DNA from: Utricularia gibba
Lineage: Eukaryota > Streptophyta > Magnoliopsida > Lamiales > Lentibulariaceae
NCBI GenBank assembly: GCA_002189035.1
Contig: CM007990.1
Span: 2,480,001-2,544,000 of the forward strand
Reading direction: 5' to 3'
DNA: 64,000 nt
Shown here: positions 1 to 64,000 of the stretch, one piece after another
Layout: every line of letters starts with the position of its first letter
Position numbering within the stretch: position 1 is the first letter of the stretch
Made by a program: the position numbers and the translations under genes
The notes under the pieces: generated by a model
The model's database searches: none
Told to the model about the DNA's origin: nothing
Seen by the model: only the letters and a program-made list of their open reading frames with translations

Positions 1-48
1 ATCATACTTCTTGCTGGGTGTCTTAAATCTATTGACATGCCCTTTCAG

Positions 49-2456
49 GTATTGTACAGAAGTCGATGTGATAATCGGCTTAATGAAATAACAGAAAGGG
101 CCAGAGCTGACAAGGCTGAGGTGTGCATGGTTAAAAATGGCATTTACTTCATTGTTGATACTTCCATTTTTTTTTCATGTGAACTTACGGTCTTTCAATT
201 ATGCCGTCAGGCTGAAGCACTAGAAAAGAAGTACCAGGAGAAATATAAGCTAGTTGCAGAGGTTCATTCCAAGTTAACACTTGAAGAGGCTTCGTATCGC
301 GGAATTCAGGTGCAGCTGCAAACCACAGACTCAATCATAGAATTGAACCAATTCTACTGTGTGACTCAAGCAGCTTATGTTATTTCTGGTTTATATGCTA
401 TTTCTCAGGGGTGGTAACTGAATCAATGTGCTTATGATTATGTATGTAGGAGAGGAAGATGGAATTGCATCAGGCAATCATTAGAATAGAACAAGGTGGA
501 AGTGCTGACGGTATCCTTCAGGTGATTTGAACTCTTGTGGCTTACACTTTGGTGCTTTACTTGGGATGACTCACATCACTAAATGTTAGGTTCGTGCTGA
601 TCGTATACAATCAGATCTTGAGGGTCTCTTGAAGGCATTATCAGATCGCTGTAGCAAACATGATTTCCAGATTAAATCATCTGCGCTAATTGAGCTTCCT
701 CAGGTGATTAGATCATGTGTGACCTGTATTATGTGTTATATTTTGCTCCCTTCAGCAAATTTACTTCTACTTCTGCGATGATTCAAAAGATGGCTTTGGC
801 TGAAAGTACCAGTTATTCCAGGACTGTGGTGGTGTGCAATTTTCTCCTTTGAGTGAGGTGTCAGCAATTTATTGAATCTGTAGAACTAGGCGCTGACCTT
901 GATGCATTTTAAACTATTCCTCGTGCTCTTTTCCTGTATTTTAGGAAGCCTGCTCTGCATAATCGTCAATCAGAACAGTGGGATTAATTTAGAAATAATT
1001 GATGATTTAGAACTGGCAATTTGGTCCAGATTCTATTACTCTTTGTTTTGCTCTGAATAGTAAAAAAAGACATCTTTTCTTCTCACTGTGTTTTGTCGCA
1101 ATCTTTGCATTTTGGAGGCTGGGCGCCAGGAGTACCAGAGGCTGCTTTGGTATGGGATGAAGAATGGGATAAGTTTGACGATGAAGGTTTATATCTCCTT
1201 TTGTGGAATTTCTCTCTTCGATTTTTACATATATGCTTCTTTTGTCATTAGGTTTTTCCTTTGATGTTTCCATTCCCGAGAATAGCAAGGATGCATCTTT
1301 CAGTGGGGAGAATTCTTCCCCAGCTCATAGCCTTTCTCCTGATTCTGTGCTGAATGCTGATTCCATGTCTGAGGAACCCTTCAATTCACGGGAGACTGCT
1401 TTCGAGAAAGAATCTATATACAGTGCTGATGATTCTAAGAGTGTCCAAGATGGCATAGGGAGCGTGATGCCACACGAAAGCCCCTCCGATGGGTACACGG
1501 AAGCCCATTTAACAAGGAACTCTATAGATGCTGATACTCACAGGTTTTCTCAACTTCAGTGTGCCACCTTGTGTTATCGTGTTCAGGGTTTATTGTCTCT
1601 TCTTGTTTTCACCTTCTCTTTCCCTTACAGAAGCTTTGATGATTCTACGTGGGGTAACTTCAACAATGATGATGATATTGATTCTGCGTGGGCCTTCAAT
1701 TCTAAGGCATGTTCTTCAACTGCATCTTTTTAAAGTTATCTTCAAACTAGATTATTCCCAAAATTCTCATGTATGGCTTGATGAAAATGAGTTTTTTTAC
1801 CCAAAGTTGATAGTGTTGGTTGACCATAAAAACATCTGAACAAAACACTATCTTAAAAAGATTGGTGATATTGTGTTTTGTGTTAATTTAGTCATTGCGC
1901 TACTGGCATCCATAACCTAATGAATCATGCGACACCATATGTTTGTCAGCATCACCCATATATGCATGTATCTGTGCATATGTTCATTCAGTTGCTTAAG
2001 ATGGCTGACAGCAATTATGATTTCCAGGAATTGGACAATGGGAAACTCGAGGAAAAGCATTTCTTCGGTTCTAGCGTTTTTGCAGCCAGCCCAGAACGAA
2101 CTGATTCCCCTCAGGGAGGTAGTGGATTTCAGAAGAATGACACCTTTTTCTTCGAGGACTCGGTTCCGAATTCTCCACTTTCAAGGGCAGCCAGTTCTCC
2201 ATCACGGGTCAGTATGGAATCGAAGGATCCTTTCTTTGGCAGTTTCTCTGGATACGATTCATTCAGTGTACAGAGCAGTGGATCCCCTCACGGGACAAAT
2301 CTCACAAGGTTTGACTCCGTGAGCAGCACAAGCGGCTTCAATGACAACAGGAAGTACTCTTTTGACGATGCAGATCCATTTGGCTCCAGTGGTCCATTTA
2401 AAGTCTCCTCAGAAACTCCGAAGAATGGTTCTCGATGGGACAGCGGTTCAATGTAG
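49..2456 (+). CDS. EH-domain/EF-hand endocytic protein, C-terminal part (AtEH/Pan1-like, EPS15 family)
   Basis: Only the 3' half is present; the N-terminal EH domains lie left of the window. Exons read from GT-AG signals: 49-120, 211-309, 450-521, 590-703, about 1117-1186, 1252-1543, 1631-1706 and 2028-2456 (stop TAG). The encoded order is a coiled-coil segment (RCDNRLNEITERARADKAE, then a QEKYKLVAEV stretch), an EQGGSADGILQ segment, the acidic-aromatic block WDEEWDKFDDEG, and a long Ser/Asp/Phe-rich tail with FGSS, DPFFGSF and DPFGSSGPF motifs. This matches the C-terminal half of plant EPS15-like AtEH1/2-Pan1 proteins, subunits of the TPLATE endocytic complex at the plasma membrane. The intron after 1706 uses a GC donor. 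The exon beginning near 1117 is one base out of phase with the one before it. Family assignment is firm; which paralogue is not. Confidence 0.88.
1707..2027 (+). other. GC-AG intron in the EH gene
   Basis: The last codon before the intron is AAG and the donor reads AAG|GCATGTT; the acceptor is TTTCCAG|GAA at 2027/2028. Splicing here joins ...AFNSK to ELDNGK in frame. The donor fits the plant GC-AG intron consensus. No usable GT donor at this point keeps the frame. Confidence 0.7.
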
Positions 2457-3487
2457 TTGGAGGCATCATCATCACTTATCTGTTGTGATAGAACCTTCTG
2501 CTCCATGAACTCCTTGGGCAGCCTCGTCGCTCCCACACAAGTTTCATCCCTCCAGCAGATGATGAGAGTCGAATTTGGTTTTTCCCCTTTCTGTCACACA
2601 AGTATGCTACTGTATGATTGGTGTTATTCTTACTGTTCTACTGGGTGTGTATCAAAACACTCTTCTAGTTGTAAGAAAATTGATGCGAACTCATCCCTTT
2701 AATGAATACTGAACTGATGCTTCTGGGAGGCAGTCAGCAGAGCATTGCTCTTGAGGATTTCAGAATGGATGCTATTAAGATAAGTTTTTGTTATGTTGTT
2801 GGGTTTTCGAACAGGGTTATGGGTCACGAAGAATAAGAAAAAGGGGGAAATTCATCTGAATTATCCAGGATGAGAGGAGAAGTTTTTATCTTATTTTTTC
2901 TATCTATGTTGAAAGAAAAAAAAAATCCGTTGATTTTCCAAAAGCTCCCCTATCGTTCGGATGTCTTTCATATAACATTCTTTTGAAAAGACAACATTAC
3001 ATCCTACTTTCAAGTTGGTTGCTTCTTCCTCCTAATGGAGATCTTGTCTTGTAGGCAACCATTGTCTACTCCCTCAAGTGCTGTCGGCTGTGCTGTGCTG
3101 TGCTGTGCTGTGCTGTTATCTCTCCTACTTCCTGCTCAGTGTTCTCCATGTTGTTCCTGGTTGGGGTCAGGATGATGTCGTTACTGTCATGCCCTGTGCT
3201 ATTCATCACAGTTTTCTTGTCGAAAACCTCAACCCGAGCGAGCCACGGAACTGTCAAGTAGCACGTTACATGATGTACTTGGAATGGAGCATGTTGCGTC
3301 AGAGCCAGAATAACCTTCCTCTTTATGTTTGTTTGTCATCATTTCGAGTAAAACAACTGGACAAAACTACTTGAAAAGGAATTACAAAAAAAAACAACTG
3401 TTCATAGAAGCAAGTCCCAATGGAACAAATGTGGTTAACGAACTAAGAAGGAAGGCTCATAAGATAAGTGGTTTGCGGGTGATTCGC
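2457..3487. other. Convergent intergenic spacer with two 3' UTRs
   Basis: No credible coding region. It should hold the 3' UTR of the EH gene from the left and that of the F-box/kelch gene from the right. The GCTGT microsatellite is inside. Confidence 0.6.
3087..3116 (+). repeat. GCTGT pentanucleotide microsatellite (six units)
   Basis: Six exact copies of GCTGT in the short convergent spacer between the EH gene and the F-box gene. Confidence 0.95.
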
Positions 3488-5221
3488 CTACAGATGCAGC
3501 ACCGCCAATGCCTTTGTGATGCAGGAAGATGCGTCTAAATCGTTCGTCACATGCTTTCTCCAGATGTGGTTCCACCCCCTTGAACCCTCAGAAACATTAA
3601 AAACAGTCACAAAGTCCAACACTCGCCCGAAGATCTTGAATATTTCCAGTCCGAAAATAAGCTGTTTGTCAGCAACAAAAGCAGCATTCCAGTCCATGGG
3701 CGCGTCAGGGTGTGTTGAAACTTCCTTCCAGGAAAGGTGCGTAAAATCAAGTTCCCACAACTTCCTCACAGCCTTGTTCCTCCTCCCAATTTGCCCTTCT
3801 CCTTCACACCACAAAACGCAGATCATCAAGAGTCTACCACTGGATGAAATCAGTTTTGGATGGTATTCTTGCACTCTCGGGGAGCTTGGTATCATCTGGA
3901 TCCGGATCCAGTATCCTCTTTGTATGTCATACCCAATGAGCTTGTCAGTTTCCGAGTACACATAGAAGATGCCTCGGCATACCGCAGCAGAACACGGGCG
4001 GCCAAAATCCATAGGTATGCTTTGTATTTCAGTCCATTTGTTTGAAACAGGGTCATAAATTTCACCAGTGTCCAGTGGCTCATCCCAAGCACCCAGACCT
4101 CCAACAACCAGCATGATAAACTTCTTACAATCTTTAACGGATGAGGTTTCAGCTTTCTGCTTCACGAGTTTCAAAGATGGGACAGATGAAACTTCATTTT
4201 CATCAAACGAGTGCCGAGGTTGGCATCTAATTGACAGTCTGTGAGGATCTTCGTAAACATCTGATGCGCCACCAATTCTAGGCCTATAGAGTCTTCTTTC
4301 ACTTTGATTTTTCTGGTTTCTAAAGACAACACAATCCAGATCAACCTCCGCAACTCCCAGAATCGGTGATGACCGAGCATACTTCATGGATGCAACTTTG
4401 CGCCATGACTTAGTCAAAGGACTGAACACAACAACTCCTTTGTGTGTCTTAGATGAGTTTCTATCGACCCTTAAGGTATTGTACAAGCTAGAACAGCCTC
4501 CAACTACATAAATTTCCTCCTGGATGCAGGCAACAGAAAACATAAACCTGCCTTTCAGAGTAGGAGAATCAATAGTGTGCCACTTTTCAAGAGCAACATC
4601 CAACACATGCATTTCTCCAGAGCAATATCCATCCTTAACAGCACCTAAGAGAAATAGCCATGGACTTTGAAATAAACCCTCCCTCCGAACACACATAAAG
4701 CGAGGTGTGGAAGTCAAGTTTCTCCATTTCTTGCAGACTAAACGAGCATTCATTAGGCTTGCGAGAGGAAGCCTCACCAAGCACATTTCGAGAATATCAT
4801 CAGGTAAACGTGCATTGATGGTATCGCTCTCTACAGAACCCTTGTATGTTAATGTCTTCCTGGAATTCCTTTTAAACAACTTGTCCCTCATACCATAGGG
4901 GAAGCAATCAATGGTTGTTCCGATATCTTTTCCACATCCATGTATAAAGCTCTTTCCTTCGTCGCTTGCACCAGATTGACTATTGGCCGGATCGCCAACA
5001 TGTTCTCCCATGTCAGCAACTACTTTGCAGCCTCCACCCCTGCTATAAAGCGGAAGGCAGCGGGAAGAAATATTACTTGCCTCCCTCTCATGAGAACCTT
5101 CACTGATGACTTCCTTTGTTTTCAATTGCTGGCTCATGCTTCTTACAAAACGTTTACACAAACTCACAGACCCAATATCCAAATCATCATTTTCTTCAAA
5201 AACTAATGTTTCACAGACCAT
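3488..5221 (-). CDS. F-box/kelch-repeat protein (At5g42350-like)
   Basis: An uninterrupted single-exon reading frame of 577 codons. I start it at the ATG at 5221-5219 (MVCETLVFEEND). The frame opens ten codons earlier, but only from a GTG. A variable N-terminal region of about 135 residues precedes the F-box (NARLPDDILEMCLVRLPLAS, then LVCKKWRNL). Kelch-type repeats follow, with the hallmarks YVVGGCSSLYN, VVGGLGAWDEPL and EIYDPVSNKWTEI. Proteins of this type join SCF ubiquitin ligases through SKP1 and use the kelch propeller to bind a target; the target here is unknown. Length and lack of introns fit the At5g42350/At5g42360 family. It converges on the EH gene. No break is visible. Confidence 0.9.
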   Translation of the reverse strand: MVCETLVFEENDDLDIGSVSLCKRFVRSMSQQLKTKEVISEGSHEREASNISSRCLPLYSRGGGCKVVADMGEHVGDPANSQSGASDEGKSFIHGCGKDIGTTIDCFPYGMRDKLFKRNSRKTLTYKGSVESDTINARLPDDILEMCLVRLPLASLMNARLVCKKWRNLTSTPRFMCVRREGLFQSPWLFLLGAVKDGYCSGEMHVLDVALEKWHTIDSPTLKGRFMFSVACIQEEIYVVGGCSSLYNTLRVDRNSSKTHKGVVVFSPLTKSWRKVASMKYARSSPILGVAEVDLDCVVFRNQKNQSERRLYRPRIGGASDVYEDPHRLSIRCQPRHSFDENEVSSVPSLKLVKQKAETSSVKDCKKFIMLVVGGLGAWDEPLDTGEIYDPVSNKWTEIQSIPMDFGRPCSAAVCRGIFYVYSETDKLIGYDIQRGYWIRIQMIPSSPRVQEYHPKLISSSGRLLMICVLWCEGEGQIGRRNKAVRKLWELDFTHLSWKEVSTHPDAPMDWNAAFVADKQLIFGLEIFKIFGRVLDFVTVFNVSEGSRGWNHIWRKHVTNDLDASSCITKALAVLHL

Positions 5222-7716
5222 TCTGTGTGCCGTGCTTTCTACGAGCGTCACTAGGAAGTTTTGTTAGACTTTTTGGATCCATCATTGCCTGCTACTTGTA
5301 AATCCACCTGATTCATTAAATCCTGCGCCTATTTAGCTGATGAACACCTTGTAATAGGAAATCACATAAAAAGGGGCATATGAGGATCCATATCTCACTT
5401 AATTGCTTGACAGCTGGAAGGGCGAAAAAAACCCATCACGGATCTGAGAAGAAATCCAGAAAAAGATGAGGAAATCGCAGCCAAACCTTAAAAATTGGAA
5501 GAGGAATCACATGCTTAGCAGCAGGCATCTGAAGGATTTTGGGGAACCCAGAGCCGATTCGATGCGATCAGTCGTTGCAAGCACTTCAGAATGCGGATCG
5601 CACCAACCGATTAAGCAGTTGCGAGGACTAAGAGGTCACATGAGTGATCGACTGACCCAGCCTAGCGAGGCCAGTGAGAGGAATCAGGAAACACGCTTTA
5701 GTTGAGGGAGGAGAAAGAAGACGAGAAAATTTCATGGAGTTTCAGGCATTTTTCATATTTAGAGGCAGACATTTTCTGGAATGGGCCTTTTCCTTCCAGC
5801 CAACACCTTTCTTTACTTTGTTTTTTCATTAGTAGAGAATTCCGATATGTTTTTAACCAGGCATCATATGTTTCAAACTTTGATGATAAAGTATTAAATA
5901 ATTTTGGTGTCATAATTTTTGATGATAAATTAACATTACAATTTTGAAATTTAGTTTTTTTTTTTCATAATTGTATTGTGATGTCTGTCATTGATCTAGT
6001 ACGAAATGCGTCTTTATGGATATTTTTCACCATTAATGATAACAAATTTGTTTTTTTTTAATACGGACCCAAGCAATAATATGAATGTGGAACATTTTTT
6101 TTTTGTTTAAATGGAGAATCGAGAGAAAATTATGCGACTATCCAAATACAATGCTAAATTCCTTATAATGTAAATTGCTTGGATCCAAATACACTTTTTA
6201 CGGGGTTTTGAAGACTTTTAGTATTTTTCAAGTGATTTTTGGTGGTTAGATAACAAATTTGTGGAAAACAGCAATACTGCAATAAGTGCTTATCTGAAAA
6301 AAATAAGAAAGCCAAGTGTACTGACATATAAGGGAATATTTCACTAAGAAATATGGTTTCGAAGAAGAACAAGATGTCTACTAACATTGATATGTTTCTT
6401 TGTCAAAAAATATATCATTGTTTTATTTTTTCTAATTACCTATATCTATATAGAAAAGTTTGATGACAAGATGAGATATTTCCTTTTGGTCATCTTTCAT
6501 GATCATGTTTTCTATTAACAGTGATATGTTTCTCTATTTTGGAGAAGGGTAGCTGACTTTTTTTAGACTATTTGGAAAGTAATTAACCCAATGTGACCTT
6601 CACCTATCAGGGTCCTTAGAGAAAATGGTGTTGTCATGCGTTAGGGGGTGGACTCTCAAAATGGTAGTAACTTGTAGAGCAAGTTGTTCCCTAAGAATGT
6701 TGAAGGTAATATGCGTGATTTCTAGTGATAAACAAAATATTCCCTAGTCGTTGCTAATTGTTGAACTTTTTCATATTAAATAAATTTATAATGTTATAAT
6801 GTATATGAATCTACAAGTCCATGGAAAATGTAAGTGCTTTGACATCGAACTTAGTAAACCTAGAGCTTGTGGTATGAATCACACATTTATGATTCTCACA
6901 ATCAATTTTAAATGTTAATTAAAATTAATAGGATGCAAACATCAATGACAAGCATTGAAGTAAATAACACAAGATGGTTTAAATTCTAACTCAAATAATA
7001 TAAATGCGGTGCATCAAGTTTGTAGGGATGGTATGCTTACAAAAATTCTTATCCTCAACTTTCTAAAAAATTAACTAATACATGAAGACTCAAGTCTACC
7101 TTAGCTCCTACTTGAATTTTTTATTTTAGGTATTCTAAGTGTCCTAAATCTCCATATATTTAATTCAATCAATTTGTGAAGTGTATAGAACTAAACTTAA
7201 TTCTATTTATCTTTACTTAAAAACCTTACTTTTTGAAAAGCTTTTAACTATTTGATCTGGTTTCTTTAGTTAAATGTATTAATCTTTTTTACTTATATAT
7301 CTATCTAGGTTTATTAAGAAAAGAATATACAAATTCAATCAAATTGGACTCAAAATAAAGAAGCAGACCTTCTTTTCCCTCAAGGGCATTACCCTAGTCT
7401 AGCTACTCATACTAAATAGAAATAGATCAATTGCAAAAAAAACAACAACAATAACATCTATATAGTTGTAGTTTTGTATGTAGACTATAAATAAACAAGA
7501 GAAAAGATGAATTTAAATGAAAATACAATTAATCTATTCTTATTTCACAACTCTATTCCTTGTTGTGAATAGTGTTCTTAGAACAAAATTGAGTTCTTCA
7601 ACCAACATAACTTCTTCCATTGCCTCTATTAGTTCTTCACCTTCACCCTCTAAGGGCTAATCTATTCCACTATGTTATGTCTCTCGTCCTCTTACGCTAA
7701 GGATGAAAAGAAAGTC
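5222..7716. other. AT-rich intergenic DNA upstream of the F-box gene
   Basis: The first few hundred bases (to about 5.7 kb) should be the promoter and 5' UTR of the minus-strand F-box/kelch gene. The remainder is AT-rich with only short chance ORFs; I recognise no transposon domain or repeat in it. Confidence 0.45.
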
Positions 7717-8905
7717 TGTTAAGTGTTATTTTCTAGTTGTTTATTAGGTATTATTATGTGTTAATCTAGTATTAAGTCGCCTAATTAGGAATTATATTGA
7801 TAAGTAATTGATTTTCCTAGAAAAATCTTATTTTCCTATTTTGTATATATTTCTCTATCTATTTCGTGCACTTTTGACCGAGACATGCCAAGAGGCAGTT
7901 GTGGAGTGTTGCAGGAGGTCAGACTCTGACTTTTTGTGCCTTGTACGTGACTTGGAAAAATTGTGGGTGAAAGACTGACACTAGTCAAGGCCCCTGACTT
8001 ACGACATGTCAGAGTCTGCAACAATGATTGGGTGCTAACTTGCATGCAAAGGAAAGTTGGTGGCGCACGCAAGACAGAAGGAATGATGGGAAGGGGACCT
8101 AAAGGAGTTAATGCACATGAGAAGTGATATAAAAGCAATTTAGAACACTTATTTTGGGACTTTGAACATTTTTCTCTTGTACTTAAAACTTTTGGGTTCT
8201 TCCTCCCTTCCAAGGAGGAAGAACACTTAGCTTCCATTTGCATTTCTATTTTCATGGCCCTTTTGGGCTAAACTCTTTTAGTTTCTCGGAGTAAATGAAG
8301 TTTCCTTCCAAGTCCTTAGCAATACACTCGGTTCTTCGCTGAATTCATTTAGGATTTCGTATATTTCCACGCATTTTGTTGTAGTCTTTCTGTAACGACT
8401 CCTAGTCAAGGTCCATAATTAGCAGGCCACTCCTAGCGGATTTTAGTCAAGATCAAGGTGAAGATCACCAACTCCAACTCTACCGGTTTGAGGGAAGTAG
8501 CAGATTGTTTGTGGCCGAGGTACCGTGATAGTGGACAGGTAGTGACCTCATGCTTGCCACTGCCCATTGGCAACAACTGGGCACACGCATGCAATTCGGT
8601 TTTAAAGACAATCAACGACAATCCTCTTGTCTTCTTAATTGTCCAAGGGGGAATCACATGAGGCTATTCCCATGCCTCCTGGTCAATCAGAGTGTAAGGG
8701 AGAGTAGGCTATTCCGTGCTCCTATAACTAGCTATTCGGAAGAAATCAATGAAAAGCAAGGCGAGGATAGACAAAGGAAGGAGACGGAATCTCATTCCCA
8801 GGAACTGCACCCCATAGTCAAGGCCCATCACTTAGGTTGTAACTTTTATTTTTGCATTTCACAAACCCCTTTTACATAACCATGACATTTTGTAGAAGTT
8901 TCTTA
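7717..8905 (+). mobile_element. 5' LTR of Athila-like Ty3/gypsy element 1
   Basis: Begins TGTTAAGTGTTATTTTCTAG. It is repeated as a truncated copy at 14215-15000 and in reverse at 37772 down to about 36650. The left edge is sharp because all three copies start with TGTTA(A/G)GTGT. The right edge is approximate: similarity to the reversed copy runs through GACATTTTGTAGAAGTTTC near 8905, and reverse-transcriptase coding sequence starts a few bases later. An antisense ORF inside it is a by-product of the repeat. Confidence 0.8.
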
Positions 8906-8911
8906 GTCATG

Positions 8912-10090
8912 TGCAGGTTGTCTCGAAGAAAACAGATATCATAGTCATGGTCAATGACCAAGGGGAACTCCTGCCTACCAGAGTGTAGAATGGCTGGCGA
9001 ATGTGCGTAGATTACCGAAAACTAAACGCAGCCACCATGAAGGATCACTACCCACTTCCATTCATTGACCAGATGTTGGAAAGACTTGCTGGAAGGAGCC
9101 ACTACTGCTGCTTAGACGGATACTCCGGTTTCCATCAAATACCCGTGGCTCTTGAAGACCAATCTAAGGTTGTTTTCGATTGCCCCTTTGGTACTTTTGC
9201 TTACCATAAAATTCTTTTTGGACTTTGCAACGCACCAGCAACATTTTAGAGATGTAGGTTAGCATTTTTTCTAAATATGTTGAGAATATTATTGAGGTTT
9301 TTATGGATGACTTTACGGTTTATGGAAATAGCTTTGATGAATGCCTTGCTAATTTGTCATTGATCTTGAACTAGAGACTAACCTTGTTTTGAATTATGAG
9401 AAATGTCACTTCATGGTAGAATAAGGTATCATTTTAGGGCATGTCTCCCAAAAGGCAATTGAAGTTGACAAGGCCAAGATTTAGGTAATCCAAAAATTAC
9501 CTTATCCCACTTGTGTCAGAGATGTATGTTCTTTCCTTGCACATGCTGTATTTTATCATAGATTCATTCAAGATTTTTCGAAAATTGCATCTCCTTTGTG
9601 TGCCTTGTTACATAAGGATGTTGAATTTCATTTTGATAGCCATTACATTAATGCTTTTGAAAGAAAAGCTTGTTTCAGCTCCTATTATCCAGGCTCCAAA
9701 TTGGAGTCTACTCTTTGAACTAATGTGTGATGCAAGTGATGTAGCTCTAGGTGCAATTTTGGGAAAAAAGGTGGAGAAACAATCCCATGTTATCCACTAT
9801 GCGTCCAAGTGCCTTGATGATGCCCAAAAGAGCTACACCACTATAGAAAAGGAGCTGCTGGCCATTGTCTTTGCCCTGGAGAAATTTCGATCTTATTTTC
9901 TTGGAGCTTAAGTGATAGTTTATTCGGATCATGCCACATTGAGATATCTCCTCACTAAGAAGGATTTGAAGCCTAGACTTATTAGATGGATTTTATTGCT
10001 TCAAGAGTTCGATTTGGAGATCAAGGACAAGAAAGGATGCGAGAATTTAGTTGCAGACCATCTCAGCCGCATCACTTCTGGCGAAAAATC
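8912..10090 (+). pseudogene. Athila-like pol remnant: reverse transcriptase and RNase H
   Basis: The RT is recognisable from VDYRKLNAATMKDHYPLPF through DGYSGFHQIPV, FGTFAYHKILFGLCNAPATF and a frameshifted FMDDFTVYG box near 9303. The RNase H is at about 9715-10075 (CDASDVALGAILG, HYASKCLDDAQKSYTTIEKE, then [19 protein letters not shown] and VADHLSRI). Several in-frame stops (for example within RVQNGW near 8988 and at 9247 and 9910) and frame changes show it is dead. The stretch starts directly after LTR sequence, so gag, protease and the RT N-terminus have been deleted. This sequence style is that of the Athila branch of Ty3/gypsy. Confidence 0.88.
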
Positions 10091-11430
10091 AAGACTTATC
10101 GATGACAGCTTCCCGGATGAACACCTATTCATGATCCATGACGAGAGTCCCTGGTACGCTGACATCGTAAATTTTTTAGTGACTGGACAGTTTCCTACAG
10201 ATTTCCAGCACTATCAGATGGAGAAAATGAGGAGTAACAGCTTCATCTGGGATGACCCATATCTCTGGAAAATTAGAGTTGATAAGATTATTAGGAGATG
10301 CATCCCCCAAGATGAAGTGCACTCTATTCTTTCCCATTGTTATGAGCTACCTTGCGGTGGACACTTTGATACAAAAGTCACTGCAAAGAACATCTTGGAA
10401 GCTAGATTTTATTGGCCTACAATATTCAAGGATGCCTACCTTCATTGCAAGGCGTGCCCAAATTATCAAAGAGGAGGAAATTTGGAATACAAGGATCAAA
10501 TGCCCCTTCAACTCATTATCATGTGTGAGATTTTTGATGCATGGGGCATTGACTTCATGGTACCATTTCCCCCTCTCAAGGGAAGCTTTATATCCTTCTT
10601 GCTGTAGATTATGTTTCTAAATAGATAGAAGACATTACTTGTGAAAGGGATGATGTCAAAACTGTGGGTAATTTCTTGACTAACATTTTATTTCCTAGGT
10701 TCAGACATCCCAAGATTATAATTTCAGATCGTGGCACCCATTTTGTGAATCATGCGATCAAGATGCTCTTGCTAAATATGGAGTCAACCACCGCCTATCC
10801 ACAGCTAGACATCCCCAAACAAATGGCATGGCGAAAGTGTCAAATAAAGAGGTGAAAAGGATCTTGGAGCGCACCGCGAAGCCAAATAGGCGAGATTGGA
10901 GCTCAAGGCTCACTGATGCAGTATGGGCATACCATGCTGCTTACAAGAATCCCATAGGAATGTCTCCATACCAAATGATCTATGGTGAGGCATGTCATCT
11001 TCCTCTTGAATTACATCACAGGGCATATTGGGCCGTCAATTCATGCAACCTAACTAGTGACCAAGTTGGAGAAAACAGACTTTTAGACCTAAATGAGTTG
11101 GAGGAAATTCGCCTCATTGCCTACACCCACCAGCTCTTGCATAAGGAAAAAGTAAAATGCTTCCATGACAGTAAGTTACATGGGAAGCAATTTTTAGTAG
11201 GTCAAAAAGTTATCTTATTTGATACCACCTTGAAACTCTTTCTCGGTAAATTGCGTTCTAAGTGGCTTGGACCTTATGAAGTTGTGAATGTTTTTCCCTC
11301 TGGTGCTGTTATTATTCGTTCATTTGAAACAGGGAAAAGCATTAAGGTCAATGGAAATCAAGTGAAGCCATTTTATGAGAGATTTCAGCTGCATAATGTG
11401 TGCAGCTTACTTCTAGTCGAGGCTCATTAA
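10091..11430 (+). pseudogene. Athila-like pol remnant: integrase
   Basis: Carries an integrase zinc-binding region with H-H-C-C spacing ([19 protein letters not shown] ... [11 protein letters not shown]), a core with [16 protein letters not shown] and ISDRGTHFVN, and a C-terminal part with NPIGMSPYQMIYGEACHLP and LRSKWLGPYEVVNVFPSGAV. The frame changes near 10600 and 10840, so no functional enzyme can be made. Order and spacing after RNase H are normal for Ty3/gypsy. Confidence 0.88.
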
Positions 11431-11719
11431 CAAGTGTCACAGTCGGCCAAAGACTGTAAATTGGTGCGACATGGGAGACAACCCATGACTTTAATTTCGT
11501 AACCGTCACTTCTTCCTCGTTTTTATCACCCACTACCTCAAGTAACTTTACTTTCACCTACCCCACGCATCCACTTACTTCTTTAACCGTTTCTACACTC
11601 AACCTCCCTTTTATCTTTTGAAATTCTCATTTTACCGATCATTACCCCACTTCGTTGTTGTGACCTACGTTTCAATTCCTCCTTCTCTCGCCCGAAATTC
11701 TCTGATTTTCTGGCCCACC

Positions 11720-13426
11720 ATGTTTGGACGCCCCACATCTCCAATTACACGAAGCGCAAGTGCTGCAAAGGTAGAGACTCGGAAGCACCAACCTGCTACT
11801 GTTGGACCATCCCGATGGACCCAGTGTCGACCGGTAACCTAGCAGAAGCCTCTGTGCCCCCTAAGCATGAGCCATCTCCAGGCACTGCGACTGAGTCTGT
11901 TCCTATTGAGGCCACGCCTTTGACTATTGTGTCTCCGATGCTGTACCTAGAGTGGTACCCAATCGCTGCTATTGCTGTTGTTGCTGCTGATGCATCGGAA
12001 CCTTCAGTGTCCAATTCCCCAGTAGCAATTTCTGCTCTCGAGAGCCCGCAAACCACACAACCAGAAGAAGGTCAAGCAAAAGAAATTCATATCATTCACT
12101 CATCCCTTTCTCCAGTACAGGATAAAGACGCCACTGAAGAGATCACCATCGATGAGGAGGTGGATCTCTGGATTTCTGAAATGGAGCATGTCACTAATGA
12201 AGGGCCATGCCTAGAGTTCCTTCTAGGAGAACAGGATGTAGATGAAGCAACTCAGCCCACACAGCGAGGTAAAGGGTAGTGCGGTTGCACAAAATTCTTG
12301 CGAGACCGACTTTGGAGTCCCTGCCTGGACTCAACTGAAAAATATCGTGAGGTTTTCAGATAAGAATGCCCAACTCCTATTTAATCTCCTCACTTCTAGC
12401 ATAATTTTTTTTGATTTCAAGTTGCATACGCCTACTTTAGTGCATCTAAACTTGCTTGCTGATATTAACCATTTATTTGATGCTTCCCCTAAGTGGCGTA
12501 AATTTTCTGAAATTAGTTTGCCGGTTTATCCCAAACTTGTTTTTGAATTTTATACAACTTTTGTGTTTGAGGATGTGGCTGGCAATCCCCTTGCTGAGGA
12601 CTTGATTTCATTTCGCCTTGGTGGTAAAAATTTTCGCATGTCTATAAATGATTTTAATGTGGCTTTAGGCTATGTTTCTGAATCTGATTTAGCCACTACT
12701 CGTTTCCTCCAAGCATTTTGTGATTATCCTGAGCACTTTGAATGTTGAATGCCTATGCTTCCATGTCTTTCTGTGAGCCCCCCATATTCTGTACACAAAC
12801 TCAAGGCCCATTACTTGAGGGCCCTTGCTCTTTTAATGTTGAACAGGTATCTTGGAGACTATTATAGCGCAACCCGACAAAGCACCAGCATCATTGCCAA
12901 GGTCATTGTATTCTTCCTGTGAGCGATGATGAAGAAGCTCCCCATCAACTTGGATGGTGGATTGCAACTCAAATGCACTCCATTACCACCAAGAATGAGA
13001 GGGTGCACCCCTTTGCTTCTCTCATTACAAAGCTCGCCCAAAATCTCAAAGTGAACCTGGAAAAGCAGACCCCTCAGGTAGATGACCACATTCGTTATCT
13101 AGATTTGGATGACCTGTTCTCTTGCAGCTACTTCAAGGAGGTTGAGGGGAAGGCTGTTTTCGTGCAAGCGGGTACCAAGAGTACCATCACTTCCATGCCC
13201 CCCTCCATTGTGAATCCCTACGAGGCACCAACAAACATTCCTTTGAGCACCGCACAATCAAGCCCCATAAAGCACACTCTTTTGCTAACTATTCAGAGTC
13301 TCCAAGAACAGGTTTTTGCGCTTTCGACAAAGCTGGACACTCTTATGGCTACTGCTTCACACTCTGGAATGCCTATGACTAAGGTACCCTCCGCTGCACT
13401 TGATGATGAGGACATCCTCAAAATTA
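11720..13426 (+). pseudogene. Athila-type third ORF remnant (PF20167-like plant transposon protein)
   Basis: Two long ORF pieces (about 12242-12746 and 12919-13480) with a broken join between. The first holds FSDKNAQLLFNLLTSS, KLHTPTLVHLNLLADI, KLVFEFYTTFVFEDVAGNP and GKNFRMSINDFNVALGYVS. The second has WWIATQMHSITTKNERVHPF and YLDLDDLFSCSYFKEVE. A matching ORF lies in reverse at 38586-39770. The upstream piece (11815-12279) is Pro/Ser/Thr-rich and acidic. Third ORFs of this kind sit between integrase and the 3' LTR in Athila/Tat elements; their role is not known. Confidence 0.75.
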
Positions 13427-13442
13427 AGTGTGGGGGAGGAGT
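13427..13442 (+). other. Internal polypurine tract of the Athila-like family
   Basis: AAGTGTGGGGGAGGAGTTT follows the end of ORF3. The same AAGTGTGGGGGAGGA string sits at the equivalent place in the reversed copy (about 38574-38590). A purine run this far from the LTR may be an extra plus-strand primer or part of the 3' untranslated leader; this role is inferred. Confidence 0.5.
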
Positions 13443-14214
13443 TTATGCTTCTTTTTATTTTCTAATACTTTTTGGGCATTAGGACTTATGTGTTACTGTG
13501 TTGAACTTTTTTCTGATTTCGTGCTTCATGTTTTGTTTTTTTTTCCTTTTGTTTTGTTTGTGAAATATCCCCACTATGCTCCTCAAGTACATTTGCTTCC
13601 ATGAATAAGGCTAGAATTTCTAGGATTGATCATGCTTAGGTTCATAAATTCCTTACTGCTAGGAAAATACTTCAATTATTTTTCCTTCTAAATATTAAGC
13701 TTTTGTTGCATGATTTAGGAAAGACCATACCGTGGCTATGACTACATTTCCATTCCTTGTATATATTATGTTGTGAATAAATTTTTGCTACTTCTATAAT
13801 GACCAGACCGAGATCAAAAAAAAAAAGAGAGAAAATATATTAGGGGTGCCAAAGGTGAGGATGCTTGGCGAAACCGTGGTAACCACCACACAAGAGGTTT
13901 CGTAATCCAAACATTCTTCCCCAAAGCGGGGACCTCTCTCTGAAAAAAAAAGGAGGGAGAGAAGAAAAGGTCTTTAGTCACTATAGTGTGTGCTCTTTGC
14001 TGCTTTTTATCTTGATGATGTTAGTGTATAAGTAGTCATTGGTTAAGTCTTTATCTGATGCATGCAAACTTGAGTGGCCTGCCTTAATTTGATGGAAGGA
14101 TAGGAAAAGAATTGGAGTAAATGCCTACTATAGGATGAACGTGCCTTAGTAATGTATCATGACTTAGGTTATGCCCTTTTTCGTGGACTGCTATGATTTA
14201 AGTGTCGGGGAATA
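13443..14214 (+). mobile_element. 3' untranslated region of Athila-like element 1
   Basis: No coding sequence, but it is strongly similar in reverse to 37773-38573. The best-kept block is 13840-13945, with a near-palindromic GTGGTAACCACCAC and GCGGGGACCTCTCTCT. The last bases before the LTR, GTGTCGGGGAATA, look like a worn polypurine tract. Confidence 0.65.
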
Positions 14215-15000
14215 TGTTAAGTGTCATTTTGTAGTTGTTTATTAGATATTATTATGTGTTAATCTAGTGTTAAGTCGCCCAATTAGGAATTATATTGATA
14301 AGTAATTAATTTTCCTAGAAAAATATTATTTTCCTATTTTGTATATATTTTTTCTATCTTTTTCATGCACTTTTGATCGAGACATGTCAGGAGGCAGTCT
14401 TGGAGTGTTGCAGGAGGTCAGACTTTGACTTTTCGTGCCTTATAAGCGACTTCGAACAATTGTAGGTGGAAGACTTACACTAGTCAAGACCCCTGACTTA
14501 TGGCATGTCAAAGTCTGCAACAGTGATTGGGCGTTAACTTGCATGCAAAGGAAAGCTGGTGGCGCATGCAAGACAGAAGGAATGATGAGAAGAGAACCTA
14601 AAGGAATTAATGCACATAGGAAGTGATATAAAAGTAACTTGGAACAGTTATTTTGGGACTTTGAACATTTTTCTCTTGTACTTAGAACTTTTGGATTCTT
14701 CCTCCCCTTCAAAAAGAAATAACACTTAGCTTCCATTTGCCTTTCTGTTTTCATGGCCCTTTTGGACTAAACTTTTTTAGTTTCTGGGAGTAGATGAAGT
14801 TTCCTTCCAAATCATGAGTAATACACTCGGTTCTTTGCTGAATTCATTTAAGATTTCGCATACTTCCATGCATCTTGTTGCTGTCTTTCTGTAATGACTC
14901 CTAGTCAAGGTCCATGATTAGCAGGCCACTCCTCGTGAATTTTGCTGAAGATGAAGGTGAAGAGCACCAACTCCAACCCTATCGGTTTGAAGCAAGTAGC
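14215..15000 (+). mobile_element. 3' LTR of Athila-like element 1, truncated
   Basis: Starts TGTTAAGTGTCATTTTGTAG and follows the 5' LTR, with many substitutions, as far as GGTTTGAAGCAAGTAGC near 15000, where similarity stops. About 400 bases of the LTR 3' end are therefore missing and no target-site duplication can be tested. Confidence 0.82.
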
Positions 15001-15717
15001 TATTGTTGCTGAAATTCCAATCATATTCTTTCGTTGTGTTTCAACTCTTCTTGTTGATCATTCCTTTTCTCTAAAATTTTCTTCACATCTTCTCGACAAG
15101 TTTGAGGTAATATTAAACTTTGATTGTCCATGTATCTTGCTACTAGAAATAAATATTAGATCATGACATGAATTTATTTCAGTTTTGTGAATAAAAACAC
15201 TAACTATACAAAAACTATTGAAATCATAAAAATACATTCATTTTTTTTTTGAAAATTATTGCAAAATTATGTGTTCCCATTCTAGTAAGTATTTACCATT
15301 TTTTTCGTTCCCTATAACACTAACCTCATGAGCTTCAATCAATTACTAGTTTCATTGCAAATTCAAGGTTATTACATGAAGCAAATCGTAAAGATGATTA
15401 TTGAAAATGCCTATCAAAGGAATTACTTATGTCAAAGAGATCTTCTTTGCATGTGACCTTTATGCCAATAGGTTTAATAATTTATAATTAATCACCCTAG
15501 GGATGCCACATAATCATTGCACCTAATTATGCCATTACATGTTTTGAAACACTGTTTTATTTCATTATCCTTTAAAAGGGGAAATTCGTTAATTCTCTTT
15601 TTTACTACTTATTGACTTTCTGAAAAATTATCTAAAAATCCTTCGATGCTTCCATCTCATTGATTTTCGATGACCCTTTTAAAGCAAGATTTGTGCCACT
15701 TACTACTAATAGGTTTG
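15001..15717. other. Unassigned AT-rich spacer between two gypsy elements
   Basis: Lies between the broken LTR of element 1 and the sharp LTR start of element 2. Only short chance ORFs; no repeat family recognised. Confidence 0.4.
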
Positions 15718-16943
15718 TGATGACACATATTTTTTCTGAATTTTATAATACAAAATAGTTATATTTTATTGTGGTTTAGGTTAGATAAATGTGGTTTTTC
15801 ATATTTATGTGTGTTTAAGTTAATTTTGTGTGTTTATGTTAAAAAGTGGACTAAATCCTTTGATTTAGTCCACCACCTTTGTTACTAATTTTTGACTAAG
15901 TTCATCAGAAAGATCAGCCGAAAAATCAGACTTACCAACCTGTGGAACAAGTGAAAAAGGGCGCAATACTTGAAGAGAGACAAAGAGCACTGTTCTGCCG
16001 CCGCATGCAGTCTGCAAGTTCAGGCCGGGAATAGTGCTGGGGTCAGGAACAATGCAATGGAGTGAAGGAGGGGAGATATTTTTCAAAAAGAGGATAGAGC
16101 AGGAACAACAAACGCAACAAGCACAGAATGCAGTCCAGCACTACTATTATGGGCTGTGAACAGTAGCAACCGGACAACGGAACAACCTTTGTTTCATTTC
16201 CATTTTCTGAACGTTTCGAGTTTCTGTATCTGACTTGCTCACAATGTTCCTGTTATTTTCACCACATTATCTGAATGAAATCATGTTTTATTTTCCAAGT
16301 ATGAGTAGCTAAAGCCTTAGGGATGCCTTAAGGTGAAGTATGGTGGTGTGTGATTAGGGTTAATAATGAAATTTATGTATGTTCCTTAGCTCTTATTTCT
16401 ATCAATCCATGGGTAGACCTACGAAGGAGAACAAGTAGTTTCACAACTAAGATGCTTGGTTTAGAGGTAGACCAACAAATCAAGACGGGAGCAGTAGGTG
16501 TTAGTTCGGGGTAGAACCAGTAGAACTGGGTAGACCTAGTTCTATATGCTTTGCATGCGGGCAGATTAAATTAAATCAAGTTATGAGTGTAGGAACATGG
16601 TAAATTAAATTAGGCGCCTTAGCATCACACCATCTGCAGATCCTTAAGGCATCTTCGTATTATTCTGAGTTAGAACCACTACTTGTTGCCTTTCGCATTG
16701 AAACCTGATTTTGGTTACTGAACTTACTTTCCACTGCTAGTCCGAGCTTAGACTAAGATCTACAGTTACTCCGAATTATGCATTTACTAAAACACTTACC
16801 AAGCACAAGCTCTTCGGGATCGACCCCGACATCCACTATACAAGTTTTCTAAATTTTTATTTTGTGTAGATTAGGGACTATAAATTTATTTGATATGGAA
16901 GTTTGCTTTTATTGCAACGATATGCTAAAATTTCCGTTTATCA
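15718..16943 (+). mobile_element. 5' LTR of gypsy element 2 (Athila-like family B), 1226 bp
   Basis: Begins TGATGACACA and ends TTTATCA, three bases before a primer-binding site. A second, longer copy is at 58145-59522. Compared with that copy this one lacks about 75 bp near 16135 (a GCTTCTCCCCAACGC segment) and about 80 bp near 16565, so the two LTRs belong to different insertions or have diverged by indels. Confidence 0.88.
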
Positions 16944-16946
16944 AAT

Positions 16947-16964
16947 TGGCGCCGTTGCCGGGGA
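16947..16964 (+). other. Primer-binding site for tRNA-Asp
   Basis: TGGCGCCGTTGCCGGGGA is an exact reverse complement of the last 18 bases of plant tRNA-Asp including CCA, placed three bases after the LTR. Athila/Calypso-type Ty3/gypsy elements prime from this tRNA. Confidence 0.93.
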
Positions 16965-16992
16965 GCGGTGTTTAATTGTTTTGTGTTTTTAG

Positions 16993-17920
16993 TTGATGCA
17001 TTTACGTTCTTCTGAAGCAAGTAATCTCACTTTCCTCCTAGAAATTGAGAGAGTTGTCAGCAAGAATAGGGTAAGAGTTAGGGAAGCAAGCAGATTGAGA
17101 CAGCTCCCACTCGAGACTAATAGAAATTTCAGAATGGCTGAACCTGAGAAGACCTTGAACGAATTAGATGCTACTGATCATACTTACAGGGGTGTATGCA
17201 TCAGATTTCTAGAGGATGGAGCAAATGAGCTAAAACCGGCGATGATCAATTTTCTGCTCAAGTTCTATGGGAAAATTGGGAGAATCCCCATGAGCATCTA
17301 GACAATGTTACAGCGGTATGCACATCATTCAATGGAGTTGGGATGAATGAAGATTCAATTTGTTTGAGAGCGTTCCAGTTTACATTGGAAGGAGGAGCCA
17401 AAATGTGGTTCAACTCACTAAGGCCTAGAAGCATAACCGATTGAGCTGGAATGAAGAAGGTATTTTTGAGCAAATATTTTCCAGCTTTCAAGGCTGAAAG
17501 AATAAGAAAAGAAATTAGTGATCATCTTTTGGGTTCCTGCCCACACCATGGTTTCCAAACCAATGCTTTGGTCAAATATTTCTATGATGGATTGTTATGC
17601 ACTGACCGAGCCATGGTAGATTCAGCAGCAGAAGGATTTCTAAGGAAAAAGACACCAACCGAAGCTCTTTCCTTGCTTGAGGAGTTGGCTGAGTATTCAA
17701 GACATATTATTAGGAAGCAAGGCTCAAACAAGAGGGTGTATGAAATGGAGAGTAAGCCCAGGGTTTCAGAGACTGAACTCACTAAAAATGTTGCTGCTAT
17801 GTCAAAAATGATGAAGGAGCTATTCTTATTCCAGGCTAAGAACATGCCGTGCGGAAACTGTCACAGAACAAGACATGTTGTGGACAAGTGCCCAGATTTA
17901 TTCGAGGAAGAGCACATCAT
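16993..17920 (+). pseudogene. Gag polyprotein remnant of gypsy element 2
   Basis: The first frame (about 16996-17301) gives a short N-terminal segment. After a frame change the second (17451-17920) gives the capsid region (LGSCPHHGFQTNALVKYFYD, then VDSAAEGFLRKKTPTEALSL) and an intact CCHC zinc knuckle CGNCHRTRHVVDKC. The layout LTR, primer site, gag is canonical. The frame breaks at about 17300 and 17440 and lacks any protease or pol behind it. The ORF then runs into LTR-derived sequence. Confidence 0.85.
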
Positions 17921-18185
17921 AACTCAGTTGCTTGATTTAGAAGTAGATCAACAAATCAAGGTAGGGATAGTAAGTATTAGTCCAGGGTAGAACCAATATA
18001 ATCGAGTAGACCTAGTTCTATATACTTTGCAGTTGGGTAGACCTAATTGCGGAGTGGGTGATGATATTGGGGACTATTTTAGCCGAAAGCATAATGAATG
18101 ATTTAAGTAGATTTAGGTTGTTTGGAGTTGTAAATATAAGAACATGGTAAATTAAATTAGGCATCTTAGCACCATATCACTTGCA
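17920..18185 (+). mobile_element. Internal fragment of the family B LTR fused to gag
   Basis: From about 17920 the sequence follows the middle of the family B LTR (compare 58960-59205, and in part 16445-16625), with shared blocks GTAGATCAACAAATCAAG, TAGACCTAGTTCTATATACT and GGTAAATTAAATTAGGCATC. Neither LTR terminus is present. The join points to an internal deletion or rearrangement that removed protease, pol and the start of the 3' LTR. Confidence 0.75.
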
Positions 18186-18429
18186 TACTCTTATGGTAGA
18201 TGTATCATGAATAACTAACTCGCCAAGGCTCATCAATTTACTAGGAAAATTCCACTATCCAAGCCATTTATTAATTTTGTGCTCTTATTAGTTCGCAAGA
18301 ATTCAGCCTTTCTGCTGTCTAGATGTTGAATCCAGCTTGATGTTTGAATTTTTTGGCATCATAAGTCCGCTGAATGCTAGAGGATGAGCTTGAGTTTAAT
18401 TACCTTTATGATTAGCAAATGAGCTCATA

Positions 18430-18717
18430 ATGTACTCTTCCATTTGTTCAAGTGTTAGGCATCGAAATAGAGTTCCATTGAAGATCTACAGTAGAGATTT
18501 CCATCAACAAGTGTGTCGCATTGAGGCTTATGTTGGAGCCATTAGCCAACATCCTTTCTCATTGGATAGAGCACTTTTAGATGAGAAGATTGGGTTGATA
18601 ATGTTCAATCTAGAAGAAGGCCTAAGGCAGCCTTACATGGATGAGATGCATAGTATCTCGTCAATAAGCTTTATGTGCACGATTGATTTGTTTTGCACCC
18701 AAAAGATGATTTCTTAG
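18430..18717 (+). pseudogene. Unidentified ORF fragment, protein-like
   Basis: I do not recognise this 95-codon frame. It reads like real protein (SRDFHQQVCRIEAYVGAISQ, then DEKIGLIMFNLEEGLRQ) with no low complexity. A possible splice acceptor (TGTTAG|GCATCG) is at 18457/18458. It sits just ahead of an hAT transposase remnant but does not look like hAT. It could be an exon captured from a host gene or an unfamiliar transposon part. Confidence 0.35.
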
Positions 18718-19260
18718 CCTTCAACAAAGACAATGTTTGTCGCCCATCATTCAAGAGAGAGCATCTATCACTTGGTTGTCTAGATGTGTTTATGAGATAT
18801 AAAGAAAGAGATATTGGTTTTCGTTACACTCATACTACTGATGAGTGGTTGCAAGTGCAGCAATTATGTGATGTTTTGGCTTGTTTTTATGTGTTAATAG
18901 ACATTATTTCAGCTTCAGATTATCCATGCTATAATCTTTTTTTCACAGAGCTTTGTGGATTGAAAGAACATTTGGTTGAGAAAAGTCAGATTTGGAAGTC
19001 TACTTGTCAGATGATACTATCCTTTGTGATCTTAATGATGCTAATGTTGAATCAAAGTTTGATATTTTGAATTCTTGAAAAATAAATAGTGTGAAATATC
19101 CTATCTTAGTCAATATTGCAAGACATATTTTGGCTATTCCTATGACATCTGTTGCATAAGAAGCTACTTTAAGTGTTGCTAGTTGAGTTATTGATGGTTT
19201 TCGATCAAATTTATCAATCAAAACTTATAAGATGTTACTTTGTGCTGGTGATTGGGTAAA
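18693..19260 (+). pseudogene. hAT-family transposase remnant (RICESLEEPER/Ac type)
   Basis: The first part gives DEWLQVQQLCDVLACFYVLI and DIISASDYPCYNLFFTELCG, the usual region ahead of the hAT dimerisation domain. After frame changes and stops, 19084-19215 gives NSVKYPILVNIARHILAIPM and a VIDGFRSNLS-like end, the C-terminal dimerisation motif. Two stops interrupt this last part, so it is inactive. The N-terminal BED finger and catalytic part are not seen. Confidence 0.75.
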
Positions 19261-20690
19261 AGGAATTTATGGAACAAAGAAATTTACATGTGTAAATAAT
19301 ATTACTTTGCATATTTACTTCAATATATCTAATTATTTAGTTTAATAACAATTGTATTTTTGTCAAGCAAGTCAGACTTCCACGAGAACAAGAGAGTTGT
19401 GGTAGTGGCACAAGTGTTGGACCAAGTGAAGAACAAAAAGAAGAACAAGAATATGGTACTTATATTTCATTTCTGAAATAAATATTAGTTTATTTGTTTT
19501 TTATTTATTTTATTAAAAACATAAATAATAAGAATAACGTTTAATATTTAAATTTGAATATTTTAAATATATTTATTATTTTAAATTAATATATATAAAA
19601 TTATAATAATTTATAAATTTAGCTTTATTCATAAATGTTTGTGAGCATTAAATAAATGAATATGAACAAAAATCTTGTTCAATTAACTTAAATAAATGAC
19701 CATGCACAAAATCTTGTTCGATGAACTTAAATAAAGAAACATGAGCATAAGTGTTTGTGTTCGTTCGTTTGATATAACATCCCTAACTCCAAGGATATTT
19801 CCATTTTTATGTGAATTTAGATGGATGCATGCGTATTTTAGTTCTACAAGTATGAAGAAATTGCCAAAGTTATAAAAAAACACGTATCGATAGAGAATTG
19901 ATTGGTTTGGACTTTCACAAAAACAATACAAATTGGGATAATTTTTCATGTTTTCATGTCAAGTGTGATTTTATTCTCATCAAAGTACAACTTAACGGTA
20001 CCCATTTTTACATTGAAAATAGTGTTTGAACTATTAAAAAATGCCATCTCTAGAATAATGGTCATATCCTTTAACTCTCCAACAGACATGTACAACACAA
20101 AGAAATCAGCTAAAAATATCAAAATCTCTATTTTACGTAATCCCTTTTAAGAAATTACCCTTTGACCCACTAATTCTATTTACATTCTTAAAGTTTGTAA
20201 AGGGACCCAAAGTTGAGCCTCATAAATAGATTACCATATAAACTTGATGGAGATTTTCAAATTTTAATAGCTTTCATGATATTCAAGTATTCTATTGGAT
20301 AAAGAGCATAACTTGATCCTTATATTTTCCAGTAATTTCTACAAAATAAGTGCACAACAATTTTCACTCAATTTTATTTCATGAGTGACTTTAACTCAGT
20401 TTCACTATAATTTCTTTTTCGGTTCCTCTTAGTAGCCATTTAGACTTTTAGATTGAAATCAAGATTTCCTACACTATCAAACACAATACAGATACATTAA
20501 CTAAAAATAAAAAACAATTAAACACCACTTCCATAATGAGTTTATATATGATAACATCTAGGTATATCATAATCTTATCCGAATCTTATTTAGTAATGAA
20601 TTTATCTTCAAGATTCATGGGAGCTCATATATTGGTATAGGATTCTTCTCAATATTCCATAATGAGTCTATATTACATTTTTGAGAGCTT
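19261..20690. other. AT-rich unannotated stretch
   Basis: Very AT-rich, especially 19490-19640. Short chance ORFs only; no transposon domain or host exon recognised. Confidence 0.4.
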
Positions 20691-20699
20691 TATATGTGC

Positions 20700-21004
20700 A
20701 TAAACGATTTTTGGGAAGACCCTTTGAGGGAAACTCTTTAGATTTAGAGAGGAAACTTCATCTCTCTATTTTTATAAGATATGTATCTTTAATATCGTAT
20801 TTGTTTCTATGATCTTGTGTTAATTGTCCTATTATATTGGTTCATTCAGTTCTAGTGAAATAAATTTGCTTTGAGTGTTAAGCGCCCCCCATTTTTCCTT
20901 CGAGTTTGCAGATCACCAAAGCTTGTGTCTTTGTATTTACTTGTATTTTGACCAAAACTATCCATTATATATGTACATCGATCCTAACAAAGTGGTATCG
21001 AAGC
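20700..21004 (+). mobile_element. 3' end of a probable 5' LTR with a Met-type primer site
   Basis: The sequence CCTAACA at 20982-20988 is followed, a few bases on, by TGGTATCGAAGC at 20993-21004. This differs by two bases from TGGTATCAGAGC, the complement of the initiator tRNA-Met 3' end used by many Copia and gypsy elements. The LTR start was not located. Downstream DNA has no recognisable gag or pol, so the element is decayed or non-coding. Confidence 0.5.
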
Positions 21005-22589
21005 TAGTATTAAAACATAACTCATAACTTCTAGTTCAATTTACAATATAGCCTCTTGTGAAAAATTAATTAACTATAGAGTTATAATCTATAAAAATAT
21101 TCAGAATAGTCCTCTTTTTTTAGTTATTTATTAATTAGTTGTGTATTTTATTTAAGTAATTATTTACTTTTTTCAACTTTATGAATTGTAATTTTTTTAA
21201 GCACATAATGGTGTAATCTATTTTAATGTAAGATAGTCCAATTAATGTAAAGTATTTCAGAAATTAAATAATTAATATGCACATTGTGGGCATAACTAAA
21301 TCACTTCTTACTACGTTGTCACACACATATATGGTGATCAGAGGCATTAGACACATGTTTTCTATGTCTTTTAGATAGAATCATATAAATGACATACAAA
21401 TTGAATAGATTTTAAACCATATAACTTGTGTATCAATGGGACACAAGTTTTCTATATCCCTCATATGAATGAAAGCATGAATTGTGTGTGTAGGAACAAA
21501 TATTGTTTTTTGTTATAAATTTAAACTTTTGAAATGAGGTGTCTCAAGAACTTATAATTTGTAACTCTTTATAAAGTGTAAACCCATCACGATGACCTTG
21601 ACATGACTTATATAAATGCATAGGGACACATATGGCGCTTATGGGTTGATGAGTATAGTAGATGTACGATGATAGCCTTCATATATAAGATCAGTCGTAT
21701 ATATAGGATTATTTACATTATCAACATCTCCTATAGAATATGCACATGTAGAGTTTGGTAAACGTTTTGAGTCTAGTATTATAAAATCATATTTAATTTA
21801 ATACCTTATTGTCATTACTATACAAGCATGAGTACAAAATAGCCAGTGCCATAACTGAATACATTTTATCAATAACTTTATGTGAAACAATGCTTTCTTC
21901 TTGTAAATGCCAGGCTCGAGCAAACTAGGTGAATGTCATTGTTTAGGATAGGATCTTATGCTTTGAGCATAAAGACAAAGGGACTGGAGAGTTAATTCAT
22001 CACTTCATAGAATATCAACTTAGACCTAAAATCTTATACAATCACTGTCGAGCCAATGAAGAATGGGGTCGATGTTCCCTCACCATGCATAATATTTATG
22101 TTACCTGCTTGATCCTCTTCCAATATATGATATAATGAGTGCATTCAATATAGACTTTAAGCATTTGTTCTTCCATATAGTATCAATAGAGGGGTCATCA
22201 TCACAAGATACTCAGACCATGTCAAATTCAATTTATCATCATAAATCGATGTAATAAAAAGCCTATTTAAGAATACTTTTCAAAAATAGATATTGACATT
22301 CAATATCCCCTAGTAGAAACTACATAAATTATTTTCAATTGAATTTTAAAAATATGTATTTGAATTATGAATAAAAAGTAAGATTATTTGGTAAATTAAT
22401 ATGCAATAGAATTAGTTGACCAAATAGAAGTCTTTGACCAATAAGCCTTTTGGATTTTTGGCAGCCCGGTGTGTTAGGCTGGCTTTTGTGCTTTATTCTC
22501 GAGTTAAGTGTGTTACTTGAGTGAGAGTCTCTCTATGTGGTAGAGAAACTACCAGTGAATATGTGGATGTGGACATGTGTTGTTTATAG
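21005..22589. other. Unannotated AT-rich stretch, possibly interior of a decayed retroelement
   Basis: Follows the Met-type primer site but shows no gag, protease or pol motif in any frame. Nothing else recognised. Confidence 0.35.
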
Positions 22590-22922
22590 CGCACGTTTGG
22601 TAGTAGTTATGAATTAATAGGGGGTTAAATTACTAAGGTTTAGAATTGAGTTCAAATTTGTATCAGTTTAGATAAAAGCGAGTTTGATAGTAGTGTTTAT
22701 TTAAACCCAGGTTTATAGTGTGACTTGTTTGATAGAGTAGTGTAATTATATCAAAAATCTCTTTTACCTATTTTTACCCTCTGAATACCTATTACATCAA
22801 AAAACTTTTTTTTATTTCCACATTATGGTGTTTGAATTTTGAATCTCTTGCAAGTTTCATATCTTGATTCAAATTCTTCTTGAAACTCATAGATAACTGA
22901 CTTCAAAAGAAGGGCAAAACAA

Positions 22923-23520
22923 TGTTGATTGCTCCAAAGAAAGGAACAAAGGAGAAGCAATCAGAATTTGCTGAAAAAAATGGCACCAAAAGTGCTTGGA
23001 CAGCATAAGAAGAAGCATGTATTGTAACTACATACAAGACTATCATAGCAGAAGTATGGAAGTTGGACAATGGATTTTGCCCTAGTTATTTTATGTACTT
23101 GAAAATGAAATGGTAAAAATGTTGCTTGGGATTGACCTTAAAGCATTCCCAAATATTGATTCAAAATCTAGAATATGAAAAAAAGTGTACTCTTTGATTT
23201 CGGATGTGCTCGCACTTTTTGAAGTTGGTTGGAACACCACTACTTGTATGATTCATGCAACACTTGAAACATGGCAAGAATTGATCGGTAAAGTATTTTA
23301 CATTGGTTTGAATCGTTCAATGGATTTAAATTATTGCTATGTCTTCACTTTAGCTTTATTTGATATCATGTTTTTCTTAGAAGGATTTAAGAGTTCAAAT
23401 ATTGAGATATAAGCCATTCCCACTCTACCCTAATTGGAAAGAGATTTTTGGACGAGAGAGGACGATTGGTGAATTTTGAGTAGGTTGCGGAGAATTTGTG
23501 GATGAAATCCAACACAATGT
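22923..23520 (+). pseudogene. Harbinger-associated Myb/SANT-like protein remnant
   Basis: An ATG at 22923 opens MLIAPKKGTKEKQSEF, then a SANT-like stretch with AWTA at the usual tryptophan. A stop near 23006, further stops and frame changes break the frame. Near 23403-23465 it ends in FPLYPNWKEIFGRERTIGEF, close to the conserved IFGKDRATG signature at the end of this domain in plant transposon and trihelix-like proteins. These proteins bind the transposon termini and help the DDE protein act. Confidence 0.65.
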
Positions 23521-23636
23521 GTCTAGCCATTGTCACATAAGTAGTATTCACCTAATATGACAAAAAAAAGTCAATACATATATCCTAAATGCATTTAACG
23601 TATCTAAATACAAAAGAATATCAAAACTTGGAGTTA

Positions 23637-24235
23637 CTAATCAATGCGAATATGGAGATCATTTGGTCTTGACAATGCATTTTGTAATACACAGCTATCC
23701 ATGGCCGAACCCTCCCATCCAGCAAGCACGTAAATAAAGTTTATGTTTTGGTCACAAACACCCAAAACATTTGTAGAAATTCTTCCCTTATGAAACCTAA
23801 ACTGTACTTTTAGAGATTCTTTGACACGTATATGGATATAAGTCACATCCAATGTACCTAAAAAATTCTAGAAAAACAAGGAAGTTATCAATCTCATACA
23901 TACAGATATTTAAGCACAAGTAGTAGTACCTCAAAGTATTTGAATCTTGGTGTAGCATTTTCTTCATGTATTGGCATTGGTTTAGTAAGAAACTTATCTT
24001 CAATCCTGATTACAATAGATAAAACCTCATTGAAGCACTTTGAAATAGTATATATCGACCTTTTATAGTCCCTCTTTTGAATATGCATCTTTGTATGATG
24101 AGTCAAAATTCCCAAAAAAATGGCAACATTTTCTTTTACTTGTACATATCTTAAGTTCTGCAATCTATGTTGCTTAAGTAGAAAACATAGCCTCCCGAAT
24201 GTGTCTTGGTTCATTCTCAAACTCTCAAAGGCCAC
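23637..24235 (-). pseudogene. PIF/Harbinger DDE transposase remnant
   Basis: The N-terminal part (24235 to about 23894) has FGRLCFLLKQHRLQ and a KENVAIFLGILTH block, typical of the helix-turn-helix region. The nuclease part (23852-23637) has LDVTYIHIRV, with the first catalytic Asp where the family has LDGTYI, and TNVLGVCDQNINFIYVLAGW followed by EGSAMDSCVL, with the second catalytic Asp. A frame change separates the parts. The third acidic residue would lie below 23637, where no good match is visible, so it is probably inactive. Confidence 0.82.
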
Positions 24236-25023
24236 TGCCTATTCAAATCCGACACAAACCTATTGAATCTATCTATATTTTTTCAAGGTAAGAATATTTT
24301 ATTCGAATAAACGTTGATCCACTATTGTCCTATCTATTGTTAAGATATCTTAAAGTTGTATATCTCATGTATAAAAGATTATGCAACAATATTAGAATCC
24401 CAATCAATCCAACAATTTCATTCACAAAATCATTATCCATTTGCAGAATCTATAGAGAAAAAATACTAAAGTATCATTAAAATTATTCATTTACTAAGAG
24501 TCAGAAGATCCTAAAAAATTCATGATAAAAGAATCATGGAAGAAAAATTAGACAATTATATAATCAAATGTGAATAAACCCATCCATATCATTCAAAAAA
24601 TCAGAAATTACCTGAAAAAACCTTACAGAGACCCAAGGAAAAAAATCAAGGAATTGAGGAAAACTTCAAATGAAATACTTTGAAATTTACATCAAAGAAA
24701 TCCTTGAATGAATTTGCGATGCTAGTAGGAAAAGGATTTTGAAAAAATCCAAGCAAGGGAGATATGGGAACGAACCAAAATAAAGAATGTGTAGAGAAGA
24801 TATGATCAAATTGGTGGAGAAATAATGTAGAATGAATTAGAATTAGAGGATTAAATTAAAAAATTACAAAAAATCAAAAGTTAAAAAAGTCATTAAAAAT
24901 TAATAATATTTTGTTTATTTTGATTCCAGGAAGGGTGTGGGTTGAATTTAAACCCATAAAACCAAGAAAATTGGTATTTAGTTTAAACCTGGATTTAAAT
25001 TAATCTCCTCTACCAAACACTGA

Positions 25024-25287
25024 ATAATATTAAACCACACCCAGTAAAACTAGGCTAATCACGAATAATATTAAGAAGAAAAAAATGCATCTGCTTCCGT
25101 GTTGAGGGGAGGGGCTGGATGGTAATCCCATCCCATCCCATCATACACGTTGCGTTGCAGTGGTGGGTGAGAGATGATCCAACGGCTGTCGTCTACCCAC
25201 GCTGCCAATCCCTGGTTTCACTTCGCCCGCCCCATCCCTCGCGATTATAGCGAGTGAGACGGAACCCCCGGTCTTCAATCAGGGCCA
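25024..25287 (+). promoter_or_regulatory. Promoter and 5' UTR region of the 14-3-3 gene
   Basis: The 264 bases between the Harbinger end and the ATG are noticeably GC-richer than the flank, as expected of a proximal promoter and 5' UTR. I cannot place the transcription start. The transposon ends only about 260 bp upstream of the start codon. Confidence 0.45.
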
Positions 25288-27412
25288 ATGGAGGAAGGGA
25301 GAGAGCAACACGTTTACTTGGCCAGGCTTGCGGAGCAGGCCGAGCGATACGATGGTACACCCTCTCTCAATTCTTTCAACACGGCTTTTCGATTTCTGGG
25401 CTTTTTGAGGCTTTAATCGTGCATTCACCTTCATTTCTCGTTTCTCATTTTGTGGTGTTGCTTCTCATGTTATCATTCTCCATCTCTGAAATCTTCTTTT
25501 TTTTTCTTGCTTTCCTGGTTACGATTCTATTGTGTAGGCATCTTGGAATGTGAAAAACTTTTATTTCATTGTGTAAAATATTCAACTTTTCATCTGTGGG
25601 GTTGCGACATCAGAGATGGTTGAAGCTATGAAAGAGGTAGCTAGATTGGGTGTTGAGCTGACTGTTGAAGAAAGAAATTTAGTGTCGGTTGGCTATAAGA
25701 ATGTAATTGGGGCTAGAAGAGCATCCTGGCGTATCTTGTCATCTATCGAGCAAAAAGAAGAGAGCAGGGGACATGAACTGAATGTGAAACGGATTAAGAC
25801 TTACAGAGAGAGTGTTGAAGACGAGCTCACTAAGATATGCGTGGACATATTATCAGTGATTGACGAGCACCTGCTTCCTTCCTCGTCAACTGGAGAGTCC
25901 ACTGTTTTTTATTACAAAATGTAAGTTCTGCCGTAGATAATGACAAAAGCTACTTCCAACGGCAATAATGCCATTTTGTTTGTGGTGGAAAAAATATTTC
26001 ATTGCGGCTGATTGTGCTATGCATGGGGTTCTGATTGGCTGCTGAACAATGATTTTTTAATAGTATTGTGCTATCACTTCTGTTTTATTTTGAATCAAGC
26101 CATTCTTTGGTTGATTCTCTAGGAAGGGGGATTACTATCGCTACTTAGCTGAGTTCAAAGCAGGAGAGGATAGAAAAGAGGTAGCAGAAAAGTCACTCAA
26201 GGCATATGAGGTATGCGTCTATTTTTTGTGCGACTTTCTGTTTGACGGTAGGCTCTCTATCTCTGGCTTGAATAAACACCCATTTTATCTACATTATCGA
26301 TATTGTATATTGTAGGCTGCCACTAGTGCTTCTACCAAAGATCTACCTCCAACACATCCCATCCGACTTGGTTTGGCGCTCAACTTCTCAGTTTTCTACT
26401 ATGAGATCTTAAATTCTCCTGAGAGGTATGTCTATTTGTTCTTCATGCAATTAATGAAGCGGGGTAATTTTCCCTACTGTAACTAATATTTGTGTAGGGC
26501 TTGCCACCTTGCGAAACAAGCTTTTGATGAAGCTATCTCTGAGCTTGATAATCTTAGTGAAGAGTCCTATAAAGACAGCACCCTGATCATGCAGCTTCTT
26601 AGAGATAACCTTACCTTGTGGACAACCGAACTTCCAGAAGATGGAGGTACACCCAATCTGTCAAATGATGAGAAATTTGGGTCATATGAAGTAAATATCA
26701 AACCTTTTTATATCTGATATTTCTGATTCATTTAAGAGGATTTTTCCTGTGTATCTCCTTTTTCCTCATAATTGTCTTTAGATGCTTTCTACAAAACTTT
26801 TCCTTATCACCTGTTTGATTGCAATCTCCTTTCATCTGGTTGAAAAATCTTACTGAGTGCTGAGCGCGCATTTTCCCCCAAATTCTCGTTCTACATGAAA
26901 ATTATAATCGTTTTTTGTAGGACAAGTTTCTCTTTTTATCCACAATGCCTTTCTTTTTTCTTCTTCTTTTTCAACCAACTAAGTGGGGTGGCTCCTACTG
27001 GATTCCTTTTTTTTCCTCTTTTTTTTTGCATTACTTATTTCTGCACTTTTTATCTCTTGTAAATTATCTTTCTCAGGATGAGTTAGACTTTATATTCAAA
27101 CGTGCATAGCAGTCATTAATTTCCTTGAGAATTAGCAAACTCGGTATTTTAAGAAGATGTGTACAGAGCATGCCCTATATGTTTTTGGACGGGCTTCTGT
27201 AACTTTAGCGGTTTTGTCATCGTTGCTCATTCTTCCCTCTATATTTGTGTTGTCTGAATTCTAAGGCTTTCAATTTGTGAAACAATAGGTGATGCCTCAA
27301 AGGTGGATGACGCAGGAGAGGTTTGTGTTTGGTTTTTGACATTTGATGTCGAATCTACTGTCTGGTTTTACCCTCTTAACTGCATGTTTGCTCATGAATT
27401 TCGCAGAGCTAG
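25288..27412 (+). CDS. 14-3-3 protein, epsilon-group type
   Basis: Seven exons with GT-AG introns: 25288-25354, 25614-25920, 26123-26210, 26316-26425, 26498-26646, 27289-27320 and 27407-27412. They join in frame to 252 residues. The ATG at 25288 opens [20 protein letters not shown]. Conserved stretches include [19 protein letters not shown] (phosphopeptide-binding Lys and Arg), [19 protein letters not shown] (binding Arg-Tyr pair), [14 protein letters not shown] and [19 protein letters not shown]. The protein ends in a short acidic tail, [13 protein letters not shown]. 14-3-3 dimers bind phosphoserine or phosphothreonine proteins in cytosol and nucleus. Sequence and seven-exon layout suggest the epsilon (iota/mu) group. 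No break seen. The last coding exon holds only Ser plus the stop, so that boundary is the least certain. Confidence 0.93.
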
Positions 27413-28001
27413 TAGTCACAGCCCTGGTAAACCGGACGATCGTTCTGCCTGGGGGGTCGTCTTAGCTGCTTCTCCAGGGAAAGGGCATTGTGTTTTCTAA
27501 ATGGGATCATGTCAATCATTGGCTGTTTGCACATTGTTGTCGTTGGTAGTTTGTTGAAGATGGTGGCTTCATTTACTGTGTTAAACGGCATTAATTTAAG
27601 TCGTTGTGTGACGATACATTGAAACAGTAATTCCTCAAGGGTTCAGAACAAAGGTTGTCTTCAGGACGGTAAGTTGGCAAAAATTTACAGCAAAATCATC
27701 CTGTCTGTTGACCAAATGGCAATAGTGATAGCAGGGAAACATCTGAAGAGTCAAAACGTGCAAAGAGCTATCACAGATTCTAACACAACTGTGCATTCGC
27801 CAAGATTTTATACATATATACATATGCAGTAACGAATACAAGTCAACAGACCATCATCTGAAGATGGCTGTGTCCCTTTGTAAGACCTTCTGAATTCGGA
27901 TTATCATCTGAAAACGAAGCACAAACGGATCTTAATGAACCTCTCCAAATAAAACAGATTATGGTTACTTGATGCTGGAGCAATGTAGCTGCAGCTGCTG
28001 C
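27413..28001. other. Convergent spacer between 14-3-3 and CRY1
   Basis: Should contain both 3' UTRs. No coding signal or repeat noticed. Confidence 0.55.
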
Positions 28002-30329
28002 TTACCCTGTTTGAGAAAGCCCTGTCCAGTTCAGTAGACGGTGGGACTGTGTATGTGTTTCCAAGAAAGATGAGGTTGTTCCTATACCAGTTTCTTCTCC
28101 GTGATTCTGGCTCGAGTAACTGGAGCTGGAAGGAGACCAAACAGGGACTGTGATTCCGTCCCTTCCATGTCCACTGCTAGTTGATGATTCCGATGTCGAA
28201 TCCTCCAAGATTCGTGTAAAGTTATGTTGGATGGCAGCAATATTGGGTATGTCTCTTGTTGGCTCCCGAGGCACCTCACCTCTAGCATCCTCAGTGTTTC
28301 TGATCTCAGTAGATGTGGCTTCGTCATCACTCCGGAATGAGGAAGTTGTCATGGTGGGCACCATTTGGTCCTCATAACGTCTGATGATTGGATTCCTGAG
28401 GCGTGGTTCATGATCATCCATTTCCATTTGTGAGTCCTGAGGAAACGCTATAGGCGTGTAATCAGTTGAGTCCCCAAGGCCCTCCTCTGTTCCATTATCA
28501 ATGGAAGCCGCTTCAAGCTGCCACATTTGGGAAATGGCCTCTTCCAACCGCGTTCTTGCAGCAGAAAGTTGTATAATCGGGCGAGGGTAGTTTGAGCCAA
28601 GCTCAATCCCTGCAGCTTGCAGCACAGATTCTGGTGCGTCCCACGGGTGATGTATCCACTCAGTAGGCAATCTGGAAAGCTCAGGAAGCCATCTCCTTAC
28701 GTACTCTCCATGGGGATCAAATTTGTAGCCTTGGTACTGTTGGGAAAACAAAACCAGCTGCTGTAAACATCATCGACAAATATGAAGGTGCTTGAAGAAA
28801 ATAGAGGTTAACCTGTGGATTTTCAATACGGTCGAACTCACGACCATCCGGAAGTGTACCAGAGATGTATTGCCAACCGAGTGCATCACTTTCAAGATCT
28901 GCATCCAATAGTGTGTCCCAAAAGTATTTCATTCCCCATCTCCATGGAAGCTGAAGAACCTTCACAAAGAAGCTGGAAACGACAACACGTATCCGATCAT
29001 GTAGCCAGCCGGTGGCCCAGAGCTCCCTCATACCCGCATCAACCAGAGGATATCCTGTTCTTCCTTGTCTCCAAGCCTTGAAGTAGCCCTCATCGACAAC
29101 CCATGGAAAATGCTTCAGATGACCAAGCAAAGGCTTCTCGTGACTCTGAGGATGATGAAAACTCGTGTACCTTGAGTACTCCCTAAGTCCAATACTCTTG
29201 AGAAAAAGATTGATGCTCTCTTCCCCTGCTGCATTTCCCTCATTTGCCCACAATACTTGCTTCATACGAACAAGATGGAACACCTTCCGAACGCTGATTT
29301 CCCCAAAATGTAGATGAGGGGACAAGAATGAGGTTGTAGCACTATCAGCCTTCCTTCGGTTTTCCGAGTATTTAATCAGAGGTCCATTTAGAAAGGTCAT
29401 GAGTGAATTGTTTGCATTGATCCACCCAGGTGACCATGCTCGTGCAAGAAGCGCATTGCTAGCTTTGTCAGACTCATCTTCAAACACCACATTATCTGGA
29501 TGGCATCTTGATACATCACCTGATAACACAACGTCATTCAAAAAATGAAAAGTAGCCGCACTCCAGTAGAGAAAAGCTTCTTATGAGATAAACCTCAATA
29601 CCAGAAAGAATTCTTAGGGGTGGTAGGAGTGGGGCTTCAGGATTATAAGGCATGCTAAGGCTTCTCCTCCAGAACTCCGCAAAGGTTGTAAAATGCCGGC
29701 CATCATCATCAAGAACTTCCCAAGGCTCGTAAAGCAAGTCGGCATTAAATGAACTCACAGCCACACCCTCAGAGGTCAAGACTTCCTTCACCCTGTGATC
29801 CCTAACCAGTGATATCGGATCTACGACACAAGAAATATAAAACGTCAAGTTACAGAGAAAAGACACTAAATAAGCCTTTAATCCCTCACAAAATGATAAC
29901 TCCAAACTATTCCAAGCAGAATGACTCATCATAAACATCAGCAACTAGATTCTACAAACATTGGAAATGCAAAAAAAAACATGACTAGATCCAGTAGCCA
30001 TTAAAGGGACACCAACCATATAAATGGTTGAAGAATAAGCGAGTAGCTCCAGTGGATTTGACAACTTGAAGTAGACAAGACACACTGTCTGTAGATCTCT
30101 TGATTAAAAGGGGAGCCCCAAGGCTCCTCAATGAAGAATCAAGATGAGCTAAACTCTGCTTAAGCCACCATCTGGAAACTCTACCAGGGTAGTAGTGACC
30201 TTCTTCTTCCGGTGCCCATATAAACAAAGGGATCACCGCACCGATCCTAACACCAGCCGCTAGAGCCGGATTATCTTCCACTCTCAGATCCCTTCTGAAC
30301 CATACTATACTGCACCCACCTCTAGACAT
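28002..30329 (-). CDS. CRY1: Cryptochrome 1 blue-light receptor
   Basis: Four exons on the minus strand: 30329-30017, 29820-29602, 29519-28813 and 28736-28002. They join in frame to 657 residues. The ATG at 30329 gives MSRGGCSIVWFRRDLRVEDN; a GTG two codons upstream is not used. The photolyase-like region has the antenna domain and the FAD region (TTSFLSPHLHFGEISVRKVF, then WRQGRTGYPLVDAGMRELWA). The three electron-transfer Trp (KAWRQG, KYFWDT, LGWQYI) and the Asp of LESDALGW are in place. The C-terminal tail has the DAS elements: DQMVP (COP1-binding VP pair), an acidic stretch and EDSTSESSTSSG. Ending LNWTGLSQTG fits CRY1 rather than CRY2. Length is close to Arabidopsis CRY1 (681). It acts in nucleus and cytoplasm in seedling de-etiolation. 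Confidence 0.96.
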
Positions 30330-30780
30330 GCCCACAACACGTTGATTCTTGTTGATGGATGCAAAGATGTGAATCCCCTTTTTAGTGGAAGCGCGTGTGA
30401 CTCTCTACATACAACTACACATCCACTGGAGGAGGGAGATTATTTTTTTCTCCGGGGAAAAGGGAATCTTGGGCGAGGTGCTGATCGACGAAAGCAGAGT
30501 AGCATAAAGAAGTTTGGGTGGGGGTGGGAGATGAGGTGTGCGGGTAGAATGGACGGCCCCCATCTGGGGAAAGAATCGAGTATTTGTAGCCACAGAAATG
30601 TCGACGGATGCTCCCACCACCAATCTGACTTCTCAGCGGCATCTTGTCTTCCTTATCCTAACAACACACACCCTCTCTCTCTCTCTCCTGCCGTACAGGT
30701 GATCATTCCATTTCATTCCGCATGGCCACAGTACCCCAATAAGAAAAATAGAAACTTTCTTAAGGGAAAATCAGTGATAT
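30330..30780 (-). promoter_or_regulatory. CRY1 5' UTR and proximal promoter with a CT/GA tract
   Basis: Sequence just upstream of the CRY1 start is less AT-rich than the DNA beyond it. A (CT)8 run at about 30673-30688 reads as GA repeats on the gene's own strand, the kind of site bound by plant BBR/BPC factors. Its role is inferred. Confidence 0.4.
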
Positions 30781-31822
30781 AGGCTTACGCAAAATTTTTA
30801 TATAATCAAAATAACTAATTTGTATTTAAAACACAATAAATATATACTTTAAATAAAAACTGAAAAAAAATATATTTAGTTTAGTTGATTTTTGTTAGAT
30901 ATTCAAAAGTAATTTTTATATAAACAATATTTTTATATATTTTGGATACAATATTATTATTTAAAAAATATTATGATTTATAATATTGAAAAAATTAAAT
31001 AATGATTTATATAAAATAAGTTATTAATAAAATTAATTGTATTCAAAAATTTTATAATTTTTACTAATTTTTTTCTTTTACATAAATTTGTGATTCTCGC
31101 ACACTCAGGTATGCTAGTATGGCAAAGTGAGTGTGAATTCTCGGTAAACTAAGTTAATTTATAAATTTTAATTTTAATATTTTGAATTAAAAAATTTAAT
31201 AATAAATATTTATTTATTTAATCAAAACTCTAACCTAATCACTTGATTTTTTCATATTTTTGCTCATCTTCATTTCGAGTGCTCGATCATTAATCTTTGA
31301 TTACCATTGTCACTCGTCATTCAAAATCTGATGATTACCATTCATTGGTTATCACTTTAATATTCATTTTTTTTGTGAATATTGTATTTTTTATTTGAAA
31401 TTTATATTTTTGGATTTATAATATGATGTTATATGATGATAATTTTGCAAGTGCGTAGAAATCATCCATTATAGAATCAATCATGTTAACAGAATTATTT
31501 CACATCTTGTGATAACTTATATTTTTCCCATACTCAATTCTAAAAAGAAGAAAAGGGAGAAGAAGAATACCATTATACTTCCAGTCATGCATTCCTATAT
31601 TATGCCCTTGAAATGATCAATTGGGGTTATGGTAACCCTCCCCCCCCCCCCCCCCGTCGACCAATTGGCTATGTATTTAATGTAGTTTGAATGAATTTTT
31701 TTTAAAAAAAGTTATCTGAAATAATTCATATATAATATAATATTTATTGTAATTGCATAAGAATATGCGTTAAGTGTTTATCTATAAGGTTATGTTGATG
31801 CAAAATTTTGCAATAGATGCAG
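30781..31822. other. AT-rich intergenic DNA
   Basis: Very AT-rich, no coding signal. It contains the C16 homopolymer at 31640-31655. Confidence 0.5.
31640..31655 (+). repeat. Poly-C tract (16 C) followed by GTCGAC
   Basis: Sixteen consecutive C bases in otherwise AT-rich DNA, directly followed by GTCGACC. The length is likely to be unreliable in any assembly. Confidence 0.95.
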
Positions 31823-32180
31823 GCTATAAAAAGCATTGGTGGGTATGCTTTTCATCTTGGTACAACAATAGTAAGTTGGATTTCAAACTCCTCGCATGTT
31901 AAAATATGACTCCTCAAATACTATTGCCATAATCCAAGATCCTATTTACCATTGCTGCACAAAGCATATCTCCATTAAGTATCATGCTATTCGAAAATTA
32001 CTACAAGCTTAAGAGATCAACAAAACATGCTATTCAATGACACTCCAAGTAAGTGACATAATGACAAAACCACTTTCCACTCTTGCGTTTGAGTTCTTAA
32101 AAGCAAACTTGGAGTAGCTAATAGAAGTGTAACTTCAACAGGGAAATTGTTGGCTGCACTAAAGCCACTTCAAAGGTATA
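31823..32180 (+). pseudogene. Copia retrotransposon 3' coding remnant (RNase H end)
   Basis: Reads GYAFHLGTTIVSW near 31841, then a decayed HKAYLHxVSCYSK stretch, and ends VSDIMTKPLSTLAFEFLKAN at about 32053-32112. These are the start and finish of the Copia RNase H. Stops and frame changes interrupt it. TGTTGGAAATTAA at 32181, just after a possible purine-rich run, may be the 3' LTR start; I could not find its end. Confidence 0.72.
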
Positions 32181-33119
32181 TGTTGGAAATTAAATATATA
32201 TGAAGCTTGAGAATAGCGATGAAATTCTATTCTCTTTTTATGAACTTGGAACGATATGAGATTAATATCCAAAATAAATGAAGAACACACAAATATATTT
32301 ACCAAATAAAACCTAGAAAATTGGAAAACATCTTTAGCTCAAGTTCACCTCAAACAAGAGTAGCAATTCACTATGTTTAACTAGAATACATGAGCTCATA
32401 AGCTTAGTTACAGCAACTACAATCACATGTACTCACAAACTTAGGAACAAAGACTTCCCCCACTAGTACACCAACGATGATTCTTCCAAATCACCCAAAG
32501 GAAACCTATTGTGCCTTATCATCCCCATGATTGCAACTTATCACACCATGGTTCCATAACCATTCCACAACCCAACAATTGAACATCATCTTTGCTAGGC
32601 CCAACAACACTTCTAGTCTATTGAAAAAAACTAACCATATCTTGTACATTCCTTCTACACTATCAACAAGCAAGCCAAAATAAACTCACTTTACTTGGAT
32701 GCAGTGATTGTAGCTGAGTAGCTCTATGACCCGAATCTCTCATAGTTCATTACCACATCATTCATAGATTGCTACCTCGTTGTTTGATCAGTTTAGTTAG
32801 TCTTGGTATTTAAGCAGAGTAAGTTATGTCTTGTCTATTATCTTTCTTATAGAGTCCAATTGTTTTGGTTGTGATCAATCAACACTTTGTTTCTTTACAT
32901 TCTCACCATTTCATTTTGTTTTCTGATCATTGATCAAGTTTTTTTTGGTTTTTACCATTCTAATCACCTTAAGTGTTGCACTATCAATCAATCCAACAAT
33001 TGATTCTCATAAAGCTCTCTTCTCAATTACATATAAAATAGGAACAATAGTTTTTTCCTATCCTCTACTACTTGAAAAGGCTTGTGCAATCCTTGCTTAC
33101 TTCGTATATGACATTCCAA
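32181..33119. other. Unassigned DNA, possibly Copia LTR then unknown sequence
   Basis: The first part may be the LTR of the preceding Copia fragment. The rest, up to the hAT-like insertion, has only short ORFs that I do not recognise. The same sequence resumes at 35534 after the insertion. Confidence 0.35.
33112..33119 (+). repeat. Left target-site duplication (CATTCCAA)
   Basis: Exact match to 35526-35533 on the other side of the hAT-like element. Confidence 0.85.
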
Positions 33120-35525
33120 TAGCAGTGGGCACGGGTCCGACTTGTATGAGTTCGAGTCAAGTCGGATGAATCAAAGTCGAGCTAGTTGACTTAATGAGTC
33201 CAACCCACCATGAGTTAACTCGACTCATATATTAGTTAGCAAGTAGTTCCATGAAATACAATGAAAAATTATCCACTACTTTGGATCACAAAAATCAAGA
33301 TATTATAATTAGAATAGGCATAAATAAAAATGTATATTTAACTAAACATAACTATACTAGAGTATAATGAGAAAGAAGATAAAATAAAAAGTTGTTGCCT
33401 TCACTTCCCTCAATAGTTCCCTCAATTGAAAAACATTGTGTTTTTTCATAACATTATGTAATTTAAAATGTTGTTTTTGTTGGTGAATGTGTTCTAGAGA
33501 CAATTAACTCATTGGAAATCTTATCTTTTGATGTTTACTTTGAATTGTGATCAAGTTTACATCATTGATAAAATCCTCTACTTGATCTATGTATTATAGA
33601 AATTATGACGAGATCATAATGCTGCAAGGCATCCCATGCTGCACATCCTGCGCGCATGCTTGTTACAGCCTCACCCGCATGCGGTCTATGTACTCGCCAT
33701 GTCTATCCGCGTGCGGGGTCCTGGGCATAGAAGTTAGCACAGCACCAAAACACAATCTTTTATTCATACTTAGCCAAAAAGGGTCGAGACCAAACAAGTA
33801 GAGAAAGAGAGGAAAGAAGAAAATTATGTAAGGTTCACATGATGCCTTCCAAGTGCTCCCTTGACCACCATCGCTCAGCCGCCCCATCCTCGCCATCCAC
33901 CACGCCTACCCATCCATGTTCTCATTCCCATATGTCCCTACAAGACCTATAAAGGGGTTAGTCTCGTATTATACATGACCTTGACCATATAAACACATAG
34001 AGAAGAAGAAGAAACTTGACCATACCCTTGACTGACTGATGCCCCCTTGATTGAACCCTAAGGTTCCCTTGATTGAACCCGAAAATGTCACGACCCACAC
34101 TCGCCTTGCACGATATTGTCCACTTCGGGCACTCAACCCTCATGGTTTTATGTTCTCCCCTTATGGGGAAAAGGCCTCATGTAAGATCAGCAGGATCCTT
34201 CTATTTAAGCACGTCCCCACCCCCATCCGTAATCAATGTGGGATGCATAACATCACTAGGCCCTTCCCAAAAAGGGCACCGATGCTTTTTCTCAAACTCA
34301 CTTGGCTTATGTGTGTTTTGGGAGAAATGGGATGCCTTTGATCGAATCTTACCTGAGGAAGTTAGGAAATAGTGGGAGATGGTGAAAGGGACTAGAGGAT
34401 AGCATGGAAAACTAAATAGACAAGCATGGACTGCATAAATCAGCGTGTGAATAGCGCTGGCGAGGAAGGCTGGCATGGGCGGTGCGTGAAAAGGGCCTTA
34501 CGTGAGTAGCACTGGTAGGAGAGGATCACACGGGGCATGCATAGGCAGCACACGGGTGAGACATCATGCGAGTAGCACTGCGAGAAGGGATATGGGGGAG
34601 CAGCATGATGGTGAGATATCATGCGAGTAGCACTGGCAAGCAGGGACATACACAGATGATGCGATGGCGAGACATCATGCGAATAGCATTGGCGACCAGG
34701 GACTTGCATGGGCAGCACAATGGTGAGACATCATGTGGGTAGCACTGGCGAGCATGGATGTGTATGGGCAGCGTGATGGTGAGACATCATGCCAGTAGTG
34801 TTGACAAACAAGGACATGTGCGGGTATGACATCATGTGAGTAGTGATGGCGAGTAGGGACATGGCACGCACAGTGCATGAGCGAGACATCGTACGAGCAG
34901 CATGGCAAGTAAGGTAGCATGCAAACAGCAAGTGTGTAGAGGTTAGCGCATCTTCCAACATCTTCATGCTCTCTGATATTGATCCGCAAATGGGCGATTT
35001 TCTCTACTAGCACCTAAGGAGATCAACCAGCATTCTACAGCTTTGAGAAGGTTATTGACGGAGTGCTTCACGTGTAAATACCATAGAGGCCATCTACTAT
35101 GGGCGGTTGGTGAATAATAGAGTCCTCTGAAAGATATTTTCAGCATCCCTTTATTTGATGTATACTGTGTTCCAAGATCTACATTGGAGGTTTCTCAAAA
35201 AATTTTAAATTTTGCTGCATTTCTGACATGCGATGTCTACAAGAAACTCAACAGTTTTTAAACTCTATATCTGATATGCTATATTTTATTGGTTTGGGCT
35301 TGAGCCTAATAATTAGGTTTTATAAAAAGAAAGGTAATGAATCATTAAATTAATTCAAAGTATTTTTCATTTTAAAAAAAATTGAATTGAATTAGTGAGT
35401 CGACTTGTACTCGTGAATGTAGACTCAACTCATACTCGTTTTCACATGAGTGCGAGTCACAAGTTGACTCGCTACAGATCAACTCACCAGGTCGACAGGT
35501 TGACTCGTACTCATGCCCACCTCTA
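33120..35525. mobile_element. Non-autonomous hAT-like transposon with 8-bp target duplication
   Basis: The ends are TAGCAGTGGGCA at 33120-33131 and TGCCCACCTCTA at 35514-35525, inverted repeats differing at two of twelve bases. TAG..GTGGGC is a common hAT end. CATTCCAA flanks both sides exactly (33112-33119 and 35526-35533), the 8-bp duplication expected of hAT insertion. Subterminal DNA on both sides has many GAGTCGA/GACTC-type motifs in opposite orientation. No transposase frame lies in its 2406 bp, so it would need one in trans. The middle holds a GC-richer block and a minisatellite. Confidence 0.85.
34443..34920 (+). repeat. Degenerate minisatellite, about nine units of ~45-66 bp
   Basis: Each unit has the form GAGTAGCACTGGCGAG...GGGACATG...GGCAGC...ATGGTGAGACATCAT(G). 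Unit starts are near 34443, 34501, 34566, 34622, 34678, 34734, 34790, 34835 and 34892. Units vary by substitutions and length. Long minus-strand ORFs across it are periodic artefacts of the repeat. Confidence 0.88.
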
Positions 35526-35533
35526 CATTCCAA
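35526..35533 (+). repeat. Right target-site duplication (CATTCCAA)
   Basis: Exact match to 33112-33119. Removing the element and one copy rejoins ...ACATTCCAATCCCAC. Confidence 0.85.
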
Positions 35534-36650
35534 TCCCACATTCATTGTGGAATGAGGACCGTGAAGAATTTTGTGCAATACGAGATTTATGGGGACAATG
35601 ATGCTCAGAAACTTTGGATTCTCTAATATTGAAGAAGATTCTTGTTGCGTGAAGCCAATATCATTCACTAGATTATGGTGATCGTCAATGGCATTTGATG
35701 AAGAATTCAAAAAGACATATATATAATTTTTGGGATAAGAGGAAATCTAGGGGTGCCTTCAATTCAAGGAACATGGTTTATCTATAACCATCTTCTCACA
35801 AGGAAGGTAATGGATGGTTAGCATTGGAAATTCGATTTATGCTGCTACATTGGCTGGTTTCACCTATTCTTCCTTCACCATAAGTTGATTGGATTAATTT
35901 TACAAGCGCTTAGTTTTGAGCTGGTTGTAATACTCTTGATAATTTGCAAGACAAATCTTGAGATGGAAGAGAAGGATGACTTTCGATACTAACTTGTTTA
36001 TAGACTCAAAAGAGCAATATTTTTCCCTATACCAATGTGCAATTGAATGCCAAGTCCATAACTTGTCGAGAACCAAAACTTTGTAGAAGAGATTTAGCTT
36101 TTTTAAAAAAAAATAACCAAAACAACAAGAGATGTTTAGTTTCAAATAATGGAAATCAGTATTTTTTTTGTGATCCAATTCACTCTAATGCCTTTCAAGG
36201 ACTTGCCTGAATAGAAAACAAGGGTTTTCTTTGGCAACCAGTATTTGTTCATAATCCAACTCGTTCTAATGTCTTTCGGGGTCTTGCTTAAATAGAAAAT
36301 AAGGGTTTTCTTTATTCCTATTGATCATAAATTCTTTTATTTTATTCTTTTTTCAAGTATGATGGCCTTCCAGTAATTGGATGTCGTCACACTATCAGTG
36401 AAGTTTAACTAGAATTTGGAAGAGGGATTTGTATGAGATACCCAAAATATGAACAAATTGTATTGTAATCACAAGAACTACTAGAATTGGTACATCTCGT
36501 ATAATTGTTTATACAACCAGTATTAATGGGGAAGTGTGTACAATTGTCCTAATGTTGTGTGTCATTTCCTCAACAAATTTTAAATATATAAAACGTAGAA
36601 CACAAAAGAGCATAGTACGAGTATCGATCTTAGAGAGTTGTTTTGTGAAA
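35534..36650. other. Unassigned AT-rich DNA
   Basis: Continues the sequence interrupted by the hAT-like element. No domain recognised. It includes a short direct duplication at 36153-36316. Confidence 0.4.
36153..36316 (+). repeat. Tandem direct duplication, unit about 86 bp
   Basis: CAGTATTT...GATCCAATTCACTCTAATG and CAGTATTT...AATCCAACTCGTTCTAATG begin two adjacent copies. Both continue into an AGAAAA(C/T)AAGGGTTTTCTTT block. About 85% alike by eye. Confidence 0.75.
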
Positions 36651-37772
36651 AGTGTTTTGTAGGAAATTTCACAAATTGTCACGGATTTGTAAAAGAGGGC
36701 TTGAAATGCAGAAATAAAAGTTATAACTTAAGTGATGGACCTTGACTAAGGGTTATAGTTCTTGGGAATGAGATTCCGCTTCCTTCTTTTGTCTATCCTC
36801 GCCTCGGTTTTCACTGGTTCCTTCTGAATAGCTGGTTATAGGAGCTAGGAATAGCCTACTCTCCCTTACATTCTAATTGACAAGGAGGCACGGGAATAGT
36901 CTCATGTAATTCCCCCTTGGACGATTAAGAAGACAAGAGGTCACTACTCGTCCACTATCGCAGTACCTCAGCCACGAACAATATGCTACTTCCCTCGAAC
37001 CGGTAGGGTTGGAGTTGGTGCTCTTTACCTTGCTCTTCATTAAGATCCGCGAGGAGTGGCCAGCTACTCATAGACTGTGACTAGGAGTCGTTACAGAAAT
37101 ACTGCAACAAGATGCGTGGAAGTATGCAAAATCCAGAGTGAATTCAGCAAAGAACCCAAGTTTAGTACTCAAGATTTGGAAGAAAACTTCATCTACTCCC
37201 AGAAACTAAAAGAGTTTAGCCACAAAGGACCATGAAAACAGAAACGAAAATGGAAGCTAAAGTGTTCTTCCTCTCTTGGAGAAAGTTCAAAAGTGTAACA
37301 TCTCAAAAGTTGAAAAATCCAAAAATAAGTGTTTCGAGTTGATTTTATATCAGTTCCCACATGCATTAACTCCTTCTGGTCATCTTCCCATCATTCCTTC
37401 TGTTTCGCGTTCATCACCAGCTTTCCTTAGCATGAAAGTTAACGTCCAATCATTGCTGCAGACTCTGACATGCGGTAAGTCATGGACCTTAACTAGTGTT
37501 AGTCTTCTGCTCAAAATTGTTCCAAGTCGCATGCAAGGCATGAGAAGTCAAAGTCTAACCTCTTGCAATACTCATGCAACACTCCATGACTGCTTCCTGA
37601 CATATTTCGGTCAAAGTGCATGAAAAAGACAAAGAAAATATATACAAAATAGAAAAAGAGTAATTTTCTAATAAAATCAAATATTTAACAATAAGACTTC
37701 TAATTTGGGTGACTTAACATTAGATTAATATATAATAATACATAATAATAAACTAGAAAATGACACCTAACA
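36650..37772 (-). mobile_element. 3' LTR of Athila-like element 3
   Basis: On the minus strand it starts TGTTAGGTGTCATTTTCTAG at 37772 and follows the 5' LTR at 7717-8905, including the CCAACTCCAACCCTACCGG and GGGAATGAGATTCCGC-type blocks. The far end near 36650 is where similarity to element 1 fades. It sits at the 3' end of a minus-strand ORF3 remnant. Confidence 0.8.
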
Positions 37773-38585
37773 TATTCTTCCATACTTAAATCATGCTTGT
37801 CCTCAAGTATGAAAATCATAATAATCCACGAAAAAGGACATAACCTAAGTCATGATGCATTACTAAGGCACATTCATCCTACATCAGGTATTTACTCTAA
37901 TTCTTTTTCTATCCTTCAATCAAATTAAGGATAGTCCATCAAGTTTGCATGTATCACATAAAGACTTATACACTAACATTATCATGGTAAATAAAAGCAA
38001 CAAGGAGCACATACTATAGTGACTAAAGAACTCTTCTTTTTTCTCTTTTTTTTTCTTCTTTTTTTTTATGAGAGAGAGGTCCCCGCTTAGGGGAAGAATG
38101 TTTGGATTACTAAACCTTATGTGTGGTGGTTACCACAGTTTCGTCAAACATCCTTACATTTGGCACCTCAAATATTTTTTCTTCTCTTTTCTTTTCGGTC
38201 TCGGTCTGGTCACTATAGGAGCAGAAAAAAATTATTCACAACATAATATATACAAGGAATGAAAATGTAGTCATAGTCATGGTATAGTCTTTCCTAAAAC
38301 ATGCAACAAAAGCTTGATATCTAGAAAGAAAAATAATTGGAGTATTTTCCTAGCAACAAGGAATTCATGAACCTAAGCATGATCAATCCTAGAAATTCTA
38401 GCCTTATTCATGAAAATAAATATACTTGAGGAGCATAGTGGAGATTTTTCACAAACAAAAACAAAAAAAGAAAAATGAAACATGAAGCATGAAAGAAAAA
38501 AGAAAAAATTCAATATAGTAACACATAAGTCCTAATGCCCAAAGAATACTAAAAATTAAAAAGAAACGTAAAATCCTCCCCCACA
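37773..38585 (-). mobile_element. 3' untranslated region of Athila-like element 3
   Basis: Reverse counterpart of 13427-14214, including the GTGGTTACCACAG block at about 38118-38140, the GTCCCCGC block at about 38080, and the purine-rich tract after ORF3 (AAGTGTGGGGGAGGA on the minus strand, about 38574-38590). No coding sequence. Confidence 0.7.
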
Positions 38586-39770
38586 CTTAATTCAAGTGCA
38601 GCATAGGGTACCTTAGTCATAGGGCATTTCAAAGTGTGAAGCAATAGCCATAAGAGTGTCCACTTTCATGGAAAGCGCAGAAACTTGTTTCTGAAGACTC
38701 TGAATAGCTAGCAGAAGGGTATGCTTGGTGGGGCTTGATGGTGCAGCGCTCAAGGGGATGTCTGTTGGTGCACCGTATGGGTTCACAATGGAGGGAGGCA
38801 TGGAAGTAATGATACTCTTGGTACCCGCTTGCACAAAAACAGCCTTCCTTTCAATCTCCTTCAGGTAGCTACAATAAAACAAGTCATCTAAATCTAGATA
38901 ACGAAAATGATTGTCTACCTGAGGAGTCTATTTGTCAAGGTTAACTTTCAGGTGTTGGGCGAGCTTGGTGATGAGGGAAGCAATGGGGAACACCCTCTCA
39001 TTCTTAGCGATGATGGAATGCATTTGAGTTGCAATCCACCATCCCAAATTAATGGACAGCTTCTTCATCATCGTCCATAGGAAAAACACAATAACCTTTG
39101 CAATGATGCTGGTGCCTTGTCGCGTTGCACTGTAACAATCTCCCAAATATCTGTTCAACACTAAAAGAGCACGGGCCCTCAAGTAATGGGCCTTGAGTTT
39201 GTGTACAGAATATGAGGGCTCACAGACAGACATGGATGCATAGACATTCATCACATTAAAATGTTCGGGATGATGACAGTAGGCTTGGAGGTAACGTGTA
39301 GTGGCTAAATCAGATTCAGAAATAAACCCTAAAGTCACATTAAAATCATTGATAGACATACAAAAATTTTTACTACCAAGGTGAAAAGAAATCAATTCCT
39401 CAACAAGGGGATTTCCACCCACATCCTCAAACATAAAAGTTGTATAAAATTCAAATACAAGTTTGGGATATACCGGCAAACTAATTTCAGAAAATCTATG
39501 CCACTTAGGGGAAGCATCAAAAAATCGCTTGATATCATCAAGCAAGTTCAGATGCACTAAAGTAGACGTATGTAATTTAAAATGAAACAAAATTCTACGC
39601 GAGGTTAAGAGATTAAATAAGGGTTGAGCGTTTTTATCCGAAAATCTCACAATGTTTTTCAGTTGAGTCCAAGTAGGGGACTCCAGGGCTCGGTCTCGTC
39701 AAAATTTTGTGCGACCGCTCTACCCTTTACCAGGCTATGTGGGCTGAGTTGCCTCGTCAACATCCTATTG
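38586..39770 (-). pseudogene. Athila-type third ORF remnant, element 3
   Basis: The minus-strand counterpart of 12240-13426, with the same stretches (FSDKNAQPLFNLLTSRRILF, KLHTSTLVHLNLLDDI, NPLVEELISFHLGSKNF, WWIATQMHSIIAKNERVFPI). The main frame (39650-38928) stays open further than in element 1, through the position where element 1 has a stop after 12746, but breaks before the final piece (38882-38613). Similarity to element 1 ends abruptly near 39770, so pol, gag and the 5' LTR are missing. Confidence 0.78.
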
Positions 39771-39784
39771 ATAGGACAGCTTCC

Positions 39785-40385
39785 CAAAAATATGAACATG
39801 TCTGTGACAGATCTTCATGTGTCAAGGCCTTTGACCTTGTCACAATCACTGAAGGCCATAGTCATAAGCTAGGATGGCTATGAGTGTTTGTAGAGAAGTT
39901 TCATTCTTGGTACACCTTTTAGGTACTTGAGAACATGTAGCATAGTAGCAAATTGAAGCTTAGTTGTAGAGCACATATAGTAGACTAAAATTTGTACTAC
40001 ATGTGAGATGTTCAGTCTGGTTAGTGACAAATAGATCAATTTTTCAATCAGTTGTTTATATGATGTCAAGTCTTTAATTTCATATGAGTCTTGTTGACGT
40101 AGTTGATGACTCCTGTCTGGGGATTTTTGACATAGAAAAATCCATTGCCTTGAATAAACAATTTCTACTGCAAGAAAATACTAAGATTGACCGAGATCCT
40201 TCAATATGAATTGAGTTTTTAAGAAGTCAACTAATGATTCTAGTAACTCTTTGGATGAACTACCAATTACAATATCATCAATGTATACTAGCAAGGCAAT
40301 AAAGTCATCATAAGACTTATATGAGGGTAGCCGGATTTTGTGGAAAAGTGCATGCATGCGACCTGTGTTTTGCTCTATCTGCACT
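39785..40385 (-). pseudogene. Copia element 4: C-terminal RT and RNase H start
   Basis: Minus strand. FIALLVYIDDIVIGSSSKEL (40291 down to about 40230) is the Copia RT active-site block with YIDD. LIEKLIYLSLTRLNISHVVQ and TMLHVLKYLKGVPRMKLLY (about 40060-39890) are the usual following region. Frames break between them. The left end meets Athila-like element 3 near 39780. The upstream part of the RT lies beyond a later insertion, at 42240-42636. Confidence 0.82.
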
Positions 40386-40389
40386 AGGA

Positions 40390-41150
40390 CTTACTTGTGA
40401 ATTGCTTGTACGTGGCTTGCTAGTATGTGGATGTGTGGGTTGCACTGCGTTAGATACATAGACTGTGGCTGATGCACATAAAAAAATTTTGATGATAAAA
40501 GGCAAGCTCAAATCTAAAAAGTCGAGCTATATATATAAAAAATAAAAGAGAAGAAGAGAAAAGCAGAGAGGTACAAAAGGTGGGCACACTAGAAAAGCCG
40601 TGCTGTAAAAAAAAATCTTGTAGAAAATAAGAGCTTGAGGCTTAGACACTATGAGCTCATCATTTTCCTTGAATATTTTTAGTGGTCTGGCCAACCGCTC
40701 TAGGAGAAATAAGGATGAACAAAGGGAAGGGAATGTGACTAAGTCATAGTGGAAGAGTTCTCAAGTCTCTATGCTCTTGTTTAGTACCTTCATGTGCATC
40801 ATTTTCATTTTCAACCACCACTTTTGTTATAAGTTATATGTGTCTTGCAAGGTAAAACTCATACATGTCACTGTTAGTATGCTACTGCCTGTTAGGATCA
40901 AGTTCGTACTTGTGCAGATGTGATTTTTGAACACTTGAAGCATGCGAGTAACCTCTACTATCTGTGCTTGAGTGAAACTATTCTTACCAGCACTTGCTAC
41001 CTCTTCTCTTCACTCCTTGCATGGATAGCACGAATCGGAAACCTTTTCTTTGCCTCAGCAGACTCAATCTTAGATAGTTTTTGTTCTCTTTTTTTTTTTT
41101 TTTTTTTGTTTTAGACTTGAGGACAAGTCTAGAGTCGTTAAAGGATAGTG
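40390..41150 (+). mobile_element. 3' untranslated end of a gypsy element inserted into the Copia RT
   Basis: Non-coding. It ends in AGACTTGAGGACAAGTCTAG, a T20-like run just before, and AAAGGATAGTG directly ahead of an LTR start. The same ending style (GGACTTGAGGATAAGTC...ACATAGTG) precedes the LTR at 58145, so it is probably the 3' end of a related gypsy element whose coding part is lost. The left border is uncertain. Confidence 0.5.
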
Positions 41151-42239
41151 TGATAACACCGTTTTTATTGTGGTTTTATATATATTTTTAAGTGTATTTT
41201 GTAGGGTTAAATGTTGTTTAGTGTGCTAAATTGTCTTCTTTTGCGTATGTAGACTATAAAAATGTGTTTATTGTGAAAACAGGCTCAATTGGCAACAATT
41301 GAGCCGAAAACTCTAATATTTCGTCTAGTCTGTATTTTAAGTCTTACCAGGGTAAGAGCTAGTACTGTAGTAACGCATTTTCCGCGATGACAAATCAAAG
41401 GGGACAAAAAAGCTGTGCAAAAGTCACTTTATGTTGAAAGTAGCCGCCCTTCTGAGAAGATAAGATTTGTAGCAAAGATCTCCCTTCTAGAAGCTTGAGG
41501 AAAAAGCTACCCTTACTTTTGAGCTGCAAAAGGGAAAAGGAAGGGAGAGAGAAAAAAAGGACGCACTGTGCACGCAAAGTGCACAAACAGACAAACACCA
41601 ACGAAGAGGGAGCAAGGAGCACTTCGTTTCTCCGGCAAACATCTCCGGCAACCTCCAGATCTACGTTTCTACACTACCTTTCTGCCCAGAAACTTGATTT
41701 TCAACATATCTACGACCGAGAGCGACCGCTAGACACTTTATTTTCTATTTTGTGCACTTCCATTTCATTGACGAACTCACTAATGTTACTTTATGCATTT
41801 TTATGCTTTCTGTTATGTTCTTGCACCTTGTCATGAACGATAAATCCTCTGTAGACCTTATTTCAGTTTATGAACATGTTCTTTCTTAAGCCTTTCCTGT
41901 TTGCCTTTAAGTGTAACATGCTATTTACTATTCTCGCAAACCCATGATCTACTTTCAAGCGTTTTAAAGCTGGATTTAAGGCTATGGGCTCTCTTGAGTG
42001 ACACAAGAGCTAGAGCCTGTTGTAAAACCTAGTAAAATCACTCTTATTTTATGTTTCCTATGCATTCATGTTAATTTCAATGTCTCTTGCAACCATTTCC
42101 GGTGGATTCGACCCTTGTTTGCCACACTACATTAATTCCTGTGATTTGTGTAATAGAATAGCTAGGTTTATAAATTTCTTTTGATGTGTTGAATGTGCTA
42201 GACCGCGACACTTAGTAACCTCATTCTAAACGTTCATCA
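41151..42239 (+). mobile_element. Gypsy LTR, 1089 bp
   Basis: Starts TGATAACACC and ends CGTTCATCA, with the phrase GGTGGATTCGACCC typical of long Athila/Tat LTRs near 42100. Copia RT coding sequence (minus strand) resumes directly at 42240. No matching second LTR is in the window, so with the preceding fragment this is a truncated 3' end. Confidence 0.7.
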
Positions 42240-42636
42240 GCTCCATTGCTTGAGAGATTGTTTGAGACCATATAATGATTTTTAGAGTTAGCATATGAGT
42301 TTCCCACCTCTCCTTGCTCGTCGGTTATGTTGGTAGCTTTTAAGGACCTCCATGTGTATGCATTCGTCCAAATCCCTATTTAGGAAAGCATTATCAATAT
42401 CGAGTTGTCATAGTACCCACGAGTTGGATGTTGCAAGTGCAAAGAAGGTCCTTATGATGCTTTGCAACTAGACTAAAAGTTTCTTCATAGTTAAAGCTAT
42501 GTACTTGGCTTACCCCTCTTGCCACCAACCTGGCTTTTTTTTCTTTTAAAAATATTATCATATAAGAGTTTAATCTTATAGACTCACTTGTAACCAATGA
42601 CATGAGTATCATGAGGTATCTTCATGATTTCCCAAG
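42240..42636 (-). pseudogene. Copia element 4: N-terminal RT
   Basis: Minus strand. Reads WVYKIKL, then KKARLVARGVSQVHSFNYEE (42540 down to about 42481), a decayed AFLNRDLDECIHMEV segment and KSLYGLKQSLKQWS at the very edge. This is the standard start of a Copia reverse transcriptase. It is separated from the integrase side by the chromovirus at 42637-49333 and from the YIDD block by the gypsy LTR at 41151-42239. Confidence 0.82.
42632..42636 (+). repeat. Left target-site duplication of the chromovirus (CCAAG)
   Basis: Exact match to 49334-49338. Confidence 0.92.
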
Positions 42637-43241
42637 TGATGAGCCCCAGGAAGATAATGAAGTGTATTTGAAGAATGATGAGGAGTTTGTCCAAGTGAAC
42701 ACATTAGAAACAAAGATGATTCCACCAAGACCAATGACTAGGAGCAAGACAAAGATGGTTGAAGATACACTTAAGGCTCTACTCAATACCATTGGAATCA
42801 AACATGGGCTTGAAGACATCCCATCAAAAGAGCTTAACTACTTGAAGGTGGATTTACCATAAAGCATTGGGCTTGTTAGACTTTTCTATTTCATTTAGTT
42901 TGGGCTATATAATGTTAGAGCCCAATTCTAGAGTATAAATACTCTAGAGATGTTCTATTTCAAGACTTTTAGTCATTTTTCATATATGTGGTGAGGATTC
43001 TCCTCCTCTTTGAGTGCTTGTACACTCTTAACATATCAAATTTTGAGCTTGTGGCGTTCTAGGATTATCACTTCCAATCACTTCTCTTTTCTGAAGTATG
43101 GCTCCTAATTTTCTTTGTTTCGAAGTCTGGTTGCATGAGATTCATTCTCTTGAGGGTAGACTTGGGTAGGTTACTTTCTAAGCTTCAGAATCATCGCTTG
43201 TTCGTGGGTTGCTAATCTCAATAGATTAGAGGGTCACATCA
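42637..43241 (+). repeat. 5' LTR of the chromovirus
   Basis: TGATGAGCCCC...GGGTCACATCA. The first 225 bases repeat the last codons of the polyprotein, up to the stop at 42859-42861. TATAAATA at 42934-42941 is the likely promoter TATA box. Confidence 0.95.
42934..42941 (+). promoter_or_regulatory. LTR TATA box
   Basis: TATAAATA inside GAGTATAAATACTC, repeated in the 3' LTR at 49026-49033. It lies after the coding part, as expected for the U3/R boundary. Confidence 0.65.
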
Positions 43242-43243
43242 TT

Positions 43244-43255
43244 TGGTATCAGAGC
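43244..43255 (+). other. Primer-binding site for initiator tRNA-Met
   Basis: TGGTATCAGAGC two bases after the 5' LTR matches the complement of the plant initiator tRNA-Met 3' end. Confidence 0.93.
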
Positions 43256-44076
43256 TTTGGGTTCCTTCTCCTTATTATTATCCTGTTCTTGTTTGAGTTC
43301 TTCCATTCTTGCCTATTCAAAAAAAAAAAAAAAAGAAACGTTCAAGCCAAGTCCTTCTTAGTACTTTTGGCTTTAGCACAAAAAAAAAAAAAGGGTTCAC
43401 AGAAAGTTGATTGAAAAGGAGCTCGAAATTGAGTGTCAATTGAATAGCAAGAGCACATTGAATATCATTTTCAAGTGTGTAAGAGGATAAGGAGTGTGAA
43501 GGTGAACATCCATCACCCATCACTATCATCCATTATTGTGTATGTTTTTTTTTGTGACCCATCTCTCTACTTTTCCCATTCCACCAAGCAACAACTTTAT
43601 TGTTGTTTTTCTTATCTTCAATTCCCATCCCCTGTCATTTACGTGTCCCCACCTTTCCATTTGACTATTCTCTTTGTTGATTGTCCATTCCTGTATTTCT
43701 ACAGTTTAGCAAGCAGCACATTTCGTGTGTAGTACTCTATTCTCTGATTTCATATGTTCTTACCTTGTTATCCATCCCTCCTATTTATCTACTCCAACAA
43801 GCAACCAATTTCATTTAAAAACACTTCCCTTTGTGTCCATCATGAGATTATTACCACTGCCACCCTCACCTAACTCCATCATAATATCCTAGTCAATACC
43901 AATCTGGAAGTGATTAGTTCTTAAGGTGCCATGAGGTAAAGCATGATGATGTTATGGAGTGCATCAAGGACTTGAAGTTTGAGGATTGAATGGTAAACCT
44001 TGTGTGTGTTTCTTTATTCTTTTAGTTTAGTCTCTTTTCTTCTTTGCTGCTCGTTTTCTTTTGTCCTGTATTTAGG
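43256..44076 (+). mobile_element. Untranslated leader of the chromovirus
   Basis: About 820 bases between primer site and gag start without a coding frame; two poly-A runs (near 43319 and 43381) are present. Confidence 0.7.
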
Positions 44077-46173
44077 ATGTCAAATTCCAGAAGTGAGCAT
44101 GAAAAGGATGACTCATCGGATGAGAGGTTCACTTTGAAAGCTATGCAACAGGAATTCACAAGATTGCATCGCATTCTGGAAAACATAAATGTCAGGCTTG
44201 ATGAACACGAAAATTCTTTGCAAAATGTTGCAAGAGCACGAAGACAAGATAATTATGCTGCTGGAAGGGGTCGAGGCAGTCAAATGCATCAACGCATCAA
44301 CACTGAACATGACGTAAGTGATCAACGAAGTGCAAGGACTGTTGGAAGAAGAGATCGAATCCTGAATACTGATGAAGAAGATGACTACATTGAACATAGT
44401 GAAAATGATTTTGTACATGGGGATACAAGAAGATTTCGAGATCAGGGAGGTAGGAGAGATGGAGGAAGAATTGGAAAGGATGTTAACAACATCAAGATGA
44501 AGATACCTCAATTTCAAGGAAAGAATGATCCAGATGCATATCTCCAGTGGGAAACAAGAGTAGAACATGTCTTTGATTGTAACAATTTTTCTGAAGAAAA
44601 GAAAATCAGATTGGCCTCCATGGAATTTAGTGACTATGCTGTAATTTGGTGGGATCAATTGGTGGCTAAAAGAAGGATTGACTCTGAAGAACCAATTCAT
44701 ACTTGGGGCGAGATGAAAAGAATTATGAGGAGGCGGTTTGTTCCAAACCATTACCAAAGAGATGTTTATCAACGTTTGCAAAATCTCAAGCAGGGCTCAA
44801 GGCCAGTGGAGGAATATTGGCAGGAAATGGAGATCTTAATGATTAGAGCTCATGTTCATGAAGATAGGGAAGCAACTATGGCTAGGTTTCTTCATGGGAT
44901 GAATAAGGAGATTGCAAATATTGTGGAGCTTCATCACTACATTGAGATGGAGGACATGATTCATATGGCCACAAAAGTTGAGAAACAACTCTCTAACAAG
45001 AGTTTTGCTCGAGATTTCAACAAGAGACCTCCTGGTTCAAGATTTGGAGGCACCAAAGAGTTACTGGAGAGAAATAAGGGGAAGTTATCCACAGAAAACT
45101 TGAAATTCAACATCTCATCAAGTTCCAAGCATGGGGAGCGAATACCACCTCCAAAGGGCACTACAAGGAACATAAAATGTTTCAAATGTTTGGGGCATGG
45201 ACATATTGCTTCTGAATGTCCAAATAAACGAGCAATGGTGATAAGAGGCAATGGAGAAGTGGTTAGTGAAGATGAGGATGATCTGGTGGAGACCGAAGCT
45301 GAATTGAGTGATGAGGATGAATTGCCTGTTTCTGGAGAAGTCTTAGTCACTCTAAGAACACTTAACATTGGAGTGAAGGATAATGATGGGCAAAGGGAAA
45401 ACTTGTTTCAAACACGATGCTTTGTTAATGGGAAAGTTTGTAGCCTGATTATTGATGGAGGTAGTTGCACTAATGTTGCCAGCAACATCTTGGTGGAGAA
45501 ATTGAGACTACCAACCGTGAGGCACCCTAAGCCTTACAATTTGCAGTGGTTCAATGAGGGAAGTGAAGTGAAGGTTACCAAACAAGTGCTTGTGGCGTTT
45601 TCCATAGGGAGATATGAAGATGAAGTCTTATGTGATGTTGTCCCTATGCATGCAAGTCATATTCTTCTTGGGAGGCCTTGGGAATATGATAGAAAAGCAT
45701 TTCATGATGGTTTCAAGAACAGGTATTCCTTCAATCATAATGGACGCTCCATCACACTTGCTCCATTATCTCCAAAGGAGGCACATGAAGATCAAGTCAG
45801 AATCCTGAGTGATGCTAGAGTCCTACATAGTGATAATGGAAAGCACAAGGAGGTCGTTCCTAAGGGAGAAGAGAAGAGTGGAGTGAAAATGAGTGAAAAA
45901 AATATGCGAAAAAGTGGAGAGAAAAGAAGAGATGGGAAGGAATTGAGTGAAAAAAAGGATGAAAATGAGCGCAAAACAGAAAGTGGAAACATAAGAGTTT
46001 TAGAAATTGAGAGACACTTACTTCATGCTAGGCAACCATTCATTCTACTCATGTATAAGGATGAAGTTCCTACTTCCCCTAACCATGCTTCATCCATTCC
46101 ATCTTGTGTTGTGTCTCTCTTACAGGTATATGAAGATATTTTTCCAGAAGAACTTCAAGGCTTACCCCCCTTA
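44077..46173 (+). CDS. Chromovirus gag-protease
   Basis: ATG at 44077 follows TTTAGG. The N-terminus is charged and probably coiled. The capsid region runs [48 protein letters not shown] and [21 protein letters not shown] zinc knuckle, [14 protein letters not shown], lies at about 45178-45219. The protease has [20 protein letters not shown] with DGG in place of DSG (common in this group) and [18 protein letters not shown]. An acidic-basic, low-complexity linker follows. The frame is open until about 46173, where RT coding continues one base out of phase. Gag and pol were therefore probably one long polyprotein. Confidence 0.92.
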
Positions 46174-48954
46174 GAGGGATTGAGCATCAAATTGACCTTG
46201 TCCCTGGAGCACAACTCCCAAACCGACCAGCATACCGAACCAATCCAGAGGAGACGAAGGAAATACAAAAACAAGTTGAGGAATTGGTGTCTAAAGGATT
46301 TGTGCGTGAGAGCATGAGCCCCTGCTCAGTGCCGGTGTTATTGGTTCCAAAGTCGGATGGAACTTGGCGGATGTGTACTGATTGTCGCGCCATCAACAAC
46401 ATCACAATCAAGTATAGACATCCTATCCCTAGACTTGAAGATATGCTTGATGAATTGCATGGTGCTTGTGTTTTTAGTAAGATTGATTTGAGAAGTGGGT
46501 ATCATCAAATTAGAATGAAGGAAGGTGATGAGTGGAAAACTGCTTTTAAAACTAAGTTTGGTTTGTATGAGTGGGTTGTTATGCCTTTTGGGTTAACCAA
46601 TGCTCCTAGCACCTTTATGAGATTGATGAATCACGTTCTTAGGCCTTTTATAGGTAGATTTATTGTTGTTTATTTTGATGATATTCTGATCTATAGTAAG
46701 AGTATTGAGGAACATGTAGAGCATTTGAAAGATGTGTTAGATACTCTTAGAAAAGAGAAGTTGTTTGCTAACATCAAGAAGTGTGTCTTTTGCACAAATA
46801 GTGTCTCTTTTCTTGGATATGTTGTAAGTGATGCAGGAGTAGCTGTGGATGAAGAAAAAGTAAGAGCAATTAAAGAATGGCCAACACCTAAATCAGTGGG
46901 TGAAGTTAGGAGTTTTCATAGTTTAGCAAGTTTCTATAGACGGTTTGTTAGGGACTTCAGCTCTATAGCAGCACCCCTCACCCAGTTGATCAAGAAAAAT
47001 CATGCATTTCATTGGGGAGATGAGCAGGAACATGCTTTCAAACAACTCAAGAATAAGCTTTGCTCAACACCTCTTCTAGCACTTCCAAATTTTTCTGATA
47101 CTTTTGAAATTGAATATGATGCATCAGGTTTAGGCATTGGTGCTGTGTTGATGCAAAATGGACGTCCACTTGCTTATTTTAGTGAGAAGCTTCATGGTGC
47201 CACCCTCAACTATCCAACATATGACAAAGAGTTGTATGCGTTGGTTAGAGCTTTGGAGACATGGCAGCACTACTTGTGGCCTAAGGAGTTCATGATACAC
47301 ACTGATCATGAGTCTCTCAAACATTTGAAGGCTCAAGGAAAGCTGAATAGAAGACATGCTAAGTGGGTGGAATTCATTGACACATTCCCATATGTGATCA
47401 AATACAAGAAAGGTAAGGAGAATGTGGTTGCTGATGCTTTATCTCGAAGGTATACTCTTTTAGCCAATCTTGATGCAAGAATTCTTGGATTTGCTTCCAT
47501 AATTAACTTATACGTTCATAATCACGATTTTGGGGATATTTATAAGGCATGTGAACTTGCTCCATCTGGACTATTCTTCAGGAAAGATGATTTTCTTTAT
47601 AGGAAAGATAGACTGTGCATTCCTTCTTGCTCCATACGTGATTTGATTGTTAGAGAAGCTCATGGTGGGGGACTAATGGGACATTTTGGTGTTAAAAAGA
47701 CTCTTGATACTCTCACCCAACATTTCTTTTGGCCACACATGAGAAGGGATGTTGAAAGAATTTGTTCTAGATGTATCTCTTGTAGGAAGGCTAAATCAAC
47801 CACTACCCCTAATGGTTTGTATACTCCACTCCCTACTCCTTCTCAACCATGGGTGGACATTTCTATGGACTTTTTTTTAGGCTTACCTCGTACCCAAAGG
47901 GGTATAGATTCAATTTTCGTTGTTGTGGACAGGTTTTCAAAGATGGCACACTTTATTCCTTGCTATAAAACTGATGATGCATCTCATGTGGCTGATCTCT
48001 ACTTTAGGAAGTTGTTAGACTTCACGGTATGCCCCTAACTATTGTCTCTGATCGAGATGCAAGGTTTCTGAGTCACTTTTGGAGAGTTCTTTGGAGTAAA
48101 CTTGGCACTAAGCTGTTGTACTCAACATCATGTCACCCTCAAACCAATGGACAAACTGAGGTAACTAATCGCACACTTTCTACCTTACTTAGGATTATGA
48201 TTAAATCAAATCTTAAGACTTGGGAGGAATGTTTGCCACTTGTTGAGTTTGCTTACAATAGAACCATGCATCTCACTACTAAATTATCTCCCTTTGAAGT
48301 GGTTTATGGATTTAATCCTCTTACACCTTTGGATATGTTACCTTTGCCTTGTGATGAGAAAGTTAGTTTAGATGGCAAGAAGAGAGCTGATGCAATCAGA
48401 AGATTGCATGAAAAGGTGAAACAACAGATTGAATGCAACAATGCAAAGTATGCATCAGCAGCAAACAAGGGAGGCGCAAAGTTGTATTTGAACCGGGAGA
48501 TTGGGTTTGGCTTCATCTCAGGAAGGAGAGATTTCCCACCAAGAGGAAGTCAAAACTTCTACCTCGTGGAGATGGCCCTTTCCAAGTTGTTGAGCGCGTG
48601 AATGATAATGCATACAAGCTAGATTTACCAGGTGAGTATTCTGTTCATTCAACTTTCAATGTTGCTGATTTGTCTCTTTTCGACATGGATACAGATTCAG
48701 GGACGAATCTTCCTAAAGAAGGGGGGGATGATGAGCCCCAGGAAGATAATGAAGTGTATTTGAAGAATGATGAGGAGTTTGTCCAAGTGAACACATTAGA
48801 AACAAAGATGATTCCACCAAGACCAATGACTAGGAGCAAGACAAAGATGGTTGAAGATACACTTAAGGCTCTACTCAATACCATTGGAATCAAACATGGG
48901 CTTGAAGACATCCCATCAAAAGAGCTTAACTACTTGAAGGTGGATTTACCATAA
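46174..48954 (+). pseudogene. Chromovirus pol: RT, RNase H and integrase, with frame breaks
   Basis: [53 protein letters not shown] and active site [11 protein letters not shown]. RNase [21 protein letters not shown], then [11 protein letters not shown] and VADALSRRY. Integrase: an HHCC finger ([15 protein letters not shown] ... [11 protein letters not shown]), a core with [23 protein letters not shown] and [13 protein letters not shown], and a C-terminal [20 protein letters not shown]. Frame breaks, each equal to one missing base, lie at about 46173, 48021 and 48469. The C-terminus extends 226 bases into the 3' LTR (stop 48952-48954). No standard chromodomain is visible at the end. All else is well kept. 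Confidence 0.9.
48715..48728 (+). other. Polypurine tract of the chromovirus
   Basis: AAAGAAGGGGGGGA directly abuts the 3' LTR start TGATGAG. It also encodes part of the integrase tail (KEGGD). Confidence 0.92.
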
Positions 48955-49333
48955 AGCATTGGGCTTGTTAGACTTTTCTATTTCATTTAGTTTGGGCTAT
49001 ATAATGTTAGAGCCCAATTCTAGAGTATAAATACTCTAGAGATGTTCTATTTCAAGACTTTTAGTCATTTTTCATATATGTGGTGAGGATTCTCCTCCTC
49101 TTTAAGTGCTTGTACACTCTTAACTTATCAAGCTTTGAGCTTGTGGCGTTCTAGGATTATCACTTCCAATCCCTTCTCTTTTCTGAAGTGTGGCTCCTAA
49201 TTTTCTTTGTTTCGAAGTCTGGTTGCATGAGATTCATTCTCTTGAGGGTAGACTTGGGTAGGTTACTTTCTAAGCTTTAGAATCATCGCTTGTTCGTGGG
49301 TTGCTAATCTTAATAGATTAGAGGGTCACATCA
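48729..49333 (+). repeat. 3' LTR of the chromovirus
   Basis: Aligns base for base over 605 positions with 42637-43241. The first 375 positions are identical; the eight differences all lie in the remaining 230. Confidence 0.95.
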
Positions 49334-49338
49334 CCAAG
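49334..49338 (+). repeat. Right target-site duplication of the chromovirus (CCAAG)
   Basis: Exact match to 42632-42636. Confidence 0.92.
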
Positions 49339-51310
49339 TCTCATTGGCTTTCATTGAGAGAAGTCCTTTTTGTATGGGTTCTATCCATTCGGAGAGTAGC
49401 ATTGCTTTAACATAGTTTTCAGTTCTGAGAGAATTGATATGTTCCTATAGAAGTTGGAATTTCATCTTTCGAGGTGATTTTTTCTCACGTAAGCCTGTAT
49501 CAAAATTGAGTTCCATGATGAGCCTATAAGTCTCTTAGAGTGTGAGAGTATATGTTGAGAAGGTTGAGAGCCGACAATTCTATTGAGGTGTTGAATTATT
49601 AGTTGTTAGATGGTTTGAATTAGTTTCATCACGAATTTTTTATTCTACGTCATATGTAAAAAAAAGTTCCATCCTACTCCTGAAGTTCAGTGTTTTTAGG
49701 CTGAAGTTAAGGATTGTGTAATTAAGGAACCTGTTTTGCTAGTGTCATTGATGTTGCTTTTGTGCTTATCTATGGACTACCTCCAAGGAATGCTGCCCCA
49801 TTATCACTTGTCTCGTCACTCTTGAACATGTACTCTACATTTAAATGAGAAGAAAAGTCAAGGGAATATGGAAATACCGATTCATGAAGGATGACATTTC
49901 TAGAGATAAAGGTGCATCGTGTATAGAGATCATAAAGTTTATATCATTTGATTCCCATTAGTTATTTGATAAATATGCACCATTGAGCCCTCGGGTCTAT
50001 TTTTTGCAGCCTTGTTTGAGGGTTGAGGTGAAGTTGAAATGGCCAAACACTTTTATATTGTTGTATTTATGTTGCTTCTCTATTAGTTTTTCATACGAAG
50101 TGAGGAATTCCTGCATTTTCTTGGGTGTGTGATTGAGAAGATATGTTATTGTTAGAATGGCATGTCCCCAAAAGTGTGTTCTGCTTGGAATAATAGTGCT
50201 CGTGTGATGTTAATAAGGTACTGATTTCACATCTCCACTACATCGTTTTGTTCTACCGTTTCAACATAGTTATTTTGATGTAAAATTCCAAGGATTGTAA
50301 AGTCCACTAATGCATATTCTAGAGCATGATCTCTGTGCAGGATCATGACTCGTTTTCGGAATTGGGTTTTGATCATTTTTAGAATAGCAAAGATGATAGA
50401 TGGAGTTTTTGATTTGTCCACATAAGATAAGTTCAGGTAGCACACATTGCATCCTCCACAATGGTAACAAAAAATCTATATCCTCCTTGACTTCTTGTCT
50501 TATATGTTTCTCATGTATCTCTATGGATCAAGTCAAAAGCATTAGTGGATCCATCATGTGTAAGGAATGTCAATTTTCATTGTTTGACCCTTGGACATGT
50601 AGTACATATATGTCTATAAATGTTATGAATCGTAGGGTTCATCTTTAAAAAGTGTGCAATTACTAAATGGTTGAGGTGTCTCATTCGGTGATGTCATAAA
50701 TCAAAGGAGCATAAAGAATTGATAGAAAAAGTCAAACCAGATTTAGAAAAAGGCATAAGAGAATATGAGTCTTTCAAAACATGCATAAAGGAGTAGGAAG
50801 AATTTGAAGCATGTTGCTCAAGAATATATAATTTGTTCTTCATATTAGCTTTCTCAATCATTGTTGTTGGACATGACAAATCTTGCAAGATACACTCATT
50901 AGTGGTAAACAAGGGTAAAGTGTTACTTGAGATACTAATTGTGATACCGTTATGAATACAATGAAAGATGGTATGTATAGAACATTGTGTAAGGCGATGT
51001 GCTTGTTGAGTGTAACTTTTCCAATGTGTTGAATTTGGACTGTTTGCTTGTTTGGAAATCTCACACATGTTGTAATGGGAGTGTTAGATTCAAACAACTT
51101 GAGGTAGTACACCATGTGAATGGTTAAAAAAATGTGTCAAATACAAGAAATGGTAGTTTCTTGTATTTTGCAATAGCTCTAAATGTAAACTAATGTATTT
51201 CCAACAATACCATGCATAAATTGTAAAGAAAGCAAGGATAGTTTCCAACAAGGTTAGTATGATTTCATTTGTATTGATGGCTCCTATGTGACAAAGGTGA
51301 AAGAAAAACT
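49339..51310 (-). pseudogene. Copia element 4: protease to integrase
   Basis: Minus strand, read from high to low coordinates. It has a decayed protease-side stretch (TLEKLHSTSTSPYTMFYT frame near 51000), a GAG-pre-integrase motif (LWHHRMRHLNHLVIAHF near 50690-50640), an integrase core (FDLIHRDTWETY near 50530, then TQFRKRVMILHRDHALEYAL with the Asp block and NNYVETVEQNDVVEM at about 50260) and the post-integrase region ending MKANETW at 49339. Many stops and frame changes show it is old. RT continues at 42636 beyond the chromovirus. No LTR could be identified at either end. Confidence 0.8.
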
Positions 51311-53037
51311 GCATTTTGCAATACGAGTTTATATGAAGTGAAAGTTAAGAAAATTGAATCTTAGAAATGTAGAGCATTGATATCGGCATTTTAAAAGAGA
51401 ACCAAAACACATTTTCCATTGTAGAAGTCAAAAAAGGTTGGACTTTTTTTTAGTGTCGCAGCATGTATTTTAATGTATTCAAATCAAATATTATATTAGT
51501 CATTTCATGAACAATGTGGAAAGCTACAAGATTGAGATTGGAAGTAGACTTTTATCACTAGATGATTGAATTGAGGGATAACTCAACAAGGGCATATTTT
51601 GATGCTAAGTTGAAGTGTGAAATATTGTTAAATAATCATATTAAGTTAAAGAATCAATGCAAACTTCCACTCCTCAACATACTTAGTAGAGTGAAGGATG
51701 CATTTGCAGCTTGATTTACCCATAGATGAGATGAAAAACTTTAAGGACTAGTTGTGTGTAATATGTAAACTGATGAAAACCAAAATCGAGTAAAATATAA
51801 AACTTTGAAAACTAATTATCCCAATATATTAGACATTTGGGGATCAATTATACCTAGTATGCAAAACAATGGAGATTAATTGTGTAAGTGGAGATGAAAT
51901 ATGTTTTTTTAAAAAACATTAGTGATTTCTTGCATAATTTTCTCTTTTAGTAAATGAATTGCTTGTAATGTTCTATTCTGTGTTTGATTTTACAGCTTAC
52001 TAATAATTTGTTTCTATATTCATTTCATAATTACATACCCAATGCTTTAATCTAAGTAGTAGCTAGTGATACAAAATTAATTATCCCCCAGGTTTTTGGA
52101 ATGCCATGCCATGCCCTGTGCATATTGAATAAATTGGCAATGTATATTTTTCATATCTATTTCATTTGTAAAATACTTAAGTTTAGTATTATATTTGAAA
52201 TTTACTTATATTTATATTTATGCATTTGTAAAATATCTAAACTTCAAAAATAAATTAATTTTTAAACTTCATTTAATATTTTCAATTATTAGTTTTTTTT
52301 AATTTTAAACAATATTATATGATGAATTAAAAATTTTCATTAGAATTTATTTTTAATTATTACATTGAAGTTTAAATATATAATTAAAAAATATAATTAA
52401 CAGTATTTTGAAATAATATATATTTTTAAAGTGTTACATCAAATATTTATAACAAAAATTAGTTATATTTCAAACTTTAATAATCCTATTATTGTGTTTG
52501 AATAAAAATATAATGGTATGTTATTTTTTTATAATTCATATTTGACATATTTTTTATTACTATTCATTATATTTCTTTTATATTGAATAATTATTAAATA
52601 ATTTTACATTATATAATGTTAATTAATACTAAATTGATTTCATAAAAATAAAATTAAATGGATTAATGAAATATTTTATATTATAAATTTTTAAAAAATA
52701 CTTATGTTATGTATGTAAATGTTATTTGTATCATGTGGGTTCTAGGATTACATCATGCATAACATAAATATTTTTATTATTTATAAATATAAATATATAA
52801 GTTTTAGTATGTATAATGTGAATTAAATTAGTTAACTTACATTTTTTTTCAAAATTAAGATATTTTATTAATATATATATATATATATATATTGAGTTAA
52901 GATGTATCACAAATATTTTTACAAATTCCAGTATTTTATCAATGAGATAAATATATAGGGCCAATTTTCCTGGAATTGAAGTGCTTTCGGGGACATGCCC
53001 TAGAGTTGATGCGACTGCAATTAATTGTTACTGAGTA
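51311..53037. other. AT-rich intergenic DNA
   Basis: May include the lost 5' end of the Copia element. 52130-52960 is extremely AT-rich, with an (AT)n run at about 52870-52892. No coding signal recognised. The last bases before 53038 are the presumed promoter and 5' UTR of the patatin-like gene. Confidence 0.45.
52870..52892 (+). repeat. (AT)n microsatellite
   Basis: About eleven uninterrupted AT units in AT-rich DNA. Confidence 0.9.
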
Positions 53038-55099
53038 ATGTCTCCTGCTAAATCAAATGTTGCGATTGCATTCTCCGCCGTGTCGATGATGGCCTGCGCC
53101 ACCTCTTTCCTGCGGCCCGCCATTGCCTCCTCGAATCGCCGCCAATACCCCCGCCCTCAGAGCGCCCCGACAACCAGCCGTCGGAGAGAAAGTCCTTCAC
53201 CGTTTCCGCGGGGGAGCTCTTTCTGGGTATAGCGGCCCGGATGTTGGGAAAAGCGGCAAAAGTATAGTAAATCAGGAGACGCCTTCCGAGGTGGTGTGGG
53301 AACAAAGGGCTAGGGACATCGAGGCGGAACGGCGACGCGTAGTCGTGACGAGCCCTGGTTTCAGTTTCTCCGCAGCTGGGCTTTTGTTTCCCTATCATCT
53401 TGGGGTGGCGCAATTTCTTTTAGAGAAGGGATATATCAAGGTTCACCCTCTTTTGGTTTTCAATTCTCTTAATTCTTGAATAACATGATTTCCCTGGCGC
53501 TGCGACTCTGTTTCTTACCACCTCCTGGCCTTTGGTGTCAATGCTATGTAATTCATTCAGTGGCAAATCGTTGTTTGGAAGACATAGGAATGAATTTGTT
53601 GCGATGGATGATTTTTGTTGTTTGATTGAGTTTATAATGTTCAGAAAGTGGCGTTGCCTCATATTGAACATAGATGTTGGGAGTTTACTGGTTTATAATG
53701 GTGCAGTGAGTATGTGCAATTGACTTAGTCTGTTAAATTATGGACTTCCCTTTTACTATGTTTTCATGTATACTCTCGCAATATAGTTAGCAAACATATG
53801 GAATCATTGTATTACCGTCTTTCTTAACTTTTGGAATGCCAAAGCTTGTTGCATTCATGTTTGGTTTCTGCCCTTTCTGCATCGTGTGTCTAAGCATTAC
53901 TTAACTCTGTTCTTAGGATAGCACACCACTTGCCGGTTCATCTGCTGGTGCCATTGTTTGTGCAGTGATTGCATCTGGTGCAAGTATGCATGAAGCGCTA
54001 AGATTTACAAAGATATTGGCCCAAGACTGTAGGCTTCAAGGGACTGCATTTCGCCTTGGGGTATATCTCCTACCTGGCCAAGAAAATTTCTTTGAAACTG
54101 CTGATGCTCTTGATAAAGAATTAAGTCATTGAAGTTCCATTTTCTGTTGGTGCACTGTAAGAATATAGGGCAAATGGATTTAACGCGAAGCATCATTAGC
54201 TTGTTCATGTTGTTCACTTAGGCAGTGCTTCGAGAAGTTCTGGATGATTTTTTTCCTGAAGATATTCACATCAGGTCAAATGGGAGAGTTCGCGGTAGGT
54301 GCAGTTACGCTTCTTGGAATGCATTTTGGGTGAAAAAAAATTATTTAACGTGAACCTTCCTTCGTAAAGCTAAATTTAGAAAGAGTATCTCCTGCCTTTG
54401 TGGCAGTTGCTGTGACACAGGTTCTTTGGAGGCCGCGTGGCTTGCTCATCGACCAATTTGATTCGAAGGAAGATTTGATAAATGCAGTGTTCACGTCCTC
54501 ATTTATTCCGGGGTACAATACAAACATTTGTGCTGGGCAGTTACATACTCTCTGAGTTTGCATAAGATACTAAACTCATTGCAACTACAGTTATCTAGCT
54601 CCTAGGCCGGTTACACGTTTCCGGAACAAGATTTGTATCGATGGGGGTTAACACTGTTCATGCCTCCAACCTCTGCAGCAGAAACGGTCTCACTCTTATG
54701 CTAAATGATGTGGATTCTGTTGGATGATTAACATCCTAATATTCTTGGTTATCTCACTGGTTTGTAGGTACGAGTTTGTGCTTTTCCTGCAAGTCGTCTG
54801 GGGATGAAGCAAGTCGGATCAGCCCTGATTGCAACCCAGAGAATCGAGCCACAGTCCGCCAGGTGAACACACCACACACCACCCTTGATGATTTCATTTT
54901 TTTTCCCCCACTTCAACTCCCGACACAACATCCTTTCGCTGAGTTGCAGCTATTTAATTGGGCGCTTGAACCAGCGGCTGATGGTGTCCTTGATATGCTC
55001 TTCGAACTGGGGTATCTTGATGCAGCTGTCTGGGCGCGTGATAACCCGGTTGAAGAAGTTGGAGAAAATGAAGTGAATGAAAGCAGGCAAACGCAATAA
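53038..55099 (+). pseudogene. Patatin-like acyl hydrolase gene (At1g33270-like) with broken frame
   Basis: Exons inferred: 53038-53440, 53917-54060, 54222-54294, 54407-54512, 54591-54686, 54768-54862 and 54950-55099 (TAA). The N-terminus (MMACATSFLRPAIASS) looks like an organelle transit peptide. The patatin domain has SPGFSFSAAGLLFPYHLGVA, the nucleophile motif GSSAG (in TPLAGSSAGAIV), RPRGLLIDQFDSKEDLI and IDGG with the catalytic Asp. The C-terminus is LFNWALEPAADGVLDMLFEL. Splice sites are good and the protein follows a plant single-copy-type family throughout. The frame is lost at about 53150-53190, 53258, 54643-54647 and 54818, each time by one missing base. The second and third breaks are firm. 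Either a recent pseudogene or a real gene with sequence errors. Confidence 0.85.
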
Positions 55100-56400
55100 C
55101 GGCGGGTGTTAAACTGTGAAGCCGAGGCAGGCATTCGTACCGCTATCGCATACGGCGAAGATGTTTATCCACACATTAGAATTGCAATACCATTCGGTTT
55201 TCAGATTTTTTGTATGAATGGATGGGGTGTCAAGTATTTCCACAATTTAGTATAATTCTATCAAAACTCAAATTAAATGTTGAAGAACATACTAAGACGA
55301 TCACATGCGTAGAACTTACACAAATAAGGCTTCATCATAAATCTTCAGTCACAAGTACTTACACACACATATTTGACTCTAAACGACAAAATTTGATAAA
55401 ATACAAAATTAAAGGAATCCAAAACATCCTGAACTTGACTTTAAACCCTAAAACTGAGTCTATTCTCCTGACTTCTACCTCTTGTCTTTATATGATGATG
55501 GGAATTTGTCAGACTTTCTTAATGGGTTCATATCAAATCTTCTATCCGAATTTTCTAAAATAAGATATAAATCTTCTAGCACAAGATCCAAATCTTTCAA
55601 GATAAAATGTGAATCTTATCTTATCTGAGAATCTTTAATTGAGTCTTTCATTTGGATAGGCCAAATCTTTGACTTCATCTAGGTTAGCTCGAATTCCTCA
55701 AAATTATGTCAAAATTGTTCTAAAAAATCATAAAACACACTTCCCCTCTAAAAAGATCAAAATGGCATGAAAGATATAAAATTCATCTAAAAAGATAGGA
55801 AAATTAAAAGAAAAGACATGTAAAATTGACCTTGAGTGAGTCCTAAAAAGTACAAATATAAGTGACGCAAAATCATTTATCAACTCCCAAAAATCGATCA
55901 ACCAAGACTTCTCTATAAATAGGAGCTTAGATCCAAAGAATAGCATTTTGTATCCATTACATCTATTGTAAACCTTGTTTCTTCTCTTAGTGAAACCTAT
56001 TTCTCAATAAACTCCCTTAAATCCATAGTTTTCCATTATGGTAGTTTCCACATAAAGAACTCTGACTTCATTTTACCGACTTTCATATTAACAAAACCCT
56101 AATCCTATAAATTGATGATCTAGATCATCGAAAAATCCAATTTTTCCGCTTGTAAAATCAGATTATTGTCTATTACCGATTTTTAACCACAAGAATGAGA
56201 ATGCATAATGTCGTATGTTTCTATAATGTTATTGGGATCCCTTATTGCACACATATTTAAAATCCAAGTATCATATTCGGTGTTGTTACTTTTGAAGGTT
56301 TTTTTCACTTGAGAAGACTTAAATAATAAGATAGGTTGTACAAGGTTTCCTTGAGGTTGGATATGTTAGAGAAGTGAGATATTATGAAAAGAATGCTAAT
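55100..56400. other. Intergenic DNA with a possible LTR promoter
   Basis: No coding signal. CTCTATAAATAGGAGCTTAG at 55910-55929 resembles the TATA region of plant LTRs, and sequence around it may be a solo or decayed LTR; no second copy or primer site was found. Confidence 0.3.
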
Positions 56401-56404
56401 CTTT

Positions 56405-56660
56405 TGTCACGTCAAAACTTGATGGAAAATGGAGAGTCTGCATCGATTTCACTAGCTTGAATAAAACATGCAAGTGGTATTGATATCCCATACGTGCATT
56501 GACACTAGTTAAGGGTGTCATCAAATTTCCCCCAACCAAAGAAAAATCACTTTCTACACAAGCGGTCATGTATATAAAATCATGGCATTTGGGTTTAAGA
56601 ATGCCAAGGACACTTAGCAACCAATGTATTGAGTTGAAATGTTTACTAATGGTGTATATT
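56405..56660 (+). pseudogene. Gypsy RT fragment of element 5
   Basis: One frame gives KLDGKWRVCIDFTSLNKTC and, after a break, another gives MAFGFKNAKDT, matching the start of Ty3/gypsy RT and its MPFGLKNAGATY block. Much of the sequence between is missing. Confidence 0.65.
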
Positions 56661-56806
56661 CACTTTTGATAATTAAGTTTCTTGTATCCATATTTTTATA
56701 TGATGAGAAAATATTCCTAAAAATATTGCCACTTTTTTTTTTGTACTCATACATATTTTGAATGATGTAAATAAATTTCAATAATTGATCAAAATTTTAA
56801 CACTAT

Positions 56807-57337
56807 TTGCGTTTCTTGGTCACATTTTTAAAAACACTCAATTTTCAGTCACAATTTTTCATAGGATTTCAATTGGAAGTCATGTGGTGCATCATGAATA
56901 ACCGCTCTCTGAACTTAAGTGCTATGATTGCTAAACAAATGACTAGAGACTATAGACACAGAAAAATTCAACACTTGAGTTTTGGCAATATCATGACGCA
57001 TCTTGCTCACACTTTATGTCCTGAAAAACTGTCTGAATTAGAGTTTTTCCATGTTGAAAATAAGACAGTGCATTTAGATGCATATTTCTTGAAAGTCGTT
57101 GGACTAATTAAAGTCCAAGGGAGTGGGTTTGTTTTTAGATCTTTGGCAGGTTTGTGTGGAAGCTCTACCCCTAGAGAAGGCAACTCAAATACCACTGCTC
57201 CTGCAACCTCCAAGCACAATAGCAAGGGATGCTATTGCCCAAAAATGATCAAAGATTTGAGTGAGAAAATGTCTGATTTAATTCGTGAAATGCAAGAGTT
57301 GAAACAGGGAGTGATTGACTCCTCCCTGAACAAGTAA
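56807..57337 (+). pseudogene. Third-ORF fragment of gypsy element 5
   Basis: A 176-codon frame with MWCIMNNRSLNLSAMIAKQM and IMTHLAHTLCPEKLSELEFF, then a Ser/Thr-rich linker and a C-terminal coiled-coil-like MIKDLSEKMSDLIREMQELK. The layout parallels the C-terminal half of the ORF3 in the Athila-like copies (compare 12919-13480). It is joined to the RT fragment by a large deletion. Confidence 0.55.
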
Positions 57338-58144
57338 TTAGCTGCTGAACTTATTTTGTGTAGTTTTAATTTATTTTTATTTTTATTTTTCTTAGGATCC
57401 TGTTCGTGTATGTGTCTACTAGTCCATGCTAGAAGTAGTAGAAGGCTTGTGTTCGTTTTGTTTAACGTCATTAAACTGCTTTGAATGGCCATATGATTGA
57501 ACACTGCAACTATGAGATGATTTGGATATATGAGCTTTCTATGCCTTTTATATTCCCGGGAGCATGTTTTTACCTTCTATTTTATGAGAGCATGCACATG
57601 ATTAGAAGAACCTAGGGAGTGTGATCTAGATTAGCTTAAATTGAGTTGCTAGACTTCATAATCGTTGTGGGATTGGTTGCCAGCTTAAAAAAGAGGAAAA
57701 GCAGTGCAACACATAATAAAAAAGCATGTGCGGACTCAATAAGTAGTGAATGAGTGCAAAGGGATGGATTGATCCAGAGTAGGAGAAGGCCTGGAGATAT
57801 AAGGTATGAGTGCTTGGCAAACACTCTTTCACAGGAAAGGCCACGACATTATACCTGGATCAATCCAGAACAAGCTGCCCTTCACTATCAAAGAAAAAAA
57901 GAGAGAAAAAAAAGAGTTGCCAACCATAGTCCTAAGCGATTTTGAATAAATCAACTTAAGGAAGCAATCTTTGAAAACACTACCCAAAAGGAATCTATTC
58001 ATACACATTTGAGTGATAACATGACATGCACACCAGCATTCCTACACCTCATGCATCTGAATTTTATCAAAGTTGTTTATCAAGTCCTAGCTATTGCTCT
58101 TAGCTAGGACTTGAGGATAAGTCTTGTGTCGTTGTAACATAGTG
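57338..58144 (+). mobile_element. 3' untranslated region of gypsy element 5
   Basis: Non-coding, ending AGGACTTGAGGATAAGTC...AACATAGTG directly before the LTR. The same type of ending precedes the LTR at 41151. Confidence 0.55.
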
Positions 58145-59522
58145 TGATGACACACATTTTCCCTGAATTTTATAATACAAAATAGTTATATTTTATTGAG
58201 TGTTTAAGTTAAATGTGGTTTTTCATGTTTATGAGTGTTTAAGTTAATTTTGTGTGTTTATATTAAAAAGTGGACTAAATCCTTTGATTTAGTCTACCAC
58301 CTTTGTTATTAATGTTTGACTAAGTTCAGTAGGGAGATCAGTAGAAAAATCAGACTTATAAACGTGTGGAACAAGTGAAAAAGGGCGCAACATCTGAAGA
58401 GAGACAAAGAGCGCTGTTCTGCCGCTATCTGTAGTCTGCAAGTTCAGGGCGAGAATAGTGTTGGGGTCAAGAACAGTGCAATGGAGTGAATGAGGGGAGA
58501 TAATTTTCGAAAAGGGGAAACAGCGGGAACAACATACGCGACAAGAACAGAACGCATGCAAGGGGGCTTCTCCCCAACGCAAAAAATACCAACTAGAAGA
58601 GGAGAAAAATGGCTTCATCATCAAGAGCAGCACCAGAGCCCAGTCTAGCGCTATTGTTCCGGGCCGTGAACAGTAGCAATTGGGTGACAGAACAATCTTT
58701 ATTTCCTTTCCATATTCTGAACATTTCGAGTTTCTGTATCTGACTTGCTTACAATGTTCCTATTATTTTCGCCACATTATCTGAATGAAATCATGTTTTA
58801 CTTTCCAAGTATGAGTAGCTAAAGCCTTAGGGATGCCTTAATGTGAAGTATGGTGGTGTATGCTTAGGATTAATAATGAAATTTATGTTTTTTTCTTAGT
58901 TATTATTTCTATCAATCCATGGGTAGATCTAAGGAGGAGAACAAGTAGCTTCACAACATAGATGATTAATTTAGAGGTAGACCAGCAAATCAAGACAGGA
59001 GTAGTAGGTGTTAGTCCGGCATAGAACTAGTAGAATCGGGTAGACCTAGTTCTATATACTTTGCATGCGGGTAAACCTAATTATAATATTGGTGATGATA
59101 TGGGGACTAGCCTAGCCGAAAATATGATAAATGACCTAGGTAGACTTAGGTTATTTGAAATTGTGAGTATAGTAACATGTTAAATTAAATTAGGTATCTT
59201 AGCACCACACCACCCGTAGATCCTTAAGGTATTTTAGTATTATTCTGAGTTAGGATCAGTACTCGTTACCCTTAGCGTTGAGACACTCTTATTCACTGAA
59301 CTTGTTTACTACTGTTAGTTTGAGCCTAGACTAAGAACTACCATCACTTTGAATTATGCATCTATTGAAATACATGACAAGCACAAACTTCTTGTGATCA
59401 ACCTCGAAATTCACTATACAAGTTTTCTAAATTTGTATTTTGTGTAGATTAGGAATTATAAATTTATTTGATATGTAGATTTGCTTTATTTGTAACGACA
59501 TTGCTAAAATTTCTGCTTATCA
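58145..59522 (+). mobile_element. 3' LTR of gypsy element 5 (family B), 1378 bp
   Basis: Starts TGATGACACA and ends CTTATCA. Full-length counterpart of the LTR at 15718-16943, with two extra segments of about 75-80 bp. No primer site follows, and ORF3 and a 3' untranslated region precede it, so it is a 3' LTR. Confidence 0.85.
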
Positions 59523-59524
59523 AT

Positions 59525-59765
59525 TTATGTCCAAAATTTTCTCTGATCAACCTCCAAATCCTCCTTTAGAAGTTCAATGAACCATCTCCGATTAACAAGA
59601 TTTTCCTTCTCTATCACACCAAAAGCATAAAGAAAAATAAAGTTATTGGCATCGACCCCTAGAGTAGTGAGCAACTATCCACCAAACGGTCCTTTCAAGA
59701 AATAGCCATCAACTCCAATGAATTTATAATAACTTTTTTTTAAACTTCTTCTTAATGGCACCAAA
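59525..59765 (-). pseudogene. MULE (Mutator-like) transposase fragment
   Basis: The minus strand gives FIGVDGYFLKGPFGG (about 59735-59691), the MULE transposase block around the first catalytic Asp, then LGVDANNFIFLYAFGVIEKE, close to the GRDGNN...AVVE motif. A stop lies between them. Only this short part of the gene can be recognised. The family B LTR ends three bases before it, so the LTR insertion probably cut the MULE gene. Confidence 0.72.
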
Positions 59766-61420
59766 ACAAGTATACACCCATTGGAATCTCTTTTCTGCTA
59801 AACTTGTATCATTACTAGTCTTCAAAACAATAGTTGAGTTAGGATTTGCAACTCTTAACTCACCTCCTTGTGCAAAACAAAGTTGGTCATATCAATCTGA
59901 GTTAAACCTTCTGACACATGGTTATGCTTCACCATCCTCACTACTAAAACTTTCAAGGTCAATATCATCATTGACCATACAAACCTCTTTCTCTACCAAG
60001 AAATCTAAAATTTTTCCAGATTTAGATATTTGAGTAGTATGTTGAGTGTCATATGTCTACCTCACTGGATCCTCCCTACTTGTTGTTTCATGCAATTCAT
60101 CAAATAAATGAAACTCCTCACTCCAAAAATCACCATCAGAAACTACACAATCATCTTTTTGATCAATTTGTTGTTCTGTGTTTCCAATAAAATCATCTAA
60201 CTTATGGCCTCTCTACTCATTTTCATTCTAGTATGACAATAGACTTATTTGGTGATTGTAATCCCCTTTCGTCCATGGCATCTGACATATATATCTAATA
60301 ACTTCAAATTTGGTAATTGGTTTCTAAACTTAATATACTAGTACACAACTACATGATATTCAAAATTAAAAAATTTATCATGTGACCATTCTTTTTTCCC
60401 TCCTCCAATCATTCTTCCTAGTTAGATCTTCTTGATTTTCTATGTGTTGATGGCCTTTGTTGTAGTGGAATGTGGAAGTATAAGTTTTTTTTCCTCAATG
60501 GGTCTTCTTGCTTTATGGTTAATTACCATATCAATAACTCTATTTACTATCTCATATTAGAACAACAAATATGTGAAAGTAATTTCTCCAATGGAATCTA
60601 AAATATGAGTTTTTTTTGCTACCATATGAGTAAATATGTATGAAGTATTAGACATTGACCTTTTGTGTTGTTTTTTTTTATTATGACCTTACTTGTCGAT
60701 AAATAGTCAATCTGATTACCATTATCTTCTATAACATTTTGAGTTTCTAAATTAACTCCATGTGCTATAAGCTTAGAATATGACACCTGACACATGATAT
60801 AATATTTAAATATCAAATACAAGTTAACTATTACATAAGATAATATAAAAGGTGTAGAAAAATACCTTGTTCTTGATTATTATCTACTATAGTTTTATTG
60901 CTTCTTTCTTTTATAATAGTTAAATTTTGGTGTAACTCGAACAAATCTACCACATCATCAAACATGTGGCCTTATAGTAATATCCATAACAAAAAAAATT
61001 ATTTAATTGTAATAAACTACACAATCTAAATCATAACAACATAAATACAATAATAATGATAATACATAGTTTTAAATACTTCAAGATAGAGAAATGATTA
61101 ATATTATATTACAAAACTTGGATTTTATAAAAATCCATTAACTATTCAAGATTTATAGAAATTCAATCAATGTTTATTGGAAAACAAAGTAAAATTAGCG
61201 AATAAAATAATTTTAAAGAGTTCATTAAAAATAGATAAATATAATTATCAAAAAATATTTATAATGGTCCAATCGTTTGTAAACCTATCCTTACAATTAT
61301 TTCATACACCTTGAAAAAAAGGTGGTTAAAAAATACTTTGGATTTATGGATACTCATTTAGTCTATCAAAATTAAAGTTTATACACCTACAAAACGAGGC
61401 CGAATAAGAGTTCGGGTATT
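59766..61420. other. AT-rich intergenic DNA, possibly decayed MULE 5' part
   Basis: Stops abound on both strands. An acidic stretch on the minus strand near 60050-60240 could be the MULE N-terminus. Nothing else recognised. Confidence 0.35.
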
Positions 61421-62742
61421 ACCGACCGACCAAAGCATCGTCGTCTCGTCGATATCAGGAGGAAGCAACGAGGTCTCCGCCCATCCGGACGGCGCTTCCA
61501 TCGTCTTCTTCTTCGTCTCTTCTTTTTTATTTTTTGTAATTCTTCGACTTAACCGGCAATTTTATTTTTTTTCCTTTTTATTGAATATTATTTGGAACCT
61601 GAAACGCCATAAAACCTACAAATCCGGAAGCTTTTGTGTACAGAAAACACGGTTCAAGTGATTTTTTTTTATTTTTTTCTTTCGGAGCCTCTCCAGAGAA
61701 ATTTGAAAAATCCGCAATGCCGTGAATGATAGAGGTGCGGTGAAGGTGCTTGGGCTAGGTTGCTTACCTTCTAATTTGTGAATTGTTGGTGAAATAAAAA
61801 TTTTGTGCAATACGAAGGCGTGACTTTTGTTTTGTTTGTTTGCTTTTTTCTTTCTGCAGATTCTTCCAATTCAGCCGGAGTTAAAGCTTCGAAAAGGAGC
61901 TTTTTTTCTGGTCGTCATCAAAACTCCCTTAAAGACATACTAGTGTACATAAGCAGCGGTAAGTTGCTTTAAAGAATTAGCAAATACACTCGTAGTTTTG
62001 AGGTTATAGAGAGAGAGAATATAGGTTAGTCTAGGGGAATAAGGGTAAGTAGACTTAGAGATAGATGGGCTTCAGCATCTTGTGGATTGATGATGAGGCT
62101 TAGATACCGTATGCTCCTTTTTTTATGGCACACCTAACACTTCAGGAGTGTACAGAGAAGCTAAGGTGTGAAGGAGAATCTAGTATTAATGTTCCTGTAA
62201 GCAATATCAAATTTTGGAACATGAATCATCGATTAATGTTTTTGGTAGGAGGAAAACACGCCCAAGTAAGTGACTGTAGCAAAAGAAGGGGAAGGAATGA
62301 AAGAAAATAAGGTATAATTTTTCCTGAAACAAGCAAATCATTTACTGTTGTTGGTTTGAGGTTTAAAGAATAATGTTATGTCCCATTTTCGTCTATATTC
62401 AACTGGATCTTATGGATTTTGAGATGATGAAGAGCAATGAGTGTTATGGCTGTTTTTCTAACACTTTACAAAACTAATTTTAAACGTATGAACAGGTTTT
62501 ATTCATGTTTCATGACGTTTCTGTTGTCAGCATAATCTTGAGTCAAAGTTTTCATGAATGTCAACCATCTCCAGTTGGCCTTCAAAAGAATTTTGTTTTA
62601 TGAAATTTGTGCGTTAAATGATTATGTTTCAAGCACAAGTCTTGAGAAGTGCCCTTAAGTAAACATATTTACAATCTTATGCGGTTTGGTTGTGAAAATT
62701 ATCAGCACCGAACTGCTGAAATCGAGCTGTAGACTGGTGATA
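61421..62742 (+). promoter_or_regulatory. Promoter and 5' UTR region of the FLY-like gene
   Basis: From about 61420 base composition changes to GC-richer, pyrimidine-rich sequence (TCGTCTCGTCG, TCTTCTTCTTCGTCTC), as in plant 5' UTRs. TTTCTGCAG at 61852-61860 would serve as an acceptor for a 5' UTR intron. Start and introns are inferred. Confidence 0.4.
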
Positions 62743-63867
62743 ATGGAAAGTTGTAAATCAACTAGCGTTTCATTTCAACTTTTGTGGGGCTTATGGCTCA
62801 TTTCTGTGGTGATTCCATCTGTGAATGGTTTCAGACCATTAAAAGACAGGCAACATACTTGGCATGATGAGGTTAGTTACCTTTCTGCATTGCACTTGAT
62901 TGTATCTCTAAACCGTTACATCTCCCATTTTCATTGTTTTGAGTTTTTTTTGTTTTAGTTTTTCCTTGTTCTTGGTAATTTATGCTTGATTACCCAATCT
63001 TGTGTGTTTAGTTATGCTCTTTAGTTCTCTGCATCATTTTTAGTTTGTGTGAGGACCTATATAAGGATGGATTCTATAATTTTGAATGGCTGCACCTGCT
63101 CAAACTTTTAGTTTTGCATCATCAATGAAATTGATATGGAATGATGAAACTGTTATTGATGAGGCTAATGCTCACCATGCTTTTTTTCTTGATGGAATAT
63201 GTGCGTTGTTAAATATGACCTCCAACATAATTTTCTGTTTTAGTGGCCTGCTGTTGATAGAGAAGAGCATGACTTTGGTCCCTCCTCGTCCTGGAACATA
63301 ACAGGCACATATAGAGGTTTGTCGTTTACCTAATTGTCAGTGAGCGGTGGCCTTTTTTTTTGGATGAAATGATGTTGAACAGATTTTCCTACCTTTCTTA
63401 ATGCTTGTTATTTTTGTTACTCCGTTTTTTACAGGTATTTTTTCTGTTAATGCATTTTATCTCTGAAGACCGGTTAGAAATAAGAATTTTCTGTGTGTAG
63501 CAATCTTTGTGATTTGGTAGGTTTTATTGCATCAAGTTGGATACCTACATTTAAATGCATTTGTGTCATCGCTTTCTGTTTGAATGTTTTGTTTCATGGC
63601 TGTCTCTGGATTTATCTAACTAGGTTGAGAATGTGACGCTTCTATCACATTCTGACCATGCTGAAAGTTGTCTTATGCTCCAACTCTTTGTGTTTTGCGT
63701 AACATGATTTTGCTTTTTTTTTTTTTCCGCATTTCGTAGGCCATTGGATGTTTTTGGAGTCTTCAAACAGCTCTTTCAGGTTTCGTGACTTTAGGAAATC
63801 CAGTGGAAGTTCCAATATGGAGTTGGTGAGCACCACAACAAAGATAACTGGTGTGCACTATGTACAG
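62743..63867 (+). CDS. Transmembrane E3 ubiquitin ligase FLY1/FLY2-like, N-terminal exons
   Basis: Three coding exons: 62743-62871, 63244-63316 and 63740-63867, joined in frame; the gene continues beyond the window. The ATG at 62743 starts a signal peptide (LLWGLWLISVVIPSVNG). GFRPLKDRQHTWHDE and WPAVDREEHDFGPSSSWNIT follow, then GTYRGHWMFLESSNSSFRF and STTTKITGVHYVQ. The SxWNITGTYRG and TKITGVHYVQG-type blocks are those of the luminal domain of plant FLYING SAUCER proteins, related to yeast Tul1, a Golgi/endosome RING ligase. In Arabidopsis, FLY1 controls pectin methylesterification in seed mucilage. The membrane spans and RING finger lie outside the window. FLY1 and FLY2 cannot be told apart from this part. 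Confidence 0.88.
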
Positions 63868-64000
63868 GTACTGTAATTTGTTTAGCTAAATGATCATGAT
63901 GATGTATCATCAGTTTCCTTTTTTTATTTTAATGGAAACCTAAGTGAGATAAAGATGATTTTTAATCAGAAATTTTAGGCTTTTTTTATGAAACTTGATG

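Follow-up and report, generated by a model that had tools for sequence, protein, structure and literature searches.

Single-base losses that break reading frames in a Utricularia gibba window: probable assembly losses in conserved genes, likelier genuine decay in a retrotransposon

Frame breaks of a single sign in the U. gibba genome would reflect a mixture of two processes that act in the same direction, the loss of bases during assembly and a genuine deletion-biased mutation. We consider it probable that the breaks of a patatin-like gene, together with those of conserved genes elsewhere in the assembly, are mostly assembly losses, and that the breaks of a Ty3/gypsy-type retrotransposon are more likely genuine. 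In the first process, a G or C run would be called one base too short, and such losses would fall in conserved, GC-richer exons; the patatin-like breaks are most likely of this kind. In the second, the small indels of the retrotransposon family are strongly deletion-biased, with one-base losses accumulating with age. The window, i.e. the whole stretch of 64,000 nucleotides that was analysed (G000:C2:2480001-2544000), was considered within the complete assembly of 100.09 Mb and 516 contigs. A first-pass annotation had followed eight frame breaks in this window, read each of them as the loss of one base and attributed them to residual deletion errors of a long-read assembly. The artefact was correctly suspected but was over-extended to the retrotransposon.

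Frame breaks in the window

Among the eight reported breaks, the three in the retrotransposon are exact one-base losses and the four in the patatin-like gene are losses of class -1 (Table 1). The latter are read as -1 modulo 3 only, since no second copy of the gene was found in the assembly, and the use of a paralogue as a template was dropped. The remaining one, in the EH-domain gene, falls where an intron acceptor meets an exon and thus cannot be counted as a break within a single open frame; a distant relative, the only one, was tried as a template and was also dropped as it held no recognisable copy of this exon. An old Athila-like element (window positions 8900-13500) shows what real decay looks like within the window: it holds several stops in frame together with shifts of either class, at least one being of the +1 class. 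The proposal that all breaks are losses therefore depends on choosing recent ones, for which it holds.

Table 1. Positions of the features considered in the window
Feature	Position	Strand	Observation
EH-domain (EPS15-homology-like) gene exon	1100..1190	+	reported break at about 1117 is the exon start at an intron acceptor
Left LTR	42637..43241	+	98.7% identity with the right LTR over 605 bp; CCAAG target-site duplication just 5'
Gag-pol frame, Ty3/gypsy-type retrotransposon	44026..48954	+	four open pieces; Pfam gag, RT, RNase H, integrase zinc binding, Tf2-1-like SH3
Retrotransposon break 1	46160..46175	+	one base short against every aligned relative; f0 to f2 near 46166
Retrotransposon break 2	48000..48012	+	one base short against every aligned relative; f2 to f1 near 48006
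Retrotransposon break 3	48464..48474	+	one base short against every aligned relative; f1 to f0 near 48468
Right LTR	48729..49333	+	CCAAG directly 3'; pol frame extends about 226 bases inside (48729-48954)
Patatin-like gene (53038-55099), exon 1	53038..53440	+	two -1 shifts, at about 53145-53195 and about 53258; three-frame translation f0, f2, f1
Patatin-like exon 2	53917..54060	+	GSSAG motif; open
Patatin-like exon 3	54222..54294	+	open
Patatin-like exon 4	54407..54512	+	open
Patatin-like exon 5	54591..54686	+	-1 shift at about 54640-54650, just 3' of the DGG motif, beside a G5 run; f0 to f2 near 54645
Patatin-like exon 6	54768..54862	+	-1 shift at about 54818; f2 to f1
Patatin-like last exon	54950..55099	+	open up to the stop

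Once joined, the patatin-like exons match positions 31-181 of the Pfam Patatin profile. Their three-frame translation shows four net -1 shifts within about 1.06 kb, has no in-frame stop in any of these exons and is accompanied by plausible splice sites. The first exon is 403 nt long and ends with a phase-0 donor, which is consistent with two net losses. Two of the four break sites stand beside a run of five (a C5 run is found near 53150), and the other two are near runs of at most 3. With a GC content of 51.5%, the patatin-like exons are close to the broken-gene fragments of the survey described below (52.4%), the retrotransposon frame being at 40%; G or C runs of at least 5 follow the same order, with 2.8, 2.9 and 0.6 per kb, respectively. 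Under neutral decay, substitutions, stops and splice damage would be present in proportion to indels, and this is not what the gene displays. Because four losses lie within so short a coding sequence with no in-frame stop and with plausible splice sites, the patatin-like gene is probably falsely broken and would be intact in the living plant.

The two LTRs of the retrotransposon differ by 8 mismatches and no gaps. All 8 are located in the last 230 of the 605 bases, the first 375 being identical, a pattern that suggests conversion or template switching. As for its family, no chromodomain was detected by Pfam in 48433-48954, where the Tf2-1-like SH3 was found, a search that may miss divergent forms, and the name “chromovirus” is unproven. 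In addition, at window position 46011 the window copy shares with L010, its closest relative, the absence of 39 bases that most members of the family have; this common deletion is in frame and marks a subfamily.

Broken genes across the assembly

GRAS, KCS, HSP70, EXO70, UGT, P450 and PTR2 domains were sought assembly-wide and frame splits were scored on the large contigs, a split being defined as an adjacent pair of matches in which the profile continues across a gap too short to hold an intron; for UGT, P450 and PTR2, the scoring relied on match coordinates alone. In these seven families, we found 28 intron-free splits of class -1, three of class +1 and one of class 0, so that 28 of the 31 frame-shifted splits are of the -1 class. 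The scoring method by itself has no preference for this class, since intron-separated exon pairs scored identically gave 44 (+1), 28 (-1) and 30 (0). The tally of coding indel signs that the first-pass annotation had called for is thus in line with its expectation as far as conserved genes are concerned.

Base-by-base inspection of 22 split sites further reduces the number of +1 cases: two of them (C244 and C414) are each explained by two losses. The third (C3:261) is a remnant full of stops. One GRAS candidate (C4:1155) was rejected as a frame break, as a genuine intron (about 64 nt) separates its two parts. The broken HSP70, GRAS, KCS and EXO70 genes show clean -1 splits, the HSP70 and GRAS genes being open on either side of the break. 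Informative splits were few in UGT and P450, and, as a point against the artefact reading, no intron-free split was found among the 92 of 269 P450 candidates that were scored.

The sequence context of the splits points to G and C runs. Indeed, 7 of 20 split sites had a G or C run of 5 bases or longer nearby (1.8% of control positions), and 12 of 20 had one of 4 bases or longer (14% of control positions), while no enrichment of A or T runs was seen at these 20 sites. If the surveyed genes were decaying, about 38 substitutions would accompany each one-base loss, i.e. about two stops per break; hardly any stops besides frame overrun were observed in the intronless broken genes. Altogether, the broken appearance of the surveyed genes most likely comes, for the greater part, from single bases dropped by the long-read assembly, mainly in G or C runs.

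The survey mean is roughly one break per 5-8 kb of conserved exons. The density in the patatin-like gene, four in about 1 kb, far exceeds this value, which counts against its reading as an artefact, as do its two sites near runs of at most 3. Nonetheless, about six surveyed genes have two breaks apiece, so that such clustering is also seen outside the patatin-like gene. We also noted two sites of interest among the surveyed families. An HSP70 gene carries an identical -1 break with matching spacing on a large contig (G000:C304:2235549-2237462) and on a small one (C241:16598-18511), the latter probably being a redundant contig that bears the same error. Moreover, KCS genes and fragments form a tandem cluster at G000:C413:4947230-4997561.

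Indel bias in the retrotransposon family

The window copy was set against about 40 aligned stretches of related copies on large contigs of the same genome; copies were compared piecewise. Across these stretches, we counted 566 private substitutions, 26 private deletions (15 of one base and 11 longer) and 5 insertions, all of one base. The premise that neutral decay should also give insertions is thus weak here. Under the deletion bias of the family, eight losses out of eight are unremarkable (P about 0.25), and the sign of the indels alone is a weak argument because the bias is already present in the retrotransposons.

The losses in the relatives scale with age. One-base losses rise from 0.046 to 0.265 and 0.658 per kb as private divergence increases, while their number per substitution is roughly constant (0.02-0.03), as neutral decay would have it, and young copies have almost none. 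Loss density thus tracks divergence, when an artefact would be independent of age. In a two-term fit, the best estimate of an error floor was 0 and its upper limit 9e-5 per site; this limit may fail to carry over to single-copy sequence as repeats may be polished differently. Since losses rise with age in the relatives without an error floor, we consider that the three breaks of the window copy are more likely genuine mutations of ordinary decay.

It is possible, though unlikely, that assembly errors account for the whole set of eight breaks, those in the retrotransposon and the EH gene included. This would be coherent with the identical sign of the breaks everywhere, with the -1 excess across the assembly and with the location of one of the three retrotransposon breaks in a C6 run, the other two being near runs of at most 3. 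The window copy also has three one-base losses for 40 private substitutions when 1.06 are expected (P about 0.09), and its frame is free of in-frame stops over about 1,600 codons. The latter is unsurprising, as only about 1.6 stops would be expected at its age. On the other hand, the climb of one-base losses with divergence, their near absence from young copies and the small number of long G or C runs in the retrotransposon frame all argue against errors in the element. The attribution to residual long-read deletion errors is therefore retained for the conserved genes and the patatin-like gene, and not for the retrotransposon.

Sources of the breaks and known artefacts

The opposite view, that every break is a genuine mutation and that the patatin-like gene and the retrotransposon died recently in a deletion-biased genome, draws on the imbalance between deletions and insertions in the retrotransposon family. 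We regard it as very unlikely. At 15 one-base losses for 566 private substitutions, the four losses of the patatin-like gene would come with about 150 substitutions, hence with several stops over its 1.06 kb, whereas it shows none; furthermore, clean -1 splits are also present, in G or C runs, in HSP70, GRAS, KCS and EXO70 genes. Finally, it is most improbable that the losses in G or C runs are real in the plant DNA and are tolerated through systematic slippage, ribosomal or transcriptional: while four GRAS genes do break at a common profile position (about 135-141), this position encodes a conserved Gly-Gly-Pro-Pro stretch, hence long G or C runs, other GRAS genes are unbroken there, and relatives of the retrotransposon have unbroken spacing. 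For these reasons, a programmed frameshift was rejected at the common GRAS site, whose stretch is rich in such runs, as well as in the retrotransposon, where the shift is not kept.

The mixture of assembly losses and genuine deletions that we favour resembles two known situations. Residual one-base losses that make genes look broken are a known artefact of long-read assemblies, and frame errors of long reads that pseudogenize genes have been described (PMC12007338). In one PacBio genome, 205 indels persisted after HGAP and Quiver, almost every one of them in a homopolymer of G or C (PMC4832174). The U. gibba genome was assembled with HGAP from 88x PacBio reads, with a contig N50 of 3.4 Mb, according to a review (PMC5793159), and the assembly surveyed here presumably derives from this technology. 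The homopolymer case and the present one share single-base errors, G or C homopolymers and fake frameshifts; they differ in that the published one is bacterial, with about one error per 35 kb at 262x (PMC4832174), whereas breaks here are far denser in the surveyed exons of a plant. The private deletions, of one base or more, whose number grows with divergence are, for their part, similar to the deletion-biased decay of LTR retrotransposons, a process that does not account for the clean -1 splits of conserved genes that are free of other damage.

In a deletion-biased genome, indel sign is no means of distinguishing error from decay; the two can be told apart by run context, by the stops that accompany the breaks and by scaling with age. 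About a quarter of the sampled GRAS genes appear frame-broken in the reference, and these breaks are most likely false. Tallies of pseudogenes, of gene losses and of gene models based on this reference would then be biased, which matters for a miniature plant genome of which gene loss is a central claim.

Contigs C474-C477 do not represent the large contigs. They carry four near-identical copies of the retrotransposon (L026, L027, L028 and L030), on 15-30 kb and, for one of them, on 193 kb; several one-base gaps distinguish these copies, and zero substitutions. Such a pattern is an error signature, and these contigs appear to be poorly polished and perhaps redundant.
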